Shown piece by piece: positions 1-30,155 of a stretch of DNA of 30,155 nucleotides. A program made the translations under genes and the position numbers. The DNA comes from a virus: IMG/VR virus record IMGVR_UViG_3300030104_004995, positions 1-30,155 of that record. One strand, given 5' to 3'. The notes beneath the pieces are model-generated. The model ran no database searches, had not been told where the DNA came from, and was given only the letters and a program-made list of their open reading frames with translations. Positions within the stretch are counted from its first letter, which is position 1. Each line of letters starts with the position of its first letter.

Positions 1-2130
1 ATTTATTCCAATATTACCACTAGCATTTATATACATTCTTGTATTATGAGTAGAGCCATCAGCAGTTGTTTGAAATGCTATTGTCCCCTCAGAAGAAGTA
101 CCACCTCTTGAAATCAGATTGGTAGTACCATCACTCATATTTAACTGGGCATATTGGTCTAGGGCATTTTGAGAACTACCACCTCTTGCAATCTTAATAC
201 CATCTGTAGCAGTACCTGCCCCTATTATAAATAAATTTGCATTTGTCGCTGTACCTGATGACTCAACTCCAATCATCATATTAGCATTACGAAACGAGTA
301 AATACCTGCACTAGTATAAAATTGCATTCCATTAGCATTATTGTAGCTATTAAAATATGCCCATCCATTGTCATCATAGCATCCAGTCAAAACATAATTA
401 TCACCAGAGCCGTGTATCTTTAATCTTTTATTTACTCCTTCAGAAGTTAATGGAGTACCACCCTGTATTAAGGCTCTTCCTTCGTCATCTATAGTAAGAC
501 CTGTATAGAGTTGATAAGCACTACCATTATGACCTTTTGTAATGAGACTTAAGTTTGTAGCATAAGCACCATCGTCTCCTGCTGTACATTTAACATATGC
601 ATTAGCACCATCGTGCCTTCTGTCAAATGTAAGTGAAACATCATTTCCTGCTGTGCCACTATCTTTGTGAATTATAAGACCAGTATTGACTCGTAAGCTA
701 GTACTGGTATCGTTCCCTGCTGTTCCTACCTGAAGACCATTAGTTGTGATTGCACCAGCAAAACTAACACTTCCATCGTGGTCAAATATGTGCTGGCTAC
801 TACCATCACTTAACTCAAATATTATGTCATCGCCAGCACTTGAGCCTTCGTGCTTTAATCTTAAACTACCACCAGTATTTTTTAATATGTATTGATTAGC
901 TGATGATTTATTCATTGATAAATTAGAAGCAAGCGTAAGAGCCCCTGCAAAAGTAGCAGTATTAAATTTTGAATTAGATTCTGGCTGTAAGTAATAGGAA
1001 TTATCTGCATTAAAATACAATGCTCCATTAGGTGATTTTCTTAAATCCCAATTCGCCCATTCTGCATCAAGGAACCCATAACCATTACCATCATAATACA
1101 GTTGGATTCCAAAATTGCCATTCATATCAGATATAAAAACACCTGCATACCCATCTGCAGAAGATTGGATCTCTAAGCCACCATTGTGCCCCATAAGTTT
1201 AGCTGAATTACCAGATGTATTAGTTTGTATATGACCAGCAAATGTAGCATTTTGGGAAGTGCCAAGATGTAATGCTTGTGTTGTGCTAGAGCCAGTATAA
1301 AAATATATTGCTTCATTATCTGAAAGGATCATTCTTACACCACCTGAACCTTTTAAATCTATCTGACCATCTGTAAATCCAAAGTAAGTTCCTGTATCTC
1401 CAACGTGCAGTATTTTATTAGTAATATTTAAACCATTTGTTGTTGTAGATCCAGTAACTGATAAATCATTTCCAATCCATAAATCAGCACTAGCAGACAA
1501 GTGCATTATTTTTGTTCCACCATCAATAGTTGCACTATCGTGCCACCATTCAAATGGATTAGTTGTTCCACCATTGGCATTTGAATCTGCAATAAAATGC
1601 ATAGTATCTGAATTGGTAGTAATTGCAGAATTAGTGCCACCTGCATTTATATTTAGATACGTTAATTCAAAAGTAGCGTTACTTCCATTTATTATAAGTT
1701 TATTTGTACCACTATCTCTAGCAATAAACCCTGCATCACCATCTGCAACAAGATAACCACTTGTGGAAAATACTTTTTCACCTGACTCAAAGTTTAATAC
1801 CTTTGAACCTAATGTTACATTACCAGCAAATGTAGCATCGTATGTGCTTGTGGCTGAAAATGTAAGGGCAGTTGCTCCACCACTTTGAATCCTTGTACCA
1901 GTCCCACTTTCTCCACCAAATACAGCATAGTTACTATTGTAAACTGCCATCCATTTGGTATCTCCATTGTACTTGCCAATGATCCCACCCCAATTATCAT
2001 CAGTAGGATTAATAATTAAAGATGAATTCTCCGTGCCACTATTGATAACCAATTGGCCTGACATTGTCCCACCAGAGCTATAGTCTGTAGACGCATCACC
2101 TGCCAGTAGAACTCGTTTCCAAGTAGCCAT
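1..2130 (-). CDS. tail fibre / tail-appendage protein, 3' end beyond window
   Basis: Reading the minus strand from the ATG at 2130 gives 710 codons with no stop down to base 1, so the gene runs off the left edge. It begins MATWKRVLLAGDAS and continues with Gly/Asn/Thr/Ser-rich, low-charge sequence. Short repeats of the type TFAGNVTLGS, FAG-NAT and GNDT recur every 40-60 residues, typical of beta-structured fibres or of phage proteins carrying repeated 'add layer, compare, display' segments. It shares its first five residues (MATWK) with the fibre-like protein encoded at 2463-3431, suggesting a common attachment segment. Its start overlaps the stop of the preceding gene as TAATG. It is the last visible gene of the late operon, where receptor-binding proteins are expected. 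Function is inferred from composition and position; no catalytic domain is visible. Confidence 0.75.
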   Translation of the reverse strand, partial: MATWKRVLLAGDASTDYSSGGTMSGQLVINSGTENSSLIINPTDDNWGGIIGKYNGDTKWMAVYNSNYAVFGGESGTGTRIQSGGATALTFSATSTYDATFAGNVTLGSKVLNFESGEKVFSTSGYLVADGDAGFIARDSGTNKLIINGSNATFELTYLNINAGGTNSAITTNSDTMHFIADSNANGGTTNPFEWWHDSATIDGGTKIMHLSASADLWIGNDLSVTGSTTTNGLNITNKILHVGDTGTYFGFTDGQIDLKGSGGVRMILSDNEAIYFYTGSSTTQALHLGTSQNATFAGHIQTNTSGNSAKLMGHNGGLEIQSSADGYAGVFISDMNGNFGIQLYYDGNGYGFLDAEWANWDLRKSPNGALYFNADNSYYLQPESNSKFNTATFAGALTLASNLSMNKSSANQYILKNTGGSLRLKHEGSSAGDDIIFELSDGSSQHIFDHDGSVSFAGAITTNGLQVGTAGNDTSTSLRVNTGLIIHKDSGTAGNDVSLTFDRRHDGANAYVKCTAGDDGAYATNLSLITKGHNGSAYQLYTGLTIDDEGRALIQGGTPLTSEGVNKRLKIHGSGDNYVLTGCYDDNGWAYFNSYNNANGMQFYTSAGIYSFRNANMMIGVESSGTATNANLFIIGAGTATDGIKIARGGSSQNALDQYAQLNMSDGTTNLISRGGTSSEGTIAFQTTADGSTHNTRMYINASGNIGIN

Positions 2131-2288
2131 TAGTTACCTGCTTCGTCTTTTGCTACTTGCTTTTCAAAAGCAGTGCTAAGTCGTTGTAATATCTTGGCTA
2201 CTCTTGGTGCGTCTTTGCCTTTAATACCCATAATTTCAATAGCTGTTTTTAAGATGTGTAATTCATCTGCTGATAGTTCAACTTTCAA
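2130..2288 (-). CDS. small helical protein, 52 aa, TTG start
   Basis: A TTG start preceded by AAGGA at good spacing opens a 52-residue frame beginning LKVELSADELHIL. It overlaps the last codons of the upstream gene and ends TAATG into the fibre gene. The protein is helical and charged (IMGIKGKDAPRVAKILQRL). Its layout resembles the neighbouring 61-residue protein (LLKLIMGSTFEGSELEIAHSVLTKI), so the two may be diverged copies or partners. Two small proteins placed directly before a large fibre gene could be fibre assembly chaperones; that is inference from position only. Confidence 0.6.
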   Translation of the reverse strand: MKVELSADELHILKTAIEIMGIKGKDAPRVAKILQRLSTAFEKQVAKDEAGN

Positions 2289-2463
2289 GGTTATCCTTAT
2301 GCATTTTTACAATTTTTGTTAATACAGAATGAGCTATCTCTAGCTCGCTTCCCTCAAAGGTAGAACCCATAATAAGCTTCAATAAAAAATCAGTATCCTT
2401 TACGGTTAATTTTTTAATTGGCTCATCACTTAATTGACTTAAGTCTGCAAATTTCTTTGTCAT
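2278..2463 (-). CDS. small helical protein of the tail region, 61 aa
   Basis: The frame starts MTKKFADLSQLSDEP, overlaps the stop of the fibre-like gene upstream (TAATG at 2463) and is overlapped by the next TTG-start gene. It is mostly helical, with a central hydrophobic stretch DFLLKLIMGSTFEG and a basic end. I do not recognise a family. Tight coupling on both sides supports it being a real gene of the tail operon, possibly an assembly helper working with the similar 52-residue protein downstream. Confidence 0.65.
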   Translation of the reverse strand: MTKKFADLSQLSDEPIKKLTVKDTDFLLKLIMGSTFEGSELEIAHSVLTKIVKMHKDNLES

Positions 2464-3431
2464 TAAGCAGTTCTAACATATAGTTTGTCATCGCCTGAGT
2501 CGAAATGGAATGACCCTACTCCACCTGCATTTCCTGTTGGAGCCGTACTATTACTTGAATGTTCCATAATAGCTATTGGAAAAGATCCTGCATTAGCTGT
2601 GTCTTCTACTTGCCATCCTGTTAATGCACCTGATTTATTCCAAGTAAGGTTAGCATAGTTAGCAATTGAACTTGAATCATTTCCTGAATCAGTTTGTATG
2701 CTAATCCCTGCTCCATCTGCTGTATTTACTGCTCCTGCATCATCAGTATGAGTAGCTTTATTTAACAGAATATTTTTATCCTTTACTTCTAAATTTGTTG
2801 TAGCTACTGATGTGGTAGTTCCATTTACTGTTAGAGTACCTGCTATTGTAACATTATTATCAAATGTAGCTGTGCTTGTAACATCTAGTGTACCTGCAAC
2901 ATCTATGTTATCAGCAAGCTTTGAACCATCAACTGCATTATCTGCAATGTGAGCTGTATCTATAGAACCATCTACATAGTGTTCGCTATCTATTTGATCA
3001 TCTCCAATCAAAGCATTTGTAATAGCATTATCTGCTATCATAGCAGTTGCTACTTGAACTTCTGCTACAATACTATTAGAACTCGAACTACCTAATACTC
3101 TATTTGCAGTAGCTATATTTTGAATTTTTCCATAAGTGACTGCATCGTTAACTAAGGTTGTAGTTCCATCTCTACCCATTGTAATAGCACCACTAATGGA
3201 CTGCTCTGCTTTTTCTCCTGTAGAACCACCTATCCAGATATGTTTATCTGTAAGGGTCTTATCACCCTGTGCAGATTGATTATCTACATAAGCAGTTGTT
3301 GCTACCTTAGTTGAATTATCACTAGCTGATTGGGTAGTAGCTGTTGAGCTACCCAGCTCTGCCGTTGTTAATGTCTTATTTGTTAGAGTCTGCGTTGAAC
3401 TGACATCAACTAACTCTTTCCACGTTGCCAT
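2463..3431 (-). CDS. tail fibre-like structural protein, 322 aa
   Basis: It begins MATWKELVDVSSTQTLTNKTL, the N-terminal 'TQTLTNKTLT' pattern common in marine phage tail or appendage proteins. It is rich in Thr, Ser, Asp and Asn. In the middle it has short repeats of the form ADNAI / GDDQI / DGSI / ADNAV / ADNI (about residues 130-175), followed by AGTLDVT / NVTIAGTLTVNGTTT repeats, consistent with a beta-helical or beta-prism shaft. The C-terminal part (GSFHFDSGDDKLYVRTA) looks like a globular tip. An SD-like AGGAG precedes the start. It probably forms part of the tail fibre or spike with the larger protein encoded next; the exact role is inferred. Confidence 0.7.
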   Translation of the reverse strand: MATWKELVDVSSTQTLTNKTLTTAELGSSTATTQSASDNSTKVATTAYVDNQSAQGDKTLTDKHIWIGGSTGEKAEQSISGAITMGRDGTTTLVNDAVTYGKIQNIATANRVLGSSSSNSIVAEVQVATAMIADNAITNALIGDDQIDSEHYVDGSIDTAHIADNAVDGSKLADNIDVAGTLDVTSTATFDNNVTIAGTLTVNGTTTSVATTNLEVKDKNILLNKATHTDDAGAVNTADGAGISIQTDSGNDSSSIANYANLTWNKSGALTGWQVEDTANAGSFPIAIMEHSSNSTAPTGNAGGVGSFHFDSGDDKLYVRTA

Positions 3432-3442
3432 TTGTTACTCCT

Positions 3443-3703
3443 TTATTTAGCTATGTACAAAGCACCGTTAATGAAAGCTAGATCTCCTTTTGCTGGAGAT
3501 GAAGGTGCTGATGTTTGTTCTTTTAAATTTAATGTTCCGTCTACTTGAAGAGTGTTGGTGCTCATCCATAAAGGGCTACCTGTACCAGCCCCATCAAATA
3601 GCCTTTTATTAGAAGAGGTCAATCCCTCTCCTTGAGTGCTACCTAATATTGTAAGAACATCTTGGTATGTATCTGCTACTCGTTTTCCTTGTAAACCTGC
3701 CAT
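3443..3703 (-). CDS. small tail-region structural protein, 86 aa
   Basis: Starts MAGLQGKRVADTYQDVLTI and ends in a compact segment PAKGDLAFINGALYIAK. Sequences of this type (short N-terminal anchor, then 'W-x-STNTLQVDGTLNLKEQ') occur at the front of phage fibre proteins, where they attach the fibre to the tail or collar. Here the segment is a free-standing gene. It overlaps its upstream neighbour (TAATG-type junction at 3703) and precedes the 322-residue fibre-like gene by 11 bases. It may be a fibre anchor or neck protein; family assignment is uncertain. Confidence 0.6.
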   Translation of the reverse strand: MAGLQGKRVADTYQDVLTILGSTQGEGLTSSNKRLFDGAGTGSPLWMSTNTLQVDGTLNLKEQTSAPSSPAKGDLAFINGALYIAK

Positions 3704-3960
3704 TATATACTCGTCATTGTTACTTTATTTGGATTTGTTAATTCTGACCTTGTTGAAGGTAAGCTAGGAATTGACAATCTTGTGACTGTAGGCGTAGGTG
3801 CTCGTAAAATAGACTGCACCTGTTTTATTGCATACATATTGATCAACCCTATACCTACTTCCCAATTTTCCATAGATGCTTCCCAATTATTAGTGGATTC
3901 ATCCCAATTTTTATTTCCATATGTACTTTCTACTCTTGCCTTGTTTGGAATTTCTGGCAT
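3703..3960 (-). CDS. small tail/connector-region protein with evenly spaced Trp, 85 aa
   Basis: Begins MPEIPNKARVESTYGNKNW and has three Trp residues at positions 19, 26 and 33, each preceded by Asn and followed by Asp or Glu, so an N-W-(D/E) unit recurs every seven residues. A short helix (INMYAIKQVQSILRA) and a Pro/Ser/Thr-rich end follow. It overlaps both neighbours. I do not recognise a characterised family. Its place between connector and fibre genes suggests a minor virion component. Confidence 0.55.
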   Translation of the reverse strand: MPEIPNKARVESTYGNKNWDESTNNWEASMENWEVGIGLINMYAIKQVQSILRAPTPTVTRLSIPSLPSTRSELTNPNKVTMTSI

Positions 3961-4325
3961 TAGAATGCGTGCCCTGCTATGCGATGAGGACTGCCATCAA
4001 TATTCTTGTTACCTGCTTTCTTTGCCTCTGCTACCATTTCATCAAATTGCATTTTAAAATATTGAGCCATTTGAAGAGATTCAGGTTTTCTTTCATATCC
4101 CTGTTGAATAACCCTGTACGCAAGAGCTTCGTGAAACTCATCTGGTATAATTGGAGACTCTAACATCCCTATTCCAGAAGAAGTTGTATCCTCTGCTAAG
4201 AAGGGTTCATCTTCTTTTACGCAGAACATTGTAACAGTCTTTACTTCACTAGGACTGGTAAAATTTTCATTATCTGAAGTATCTGCAATCGCAATTGCCT
4301 CTCTGTCAATCCAATATATCTTCAC
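3960..4325 (-). CDS. putative head-tail connector component, C-terminal-like half, 121 aa
   Basis: GTG start coupled to the previous stop (GTGA). The sequence runs from a beta-rich part (KIYWIDREAIAIADTS, VKTVTMFCVKEDEPF) into helices (IPDEFHEALAYRVIQQGYER, LQMAQYFKMQFDEMVAEAKK). This order resembles the second half of the small adaptor/connector proteins that sit under the portal in P22-like and SU10-like phages. The preceding 87-residue protein looks like the first half, so the adaptor may be encoded as two polypeptides here. This is inference from pattern and position, not a firm family match. Confidence 0.5.
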   Translation of the reverse strand: MKIYWIDREAIAIADTSDNENFTSPSEVKTVTMFCVKEDEPFLAEDTTSSGIGMLESPIIPDEFHEALAYRVIQQGYERKPESLQMAQYFKMQFDEMVAEAKKAGNKNIDGSPHRIAGHAF

Positions 4326-4585
4326 GTTAGATCTCTCTTATTAGGTTTACCTATCAACCTGCTGATCTTTTCCCCATCATAATCCACAGATTCTATCTCA
4401 ATGATCTTTGAGTCTAATCCGTAGTACCTTGTACCTATTTCTGTATCGAATTGGAATGCACCTTTTAATACTCTGGATTTTCTACAAAATTCTTTCATTG
4501 CATTATTCAGCCTAAGACGTATCTCGCCTTCCTTCATATCAGGATGATGCAGTCTGATCAATTCGTGTAATTGTTGCTGTGTCAT
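4322..4585 (-). CDS. putative head-tail connector component, N-terminal-like half, 87 aa
   Basis: MTQQQLHELIRLHHPDMKEGEIRLRLNNAMKEFCRKS is an N-terminal helical region of the kind seen at the start of connector/adaptor proteins, followed by a short beta segment (YYGLDSKIIEIESVDYDGEKI). It overlaps the upstream gene by four bases and the downstream gene by GTGA. Together with the next gene it spans a length and secondary-structure order compatible with a single adaptor protein. The two frames are separated by a clean stop/start coupling rather than a slippery site. Confidence 0.5.
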   Translation of the reverse strand: MTQQQLHELIRLHHPDMKEGEIRLRLNNAMKEFCRKSRVLKGAFQFDTEIGTRYYGLDSKIIEIESVDYDGEKISRLIGKPNKRDLT

Positions 4586-5187
4586 TTCATACCTGTAAGT
4601 CTTTGTATTTCTGCTTGATACATTCCCATAATAGTATCCAATTGATTTTTAATAGCAGTAGATAGTTCCACATCTTCTTTGTCATTTATTGTATCATTTA
4701 ATTCTTTTGCTAAATACTTAACACACGCCCCAAGAACTACTGCATATTCTGCAGTTTCTGGGTAGCCTGTTATACTAGCATCACCGTGTGCAACTGTAGG
4801 GTAATCAATAAACTTGAATGTTCCTTTTGCACTACCTGAAGGGTCAGGTTTTAAAAAAATCTTATCTGCATCATAGTAATAGACTGGAGTACGTTCCCCT
4901 GCAAAATGAATAGAATTGGAATCTGATACTTGGTTACTTAAGCCAAAAGGAACTTCTTGAGCTGAATATCCTTTGCGTACCAATGCTAGTATTCTTTTAT
5001 TTAACGTACTGTATCCATCAGCATTAGTTATTTGAGCTTGCTGTGCATATCGAATAATTTCTGTTTCAGGAAGTATTTGTAAAACCTCTCCTGCAGTAGC
5101 AGTCAAATAATCATTCAGATATGTTGTAGCTATATCTTCTGAACCTGCTTTCAGTAACCCTTCTATTCTTGTTTTAAATGTTGCCAT
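4582..5187 (-). CDS. putative virion structural / head-completion protein, 201 aa
   Basis: Begins MATFKTRIEGLLKAGSEDIATTYLNDYLTATAGEVLQIL; the second half has beta strands around RTPVYYYDADKIFLKPDP and a C-terminal helical region ending in YQAEIQRLTGMK. It lies directly after the major capsid gene and before the connector genes, where head-completion and gp4/gp10-type tail-tube proteins are usual. A GTGAGGA Shine-Dalgarno sequence precedes its ATG, next to a hairpin at 5201-5229. The broad call of structural protein is well supported; the specific role is not. Confidence 0.6.
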   Translation of the reverse strand: MATFKTRIEGLLKAGSEDIATTYLNDYLTATAGEVLQILPETEIIRYAQQAQITNADGYSTLNKRILALVRKGYSAQEVPFGLSNQVSDSNSIHFAGERTPVYYYDADKIFLKPDPSGSAKGTFKFIDYPTVAHGDASITGYPETAEYAVVLGACVKYLAKELNDTINDKEDVELSTAIKNQLDTIMGMYQAEIQRLTGMK

Positions 5188-5200
5188 CTATTCCTCACGA

Positions 5201-5229
5201 GTGAGGGAGCCTGTTATTGACTCCCTCAC
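5201..5229 (-). promoter_or_regulatory. hairpin between capsid gene and next gene
   Basis: A perfect nine-base stem (GTGAGGGAG / CTCCCTCAC, 11-nt loop) sits in the gap downstream of the capsid gene. On the minus strand it is followed by the Shine-Dalgarno sequence of the next gene instead of a T-run. It could stabilise the 3' end of the abundant capsid message or partly reduce read-through; it is not a typical intrinsic terminator. Confidence 0.5.
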
Positions 5230-5244
5230 ATTTAGTCACTAAGG

Positions 5245-6561
5245 TTAAGCTGTTATCTTGAACAACTTATGCGATTCAATTAACTGTAATCCAAGTCCTT
5301 CATCAGACATATACTGATCTTTCACACCATCAAAAGCATTATCTTGCTTAATGTTAGCTTGATAGACCATAGGTCTGTACTGGGCGTGGAATAAGTTCTC
5401 GTCACTTACTACAACCATATACTTGTTATAAGGCCCACGTAACGCTGGAGTTGGTATCAACTGCAACATACCGTGAGGTGTTTCAAGTACTCTGTAGTTA
5501 AATCCGAGAGCATCACGTTTCATATCACCAATGTTAACTGTCCAACCTGAATTGGAAGCCATAACATTAGACCCACTAGCACTAGCTAGTTTTGACCAAT
5601 AACCTAAAGCACCAGCTCCACAGAAAGCACGTTTCACACCTGCTTCTGGGACATACTGAAATACTTTTTCCATATCATCTACAAAGTCGCCATAAGCATA
5701 GCTACTGGCAACTGTAAAGATATTTTGATCATCACCTGAAGATGCACCGTAATCTTCGATAGCAGGTATTAATCCGTAAGTTGTACGAACAATATTGCCA
5801 TCAGCATCAGTACGTCCATTATCAGCGAAAGAATCAGCAGTACCTGAAAGACCAGTTCCACCAATTCTCTTACCAAATAAGAACGCTTTTTCTTTTTGCA
5901 TTTTGTGCTCTTCAGCTTTCATTTTACGTAGCCTTGCAAGTTCACTTGACTCACCACGTAAAACAGAAGCCTCTAAAGTACCTGTAATCTGCAATGGTGT
6001 CTTAAAGATCTGAGTAGAATTCCATACTGTGGAAAGCTCATCACTCCAAGCATCTGGAGATGAAGAACCTTCACCACGTGCATTACCAATCACGATACAT
6101 ACATCGTTATCAGCAAGAGCTTGTGTTCCTGATTTTAGATGCTTCAGCGTAATTTCACCATTACTTGCAACTGCAGATACAAGAGCTACAGTTTTGTAAG
6201 TACTTTTTGCTGAATTCCATATTTCTACTTCTAGACCTACATAAGATGAATCTGCAGAACTAGCAAGTCCTACAATTCCATCAATAGGAATTCCTGGTAA
6301 CCCTGTGTCATTATTAGGTAGGGTTCCAGGTGTTCCTTTGTTTATTGAAAACTCTTGTTTAACCCAAGGATTGCGATGTTCAAACATTTTAAAAATAGGA
6401 TCTGGCACATCACGAGTTTCACGGTTAGAAACAAGAGTCGTAAATGGTGCTACGTCAGTCCAAAGTTCTTTAGTGACCTGTGGATCAACGTAGAAATCTC
6501 GTCTGTCTGTATACAGTACAGATGAGGCACCGCCATTATATAGCTGTTTTTCTGTTGCCAT
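5245..6561 (-). CDS. major capsid protein (HK97 fold, SU10/DUF5309-like)
   Basis: At 438 residues the length suits a major capsid protein, and it follows terminase, portal and scaffold genes. The N-terminal region (DPQVTKELWTDVAPFTTLVS) matches the start of phage capsid subunits. The segment KMKAEEHKMQKEKAFLFGKRIGG (about residues 215-237) is the lysine-rich 'EKAFLFG' helix region of the SU10/DUF5309-type capsid family, and the C-terminal domain carries ENLFHAQYRPMVYQANIKQDN. The start is clear: the strong leader GATTGGAGTCACAAAATG lies just upstream. A hairpin follows the gene. The product would form the icosahedral shell around the 279-residue scaffold. The capsid role is strong; the subfamily is from memory of motifs. 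Confidence 0.85.
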   Translation of the reverse strand: MATEKQLYNGGASSVLYTDRRDFYVDPQVTKELWTDVAPFTTLVSNRETRDVPDPIFKMFEHRNPWVKQEFSINKGTPGTLPNNDTGLPGIPIDGIVGLASSADSSYVGLEVEIWNSAKSTYKTVALVSAVASNGEITLKHLKSGTQALADNDVCIVIGNARGEGSSSPDAWSDELSTVWNSTQIFKTPLQITGTLEASVLRGESSELARLRKMKAEEHKMQKEKAFLFGKRIGGTGLSGTADSFADNGRTDADGNIVRTTYGLIPAIEDYGASSGDDQNIFTVASSYAYGDFVDDMEKVFQYVPEAGVKRAFCGAGALGYWSKLASASGSNVMASNSGWTVNIGDMKRDALGFNYRVLETPHGMLQLIPTPALRGPYNKYMVVVSDENLFHAQYRPMVYQANIKQDNAFDGVKDQYMSDEGLGLQLIESHKLFKITA

Positions 6562-6588
6562 TTTGTGACTCCAATCATCATTTTATTA

Positions 6589-7428
6589 TTATTTAATCCT
6601 GCCAAGTAATGCATCACTAAACAGTTGCTCATCAGTTCGAGGTTGCTCTGCTTTTCCACTCTGCACTACGGCAGTTTTAGGAACAGATAAACGCTCTGCT
6701 TCATTTTGCATCTGTTGTGTTCTTTGTTGCACTTGTTGGTTAGGATTGCTTCTTAACTCGAATAGTTTAGCTAAATTATCGAGAGTAAGATTATCAGGGT
6801 TACTTGCCCATTGCACAAATTGAGAAGATTTATTCTGATCCCAACCATAGGTGCTTGTAGCGTGGCTATAAGCTTGTTGTCTCATCATACCATCTCTCTG
6901 TTGTGCCATTTCAGTCTCATATGCTTGTTGCATTTCTGCTTCTCGCATTTGATCTTTTTCTTGCAAGTATCCCATATAATTATCTCGATACTCTTCTTTA
7001 GCCAACCGATACTTAAACGATGCCGAATCTGGATCGCTATAAGCATCAATCTCGTTATAATTAACTGGTCTATCAGGTGCTGTTGGCTCCTTCAATGAAG
7101 GCTCTTGCAATCCTTGATCAGGGTATGCTTGAGGTTGTCCATTGGAGGGATCAGCATTCTGTCCTTGAGTTCGGTAGTAATCCACCTCTTGTCTCAACGC
7201 ATTCAGCTCTCCCTTGGCTTTGTCTGCCTGTGACTGCCAGTACTCGAAACGAGTTTGGTCATCTTTTGGCGAAGCGACCTGCTCGCTGGGTTCAGCAATT
7301 GGTTCCATTCCTACACTTGGTGCAGGAGCTTCTTCTGCAACTAACGCAGGATTCTCAGTAGGAATCCCTGCATTCTCTACAGGAGGTTGGTCAGCATTGC
7401 GTACTTCCAAAATTTGTTCTTGTTCCAT
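6589..7428 (-). CDS. scaffolding protein
   Basis: A 279-residue hydrophilic protein rich in Glu, Gln, Ala, Pro and Asp. It has a disordered N-terminal part, a long Gln-rich helical middle (EKDQMREAEMQQAYETEMAQ, RSNPNQQVQQRTQQMQNEAE) and a short basic C-terminus (ALLGRIK). This composition, and its place directly before the major capsid gene and after the portal, are those of phage scaffolding proteins, which template procapsid assembly and leave before DNA packaging. Scaffolds diverge quickly, so the call rests on composition and gene order. No protease domain is visible. Confidence 0.7.
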   Translation of the reverse strand: MEQEQILEVRNADQPPVENAGIPTENPALVAEEAPAPSVGMEPIAEPSEQVASPKDDQTRFEYWQSQADKAKGELNALRQEVDYYRTQGQNADPSNGQPQAYPDQGLQEPSLKEPTAPDRPVNYNEIDAYSDPDSASFKYRLAKEEYRDNYMGYLQEKDQMREAEMQQAYETEMAQQRDGMMRQQAYSHATSTYGWDQNKSSQFVQWASNPDNLTLDNLAKLFELRSNPNQQVQQRTQQMQNEAERLSVPKTAVVQSGKAEQPRTDEQLFSDALLGRIK

Positions 7429-7480
7429 TTATGTTTCCTTTACGATTTGGTATTTACCAGCAACCGTGTTCTTCAATTCT

Positions 7481-8410
7481 TTATTTATAAGGGTCAAATA
7501 CTTCCCCACTTTCAAAATCATACTGTAGTGGATTTGTCATATTACTTAATTCATCTGTTCCCCACATTACTGTTTGTACAGGGTCATTAGCAGGATTGCC
7601 TATAGTTTCTTGTATGTTGTCAGTTTCAGACTTTACAATATTAAATGGATCCCATTTTTTAGGAGGAACAAATACTCTTGAGCTGTCAGTATGATCAGCA
7701 AGTTTAGCATCTCTATAAGTATAGTTAACTGGCTCCAAAGCTTCTCCAGTATCTTCAACGCCTTGTCCAAATTGACCTCTATAATTATCCATAGCTGATG
7801 CTGTTAATGGCCCCATCTTTCCATCTATTTTTAGCATATTTCCTTCTTTATCTCTAAAGCCTAGACTGTTTAATGTAGTTTGCATACTCTTAACGCCTTC
7901 AGCATTTAATTTTGATGGATCTTTCATCATACGATCTAACAACAGCCTTTGTTGAACGCCATCTAGATTACCCTTATCAACACTACTTGACATATTAGAT
8001 TCTGAATTAGATGCATCTACATACGTAGGATTAGCAAATCTATCCATTCCATAATCACCGTGTCTTCCTTGTGCCATTAAACCTTCCTGTCTTGCCATCT
8101 CATCAGGATCCATTGCCATTCCTTGTAATAATTTTTCTCCTTGTGGAGTTAGCATACCAGCATCTCTTTGAGCCATTGCTTGCTGTAATGGAGAACTTCC
8201 AAATGCTTGTCTACCTGCATTAGGATTAGTTACTACATTTTTAAATGCAGAGAATCTATCTCCCATATTTTCTCTCATACCTCCAAGCCTATCTCGTAAG
8301 CCACCTACAAATTGATTTACTTTTTGACGGCTATCTCCACTTGCTCTAGATTGATTCATCCTTGCTTGTCTAGCTCTTTCTTCCTGTATTTCTCTAAAAC
8401 GTGACATCAT
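7481..8410 (-). CDS. virion protein with peptidoglycan-binding-like domain, 309 aa
   Basis: The start (ATGATG) overlaps the portal stop. The first 130 residues are Arg/Gln/Met/Gly-rich and probably flexible. Residues about 170-212 (EGVKSMQTTLNSLGF ... IDGKMGPLTASAMDNYR) match the PG_binding_1 repeat: helix, 'LG', 'DG-x-x-G-x-x-T', helix. This domain usually anchors proteins to peptidoglycan or related glycans. The position between portal and scaffold suggests a head-internal or ejected protein that could engage the cell wall when DNA is delivered. No hydrolase motif is visible, so I infer binding and not cleavage. Confidence 0.6.
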   Translation of the reverse strand: MMSRFREIQEERARQARMNQSRASGDSRQKVNQFVGGLRDRLGGMRENMGDRFSAFKNVVTNPNAGRQAFGSSPLQQAMAQRDAGMLTPQGEKLLQGMAMDPDEMARQEGLMAQGRHGDYGMDRFANPTYVDASNSESNMSSSVDKGNLDGVQQRLLLDRMMKDPSKLNAEGVKSMQTTLNSLGFRDKEGNMLKIDGKMGPLTASAMDNYRGQFGQGVEDTGEALEPVNYTYRDAKLADHTDSSRVFVPPKKWDPFNIVKSETDNIQETIGNPANDPVQTVMWGTDELSNMTNPLQYDFESGEVFDPYK

Positions 8411-10617
8411 TCATCCTCTATGCTTAATAGTTCTTCATTCATCTGACGTTGCTTATTATCTGCTACTGGTTCTACCTGCTCTTTTGCAGTTTTCAACTCA
8501 TCTGCCAATCTAGTAGTATATAGCTTTTGTGCCATTTCCACTTTTGCTTCTGCCTTTGCCAGTTTCTTTTCAAACTCTTTGACTTCCACTCTTTTCCTAT
8601 CGTGTAATGATTCACGTTGTGCAGTTTGTAAATCGCCTTTGAGTTTCTTAATCTCATCTGCTTGAGCTTGCACCTGTCCCTGTAGCTGTTGCATTTGACC
8701 TGCTCTCTGAAGAACTCCTTCCATATCAGCAACGTCTGTTTGCTTCAATACTTCTGTTTGGTCAATTAGCCCTGCTTGGTGCAGTTGCATATAATATTCA
8801 AATCTTGCCCATCTGTTTGATGGTAGCGTGGATCCTGACATCACGATTACATCATACTTACCAATCGTAATATCATTGATCTTGCCCATATAATTCCCAA
8901 TATCATCATATATTGGAGAGTTGAGTACAACTTCTTTTGGCATATTATTGGGTTGCATCAATCTCAGTATTTTTTCATCTTTATAGACATATTGAATTAA
9001 CCCTACAATCACTCTTGCCATTTGGTTAATTCCTTCTTCAATATCATCTCTTTTTGATTTGATACGTCTTTGTCCATATTCATCCAAAGCCACCGTACCT
9101 TTAAAGGTTTGTGGAGATGAACCAACATCGCCTTGCATCATAGCATATATCCCTAAGATTCGCTCTATGTCTGCTTTGGCATCTGCTTCGTTTTTGTATA
9201 GCTCATTCGGTAAAGGGACAGGGCCAGCAACAATTGGAGTCCCTAGCTCTGGGTCGAACTCAATAACTGCTGTCCCAGCTCTTCCCCAGTCTTCTTCCAA
9301 TTGTTTTCTATTTATAGCACCACGAGGTATAAGGAGCTTTGTATTGGTTGAAGTAGATGCGTGTGCAATAATCAAAGAACGAATCTTATTGATATACTCT
9401 TGCAAACCTTTCACCAATCGTACATCGCTTAATGGATATGGATTTCTGTTCCATCCATTCATTATAGGTACAACTGGATATTCTTCAATTGGTAATACAA
9501 CTTTGAATAACTCTTCGTCACCAACGTGAACACATTGCATCACTTGGCATATCTCTATGTCGTTGACCATTATTTTTCCATCTTCGACTAGGTGTGCTTT
9601 TGTGATTATATCTATCTTTGTGGTGCTATTGGGTATGGATCCTACGTGCTCTTCACCTGCCATAGGGTGCTGTTGTCCTGTTTGAGGATCCATCATCATA
9701 TGGAAAGTGTCACCTTGCTTTTCGTGTACTTCCATATAATCTGCGACAGTTTTACTGTCTGTAAATATCTGCTCTCCTTGAGCATTGGTAATCATTACTG
9801 CAGGTTCTTTTATGTACTCATCAAATTCTTCTGCAGAAAGGATCTTTCTTTCATCTCGAAACGGATCATATACTTTATGATACGGTTGCCATACTTTGTA
9901 ATAACGCTCTATTAACTCTAATTCACGTTCTCCAGTAACAGAAACTCCATCCAATCTACGCTTTAACGTGACATCTTGTGATTCTTTGCCATACCGTGAA
10001 TCTGTTGGCATATTGATGTAACTAGTTTCTGTAGATTTTTTTATGATTTCTTCAAATTCAGGATACGCTTTAATCAATGCATCCTGTGAAACGACCTTTG
10101 CAACAATGATATTGCTTGCATCTCGACAGAATGGATCTTTGGATGAGGGATCAAAATACACTTCCAAAGGATCTAAGGATTTCATCTTAACCTCTCCTGA
10201 TCCAAAATCTGCCGTTGGGTCTACATATGCATACAGAACACCCATTCCCTTTACATAGTAATCATCTATAGCCTGTTTCAATTCTACATTCCCATTGGAA
10301 AGATCCCAGACAAATGCCATAATATCAGAGAACATACGTCCTACTCTGTTATCTGATGTTTCTCTACCTGTAGATTGAAATTTTGGTTTATTAGAAGTAA
10401 GCATAGCCTTTGCCTGCTCAACTGCAGAATAGGTTACGTTTACTACAATGGGTTGTTGGGAACGGTTTTTTAGAGCTGTTGCTTCAGAATCTGTCCATTG
10501 TTTCCCATTTCTGAATTCATTGTCCTCAACAGCTTGTTTTGCCCAGTTTTCACGTGCAGATGCGTATTCTCGTAGTAGATCTTGTGTGAGCTGGGTACTT
10601 TCTGTCTTTTTATGCAT
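8407..10617 (-). CDS. portal protein (P22-like)
   Basis: At 736 residues it has the length of P22-type portals (about 725). The N-terminal part (QDLLREYASARENWAKQAVEDNEFRNGKQW) and the segment PIVVNVTYSAVEQAKAMLTSNKPKF are typical of this family, as is the central LDPLEVYFDPSSKDPFCRDA and the 'SSPQTFKGTVALDEYGQRRIKSKRDDIEEGINQ' clip/crown region (motif cited by its core residues FKG and DDIEEG). The last 110 residues are a long coiled coil (QLQGQVQAQADEIKKLKG onward), like the barrel of P22 portals. It sits between large terminase and scaffold genes, as expected. The dodecameric ring docks terminase and passes DNA. No good Shine-Dalgarno sequence precedes the ATG. Dyad-rich DNA upstream (10618-10688) may hold a promoter. 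Confidence 0.85.
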   Translation of the reverse strand: MHKKTESTQLTQDLLREYASARENWAKQAVEDNEFRNGKQWTDSEATALKNRSQQPIVVNVTYSAVEQAKAMLTSNKPKFQSTGRETSDNRVGRMFSDIMAFVWDLSNGNVELKQAIDDYYVKGMGVLYAYVDPTADFGSGEVKMKSLDPLEVYFDPSSKDPFCRDASNIIVAKVVSQDALIKAYPEFEEIIKKSTETSYINMPTDSRYGKESQDVTLKRRLDGVSVTGERELELIERYYKVWQPYHKVYDPFRDERKILSAEEFDEYIKEPAVMITNAQGEQIFTDSKTVADYMEVHEKQGDTFHMMMDPQTGQQHPMAGEEHVGSIPNSTTKIDIITKAHLVEDGKIMVNDIEICQVMQCVHVGDEELFKVVLPIEEYPVVPIMNGWNRNPYPLSDVRLVKGLQEYINKIRSLIIAHASTSTNTKLLIPRGAINRKQLEEDWGRAGTAVIEFDPELGTPIVAGPVPLPNELYKNEADAKADIERILGIYAMMQGDVGSSPQTFKGTVALDEYGQRRIKSKRDDIEEGINQMARVIVGLIQYVYKDEKILRLMQPNNMPKEVVLNSPIYDDIGNYMGKINDITIGKYDVIVMSGSTLPSNRWARFEYYMQLHQAGLIDQTEVLKQTDVADMEGVLQRAGQMQQLQGQVQAQADEIKKLKGDLQTAQRESLHDRKRVEVKEFEKKLAKAEAKVEMAQKLYTTRLADELKTAKEQVEPVADNKQRQMNEELLSIEDE

Positions 10618-10688
10618 AAATGTACGTACTTAGCCTATCGACTGTTACTGTTGTAACGCTAAAGTACTACTTTAAGTTCCAAAAAAGT
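10618..10688 (-). promoter_or_regulatory. dyad-rich gap between large terminase and portal
   Basis: This 71-base gap contains a near-perfect dyad CTAAAGTA/TACTTTAAG, GTTAC-N4-GTAAC and the self-complementary GTACGTAC. It is one of the few real gaps in an otherwise overlapping operon and could hold a promoter, processing site or operator. Nothing decisive is visible. Confidence 0.3.
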
Positions 10689-12161
10689 TTATGCAGTCTT
10701 CCAAGTATCTGTATTTTTACGGACTCTATCTATTCTCTTAGGTTTGATTTCGGCTGTATGGTTAGGACGATACATACCTTTCATTGCATAGTACATACCA
10801 TCTAAGAGGTCATCGTGTTTTCCTCTGGGGTATAATAACAGTTCATCTTTCAAATCAAGCATATCTTTCTTCATATGCATCTTGCCTTGTGCAAAATACG
10901 GCTCCATTGTTTCTAATCGTGAAGATTTAGAAGCTCTTGGAGACTCTTTTATCTCTAAGCCTGATATAAAGATGTTTTCTTCTTCACATCGTGTACGCAA
11001 ATACTCTCGTAGCATCTCCTGATAGCCAACAGACTCAATGCGTACCTTTGAGGGCTTATACATCTTAAAATACTGTATAATGCTCTCTGCTAATTTCATA
11101 GGCGTAGCTCGTTTACGGTAATACGGCAAAATGTACCTGTTATTATCTGCATCGACTGCGATTGGCATTACTACTGAATAATCTGCAGTCTTTTTTATTG
11201 AAGAAGCTGGATCTACGCCCATAAATATATTGACAGGAATTCTTGCTTCTTTCCCATCGGTTAAAAAATGTTGTCCTTCGTCATCTACTGTATAATCATA
11301 ATTGTGGTATTTAAAATAGCTTTCACTAAATAATTGGTCTTCATCTCCAATGATCTGACATAAATATTCTCTATAAAAGACAGATACTCTAGCAATAGAC
11401 TCTAATTCTCGTTTTTTCTTCTTTAATTTCTCAATTGGTTGCCATTCTTCCCATAAGGCAACGCCTTTATCCATATCAGGTGCAAAATGATGATTTACCC
11501 ATCCATCCATCTCTTTTAGTATTTCTACCATACACCTTTGATGCTGTGGTGTGCCTATAACGGCCAATTTGCCCTTCATAGGATCCAAACTCGGTACGGC
11601 TGACTGTAACAGCCACCTAAGATTAGATTCCATCGCCTCGGCCGTTTTTGTGTTGTTTTCATCTTCAGGGTCATCTACAATAATTAACGTAGGTCTTTGG
11701 CTACCTACTTTAATACCACGTAACTGTTGCCCTGTACCTTTGCATATGATCATTGTACCATCTTTTAGTTCAATCTCTGATTTCGCCCATTGTTTAGCAC
11801 TATGTTGCCCCCAGTATCCATATATCGCTCGTAATTGTGTAGAGTAGTCTAATGCATCCTTAATAGTCCCTAATAATTTAATAGCGTGGTCTTGTGTTCG
11901 TGATACCAGTACAATAAGCTTTGTTCCCTCAGAATGAAAGATATGATATAGTGGATATACGCCACCTACTATAGAAGACTTGGCGTGACCACGTGGAGCA
12001 ATGATATTTACCTGTTTATGGTTATCATTCATTAACGTCTTAGCTATCGTGTAATGAAATTCTGGAGAAGGTACAGCATACATCTGGGGATTAATGATTT
12101 TTCCAAATAAAATCATATTCTCTTTTAGTTTCTGCCGTAGTAATACAGTACTCTTGTCCAT
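10689..12161 (-). CDS. terL: terminase large subunit
   Basis: The 490-residue protein shows both terminase activities. The ATPase domain has a Walker A-like APRGHAKSS at residues 55-63, Walker B LIIVDDPED at about 159-167 and a coupling motif VIGTPQ at about 201-206. The nuclease domain has its acidic triad at GVDPAS (Asp317), RIESVG (Glu375) and HDDLLDG (Asp450-451). It pumps DNA through the portal and cuts the concatemer. It starts in a TAATG overlap with a tiny Cys-rich gene and follows the small-terminase candidate, the usual order. Length and motifs look intact. Confidence 0.92.
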   Translation of the reverse strand: MDKSTVLLRQKLKENMILFGKIINPQMYAVPSPEFHYTIAKTLMNDNHKQVNIIAPRGHAKSSIVGGVYPLYHIFHSEGTKLIVLVSRTQDHAIKLLGTIKDALDYSTQLRAIYGYWGQHSAKQWAKSEIELKDGTMIICKGTGQQLRGIKVGSQRPTLIIVDDPEDENNTKTAEAMESNLRWLLQSAVPSLDPMKGKLAVIGTPQHQRCMVEILKEMDGWVNHHFAPDMDKGVALWEEWQPIEKLKKKKRELESIARVSVFYREYLCQIIGDEDQLFSESYFKYHNYDYTVDDEGQHFLTDGKEARIPVNIFMGVDPASSIKKTADYSVVMPIAVDADNNRYILPYYRKRATPMKLAESIIQYFKMYKPSKVRIESVGYQEMLREYLRTRCEEENIFISGLEIKESPRASKSSRLETMEPYFAQGKMHMKKDMLDLKDELLLYPRGKHDDLLDGMYYAMKGMYRPNHTAEIKPKRIDRVRKNTDTWKTA

Positions 12162-12316
12162 TACCTACGTTTTTTCCGTGTTTTTTTAGGGCACTTAGTC
12201 ATATTCTTAACTTTTGTCTCTTCTAGTATTCCTGTTTGCACTCCACAATGCAAATCTGTTCCTCTATATCCTGCAAATCCACATTGTATACCTTTCAGAG
12301 GGCAATGCTCAAACAT
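12161..12316 (-). CDS. small Cys-containing basic protein, 51 aa
   Basis: The frame begins MFEHCPLKGIQCGFAGYRG and overlaps the upstream stop (ATGTTTGA) and the terminase start (TAATG), so it is locked into the operon. Four cysteines (5, 12, 24, 42) plus His4 and His23 could bind zinc. The end is very basic (KKTRKKRR). Its position between the small and large terminase genes suggests a nucleic-acid-binding packaging helper. I do not recognise a family. Confidence 0.6.
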   Translation of the reverse strand: MFEHCPLKGIQCGFAGYRGTDLHCGVQTGILEETKVKNMTKCPKKTRKKRR

Positions 12317-12494
12317 CCTCATCAAAGAGATCGTACATCATTCCATATGTTTCCATCTCTCGTAGGGCATCCATTGCAATCTCAGATACCTGCTTTGTAT
12401 TCATTGTCCCCATTACTGCTATTACGTGTAAAGCTCGTACTGCAATATCAATCTGTATCAGCAATGCCTCATATGATTCATTCTCTTGGTTCAT
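12309..12494 (-). CDS. small helical acidic protein, 61 aa
   Basis: Starts MNQENESYEALLIQIDIAVRAL; the ATG lies inside the last codons of the small-terminase gene and its stop overlaps the next start. It is fully helical with an acidic end (YDLFDEDV). The frame is bounded by coupled genes on both sides, which supports translation. Function unknown; it may take part in packaging. Confidence 0.6.
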   Translation of the reverse strand: MNQENESYEALLIQIDIAVRALHVIAVMGTMNTKQVSEIAMDALREMETYGMMYDLFDEDV

Positions 12495-13254
12495 CCTTTT
12501 CTTCCTTTCGTTGCATAATCAGTTTCTTTTCTTCTTCTTGTGTTATCTGGTCTAGGATTTTCTTTGTATCTATGAGTTCTACGGTGTCTGTTGTAATTGC
12601 TTTATTAGGTTTCATCTCTAATAGATCCATTACTTGATCGTTGGCTTTCAGGAAATTCCCTACATCACCTTTATGTTCAGCCATTTCTAACGCTCTTATA
12701 AGATTATCTATGGCAAATTCTTTACTGATACTCTTTTCTAGGAGTATTTCTTTTACTTTCTTTTCTACTTCCATCTTTACCCTCTTATTTTTTAAGAATC
12801 TCCTAACAGTAGCTTCAGGAATTTTGTCATCAGGTCGATATATCTTTCCAAGCTTTGCAAAGTCCACTCCACCATTAAGCATCATATTTGCATATGTTGT
12901 AATAGTGTTTTTCCCACGAGTAGAGCGTACTTCAATATCTTCCCACGTTTTTGCAGGGTTGGTCTTGGTGTAGGTATTGTAGGAGTGATTCAATTTAAAA
13001 TGTATTTTTGCAGACATTGTGTCCCATCCTACGCCACCTGACAGCTTAATAAAGGTTTTTACATTTCCATTCTTGTCTGTGTATTCCTTTCTAGAGAGAC
13101 ATTCCATCACATAGTCATCATCTGTAAGGGCATAATCGCCCTTATCTGCATCTTTCCAGTATAGAAAAAACATTGGCTTATCTTCTGCCTCTTTTTTGGT
13201 ATATATCTGGAATTTCTGTTTTTTACGCTGATATATTCGTTCAATTTCTATCAT
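12478..13254 (-). CDS. putative terminase small subunit, 258 aa
   Basis: It lies just upstream of the large terminase, separated only by two tiny genes. The central part includes a likely helix-turn-helix region (NTITTYANMMLNGGVDFAKLG followed by PEATVRRFLKNKRVK), and the C-terminal part is charged and helical (KKILDQITQEEEKKLI). Small terminases have a DNA-binding N-terminal or central domain and an oligomerisation/ATPase-contact tail. The role is inferred mainly from gene order; the first 80 residues do not look like a known family to me. Confidence 0.5.
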   Translation of the reverse strand: MIEIERIYQRKKQKFQIYTKKEAEDKPMFFLYWKDADKGDYALTDDDYVMECLSRKEYTDKNGNVKTFIKLSGGVGWDTMSAKIHFKLNHSYNTYTKTNPAKTWEDIEVRSTRGKNTITTYANMMLNGGVDFAKLGKIYRPDDKIPEATVRRFLKNKRVKMEVEKKVKEILLEKSISKEFAIDNLIRALEMAEHKGDVGNFLKANDQVMDLLEMKPNKAITTDTVELIDTKKILDQITQEEEKKLIMQRKEEKDEPRE

Positions 13255-13257
13255 TAT

Positions 13258-13677
13258 CTACTTCCACTTAAACGAAAGACCTTGATCTGCCCTCACATAG
13301 CCAATAATCTTGTCTTTTTTGGTTTCTTTGCCACCAAAATGCGTATTCTTGGGCAATTCTTTTGTTGTCCACTTAAAATCATAGCCACTCTTTTTTAAAT
13401 TGGACATATTAAAAACATATATGTGGGTATTGGTTGCAACCACGTATAAAAACATCTTATCTGCAAAGAATGCATTCTCCATATTCTTTGCATACTTCTC
13501 ATACTCTACAAGACAGTCGTCATAATGAGCATTACGGATCTTTATTTCTACAAGATAATTCTTATCTTCTGCATCATAGTGTGCAAACTGCTCATCTGTA
13601 AGGGTTAAATCTGTGTGTGCTAGATCATTCAAGTACGAAATAATGTACGTACTTGCAAGATTGTGAATAGTATTCAC
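13258..13677 (-). CDS. PD-(D/E)XK-fold nuclease-like protein, 139 aa
   Basis: A GTG start follows the shared leader GATTGGAGTCA by about a dozen bases. Residues 35-46 (DAEDKNYLVEIK) give the D-x(8-9)-E-x-K arrangement (Asp35, Glu44, Lys46) of PD-(D/E)XK nucleases, followed by a helix (YDDCLVEYEKYAKN) and beta strands (KMFLYVVATNTHIYVFNM). It is the second gene of the late operon, upstream of terminase. It could process branched or concatemeric DNA before packaging. The fold assignment is reasonable from the motif; the substrate is unknown. Confidence 0.6.
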   Translation of the reverse strand: MNTIHNLASTYIISYLNDLAHTDLTLTDEQFAHYDAEDKNYLVEIKIRNAHYDDCLVEYEKYAKNMENAFFADKMFLYVVATNTHIYVFNMSNLKKSGYDFKWTTKELPKNTHFGGKETKKDKIIGYVRADQGLSFKWK

Positions 13678-13813
13678 TTGCTATTATGACTCCAATCATC
13701 TATTTTATATAACTATAGTTAAACTTTACTGTAAGTTTAACTTACAAGTACTTGTTACACTTACGGTAAGTGTACACGTACACGTGTAATTGAATACTTT
13801 AGTATAGTTTAAC
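13678..13813. promoter_or_regulatory. palindrome cluster upstream of the nuclease/terminase genes
   Basis: Four dyads follow one another: AGTTAAACTT-N6-AAGTTTAACT (13717-13742), ACAAGTACTTGT (13744-13755), TACACTTAC-G-GTAAGTGTA (13756-13774) and TACACGTGTA (13779-13788). ATACT-TT-AGTAT and another AGTTTAACTTA half-site lie just beyond. This looks like a regulator-binding array or promoter region controlling the late genes. No terminator-like T-run is present. Confidence 0.5.
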
Positions 13814-14011
13814 TTAATCCTTACTCTTAAGATCTGTCTTCTCGCCCATTTGCATTGCAATGGACTTTTGAATTATTTCAAATTCAGCTTTCAGCTCTTC
13901 AAAGTTCTCAAATTCAACTTCTTTCATCTCATCTACTTCCTGTTGTGACATTAACTTGTCTTCCCATTTTCCTGTGTTTGTATTAAACACTTCCATCAGT
14001 CTCTTTTTCAT
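13814..14011 (-). CDS. small coiled-coil protein, 65 aa, first gene of late operon
   Basis: Begins MKKRLMEVFNTNTGKWEDKLMSQQEVDEMKEVEFENFEELK: a charged, helical protein with a likely coiled coil over its second half and no cysteine. It is the first minus-strand gene after the divergent region and is separated from the nuclease gene by the palindrome cluster. It could be a late-operon regulator or a DNA-processing accessory; I do not recognise a family. Confidence 0.55.
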   Translation of the reverse strand: MKKRLMEVFNTNTGKWEDKLMSQQEVDEMKEVEFENFEELKAEFEIIQKSIAMQMGEKTDLKSKD

Positions 14012-14319
14012 ATCAAGTTCTACTTTAAATTAACTATTGTATGTATAACTTTACAACGCTATAAAGCGTAAATAGTTTCATTAGGTACTCTTAGGAAACA
14101 ATCTGTAGAATGGGAGTGGGAGGTTTACCATTAACCCTACCCCCTTCAATTCAGGGAGGGTTAGGTTGACTTGGTTGAGTTGAGTTAATTAAGTTCATTG
14201 AAATGAACTACACCTCTACCGAGGTGAGAGTATGTGAGCTTAACGCTCCCCCATATATATTCTCTTTAGATATGAAATCCTTACACTACGTAAGAGTAAC
14301 TAACTAATAGGAGAACACT
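14012..14319. promoter_or_regulatory. divergent leader region between late (minus) and small-gene (plus) units
   Basis: No gene is visible in these 308 bases. They hold several dyads: ACGCT-ATAA-AGCGT near 14060, a TAACCCT...AGGGTTA hairpin at about 14132-14164, AGTTCATT-GA-AATGAACT near 14200, CACCTC-TACC-GAGGTG near 14220 and CTTAC-N5-GTAAG near 14285. On the minus side TTTACG with TTATAC about 17 bases later is a possible late promoter. The plus-strand leader ends with AGGAG before the ATG at 14320. Confidence 0.45.
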
Positions 14320-14538
14320 ATGAAACTTAACTTTGATACTAATACTAAACTATCTGATCTAACAGCTTCACAATTTGGTAACCTTATGGTTGCATCACTT
14401 TTACACGCACAGAAAAAACAGTTAGAAAACTTCGGTGAGATGTTTGATACTGTCTTTGATTCTGTGATTGACAAAGCACCAGCGATGCTTGAAAAAGCTG
14501 AAGAACTCACCAAGGCGATTGAATCTAGCGATAACTAA
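14320..14538 (+). CDS. small acidic helical protein, 72 aa
   Basis: The ATG follows ATAGGAGAACACT, a good Shine-Dalgarno sequence. The sequence MKLNFDTNTKLSDLTASQFGNLMVASLLHAQKKQLENFGEM is helical, with an acidic C-terminus (EELTKAIESSDN). A strong terminator follows at 14541-14564, so this is a one-gene unit. Family unknown. Its His codon before Ala is CAC, in line with the CATG avoidance seen window-wide. Confidence 0.7.
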   Translation: MKLNFDTNTKLSDLTASQFGNLMVASLLHAQKKQLENFGEMFDTVFDSVIDKAPAMLEKAEELTKAIESSDN

Positions 14539-14540
14539 TA

Positions 14541-14564
14541 AAAAGGGGCTTTTGCCCCTTTTTT
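14541..14564 (+). terminator. intrinsic terminator
   Basis: AAGGGGC-TTTT-GCCCCTT stem-loop followed by a six-T run, directly after the 72-residue gene. The downstream sequence continues into the recurring CTCTTTAATTATAAC element. Confidence 0.9.
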
Positions 14565-14611
14565 CTCTTTAATTATAACAATCATAAACAACAACTCAAA
14601 AGGAGTCACTA

Positions 14612-14752
14612 ATGAAGAAACTTATGATTAAACTTGGTAAAATGACCAAGAAAACCGTAACTAATTCCAAAAAGATTGCACCTACAGTTAAGTCTGTAGT
14701 AAAAGAAAACGTCAGAGCATTTAAAGACGGTTACAACTGCGTAAATAATTAA
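14612..14752 (+). CDS. very basic small protein, 46 aa
   Basis: The start is set by the perfect leader AAAAGGAGTCACTAATG. The product MKKLMIKLGKMTKKTVTNSKK continues with a Lys-rich helical sequence ending GYNCVNN. About a quarter of residues are Lys or Arg, so nucleic-acid binding is possible. It stands alone between the terminator at 14541 and the hairpin at 14773-14800. No known family. Confidence 0.65.
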   Translation: MKKLMIKLGKMTKKTVTNSKKIAPTVKSVVKENVRAFKDGYNCVNN

Positions 14753-14772
14753 GGTTAGTTACGGATCACATA

Positions 14773-14802
14773 GAGAGAGTCAAGCAATTGGCTCTCTCTT
14801 TA
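14773..14802 (+). terminator. hairpin with CTCTTTAATT tail (repeat element copy)
   Basis: GAGAGAGTC pairs with GGCTCTCTC (one G-U) around a short loop, followed by TTTAATTTTAG. It is one of several copies of the same intergenic element in this window and may act as a weak terminator or RNA end-protecting hairpin. Confidence 0.55.
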
Positions 14803-14836
14803 ATTTTAGTTAAAAACAAAACAATTGGAGAACAAA

Positions 14837-15019
14837 ATGAAAATACCAGACCTAAAACATTTCGATGTAAAACAGTTTGAAAAAGACTTACAAACATTAA
14901 AAGACTATGCCGTTCCATTAAAAGAAGAAATTGAAAATCAGAAAGACATTATTAAAATTTCTCAAGAAAGATTAAAAGAACGTATGGAAATGGTTAAGAT
15001 CTTAGAAAACCTAGAATAA
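14837..15019 (+). CDS. small coiled-coil protein, 60 aa
   Basis: The ATG at 14837 is preceded by TTGGAG at correct spacing, so the in-frame TTG at 14825 is not the start. The protein MKIPDLKHFDVKQFEKDLQ is followed by an uninterrupted charged helix (KEEIENQKDIIKISQERLKERMEMVKILENLE), a likely coiled coil. It is bracketed by two copies of the hairpin/CTCTTTAATT element. Function unknown. Confidence 0.65.
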   Translation: MKIPDLKHFDVKQFEKDLQTLKDYAVPLKEEIENQKDIIKISQERLKERMEMVKILENLE

Positions 15020-15314
15020 ATCATTAAGAGAGTCGAATTAAACCTCGGCTCTCTTTAATTATAATCTTCTTTTATATTAAAAACAAATAACAATTCATTT
15101 GAGTAATAACTAGTCTCGGTCGTGATTCTCCTAGAGAAAGAGAACACATTAGATATATTTTTGTTAGGCAAAGGTTACGGATGAACCCCACCCATATAGT
15201 TGGTGTCCCATAAGCGAATAGAGCAAGTGATATTGTTACCAAGATACCTGTAGTCAAATAATAGGCCCAGAATTGGATTATTTGAACTTGGAAGAAAAAT
15301 ACAGGTAATTTAAT
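15020..15314 (+). other. non-coding stretch before tRNA-Tyr
   Basis: The first 50 bases are another copy of the repeat hairpin (GAGAGTCGA...CTCGGCTCTC, then TTTAATTATAAT). The rest, to 15314, shows no convincing ORF on the plus strand. The minus-strand frame here would run through the tRNA and is rejected. It may be a precursor leader for the tRNA transcript or an unrecognised structured RNA. Confidence 0.4.
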
Positions 15315-15393
15315 GAGTGTGTAGCCCGATTGGTAAGGGAGCGGTCTGTAAAACCGTTTAACCATCAAGTAGGTTCGATTCCTACCACACTCA
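15315..15393 (+). tRNA. tRNA-Tyr (GTA)
   Basis: A full cloverleaf can be drawn. The acceptor stem is GAGTGTG/CACACTC, a perfect seven pairs, with discriminator A. The D arm CCC/GGG has loop GATTGGTAA, and the anticodon stem GCGGT/ACCGT has loop CTGTAAA, giving anticodon GTA. A variable region of 11 bases is followed by a T arm GTAGG-TTCGATT-CCTAC. The variable arm is shorter than in most bacterial tRNA-Tyr. CCA is not encoded. It lies in the small-gene region, well away from the integrase, so it is probably a phage-borne translation aid rather than the att site. Confidence 0.9.
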
Positions 15394-15422
15394 CAATTTC
15401 AAATAGGTAGCACCTATTAAAA

Positions 15423-15488
15423 ACCAAGGGATTTGTAGCGTGAGTACTCGGAATCCTGTCTAAAAATGGCTGTCAGGCGTCCCTTGGT
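15423..15488 (+). ncRNA. candidate structured RNA downstream of tRNA-Tyr
   Basis: A perfect nine-base stem (ACCAAGGGA / TCCCTTGGT) closes a 66-base domain that also contains CCTG...CAGG and the self-complementary GAGTACTC. There is no ORF across it and it is richer in G and C than its surroundings. It has a tRNA-like closing stem but no T-loop TTCGA motif, so it is not a standard tRNA. I cannot assign it to a known RNA family. Confidence 0.45.
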
Positions 15489-15495
15489 AATAATT

Positions 15496-15522
15496 AACCG
15501 AGCAAAGGCTCGGTTCTCTTTA
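15496..15522 (+). terminator. hairpin with CTCTTTAATTATAAC tail (repeat element copy)
   Basis: AACCGAGC-AAAG-GCTCGGTT is an eight-pair stem followed by CTCTTTAATTATAAC. It ends the tRNA/structured-RNA unit and is another copy of the recurrent intergenic element. Confidence 0.6.
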
Positions 15523-15561
15523 ATTATAACTTACTTAATAATAACCAACTAGGAGTCACTA

Positions 15562-15948
15562 ATGAGTAACACTAAAAGAGCAAATAAAACACAGAAAATT
15601 GCCGAGGCTATGGCTGATGCTTTAAAAGCTAAATTTAGCAATAGAGCTAATAAAGGCAATTTCTGGTTCAATAGCAAAGATAAAGAAACTGGCGAATACA
15701 GTAAGAATAGACCAGTAACGATAGAAAATATTGATAAATACTGGACAGATGATCATTACTTTAATCTTTGGCATCAAATAGCAGATAGAGAAACTGGCGA
15801 AGAGCTTGAGCAATCCGTACTTGATGAACAGCTTGATAAGCTTGTTGATCTATTCTACGGCTCAGAGTATACGCTAGGTTTGAAATACCCTTATCCGTCT
15901 GCAAAAGGCACATCTGTCTCATATAGCATATTAAAGTACGATAAATAA
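15562..15948 (+). CDS. hypothetical protein, 128 aa
   Basis: The start is fixed by the leader CTAGGAGTCACTAATG. The protein MSNTKRANKTQKIAEAMADALK has a basic helical N-terminus, then an aromatic, charged middle (NIDKYWTDDHYFNLWHQIADRE) and a C-terminal beta-like end (GTSVSYSILKYDK). It is a single-gene unit closed by a strong terminator. No family recognised. Confidence 0.7.
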   Translation: MSNTKRANKTQKIAEAMADALKAKFSNRANKGNFWFNSKDKETGEYSKNRPVTIENIDKYWTDDHYFNLWHQIADRETGEELEQSVLDEQLDKLVDLFYGSEYTLGLKYPYPSAKGTSVSYSILKYDK

Positions 15949-15963
15949 CGAACCTGATGCATC

Positions 15964-15994
15964 AAGCCCCTTACTTCGGTAGGGGGCTTTTTTA
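15964..15994 (+). terminator. intrinsic terminator with UUCG tetraloop
   Basis: AAGCCCCTTAC-TTCG-GTAGGGGGCTT, eleven pairs including one G-T, followed by TTTTA. The stable UUCG loop and the T-run make this a textbook terminator. Confidence 0.92.
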
Positions 15995-16085
15995 CTATAA
16001 AAAGGAGCAAGCAAGTGCTTGCCCATTATTTTTTAAAACTCAACTCTACCAAGGAACTAGGTAGAAAAAAGGAAACAAACAAACA

Positions 16086-16415
16086 ATGAAACTAAAACAA
16101 ACAATATCATCATCATTGCGATCATTCACTACAATGGAGCAAGAAAAGATAAACTTTGATGATTACGATTATGTAGACCTTGGATATGTTTGCAGAGGTA
16201 TCAAAAACAAACAAGGCTATTCAAAAATATTTGTAAGAATAGGAAGAGAGTCAATAGACAAACCTTATACTTATATAAGAATAATAGAAAAATACTATTA
16301 TACATTTACTGATACACCTCATCATACTGATGATACATACTATAATTGGACAGGTGATCTAAATGATTACATCAGACAACATCTTAAAAAGAAAAAAGGA
16401 GACAATAATGTCTAA
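16086..16415 (+). CDS. hypothetical protein, 109 aa
   Basis: The ATG at 16086 is preceded by AAGGAAA at a rather long distance (about 12 bases); an alternative ATG at 16134 (MEQEKINFDDYDYVDLGY) has no better site. The sequence is rich in Tyr, Asp and Thr, with a beta-like pattern (YSKIFVRIG, PYTYIRIIEKYYYTFTD) and a basic Lys-rich end. It overlaps the next gene by eight bases. Function unknown. Confidence 0.6.
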   Translation: MKLKQTISSSLRSFTTMEQEKINFDDYDYVDLGYVCRGIKNKQGYSKIFVRIGRESIDKPYTYIRIIEKYYYTFTDTPHHTDDTYYNWTGDLNDYIRQHLKKKKGDNNV

Positions 16416-16641
16416 ACAATCAATATTCGTAAGACACAAAGATGAAATATTAACAAATCTCATTAATTATTTAGATGATATAGCAGGTCGATTACAGAGC
16501 ACTGATTTTGGTCTTCAATCTGAATACGAAGATGGATACACAACAGCTTTAAAATGGGTATTAGGTCTAGAGGAAACTGAAAAAGAAGAAGAACTACCTT
16601 TTCAACCAATTCCTAATACAGAAGACGAAAACAATGAATAA
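16408..16641 (+). CDS. hypothetical acidic protein, 77 aa
   Basis: The ATG at 16408 lies behind AAAAAAGGAGACAATA, so the in-frame ATG at 16363 is unlikely to be used. MSKQSIFVRHKDEILTNLINYLDDIAGRLQ is helical, and the end is strongly acidic (EETEKEEELPFQPIPNTEDENNE). It overlaps the genes on both sides (ATGTCTAA and ATGAATAA junctions). Family unknown. Confidence 0.65.
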   Translation: MSKQSIFVRHKDEILTNLINYLDDIAGRLQSTDFGLQSEYEDGYTTALKWVLGLEETEKEEELPFQPIPNTEDENNE

Positions 16642-16804
16642 ACATTATGAAATAAAATGGTCTATAAAATTTCAAGTATATAATTGTAAAGACAAAGAAG
16701 ATGCAGTTAACAAGCTTGACGATATATTCAAATCACAAAATAACTGGGATTGGGATTCAAACAAAACTATTAAAATTAAAGAAATCTCTAACCAAGAAAC
16801 TTAA
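16634..16804 (+). CDS. hypothetical protein, 56 aa
   Basis: The ATG at 16634 is inside the last codons of the upstream gene. The product MNKHYEIKWSIKFQVYNCKDKEDAVNKLDDIFK has an alternating beta-alpha pattern like a small ferredoxin-type or 'DpnD/PcfM-like' domain; that likeness is weak. Its 3' end overlaps the convergent regulator gene by 17 bases. Confidence 0.55.
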   Translation: MNKHYEIKWSIKFQVYNCKDKEDAVNKLDDIFKSQNNWDWDSNKTIKIKEISNQET

Positions 16805-17489
16805 CTTTGGCTTGCACGTTCATTGCTTTCCAATCTATTAAACAATATGCAACAGAAGGAACTATAGAACCATCTTTAGCAATATATGCTAAATGAAATG
16901 GAATGTAGTAATTACCTACTGAATTTTTTAATAATTGAAACATAGCTACAGAATTAAGTGCAATGCTTTTTAAATATCCATTAGAGTTTTCAGTAATTAT
17001 TTGATGAACTGGATGATCAAATAAAGGAAATTCTTCATCTACTCTAAAAAATGAATGTAATTTTTTTTCTGAATAACCTAAATGTTTAGTCCAAATATTT
17101 AAATCTCCAGCCTCAAGTATAGTTCTGTAAAGTACAGGTGGAATCCACGATTCGGCTTTAATTAGAATATGTTGATGAATATCATATTCTAAAACATCCC
17201 ATAACTCTGTTCTAATTTTTTCCTGCTCAAGAGTTTCAATTTGTTGCTTTTGTAAATTAATAACATATTCAGAATCAATTGTTCCTTTAGCCGTTAAAGG
17301 TATATCTTGTTTTTCTGAATTATGTTTAACATAATAATCTCGCAACTTAAGGTATACTTTATAATTAGGCTTACTTCCTAATTTCCAATTGTGCAAAGTT
17401 TTACGATCAATGCCAGTACGCTTAGATATTTTTGATAATGGTATATCTGTTTCTTTCAACCATTCGATAACTGTATTTAATAATTCCAT
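16788..17489 (-). CDS. helix-turn-helix regulator with PAS-like sensor domain (candidate lysogeny repressor)
   Basis: The 233-residue protein has three parts. Residues 10-40 (PLSKISKRTGIDRKTLHNWKLG) are a helix-turn-helix of the XRE/lambda-repressor type. Residues 72-98 form a charged helix likely to dimerise. Residues 115-225 look like a PAS fold: 'AGDLNIWTKHLGYSEKKLHSFF' parallels the PAS 'N-x-x-x-x-x-LGYS-x-x-EL' entry, and 'YIPFHLAYIAKDGSIVPSVAYCLID' the closing beta strands around 'KDGS'. It is the only minus-strand gene inside the plus-strand region and faces the early operon across operator-like repeats, as phage repressors do. There is no LexA/CI-type Ser-Lys peptidase domain, so control would be by ligand or redox sensing and not by RecA-triggered cleavage. 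The Shine-Dalgarno sequence is weak. HTH is well supported; PAS is my reading of the pattern; the repressor role is inferred from position. Confidence 0.65.
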   Translation of the reverse strand: MELLNTVIEWLKETDIPLSKISKRTGIDRKTLHNWKLGSKPNYKVYLKLRDYYVKHNSEKQDIPLTAKGTIDSEYVINLQKQQIETLEQEKIRTELWDVLEYDIHQHILIKAESWIPPVLYRTILEAGDLNIWTKHLGYSEKKLHSFFRVDEEFPLFDHPVHQIITENSNGYLKSIALNSVAMFQLLKNSVGNYYIPFHLAYIAKDGSIVPSVAYCLIDWKAMNVQAKVKFLG

Positions 17490-17640
17490 ACATAAATTTA
17501 CTCAAAATTGTGGAAAATACTCAACAAAAAAACAATTTTTTGGGTATTTATTGATAGGATGTAAATAAATTCTACTGTAACTTACATTATGATTGGAGTC
17601 ATAAACACTAACGATAGCGTTACAAACAAACTGATATCAC
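17490..17640. promoter_or_regulatory. divergent switch region with repeated TACTCAA half-sites
   Basis: Half-sites TTACTCAA (17498-17505) and ATACTCAA (17517-17524) are 19 bp apart. A near-perfect inverse TTGGGTATTT (17540-17549) faces AAATACTCAA (17515-17524). A promoter-like TTGATA (17551-17556) with TACTGT 16 bases later could drive the early operon. Then come an orphan leader GATTGGAGTCATAAAC (17590) and a TAACG-ATAG-CGTTA dyad. This is the expected place for operators of the adjacent regulator. Confidence 0.5.
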
Positions 17641-17674
17641 AAGCCCTGAAAATGCATCCCTTCAGGGCTTTTTG
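17641..17674 (+). terminator. leader terminator upstream of the early operon
   Basis: A perfect ten-pair stem (AAGCCCTGAA / TTCAGGGCTT) with a ten-base loop, followed by TTTGTTTG. It lies about 70 bases before the first early gene, between the candidate promoter and the operon, so full expression would need read-through, antitermination or a second promoter. Confidence 0.8.
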
Positions 17675-17742
17675 TTTGTCTATAAACTTAAGCATACCTT
17701 TAGTCTCGGCTCTCTTTATTTGTGAATTAATTTGGAGTAGCT

Positions 17743-17964
17743 ATGACAAATCAATACTGTAGAAAACATCCTCAAGTAGAATTACAAGGGCAAGAAGTCA
17801 GAGGTTATAACTTCGTGACAGAATGTAGTTTTACTTACGATGTAGACTATTGCCCTGCCTGTTTTGAAGAATACGAGAAAACTGGAAAAATGGAAAAAAC
17901 AGAAATCGTTCCAAAAGATGCTTTTTGGGAACTAGTAAATAACAAAAAGGACTGGGTAATATGA
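17743..17964 (+). CDS. small zinc-ribbon-like protein, 73 aa, first early gene
   Basis: The ATG follows TTTGGAGTAGCT. Cys6, His9, Cys28, Cys37 and Cys40 (YCRKHPQVE ... CSFTYDVDYCPACFEEY) suggest a small zinc ribbon. As the first gene after the divergent switch region, and preceded by a leader terminator, it is a candidate early regulator or antiterminator, but that is position-based inference. It ends in an ATGA overlap with the next gene. Confidence 0.6.
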   Translation: MTNQYCRKHPQVELQGQEVRGYNFVTECSFTYDVDYCPACFEEYEKTGKMEKTEIVPKDAFWELVNNKKDWVI

Positions 17965-18257
17965 TTACAAAAATCAAAACGATGGGACAAATCGGTAAGG
18001 CATTCGGCTATATAATGTGGGGCATAAATAGTACTGCAAGAATAGCTGGATCTGTTGTCTCAAATGTAAGTAATGGCCTTACCAATAAAGGTCTATTTAA
18101 TGTATCTCTCACCACAGATAGTGGACAAGTAGTTAAAGAACTCACACACCAAACAGGTTCACAAGTGGCAGAGATCATAGAACAAATGGACAATTTCGGT
18201 ATTCATTCAATTGACATACAAAAAGTAAATGGAGATAAGAATGATAACAGCAAATGA
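17961..18257 (+). CDS. hypothetical protein, 98 aa
   Basis: Coupled to the previous gene by ATGA. The N-terminal part (GKAFGYIMWGINSTARIAGSVVSNVS) is moderately hydrophobic, with small residues; the C-terminal part is a charged helix (SQVAEIIEQMDNFGIHSIDIQKV). It could associate with membranes, but no clear transmembrane segment is present. Family unknown. Confidence 0.6.
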   Translation: MITKIKTMGQIGKAFGYIMWGINSTARIAGSVVSNVSNGLTNKGLFNVSLTTDSGQVVKELTHQTGSQVAEIIEQMDNFGIHSIDIQKVNGDKNDNSK

Positions 18258-18408
18258 CAATATGTTAGACGAAATGTATGAAGAAATGGAAACACCTCTT
18301 AATCAAGAGTTGATAAGTATCATTGAACATTTCGATACAACATTTAGCATAAGACCAATGCACACTATGCAATTATTGCAAATGCATTTGGACACTATGA
18401 AAAAATAG
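18241..18408 (+). CDS. small Met-rich helical protein, 55 aa
   Basis: The ATG sits behind GGAGATAAGA and overlaps the previous gene. MITANDNMLDEMYEEMETPL and the rest are helical, with eight Met in 55 residues. Function unknown; included because start signal and coupling are good. Confidence 0.6.
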   Translation: MITANDNMLDEMYEEMETPLNQELISIIEHFDTTFSIRPMHTMQLLQMHLDTMKK

Positions 18409-18410
18409 CG

Positions 18411-18590
18411 ATGGATAGGAATGCAGGGACTCCCAGATCAGTAAGAGGTAAAGGACTAGTCAAGTGATCAGACACCTCGACAGTACTGGGGTCAGGGATG
18501 AAGGCAACGCCAGAACTTGTAAACAAAGACGTAGATAAGTTTCTGCATTACCTCTATCAAAAGGAAATTTATGAATTATTTAGGATATGA
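18411..18590 (+). pseudogene. 60-codon frame interrupted by one in-frame TGA
   Basis: ATG at 18411 reads MDRNAGTPRSVRGKGLVK, then TGA at 18465-18467, and the same frame continues SDTSTVLGSGMKATPELVNKD through FLHYLYQKEIYELFRI to a second TGA. The upstream piece lacks a Shine-Dalgarno sequence but starts two bases after the previous stop. An internal ATG at 18498 could start a 30-residue peptide. The segment is richer in G and C than its neighbours. It could be a decayed gene, a read-through gene or a structured RNA. Confidence 0.35.
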
Positions 18591-18681
18591 TGATTTTGAA
18601 GAATGTCCTGTATGTAACGAACCATTTAAACCAACCAATGATGAAGAATATTGTTCTTATCATTGTGCAACAGGAGGATAA
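18571..18681 (+). CDS. mini zinc-ribbon protein, 36 aa
   Basis: Preceded by AAAAGGAAATTT. Four metal-binding residues are well spaced: CPVC at residues 12-15 and C-x2-H-C at 28-32 (EYCSYHC). The stop abuts the ATG of the next gene, whose own Shine-Dalgarno sequence (AGGAGG) lies in this gene's last codons. It resembles the small 'CxxC...CxxHC' phage zinc fingers; target unknown. Confidence 0.65.
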   Translation: MNYLGYDDFEECPVCNEPFKPTNDEEYCSYHCATGG

Positions 18682-18867
18682 ATGAAAACAACAACAGCAC
18701 CTGATACAAGACCAGCTATTGCATTTGATAGAGCTGACGAAGTACGGCTATTAACAGATGCATTGATAGACTTTAGGCATCAAAATCCTAATCATATGCA
18801 TATAAAAATAATTAACAAACTTGAAGACATACTAGGAGAAGTAGAAAGTATGTTTTTTAAACAATAA
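18682..18867 (+). CDS. hypothetical protein, 61 aa
   Basis: Has the perfect Shine-Dalgarno sequence AGGAGG before ATG. MKTTTAPDTRPAIAFDRADEVRLLTDALIDFRHQNPNHMHIKIINKLEDILGE is helical with two predicted amphipathic helices. No recognised family. It is followed by the next gene's GGAGTCACTAATG leader. Confidence 0.65.
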   Translation: MKTTTAPDTRPAIAFDRADEVRLLTDALIDFRHQNPNHMHIKIINKLEDILGEVESMFFKQ

Positions 18868-18882
18868 ATCAAGGAGTCACTA

Positions 18883-19017
18883 ATGCGAAATCAAGACCAA
18901 AAACGCTTAACACCAAGAGCGTGGTTCAAATTTTATGAACAAATGTACAATGCAGGACGTTTTGAAAAAGACGGATCTGCCTATGAAAGAATGATGTATT
19001 ACAAAGTAAGAAGTTAA
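18883..19017 (+). CDS. small basic aromatic protein, 44 aa
   Basis: Leader AAGGAGTCACTAATG fixes the start. MRNQDQKRLTPRAWFKFYEQMYNAGRFEKDGSAYERMMYYKVRS is basic and rich in Tyr, Phe and Met. It stands directly before the DUF932 gene (gap of nine bases containing AAGGAGG). Function unknown. Confidence 0.65.
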   Translation: MRNQDQKRLTPRAWFKFYEQMYNAGRFEKDGSAYERMMYYKVRS

Positions 19018-19026
19018 GGAGGCAGT

Positions 19027-20046
19027 ATGCCAGCAATGATTGATTCAATGTTTTATGTTGGGGAAACCCCTTGGCATAAACAAGGTAAAAAATTAGATAA
19101 CCCACCTACTGTAGAAGAGGCTATCAAAGAAGCAGGATTAGATTGGTATGTAAAGAAAATGCCTACATATGTTTCTAATCTAAATAATGATGAAGAATAC
19201 TATGGAAGAATTGCTTCTATACCTACTGGGCATTTCTATACAATGAGGATAGATAAACAAGGCAGTAGACGTAAGTTTACACCATTAGGCCCTGTATCTG
19301 AAAGATATGGAATATTACAGAACAAAGACGCATTTGAACCGTTTAATGTATTGTTGGATTATGGCTATACGCTAGAAACAGCAGGTGCAATAGACGAAGG
19401 CAGAAAAGTATGGATCTTAGCAAAAGCTCCTGAACATAGTATGGTAGGAGATGACAAGCTTGATAAATACGTTATGCTTTTTACATCTCACGATGGATCT
19501 GCAGGAAGTCAATTCAGACCTACTGCAATACGTGCTGTATGTCAAAATACAATTGACCTAGCATTAAAAGGTACAGAAAAGTTCTACTCACTAAAACACA
19601 CATCTAACATTACAGCTAGAGTGAAAGAACTCACAAAAAACCTTGATATAATGAAAGGCAATGTACGTGATGCAATAGGTGATATGAATAGAATGACAGA
19701 GTATAAAATAGGGCCAACTGAACTAGATATATATCTAGAGCTTTCTGTCCCCTATTTAAGGACAAGACATAAAGAAAGCATTCCAGAAAAAAACATATTT
19801 GTAAGGAATAATGCTAAGCCTGTATACGAAAAGATGGTCGATAATTTCAAAAATGGACGTGGGAATAAAGGTGAAACTTTATGGGACGCTTATAATGCAA
19901 TTACAGAATATTATACACACGATGCTAATTACAAAGACTGGGTAAAGTCTACGCAATTTGGCAAGCCGTATGATTATAAAGTAAGTGCATTACGAGTAGC
20001 ACAAACGATGGTACGACAAGCAAATACAACATTAATAACAGCTTAG
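19027..20046 (+). CDS. DUF932 / phage-plasmid-like protein (TIGR03299 type)
   Basis: The 339-residue protein starts MPAMIDSMFYVGETPWHKQGKKL, the characteristic 'W-H-x-x-G' opening of the DUF932 family found in phages and plasmids. It continues with the PVSERYGILQNKDAFEP, KVWILAKAP and SHDGSAGSQFRPTAIRAVCQNT segments typical of the family, where a conserved 'R-x-V-C-x-N-T' block occurs. The biochemical role is not known for certain; members lie in replication/recombination regions, as here, three genes before the primase-helicase. AAGGAGG precedes the ATG at good spacing. Confidence 0.85.
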   Translation: MPAMIDSMFYVGETPWHKQGKKLDNPPTVEEAIKEAGLDWYVKKMPTYVSNLNNDEEYYGRIASIPTGHFYTMRIDKQGSRRKFTPLGPVSERYGILQNKDAFEPFNVLLDYGYTLETAGAIDEGRKVWILAKAPEHSMVGDDKLDKYVMLFTSHDGSAGSQFRPTAIRAVCQNTIDLALKGTEKFYSLKHTSNITARVKELTKNLDIMKGNVRDAIGDMNRMTEYKIGPTELDIYLELSVPYLRTRHKESIPEKNIFVRNNAKPVYEKMVDNFKNGRGNKGETLWDAYNAITEYYTHDANYKDWVKSTQFGKPYDYKVSALRVAQTMVRQANTTLITA

Positions 20047-20059
20047 TTAGTAGGACTCC

Positions 20060-20145
20060 TATAAGAGAGTCGAGGTTTCATTTCATTGTTAAGGGACTCA
20101 CAACTACAACCTTTAACCTCCTTTGTTAGAGTCTCGGCTCTCTTT
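20060..20145 (+). other. long-range hairpin in DUF932-ERF gap (repeat element copy)
   Basis: GAGAGTCGAG at about 20064 pairs with CTCGGCTCTC near 20131, enclosing an inner stem GTTAAGGG/CCTTTAAC. The right arm is followed by TTTACCTACAAC. It is an extended version of the CTCGGCTCTCTTTAATT element and fills most of the 134-base gap. Confidence 0.6.
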
Positions 20146-20180
20146 ACCTACAACTAATTAACTAAACGATTGGAGTCACA

Positions 20181-20834
20181 ATGACAAACGAACTACAAGG
20201 TTTGACAATTCATCAAAAGCTGAATTTTATTCAAACCAACCTCAAAGTAGAAAAAGGACATCGCAATAATTTTGGTAAGTACAATTACAGAAATTTAGCA
20301 GATATCTTTGAGGCTGTAAAACCTTTATTAAATGAAACTGGTTGCTGGTTAACAGTATCAGATGAAATGGTAAATATAGGTAACAGCAACTACATCAAAG
20401 CAATAGCCATATTTGGCGATCAAGATGGCACAGAAATCACTTGTGAGGGCTGGGCTAGAGAATCTGTATCTAAAAAAGGTATGGACGATAGTCAAATAAC
20501 TGGTGCTACATCATCATATGCAAGGAAATATGCCTGTAATGGGTTATTTGCTATTGACGATACCAAAGATGCTGACAGTATGGACAATACAGATCACATC
20601 TCTGAATTACAAGAAAATACACTTGGTACAGTAAAGACTGTTTCAGATGAAGAGATCAAACTAGAACGTCTATGTCGTGCAATAGAATTCAAAGGTACAG
20701 GCTTGCAATCTAAAATAAAAGATTGGCTAAAGACTGAACCATCTCAAACACAAATCCTTGAAAAGTATATCCAACTAAAGGATAAACAAGAAGGAATACG
20801 TAACAAAAATAAAAAACAAAAGGAGTCTAAATAA
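20181..20834 (+). CDS. erf: ERF-family single-strand annealing protein
   Basis: The start is set by GATTGGAGTCACAATG. Residues 32-50 (GKYNYRNLADIFEAVKPLL) and 104-132 (SQITGATSSYARKYACNGLFAIDDTKDAD) carry the two diagnostic ERF blocks, including 'G-x-Y-x-Y-R' and 'Q-x-x-GA-x-x-Y-x-R-K-Y'. The protein, 217 residues, would anneal complementary ssDNA for recombination and genome circularisation. A Lys-rich helical tail follows (KNKKQKESK). It is coupled (TAATG) to the probable ssDNA-binding gene, a common pairing in phages. Confidence 0.9.
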   Translation: MTNELQGLTIHQKLNFIQTNLKVEKGHRNNFGKYNYRNLADIFEAVKPLLNETGCWLTVSDEMVNIGNSNYIKAIAIFGDQDGTEITCEGWARESVSKKGMDDSQITGATSSYARKYACNGLFAIDDTKDADSMDNTDHISELQENTLGTVKTVSDEEIKLERLCRAIEFKGTGLQSKIKDWLKTEPSQTQILEKYIQLKDKQEGIRNKNKKQKESK

Positions 20835-21373
20835 TGGCTGGATTCGTAAAGACAGCAACCTGTAAAGGTGTGACACTTAAGTATGATGATAAATTGCCTT
20901 GGCTCAAAAAGAACAATGATATTCTTTTAGAGATTAAATATACCACAGAGCAAGGACTTGCAAATGGTATTAAAGAAGAAACCCTCAACATCTTTGGCAA
21001 CTTTAATAAAGACAAAGGTAACTGGGGTGGTGCTTTAAAAGCAAAAATGTTCTTTGAGGCAGTTGGCATTAAAGATCCTGAGTATAATGAAAATTATACC
21101 ATACCTGAAGAATATCTAGACAAAGCCGTAGGGCAACAGTTCTTAGTACTCTCCTACCCTTCTACAAATCTGAAAGACGATGGTAATCCTTGGTGGAATA
21201 CCTTTATGGAAACAATGAATCCCAGTCGTGGTATGGACAAACTAAAAGAACGATTCCAAAAACAGGTAAATGAAGGATGGGTTCGTGATTATAGCGAAAC
21301 AAAACCAGATACACCTAAACCTGCACCTAAAGCTGATGCACCTGATCTTGATCTAGAATCATTGGGGTTATAG
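20834..21373 (+). CDS. probable ssDNA-binding protein, 179 aa
   Basis: It starts one base before the end of the ERF gene, behind AAAAGGAGTC. The body is beta-rich with scattered aromatic residues (KGVTLKYDDKLPWLKK, DILLEIKYTTEQG, LNIFGNFNKDKGNW). The end is a flexible Pro/Lys linker followed by an acidic, hydrophobic tail, DAPDLDLESLGL, like the protein-interaction tails of SSB proteins. Its position between annealing protein and primase-helicase fits. No definite family match, so the function is inferred. Confidence 0.55.
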   Translation: MAGFVKTATCKGVTLKYDDKLPWLKKNNDILLEIKYTTEQGLANGIKEETLNIFGNFNKDKGNWGGALKAKMFFEAVGIKDPEYNENYTIPEEYLDKAVGQQFLVLSYPSTNLKDDGNPWWNTFMETMNPSRGMDKLKERFQKQVNEGWVRDYSETKPDTPKPAPKADAPDLDLESLGL

Positions 21374-21634
21374 ATGACCATATCAGTAATTATCAAAAAA
21401 TGGTTACTGAATCGTATGAATAGAGGAAACTATATCGTGAATTCAGTAGATATAGAGACTTCTCTAGTCAACTATGCTAAAGAGTACTGGGATGTAATAC
21501 ATACTCCCAGTACTTGGAGCAGAGGTTGGAGAACATTCAGACGTGAAGGTGAATACAGAGATATTGATATAGTCGATATCAGAGAAAAACAAACTAACAA
21601 AAGGTATAAAACGTGGCAACTAGGGATTGGATAG
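21374..21634 (+). CDS. hypothetical protein, 86 aa
   Basis: Starts directly after the previous stop. MTISVIIKKWLLNRMNRGNYIVNSVDIETSLVNYAKEYWDVIHTPSTWSRGWRTFRREG suggests a small helical, winged-helix-like domain with aromatic and Arg-rich turns. It overlaps the primase-helicase start by 22 bases, implying translational coupling and perhaps a replication role. Not recognised. Confidence 0.55.
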   Translation: MTISVIIKKWLLNRMNRGNYIVNSVDIETSLVNYAKEYWDVIHTPSTWSRGWRTFRREGEYRDIDIVDIREKQTNKRYKTWQLGIG

Positions 21635-23448
21635 TAGAATACGCTACTGGTTCAGTTTCTAATAGACAGCAGTTATGTACTATTGAAAAATGGCCTGAGA
21701 TACTTAAAGGTCTATTAAAGTACAGAAGTGAAATCTACAGATCTATGTTTTTATATGATAAAAGCATTATAGACTATGTAGAAGAAACTAAAAGTGTCAG
21801 TAAGTATGATGGTGAAAAATACATAGACACAATTGTACTGGACATAGACCCTACAGGAAATGTCAAGTTAATGGGCGATCTTGCCTTAGACCAAGTACTG
21901 GAATTAATTGATGACCTTAATGGAAAAGGCATTGGTAATGAAATAATTCAAGTATGGTTCTCTGGCAGAGGGTTTCATATACATATGCCTAACGTATATG
22001 GATTTGAACCAGCTCATAACCTTAACCAAATAGTACGTGCAAGTATTGCAAGAGATTTTGGGAATTATGTTGATCTAATATATGATGCTACAAGACTTAT
22101 TAGAGCACCTTATTCTCGAAATCTTAAAACAGGTTTATACAAAATACCACTTAGAATAGAAGAAATAGAAGATCTGTCTTATAATAATATTCAAGAAATA
22201 GCAAAAGACATAAGAACAGACTTTGCACACAAAAAACTAGAATATGATGGTATAGCTTTACTTAAACCTCAAGATGTAAGCAGGAAAAGTTCTCCTGAAG
22301 TACGCAAGATATTCATAGGCAAAAAAGCAGAAACATCAAACGTCATTACGTGTGGGCAACACATATACAACGCTGGAGAAGTCAAAGGACACAGACATCA
22401 TAATTTATTACGTCTTGTTAGCATTGCTATAAGACACTATGGTTATGATGCATCTGCAGTACACGGCATTGTTAAAGCTTATATGGATAAGTTTGATAAT
22501 CCATTGCCTAAAACAGAAGTAAGCAGAATTGTAGAAGACGCATATAAAGCAGGTGGTTATGCTTACGGATGTGAAGATGAAGTACTATCAAAATACTGCG
22601 ATCCTAAATGTTTTAAATACAAATGGAAGAACCTAGAAGAAAGCACAGATGTATTAAATGCAGATGATATGGTAAATCTTCTATTAGACTATGTAGAAAT
22701 AGACTTTAGTGATAAATCTTTTGATTTAAAACAGGTCTTTCCATTTATGCCTAACTCATATGTATTTAAAGCAGGAGATCTTGCAGTACTAACAGGAAAC
22801 ACCAAATTAGGTAAAACAGCATTTTTACAATATGTAGTATCGTGCATACCTAGTGTAAAAACACTATATATGTCACTAGAAGTAGATCAAGCAACTATGG
22901 CTAGACGCTTTACACAACAGGCTATGCTTAAGTCTAAAGATGATGTAATTCATTTATTAAAACAGAAAGACGCTTTAACGCTAGAAACACTCAAAAACAA
23001 AATGAAACATCTTGAACTTATTACTACTTCCCCTGACATATCTAAGTATGGAGATATGATACAACAACATAAACCTAAAATTGTTGTAGTAGACACAGTA
23101 GATATGGTTCCAGCACGTTTTGCTGGTACAGATTCCTTTAAAAAACAGGAACACGTATTTGAAACACTCAAGAAGATTGCCATCCAAGAGGATATAATTA
23201 TTCTTGCAGTAGTCCACATATCTAAGCAAGCACATTATGCCTTAAAAGAGGGACAGGAATTAGATGTCCATATGAGTAAAGGCTCAACTGCAGTCGCTCA
23301 AAAAGCTGACAAAGTACTAGCATTAGAACAGGTTTCTGAAGGTAGCAGAAAAAGACGAATCAGAGCTGTGGCATCACGTGATGATACAGGCTTTGAAATT
23401 GTATGCAATTACAACTGGGAGACATTCACTTTTGGAAAACTGAATTAG
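21613..23448 (+). CDS. primase-helicase fusion (AEP-like primase plus RecA/DnaB-type helicase)
   Basis: GTG start with AAAGG eight bases upstream; 611 residues. The N-terminal half carries archaeo-eukaryotic primase motifs: DIDP at 77-80 (catalytic DxD), SGRGFHIH at 117-124 and RLIRAPYSRN at 161-170. A Cys cluster (Cys320, Cys329, Cys333) could bind zinc or iron-sulphur. The C-terminal half has Walker A GNTKLGKT at 395-402, Walker B IVVVDTVD at 490-497 and the later 'HISKQAHY...SKGSTAVAQKAD' region of RecA-like replicative helicases. It would prime and unwind phage DNA. No DNA polymerase lies in this window, so the host polymerase may be recruited. The two-domain order is clear; hexamer formation is inferred. 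Confidence 0.85.
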   Translation: MATRDWIVEYATGSVSNRQQLCTIEKWPEILKGLLKYRSEIYRSMFLYDKSIIDYVEETKSVSKYDGEKYIDTIVLDIDPTGNVKLMGDLALDQVLELIDDLNGKGIGNEIIQVWFSGRGFHIHMPNVYGFEPAHNLNQIVRASIARDFGNYVDLIYDATRLIRAPYSRNLKTGLYKIPLRIEEIEDLSYNNIQEIAKDIRTDFAHKKLEYDGIALLKPQDVSRKSSPEVRKIFIGKKAETSNVITCGQHIYNAGEVKGHRHHNLLRLVSIAIRHYGYDASAVHGIVKAYMDKFDNPLPKTEVSRIVEDAYKAGGYAYGCEDEVLSKYCDPKCFKYKWKNLEESTDVLNADDMVNLLLDYVEIDFSDKSFDLKQVFPFMPNSYVFKAGDLAVLTGNTKLGKTAFLQYVVSCIPSVKTLYMSLEVDQATMARRFTQQAMLKSKDDVIHLLKQKDALTLETLKNKMKHLELITTSPDISKYGDMIQQHKPKIVVVDTVDMVPARFAGTDSFKKQEHVFETLKKIAIQEDIIILAVVHISKQAHYALKEGQELDVHMSKGSTAVAQKADKVLALEQVSEGSRKRRIRAVASRDDTGFEIVCNYNWETFTFGKLN

Positions 23449-23458
23449 TAGCACCAAG

Positions 23459-23486
23459 CACGGCTCTCTTTAATTAGGGAGTCGTG
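23459..23486 (+). terminator. hairpin after primase-helicase (repeat element copy)
   Basis: CACGGCTCTC pairs with GGGAGTCGTG (two G-T pairs) around TTTAATTA. Here CTCTTTAATT itself forms arm and loop, unlike the other copies. There is no long T-run, so it may be a processing or stability hairpin. Confidence 0.5.
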
Positions 23487-23511
23487 TTTACACATATCAA
23501 AGGAAAACACT

Positions 23512-23706
23512 ATGGGAATAGTAGAAATATATATCAAAGACGATAAAGTCCAGAGAATAGAAGGCAATGACACAATGGTCTTTGTCTATGACGATGGAGT
23601 CCCACACCCTGTGCAAATGGAATTTAAAAAGCAAAGGATACAATATGACGACAATAAGAATATTAGACGTAGCAACGCTACGATTCTGGAGGGTACTGAA
23701 AAGTAA
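23512..23706 (+). CDS. small beta-rich protein, 64 aa
   Basis: ATG behind AAAGGAAAACACT. MGIVEIYIKDDKVQRIEGNDTMVFVYDDGVPHPVQMEFKKQRIQYDD has alternating beta-strand patterning. The next gene begins inside it in another frame, with 62 bases of overlap. Function unknown. Confidence 0.6.
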   Translation: MGIVEIYIKDDKVQRIEGNDTMVFVYDDGVPHPVQMEFKKQRIQYDDNKNIRRSNATILEGTEK

Positions 23707-23866
23707 CTCTACATTAACAACAGGCTATAAGCTAGTCATACTAAATATGTTTAGCATAGCCGTACTTCAAGAACAGTCTAGAAGAAATGGATTAGCATTT
23801 CATATATGCTTTCTGCCATTACAACTGTTCATAGGATTTAACATAGCAAATAGGTGGATACTATGA
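23645..23866 (+). CDS. small membrane-associated protein candidate, 73 aa
   Basis: ATG at 23645 has AAAGGA at proper spacing, so I prefer it to the in-frame start at 23567, which lies deep inside the previous gene. MTTIRILDVATLRFWRVLKSN is followed by hydrophobic stretches (YKLVILNMFSIAVL and LAFHICFLPLQLFIGFNIANRW) that could span or coat a membrane. It ends in an ATGA overlap with the following gene. Role unknown. Confidence 0.55.
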   Translation: MTTIRILDVATLRFWRVLKSNSTLTTGYKLVILNMFSIAVLQEQSRRNGLAFHICFLPLQLFIGFNIANRWIL

Positions 23867-24066
23867 AAATACCAACAATACCAGTACGACCAATGCCTAA
23901 GAATAAACGAATGAGAAGCTTAATAGAGCAACTAATAGAACTTGAAGGTGCTGATTATGATAGACTCTCTTCAAGTGGGAAAGAAGCTTTAGAAAAGATA
24001 TGGAATCTGTTAGGTATGCCATCACAAGAACAGCTATATGCTCAAAGATCAGAGGAAGAAGAATGA
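23863..24066 (+). CDS. hypothetical protein, 67 aa
   Basis: The ATG in an ATGA overlap is preceded by AGGTGGA; the in-frame GTG nine bases earlier is part of that site. MKIPTIPVRPMPKNKRMRSLIEQLIELEGADYDRLSSSGKEALEKIWNLLG is basic at the start, then helical, with an acidic end. Coupled on both sides. No family recognised. Confidence 0.6.
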   Translation: MKIPTIPVRPMPKNKRMRSLIEQLIELEGADYDRLSSSGKEALEKIWNLLGMPSQEQLYAQRSEEEE

Positions 24067-24236
24067 TTAATCTCGTAGACGTAAATAAAAAAGTAACAAA
24101 ACTAGATCACGTTATTGATGAGCTAAATGCATTAAAAGATGATTTATATCGTTCATCTGAAAGAAATGAAGACAGAATAAATTGGCTTATAGAACAATGT
24201 TTAAAAGCTAAATATGATGTAAAGGAAGAAGAATGA
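24063..24236 (+). CDS. small coiled-coil protein, 57 aa
   Basis: ATGA-coupled to the gene before, with GAGGAAGAAG as Shine-Dalgarno sequence; an earlier in-frame ATG at 24000 lies within that gene and is not favoured. MINLVDVNKKVTKLDHVIDELNALKDDLYRS is a charged heptad-like helix. ATGA-coupled to the resolvase-like gene, so possibly a partner of it. Function unknown. Confidence 0.6.
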   Translation: MINLVDVNKKVTKLDHVIDELNALKDDLYRSSERNEDRINWLIEQCLKAKYDVKEEE

Positions 24237-24565
24237 GTGGCAAAGCTCCCAAACAGAAAGGTAATAGAATTGAACGAGAATGTGTAAACCTAGCTAAAGA
24301 CTATGGGTTTGTATCCAAACGTGCTTGGGGATCTGATGGCAGATCACTAGGCTGGCACGAAGAAGTAGATATGATCATAGAATGCAACAATATGGAAAAT
24401 GTAAATCCAATGAAATTCCAAGTAAAAGGTCGCAAAGCTATAGCAGATTATCTAAAACCGTGTGAACACGTGTTTGGACAAATTCTCAAAGAAGACCGTA
24501 AAGAAGCACTAGTTACTATACGGTACAAAGACTTGTTAGATCTCTTTAAGAGAATAACAGGATAA
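24233..24565 (+). CDS. Holliday junction resolvase-like nuclease (Hjc/PD-(D/E)XK type)
   Basis: In 110 residues it shows the archaeal-Hjc-type layout: KGNRIERECVNLAKDYGF with Glu14 in the first helix, a basic/Ser-Gly loop (KRAWGSDGRSLG), Asp46 in EEVDMII and the FQVKGRK strand with Gln63-x-Lys65, where the family often has Glu/Gln-x-Lys. Such enzymes cut four-way junctions. It sits at the end of the replication block, ATGA-coupled to the coiled-coil gene. It is a second PD-(D/E)XK-like gene besides the one at 13258. Confidence 0.75.
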   Translation: MSGKAPKQKGNRIERECVNLAKDYGFVSKRAWGSDGRSLGWHEEVDMIIECNNMENVNPMKFQVKGRKAIADYLKPCEHVFGQILKEDRKEALVTIRYKDLLDLFKRITG

Positions 24566-24774
24566 CCCTCTTTGTCTGAACATTGACATATGTCATAGGA
24601 AAAGAGAGATGAAGAGGTTGACAAATAAAGCACAGGGCTGGTTGGCGTTAGCCCTGAAATTAAGAAAGGGAGCGAAAGCTCCCTCTCTTACACATTGTAA
24701 CTCGATAGATGATTGGAGTCACTAACGAAAGTAAATGTGAGTAACAACTTACACAACAATGGGTAAATAAACCA
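24566..24774 (+). terminator. intergenic region with two hairpins and an orphan leader
   Basis: It contains a perfect 12-base palindrome TGACATATGTCA (24584-24595), a seven-pair stem CAGGGCT/AGCCCTG (24633-24656) and a GGGAGC-GAAA-GCTCCC hairpin (24668-24683) that may terminate the replication unit. GATTGGAGTCACTAACG at 24711 is the usual gene leader with ACG where ATG would be. No convincing gene is seen here. Confidence 0.55.
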
Positions 24775-25026
24775 ATGAGTATTATAAAAGACTATATGAA
24801 TAGAGAGAAAATAGACACTTCAAACTTCTCAGAAACGACAAGAAATATGTTTGATGCAAAAAGAACAGATAAGCACGTTAAATACTGCCCAATCTGTACT
24901 AAATGCTTTGAATTTGATATGATAGCTACAAAAAGCTATGTAGAAAATGCAAGAATGGTCTATCATTATTATGATGATTTTCCTTCATATGGAAAGGAGC
25001 GTGAAATATGTCCGAAGTGCCTTTAA
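24775..25026 (+). CDS. zinc-ribbon-like protein, 83 aa
   Basis: MSIIKDYMNREKIDTSNFSETTRNMFDAKR is followed by CPICTKC (Cys38, 41, 44) and ends ICPKCL (Cys79, Cys82), two CxxC pairs that would form a zinc ribbon. No strong Shine-Dalgarno sequence is evident. It overlaps the next gene by 19 bases. Possibly a nucleic-acid-binding or regulatory protein; family not identified. Confidence 0.6.
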   Translation: MSIIKDYMNREKIDTSNFSETTRNMFDAKRTDKHVKYCPICTKCFEFDMIATKSYVENARMVYHYYDDFPSYGKEREICPKCL

Positions 25027-25217
25027 CACGTGAAAGAATAGATGCATTAAAAAAGCTACCTACAGGATCTGTACTATGGCAATGCTTAGACTATTTTGAG
25101 CGTATAATAACAACAACGGCTGATAGTGGTACTCTAAAAGGTATCGCTAAAGCAGGTATTAAACACATCATTACTGTTGCAAATGATCAGTATGATGAAA
25201 ACGGTAAACTTAAGTAA
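25008..25217 (+). CDS. hypothetical protein, 69 aa
   Basis: ATG behind AAAGGAGCGTGAAAT inside the preceding gene. MSEVPLTRERIDALKKLPTGSVLWQCLDYFERIITTT is helical. A nested hairpin pair (AGCAGGGA/TCCCTGCT, with CAAGG/CCTTG inside) follows at 25223-25268. Function unknown. Confidence 0.6.
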   Translation: MSEVPLTRERIDALKKLPTGSVLWQCLDYFERIITTTADSGTLKGIAKAGIKHIITVANDQYDENGKLK

Positions 25218-25222
25218 ATCGA

Positions 25223-25268
25223 AGCAGGGAACAGTAAAGTGCAAGGGGTTGCCTTGACCTTCCCTGCT
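25223..25268 (+). other. nested hairpin between small early genes
   Basis: The outer stem AGCAGGGA/TCCCTGCT encloses a second stem CAAGG/CCTTG. No T-run follows, so it is more likely an RNA stability, processing or translational-control element than a terminator. Confidence 0.5.
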
Positions 25269-25286
25269 GACGTTTAAGGAAATCAT

Positions 25287-25589
25287 ATGGAATACATACA
25301 AAAATCAAAAGTAAAAAAGTTCATTAATAGCAAAGGTTTCAGGCTACGTCCTGATGCCCTTGATGGTATTAATAGGACAATAGAAAAAGTCATTTCTTCT
25401 ATGCTAGATAACGTAGAGCAAGATGGAATGAAAACATTACTACCTCAACATACACAGGTACGTAATACTGTTAAAGAAACCAGCAATAAATCACCTTACG
25501 TCAATATCAAACCAGAGTTTGTAAAGTTTGCTAGAAGCGTACAGGATTATTGTCACGAACAGGCAGTTATACTGTCAAGGAAAGTGTAA
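25287..25589 (+). CDS. histone-fold-like protein, 100 aa
   Basis: ATG behind TTAAGGAAATCAT. Residues 5-56 follow the histone-fold plan: short helix (KSKVKKFINSKG), loop with FRLRPD, long central helix (ALDGINRTIEKVISSMLDNVEQDG), then a short strand MKTLLPQHT like the 'RKTVKPEDI' segment after the long helix in archaeal and bacterial histones. A linker (residues 57-70) and a C-terminal helix (PEFVKFARSVQDYCHEQAVILSRKV) follow. It may bind or bend DNA or act as a NF-Y-like regulator. The fold is inferred from pattern; I see no other candidate family. Confidence 0.5.
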   Translation: MEYIQKSKVKKFINSKGFRLRPDALDGINRTIEKVISSMLDNVEQDGMKTLLPQHTQVRNTVKETSNKSPYVNIKPEFVKFARSVQDYCHEQAVILSRKV

Positions 25590-25786
25590 TGAAATTAGTA
25601 GACACAAATCCATATTTAGTAACCACACGTAAGAATGGTTGTGAAATATGGGTATCCAATGACAATTGGGATCTTTTTATAGGAGAATGTTATGAAGGCA
25701 CACCTGATAACACTATAGCTGATGTAATAAGAAAAGCACAAATCATATGCAATGCACTTAATGAAGATCAAATGGAGCAAATGTGA
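25589..25786 (+). CDS. hypothetical protein, 65 aa
   Basis: ATG in a TAATG overlap with AAGGA upstream is the likely start; the earlier in-frame start at 25550 lies within the previous gene. MKLVDTNPYLVTTRKNGCEIWVSNDNWDLFIGECYEG is beta-rich, followed by a helix (TIADVIRKAQIICNALN). No recognised family. Confidence 0.6.
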   Translation: MKLVDTNPYLVTTRKNGCEIWVSNDNWDLFIGECYEGTPDNTIADVIRKAQIICNALNEDQMEQM

Positions 25787-25914
25787 AATTAGATATTTCA
25801 GGTCTTAAGACTATGAATCTTTTTGAGATTTATGAATATGTTCATTGTCTTGAAAAAAGAATCAGCAAACTAGAAAAAAAAGTGAGGAGAAATGAAAAAA
25901 GAAAAAAAACTTAA
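25783..25914 (+). CDS. small basic coiled-coil protein, 43 aa
   Basis: GTG start in a GTGA overlap, with GGAG six bases before. MKLDISGLKTMNLFEIYEYVHCLEKRISKLEKKVRRNEKR ends extremely basic. It overlaps the next ATG by 23 bases. Possibly DNA- or RNA-binding; unknown. Confidence 0.5.
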   Translation: MKLDISGLKTMNLFEIYEYVHCLEKRISKLEKKVRRNEKRKKT

Positions 25915-26053
25915 AAAATACTTTGTGGATATCTCGAGCTTAATAATCTATGCAGAGAATGCAGATCAAGCTTGGGATATTGCAATGGAGATGTACCAAG
26001 ATGGCACAGCTTTATTAGATGAAATAGAACTTAACTCTGTATCGGAGTGGTAA
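25892..26053 (+). CDS. small protein, 53 aa
   Basis: AGGAGAA precedes the ATG. MKKEKKLKKYFVDISSLIIYAENADQAWDIAMEMYQDG shows the beta-alpha pattern (YFVDISSLIIYAENADQAW) of small phage 'DpnD-like' domains, similar in outline to the 56-residue product at 16634. Function unknown. Confidence 0.55.
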   Translation: MKKEKKLKKYFVDISSLIIYAENADQAWDIAMEMYQDGTALLDEIELNSVSEW

Positions 26054-26054
26054 T

Positions 26055-26402
26055 ATGACAGCTAAAGAATACGAACAGTTTAGAGAATTATTCTTACACG
26101 ATACTTTAAAATTATCAGATGAGAAAAGAATCGAGTATACAGAAGGACATCAGAACACTAACGTATTATGGAACTTTGAAAGCATAGGTGATAAGCTCGG
26201 CTTACAACCTATGCAAGTTCTATCTGTGTACTTAAATAAACACTTATCAAGTCTGCAAAGCTATTTCAAAGATGGACAAGAACATTCTTCTGAATCTATT
26301 GAAGGACGTGTAAGTGACATCATTAACTATCTTTTGCTTTTTCTAGCAATGAAGCAAACATACGAAACAAAAAAAGGAATACAAAATGACCCAGAATGTT
26401 GA
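26055..26402 (+). CDS. nucleotide-modification-associated (Nmad1/MazG-like all-alpha) protein, 115 aa
   Basis: The segment 'RIEYTEGHQNTNVLWNFESIGDKLGL' followed by 'QVLSVYLNKHLSSL' and 'SESIEGRVSDIINYLLLF' (Glu80, Glu83, Asp88) matches the pattern of the DUF1599/Nmad1 and related MazG-like folds: R-x-x-x-Y at the first helix, K-x-x-R/S-L, then E-x-x-x-D-x-x-x-Y-x-x-L. Such proteins are linked to nucleotide pyrophosphatase activity or modified-base metabolism in phages. Here His96-type metal residues are not obvious, so enzymatic activity is uncertain. Confidence 0.5.
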   Translation: MTAKEYEQFRELFLHDTLKLSDEKRIEYTEGHQNTNVLWNFESIGDKLGLQPMQVLSVYLNKHLSSLQSYFKDGQEHSSESIEGRVSDIINYLLLFLAMKQTYETKKGIQNDPEC

Positions 26403-26517
26403 AATCATTATCACCGTAAAAAATGATAAGCAAAAACAAAGAATTCTAGATGTATTAGAATATGCAGAACAAGAAGGAACTCTAGATTTTACATTTGGAG
26501 TAAGGAGTGAATGGTAA
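26386..26517 (+). CDS. hypothetical protein, 43 aa
   Basis: ATG inside the last codons of the previous gene, behind AAAAAGGAATACAAA. MTQNVEIIITVKNDKQKQRILDVLEYAEQEGTLDFTFGVRSEW has a beta-alpha-beta outline. TAATG overlap with the next gene. Unknown. Confidence 0.55.
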   Translation: MTQNVEIIITVKNDKQKQRILDVLEYAEQEGTLDFTFGVRSEW

Positions 26518-26687
26518 TGAGCTATTGGCTACAATCTTTGCAAGAAAATGCTTTTGATGTTTTTACTGTAACAATTGTTATTATATCAGTAATTGCATAC
26601 CACTATCTAAGTAGATGGTTTATCAATAACAAGTTTGACAAAATAGAACGTATGCTTCTAGATATTTTTGAGGAGGTAGAAAAATGA
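26517..26687 (+). CDS. single-pass membrane protein, 56 aa
   Basis: MSYWLQSLQENAFDVFTVTIVIISVIAYHYLSRWF has one clear transmembrane helix (about residues 15-32), followed by a charged cytosolic-type helix (KFDKIERMLLDIFEEVEK). It shares an ATGA overlap with a second small membrane protein. The pair could be a holin/antiholin or membrane anchor, but no lysis enzyme is visible nearby, so this is only a suggestion. Confidence 0.6.
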   Translation: MSYWLQSLQENAFDVFTVTIVIISVIAYHYLSRWFINNKFDKIERMLLDIFEEVEK

Positions 26688-26815
26688 TCCTTGCACCTGA
26701 TTGGATGTTCTACATAGAACAAGTATCTAAAGCTGTACTGTATACTGGAATTGGTTTTGGAGCGTTTACTTTAGCAACATTTAAATGGATTGAATTCATA
26801 TTCAATACAAAATAA
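26684..26815 (+). CDS. single-pass membrane protein, 43 aa, last early gene
   Basis: AGGAGG seven bases before the ATG. MILAPDWMFYIEQVSKAVLYTGIGFGAFTLATFKWIEFIFNTK has one hydrophobic segment (VLYTGIGFGAFTLATF). It closes the early operon before a bidirectional terminator. Holin-like in size, but unproven. Confidence 0.6.
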   Translation: MILAPDWMFYIEQVSKAVLYTGIGFGAFTLATFKWIEFIFNTK

Positions 26816-26817
26816 TT

Positions 26818-26885
26818 GGGTTAAGCAAAAACTGTTTGAATTGCAGTATTTGTTCAGTCGAATAACAAAACAACCTGCTTAGCCC
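26818..26885. terminator. bidirectional hairpin between early operon and integrase
   Basis: GGGTTAAGCA pairs with TGCTTAGCCC (one G-T) around a 48-base loop with inner complementarity. It lies between two genes transcribed towards each other, where a shared terminator is expected. Confidence 0.55.
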
Positions 26886-26892
26886 ATAAACT

Positions 26893-27795
26893 TTATAGTT
26901 TAAACTCCTCAATATCGGTTATAAGTAAGTGGGCATAGTTTCTCTCTGTAATAGAGATTTTACTATGCCCTAATAATTTTGACACCGTATATATAGGCAC
27001 GCCATTCTTGATCAAGTTAGAACCAAACGTCCTGCGTAGGTCGTGGAATCTCCCATTGGGAATCTGCAACCTGCGTAGGTTTTTTTTAAAATTATGAGAA
27101 ACATAATCTAAGCTATAATTCCAAGGGGTCTTTGCCTCTTGGAATATTTTTTTTGCCTGATGGTTAATCTTTACAAGACGCATTCCTGACTTCCCTGACA
27201 TTTCTATATAGTCATCTTGCAATGTCTCATAATTAATATTGAGCAACTCCCCTCTTCTTGCACCTGTATAATATGCAAAATTAACAAACAATTTAAACTG
27301 TTCATCTTCTGTGCAGTTTAGTATCTGTACCATTTCAATATCATTGAACACTCTTTTACGTGCTTCCGTCATCGTATTGCCAGTAAACATTTTTTTGTTT
27401 GTCTCAATACCACGTTTTAATCCCCAGTTAATCACCGAGTTTACTCTGTTCTTATATGTATTAACTGTACTGACACTCTTATTTGGTATCCCTTTTTCTA
27501 AATAGCACATTAAGGTATTGGTATTTGTGGCTCTTGTTTTATCAGTCCAGTTATGATCGAACTCCAAATACTCTGCAACTAATGAATGAAACGGCAAGTA
27601 TCTTCTTCCAGTTTCAGGATTGTAATATGATTGCAAAGCTTTGTATTCTAAATGATCCCTAAGCTTATTAGCTACCTTAATGGATTTTGTACCAGTAGAC
27701 AATTGTATTGTTCTACCTTGTATCATTTTTCTGTAATAAATGTAACCGTTAGACCCAACGGCTAGGTTCTTTTTTAGCGATGTTTTGACTGCCAT
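26893..27795 (-). CDS. int: tyrosine recombinase (phage integrase)
   Basis: I place the start at the ATG at 27795 (300 residues, MAVKTSLKKN); the longer frame from a TTG at 27864 would run through the tRNA-like core and is unlikely. Catalytic residues are all visible: Arg180 in TGARRGELL, Lys202 in GKSG, His251 and Arg254 in FHDLRRTFGS, His277 in KLLGHSKISIT and Tyr287 in RNYAHL. Residues 12-50 look like an arm-binding domain and 65-150 like the SAM-like core-binding domain. Two copies of TTTGACTGCC, the probable arm-type site, overlap the start codon, so integrase may repress its own gene. It would integrate the phage at a tRNA-Gly gene. Confidence 0.92.
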   Translation of the reverse strand: MAVKTSLKKNLAVGSNGYIYYRKMIQGRTIQLSTGTKSIKVANKLRDHLEYKALQSYYNPETGRRYLPFHSLVAEYLEFDHNWTDKTRATNTNTLMCYLEKGIPNKSVSTVNTYKNRVNSVINWGLKRGIETNKKMFTGNTMTEARKRVFNDIEMVQILNCTEDEQFKLFVNFAYYTGARRGELLNINYETLQDDYIEMSGKSGMRLVKINHQAKKIFQEAKTPWNYSLDYVSHNFKKNLRRLQIPNGRFHDLRRTFGSNLIKNGVPIYTVSKLLGHSKISITERNYAHLLITDIEEFKL

Positions 27796-27950
27796 TTGAC
27801 TGCCTATAATGTTATAATTCACTTTTGTCCTCAAGGAAATTAAAACATTCAAGCACGTTGGCAACGTGATGCTCTACCAGCTGAGCTACTCTCGCATATT
27901 TAAACTTCCTTGCTAGAATTTAACAAAAATTTGACTGCGATGTGACTGCC
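27784..27950. other. attP region with paired arm-type repeats and tRNA-derived core
   Basis: TTTGACTGCC occurs at 27784-27793 and 27795-27804. TTTGACTGCG and TGTGACTGCC occur at 27930-27939 and 27941-27950, each pair 11 bp apart. Between them is the core, CACGTTGGCAACGTG (27854-27868), an inverted repeat around the tRNA-Gly anticodon loop. Two-sided arms flanking a core are expected of an uncut attP. Confidence 0.75.
27854..27895 (-). tRNA. 5' fragment of tRNA-Gly(GCC), att identity segment
   Basis: The minus strand from 27895 reads a tRNA 5' half: acceptor strand GCGAGAG, D arm GTAGCTCAGCTGGTAGAGC, then anticodon arm CACG-TTGCCAA-CGTG with anticodon GCC. Similarity stops right after the anticodon stem; no variable arm, T arm or 3' acceptor strand follows, so it is not a functional tRNA on its own. 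It lies just upstream of int and between arm repeats, as an attP core. Confidence 0.85.
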
Positions 27951-27953
27951 AAT

Positions 27954-30155
27954 TTAGCTTAGCATTTCTTCAATAGCTTCAGACTGCTCGCTTCTTCTCT
28001 TTGCTCTTTCAATTCTAGATTGGATTTGATTATAGGGGAATCTTACTAATATTTCAGGACTTCTTTCAAGGCCTCTTCCAATTCGATCATCAGTTAGTTG
28101 CACACCTTGTCTTGCTAATCGTCCAAATGGAAACAATGTATAGGCTGTATAGTTACTAAATGTTTCCCAATCTCCTGATAATATCTGTCCCATTGCTTCA
28201 GGGACACGTGCAATAGGAGGCTTTAAAAGATTAGCAGGGCCAAGTGGACTACCAAAGAAAGCCATATCTCTTTCTTTCTTGTCTCCGTATGTCCAATCAG
28301 CTAATGCTTGAATCCAATCATAAGGAGGTGCTAGTGAAGTATCAAAGATGCTAAACATAAATGCACCACCTAATGCCATCATAAACATATCTGTTAAGAA
28401 TAAATCTTTTGCTCTGTTATATTCATCAGAGCCTTCCTTAAACCCATAGAGTTTAGCTTGTCTGTAAAACTCTCTTCTAGTTCTAATAGAATTCCAAGCA
28501 AACAGCTTGAACCTTGTTAGTACCTTACCTACTGCAGTACGCATAAACATAGGACGAAAACTATTTTGGTATAAGAACTGTGTATTCTCTACGCCTTTCA
28601 TTGCCATTTCGTGTATAAATGGATCTCTTATAGATAACTCTCTACCTTGAGGCCCAAACTTTTCCATAGCTTGCAGGGCGTGTGCCATATAACTATTCAC
28701 ACGATTCACTTTTTCTGAATGTCTCATAAAAAATGAACCATACTTTAACATTATATCTTTTACGCCATATCTACTAACAACTTCTCCAACGCTTTCTTCT
28801 CTCTTACCTTTCTTATCTTTCATCGCTCTAGTAATATCACGTTGGAAATTCTTTAAGCTTGTACCTGCTTTTTTCAGATTCAGTTTTAATCCTTCATTGT
28901 ATTCAAACTCGTGCTGAATAAAGTTGTCTATAATGCCCTGCTCTTCCATCCATTTAGAAAGCTCTTTTCTGTTACGCACAAACTTACCATCTAAAGTTTT
29001 AATTACAGGTGTTCCATTCTCTGTAAGCAACCTGTCATATACTTTTTTCTTACTAAAAACATTAAGAAAATTTCTGATACCTGCACTCGCTCCAGTCATC
29101 ATATTCCCACTAAAAATATTAGTAGCATATGTGCCTGTATTAGCCAGTAAAGTCATCAACTCATACTGAGCTTCCATTCTACCGAAATCGTGGATTTTAC
29201 GGCTAAAATACTCCTTCCTAGCATTAGCATCTAATGGTGCTCTACTCATTATATTCTTGACGAAAGGAACACTTGTAAATTTGTTACTCTGCCACATCTT
29301 TTCATAAAGATTTACCATATTCTGATCTGACATTAAGTAGAACAAATTACGCTTATCTTTTAGATGCAATGGATCTATGCCACGATTGACTTCTCGTATA
29401 ATTCTTTCTGGGAAATATGTCTGGTGTCCTAAGACTGTTTGCAAATGAAGTTTTACATAATCAGCCCACACATCATTATAATTTTTATATCTTCTTTTCT
29501 CCATAGGTATAACAGTATCCTGTGTAGGATCATCTGTTCTACGAGTCTTACGCCTGTTTATTTTATATAGCTTTTCAAAATGCTCTTTTTCTTTTTGAGG
29601 AACCTCACGTGACTTAAGCTGTTCCTTCATCTTACGTATCTGTCTATCACCGTGTATACCAGCCATTGTGCTGTAATATCCACGTACCACCTTATCTATA
29701 TAGTCATTAAAGATAGCGTGTGATTTGTCATAGCCTTTTAAATTTGCAGTTCGTGCTTCTAGTGGCCCAATTCTTGTTTTTAATCCTAAGTCTGATAATG
29801 TTTTATCGAGAACTGATTCATTAATTTCTCCTAAATCTGCAATGTCTTTCATTGTAAACATTTCTGCAGAGAAATTCCCAACATTCTCCATATGTTGTAA
29901 GTATCTCTTTTGAGCTTGTTTTGCTAATTCTCTAGCTTTCCCTTCACTTACTTTACCTTTTAACTGCTCATATACTTCTTGATATTTTGCTTTACTAGCA
30001 CGATCAACAGACTTTGCAAACTCTGCTCTTGCCATTTCAGTCTTGTTGAAATTCATATGAGGAATGTATTCTACAGGATCAATAAACCCTACACCTAAGA
30101 ACGGATTCTTTTTACGATGTTCTAGAATACGTTTATTATAATTCTTTTTCCCTAG
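27954..30155 (-). CDS. large probable virion/ejection protein, 5' end beyond window
   Basis: The frame is open from the window edge: 33 codons before the ATG at 30056 read on without a stop and look like protein (LEHRKKNPFLGVGFIDPVEY), so the visible 733 residues are the C-terminal part of a larger protein. It is basic, Lys/Arg- and Tyr-rich and mostly helical, with a hydrophobic segment near the end (LFLTDMFMMALGGAFMFSIF) followed by a Pro-rich stretch and a charged tail. This resembles the long polyvalent or ejected internal proteins of podoviruses that enter the host with the DNA. It ends in a TAA just before the att arm repeats. Exact family not certain. Confidence 0.6.
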   Translation of the reverse strand, partial: LGKKNYNKRILEHRKKNPFLGVGFIDPVEYIPHMNFNKTEMARAEFAKSVDRASKAKYQEVYEQLKGKVSEGKARELAKQAQKRYLQHMENVGNFSAEMFTMKDIADLGEINESVLDKTLSDLGLKTRIGPLEARTANLKGYDKSHAIFNDYIDKVVRGYYSTMAGIHGDRQIRKMKEQLKSREVPQKEKEHFEKLYKINRRKTRRTDDPTQDTVIPMEKRRYKNYNDVWADYVKLHLQTVLGHQTYFPERIIREVNRGIDPLHLKDKRNLFYLMSDQNMVNLYEKMWQSNKFTSVPFVKNIMSRAPLDANARKEYFSRKIHDFGRMEAQYELMTLLANTGTYATNIFSGNMMTGASAGIRNFLNVFSKKKVYDRLLTENGTPVIKTLDGKFVRNRKELSKWMEEQGIIDNFIQHEFEYNEGLKLNLKKAGTSLKNFQRDITRAMKDKKGKREESVGEVVSRYGVKDIMLKYGSFFMRHSEKVNRVNSYMAHALQAMEKFGPQGRELSIRDPFIHEMAMKGVENTQFLYQNSFRPMFMRTAVGKVLTRFKLFAWNSIRTRREFYRQAKLYGFKEGSDEYNRAKDLFLTDMFMMALGGAFMFSIFDTSLAPPYDWIQALADWTYGDKKERDMAFFGSPLGPANLLKPPIARVPEAMGQILSGDWETFSNYTAYTLFPFGRLARQGVQLTDDRIGRGLERSPEILVRFPYNQIQSRIERAKRRSEQSEAIEEMLS

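Follow-up and report, generated by a model that had tools for sequence, protein, structure and literature searches.

Gene content of the phage record

The window, by which we mean the whole 30,155-bp stretch of DNA that was analysed, corresponds to positions 1-30155 of a viral record 45,423 bp long (IMG/VR IMGVR_UViG_3300030104_004995) and covers about two thirds of the phage. The record is a metagenome scaffold with a single gap, 10 N at 30156-30165, directly after the window. The minus strand encodes a major capsid protein (SU10_MCP, 5245-6561; PF17236, 6.4e-21), a portal protein (P22_portal, 8407-10617; PF16510, 2.5e-60), a large terminase (10689-12161; PF17289, 7.1e-09) and a tyrosine integrase (26893-27864; PF00589, 1.4e-17; phrog_1, 4.2e-38). 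The plus strand carries a phage-borne tRNA-Tyr (GTA) at 15315-15394 (ARAGORN; Rfam RF00005, 52.7 bits) and genes for a DUF932 protein (19027-20046; PF06067, 2.9e-42), an ERF single-strand annealing protein (20181-20834; PF04404, 8e-36), a primase-helicase (21613-23448; PF13481 and PF03796, both above cut-off) and a RusA-like Holliday junction resolvase (24233-24565; phrog_244, 1.5e-07). Further genes beyond the window code for a metallophosphoesterase and an M15 peptidase, and for very large proteins, one 1,014 aa long and another of 2,150 aa or more. The record is that of a tailed phage of bacteria, which is probably temperate because it carries a tyrosine integrase gene.

The ORFs that were scanned in the record included no methyltransferase and no restriction gene or domain, and four R-M proteins representing two CATG-type R-M systems, used as probes, had no homologues in it. 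Many ORFs of the early region belong to no known family. A nucleotide search of sequenced phages gave no match, a terminase search recovered only distant phage kin (<60% identity), and a 700-aa protein, the primase and the integrase used as queries recovered no closer phages. No paper on this phage clade or its site loss was found in the literature searched.

Absence of CATG and other short sites

The entire window (1-30155) is free of CATG, where 124 copies were expected from a maximal-order Markov model based on tri- and dinucleotide counts (z = -14) and 99.5 from base composition alone, and CATG was by a wide margin the most depleted of all 256 tetramers. The first-pass annotation had reported this absence, with roughly a hundred copies expected by chance, and had named CATG near its expected frequency elsewhere in the genome as an observation that would speak against it. 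The rest of the record beyond the N gap also contains none (0 vs 45 expected), so that the entire 45,423-bp record stands at 0 against 170 expected (Markov). The word is palindromic and its loss is genome-wide across 45.4 kb.

The depletion was also measured against a synonymous-codon null in which codons were swapped within each gene among positions encoding the same amino acid. Across 32.7 kb of coding sequence, 1,000 permutations gave a mean of 67.1 CATG (sd 6.0, minimum 50) and the observed count was 0. His codons preceding G were always CAC (52 CAC, 0 CAT), whereas those preceding A, C or T were mostly CAT (110 CAT, 37 CAC). This His codon bias had been described in the first-pass annotation, and the nine positions quoted there all read CACG, each within 3 bases of where it had been placed. 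None of the 290 internal Met codons was preceded by C. CATG is depleted beyond base, dinucleotide and codon effects.

GCGC, CCGG and CGCG are also at 0 in the window. Over the entire record GCNGC (GCWGC 0/56 expected) and GGWCC (0/22 expected) are absent, CASTG (2/49 expected) and CCWGG (2/42 expected) are nearly absent, and CCGC, CCCG and the complements of both are each limited to one copy or none. Codon shuffles agreed in direction for these other missing sites. The missing words are mostly symmetric or degenerate-symmetric, the Type II restriction kind, and about eight site classes are purged together in the 45-kb genome. GATC, GTAC, AGCT, CTAG and TGCA were near or above expectation in the phage. 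The earlier statement that other palindromes are present therefore held for GATC, GTAC, TCGA, AGCT and TGCA but did not extend to GCGC, CCGG and CGCG in the window, and this second layer of avoided sites had been missed on first reading.

The route of CATG loss was followed by comparing five genes with their orthologs in five close relatives that are 79% identical in DNA. The phage kept none of the CATG sites found in the relatives at 83 orthologous positions, which are only partly independent, having been drawn from five related phages, as compared to 29-53% of the relatives' AGCT, CTAG, GATC, TGCA and GTAC. CATG was replaced by CACG at 34 positions and by TATG at 27, with few other replacements, and the amino acids were unchanged at 63 of the 83. 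If a host methylated the C in CATG, deamination to T could have eroded the word without any selection on the phage, and the TATG replacements (C to T at position 1) are what such decay would produce. However, the commonest replacement, CACG, is a T to C change that cannot arise in this way, CATA as the other product of deamination is absent among the 83 replacements, CGTG/CACG is the most raised of the neighbouring words of CATG, and decay would not reach exactly zero. The replacement spectrum led us to reject m5C deamination as the cause of CATG loss, and we regard the mutational account as very improbable. Since methylcytosine deamination cannot yield the commonest change, decay by mutation explains the loss poorly and selection against the site explains it well.

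Turnover of avoided sites among relatives

About 85 loci related to the phage were recovered from viral contigs using the portal (78-91% identical) and the terminase, and CATG was compared across 86 loci of at least 4 kb. In these the median CATG count was 0.82 of expectation, zero CATG was seen in this phage only, and CATG-free runs in viral relatives reached no more than 7.0 kb. Sisters with 89-91% identical portal and terminase carry normal CATG, so the loss does not stem from the protein set. The nearest phages on a tree built from the terminase (L001, L002 and L026, 89-90% identical terminase) have normal CATG and also lack GCWGC, CASTG and CCWGG where their length allows a test. GATC is wholly missing in other branches of the tree (0/53 in L012 and 0/43 in L050, for example), GGCC is missing in some others, and the branch L054-L056 shows partial CATG loss, with 31/102 over the 35.6-kb record of L055. 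When the set was widened by way of a tail-region protein, phages in which GATC, AGCT or CTAG is wholly missing were among those recovered.

The minimum number of changes on the terminase tree was 1 for CATG, 4 for GATC, 5 for GGCC, 4 for GGWCC, 10 for CASTG, 3 for GCWGC and 2 for CCWGG, of which the smaller counts are noisy owing to short contigs, for which Markov expectations are also rough. The list is shared in part by relatives, but in some of them the missing word is GATC or GGCC, so the avoided set is subject to turnover, and in this clade it is made up of a stable core and a part that changes. The core would consist of CCWGG, CCGG and CGCG, and the accessory set of CATG, GATC, GGCC, GCWGC, CASTG and GGWCC, which would vary between phages still about 73-80% identical in DNA. 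Whether this conserved core, with accessory sites gained and lost between phages, amounts to a readable record of host restriction is in our judgement evenly balanced.

The turnover also bears on the idea that the phage itself encodes a CATG nuclease that destroys host DNA, its own CATG-free genome then needing no methyltransferase. The many early-region ORFs without a known family leave room for a new nuclease family. Such an enzyme would leave about seven other missing sites in the same genome and the loss of GATC or GGCC in relatives unexplained, no restriction-type domain was found, and the two CATG-type R-M probe sets had no match in the record; we consider a phage nuclease very unlikely.

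It is very probable that host Type II R-M systems, one of them CATG-specific, selected for site loss in this integrase-bearing tailed phage. Its hosts would carry, or would recently have carried, Type II enzymes with unmethylated CATG and a number of other short symmetric sites as their targets, and every CATG would have raised the chance of incoming phage DNA being cut. Site-removing mutations, mostly synonymous (CAT to CAC before G; C to T before ATG), would have been favoured until none were left, at which point the phage genome would escape cutting by presenting no target. We infer the enzyme, the host that carries it and the act of cutting from a loss that is palindromic, genome-wide, specific to this lineage and reached by synonymous routes, set within a wider Type II-like loss in the phage and a parallel loss of other sites in its relatives. 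Selection by a CATG-cutting restriction system, as proposed in the first-pass annotation, is the best-supported reading.

Candidate hosts and comparison with known systems

A search of bacterial genomes with the portal gave no matches, and a host search with the tRNA-Tyr gave only a 75% match in one genome; the attachment site was not found. Alignment of the terminase to bacterial assemblies returned three distant matches at useful similarity: a Flavobacteriales MAG (68%), a Bacteroidetes MAG (50%) and a Peregrinibacteria MAG (50%). In the Bacteroidetes MAG the phage genes share a 142-kb contig with genes for TonB-dependent receptors, an arrangement suggestive of a prophage. These kin hint at Bacteroidota as the host class. 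These searches identified no host, and the restriction reading is weakened to the extent that it can name no R-M system demonstrably acting on the phage.

The ICEA/NlaIII family (PF05315) was found in 1 of 296 genomes of the Flavobacteriales order, G026, where it lies beside a C5 methyltransferase, and the N6_N4 methylase family (PF01555) scored above cut-off in this genome only among the CATG-poor ones. G026 is an unlikely host, as its DNA is low not only in CATG (31/358) but also in GATC (12/259), which is normal in the phage.

CATG-poor genomes of the order were picked by CATGNCATG count per genome and then checked on sampled DNA, in which CATG against expectation was 13/99 in G099, 12/100 in G137, 18/96 in G152, 13/97 in G190 and 14/45 in G083. 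A search for genomes with a like depletion, as the first-pass annotation had advised for hosts, found partly depleted ones in this order. Its suggestion that the missing word is a clue to the host fits hosts with CATG-specific R-M and the CATG-poor genomes of this weakly indicated order, but the clue pointed to no particular host. With CATG at 0.1-0.3 of expectation in genomes of the candidate order, the phage might simply have copied the word composition of a CATG-poor host, for example by recombination with host or prophage DNA. We give this explanation almost no weight, as host depletion is partial whereas the phage has not a single CATG in 45 kb, words one step away from CATG are raised, the pattern that purging of the exact site alone should leave, and host depletion is itself usually ascribed to the same R-M systems that would act under our preferred reading, selection by host restriction.

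Four of the five CATG-poor genomes (not G190) carry a two-gene cassette in which a D12 adenine methyltransferase of 332-333 aa adjoins a 204-aa protein; in G137 it lies at C3:402032-403645. Close homologues of both proteins were found in 5 of 296 genomes (G083, G099, G123, G137 and G152), all of them low in CATGNCATG. A CATGNCATG frequency of at most 1 per Mb was seen in 5/5 close carriers vs 1/118 other genomes of at least 2.5 Mb, and the association between cassette and CATGNCATG scarcity gave a Fisher p of 3e-8, or 1.7e-7 with the distant carrier G244 included, values that ignore shared ancestry. The exceptions were G244, which is not CATG-poor, and G190, which is CATG-poor and has no cassette. 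The carrier G123 had only a mild CATG reduction (31/53) in a 20-kb sample despite its low whole-genome pair count.

The cassette methyltransferase matched PF02086 (D12; 1e-57) and PADLOC MTase_II (2.3e-137) and shares 37-51% identity with phage proteins annotated as 'ulcer associated adenine specific DNA methyltransferase', a name that we take to mean the hpyIM lineage. The 204-aa partner matched no Pfam or PADLOC family and is therefore not placed in the ICEA/NlaIII family. Its alignment contains a conserved VDF...FDxK stretch that by eye resembles the PD-(D/E)xK nuclease motif. A search of solved structures yielded no relatives, either for the D12 methyltransferase and its 204-aa partner or for the ICEA protein. 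Together these data make the cassette a candidate R-M system with a presumed specificity for CATG. The weakly indicated order probably harbours an agent able to exert such selection, and for the phage the cassette is a candidate, not the established agent.

If the avoided set does form a record of host restriction, viral contigs could tell which R-M systems unknown hosts possess and allow this repertoire to be matched to bacteria, an hpyIM-like cassette being one possible link. Restriction specificity also offers a way to connect uncultivated phages with their hosts. Here the loss of CATG led to a candidate CATG R-M cassette of the Flavobacteriales order, in which the partner of the methyltransferase is unclassified. 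Sisters with CATG untouched and cousins without GATC or GGCC form a natural series in which the speed and order of site shedding can be followed, and the clade allows one to ask whether integrase-bearing phages shed sites too.

Avoidance of restriction sites by phages is a long-known escape from the DNA-cutting enzymes of their hosts, and this phage is a new, extreme case of it. It is unusual in how many sites have been purged together, in carrying an integrase and in having sisters that differ in their purged sites; the turnover and the cassette are of more interest. In a survey of Type II site-phage pairs, site elimination (<0.1 of expectation) was seen in 7.1% (Rusinov et al. 2018, PMC6286503). 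As in the dsDNA phages of that survey that avoid orthodox Type II R-M, short symmetric sites are eliminated genome-wide; unlike in those phages, about eight site classes are purged together here and an integrase is present. Temperate phages were reported to eliminate sites less often (PMC6286503), and the integrase counts to that extent against the restriction reading. HF1-group haloviruses have CTAG and GATC at zero, and AGCT in one member, with differences between members (PMC7230728). They resemble the present clade in having symmetric tetramers at zero and members that differ, but they are archaeal viruses in which CATG is reduced to 0.24-0.44 of expectation and not eliminated (PMC7230728). 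CATG is the site of NlaIII of Neisseria lactamica and of IceA1/hpyIM of Helicobacter pylori, in which hpyIM methylates it (PMC13340068, PMC4450513). These systems recognise the very word that is missing in the phage, and their genes are absent from it; the cassette of the Flavobacteriales order is akin to them through the annotation name of its methyltransferase, its 204-aa partner being without a placement in the ICEA/NlaIII family.

Phage-borne tRNA and pre-integrase segment

The phage-borne tRNA-Tyr (GTA) at window 15315-15394 was flanked on both sides, upstream and downstream, by the short repeated segments ggctctctttaattataa and ggctcggttctctttaattataa. About 70 bases separated a small ORF from the tyrosine integrase gene (26893..27864, minus strand), and this segment (window 26810-26890) carried complementary ends, gggttaagca and tgcttagccc, marking it as a possible terminator or attachment site.

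Loss of other sites in phage contigs

Phages L047, L051, L050 and L053, close kin of one another, are at differing stages of GATC loss, with observed/expected counts of 7/54, 8/58, 0/43 and 0/8, respectively. Leftover GATC sites in L047 and L051 were dispersed over the contig without clustering. GATC was also at zero versus about 22-58 expected each in many phages with a tail-region protein in common (L105-L112, L114, L115 and L118-L123). Among phage contigs found via a tail-region protein, L100 had no AGCT (0/40) or ACGT (0/11) and L116 no CTAG (0/23). On L089, a phage contig in a Flavobacteriales MAG bin, one gene product is a radical SAM protein resembling spore photoproduct lyase (PF20903, 7.3e-23).

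CATG-poor bacterial genomes and candidate systems

CATG-poor Flavobacteriales-order genomes were associated, uncorrected for ancestry, with a two-gene cassette (L152:1369-2985) in which a 332-333 aa D12 adenine methyltransferase adjoins a 204-aa protein without a match to a known family. Cassette homologues were located in G083, G099, G123, G152 and the distant, not CATG-poor G244 (loci L153-L155 and L162-L174). The cassette is a candidate CATG restriction-modification system with an unclassified putative endonuclease.

Genome G190 (L144, L145) was also CATG-poor (13/97), and searches there for the ICEA family and the D12 cassette found neither; it may have a different CATG system or have lost a former one. 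In genome G026 (L127-L133) an ICEA/NlaIII homologue adjoins a methyltransferase of the C5-cytosine rather than the adenine type, and its DNA was strongly depleted of CATG, GATC and GCGC.
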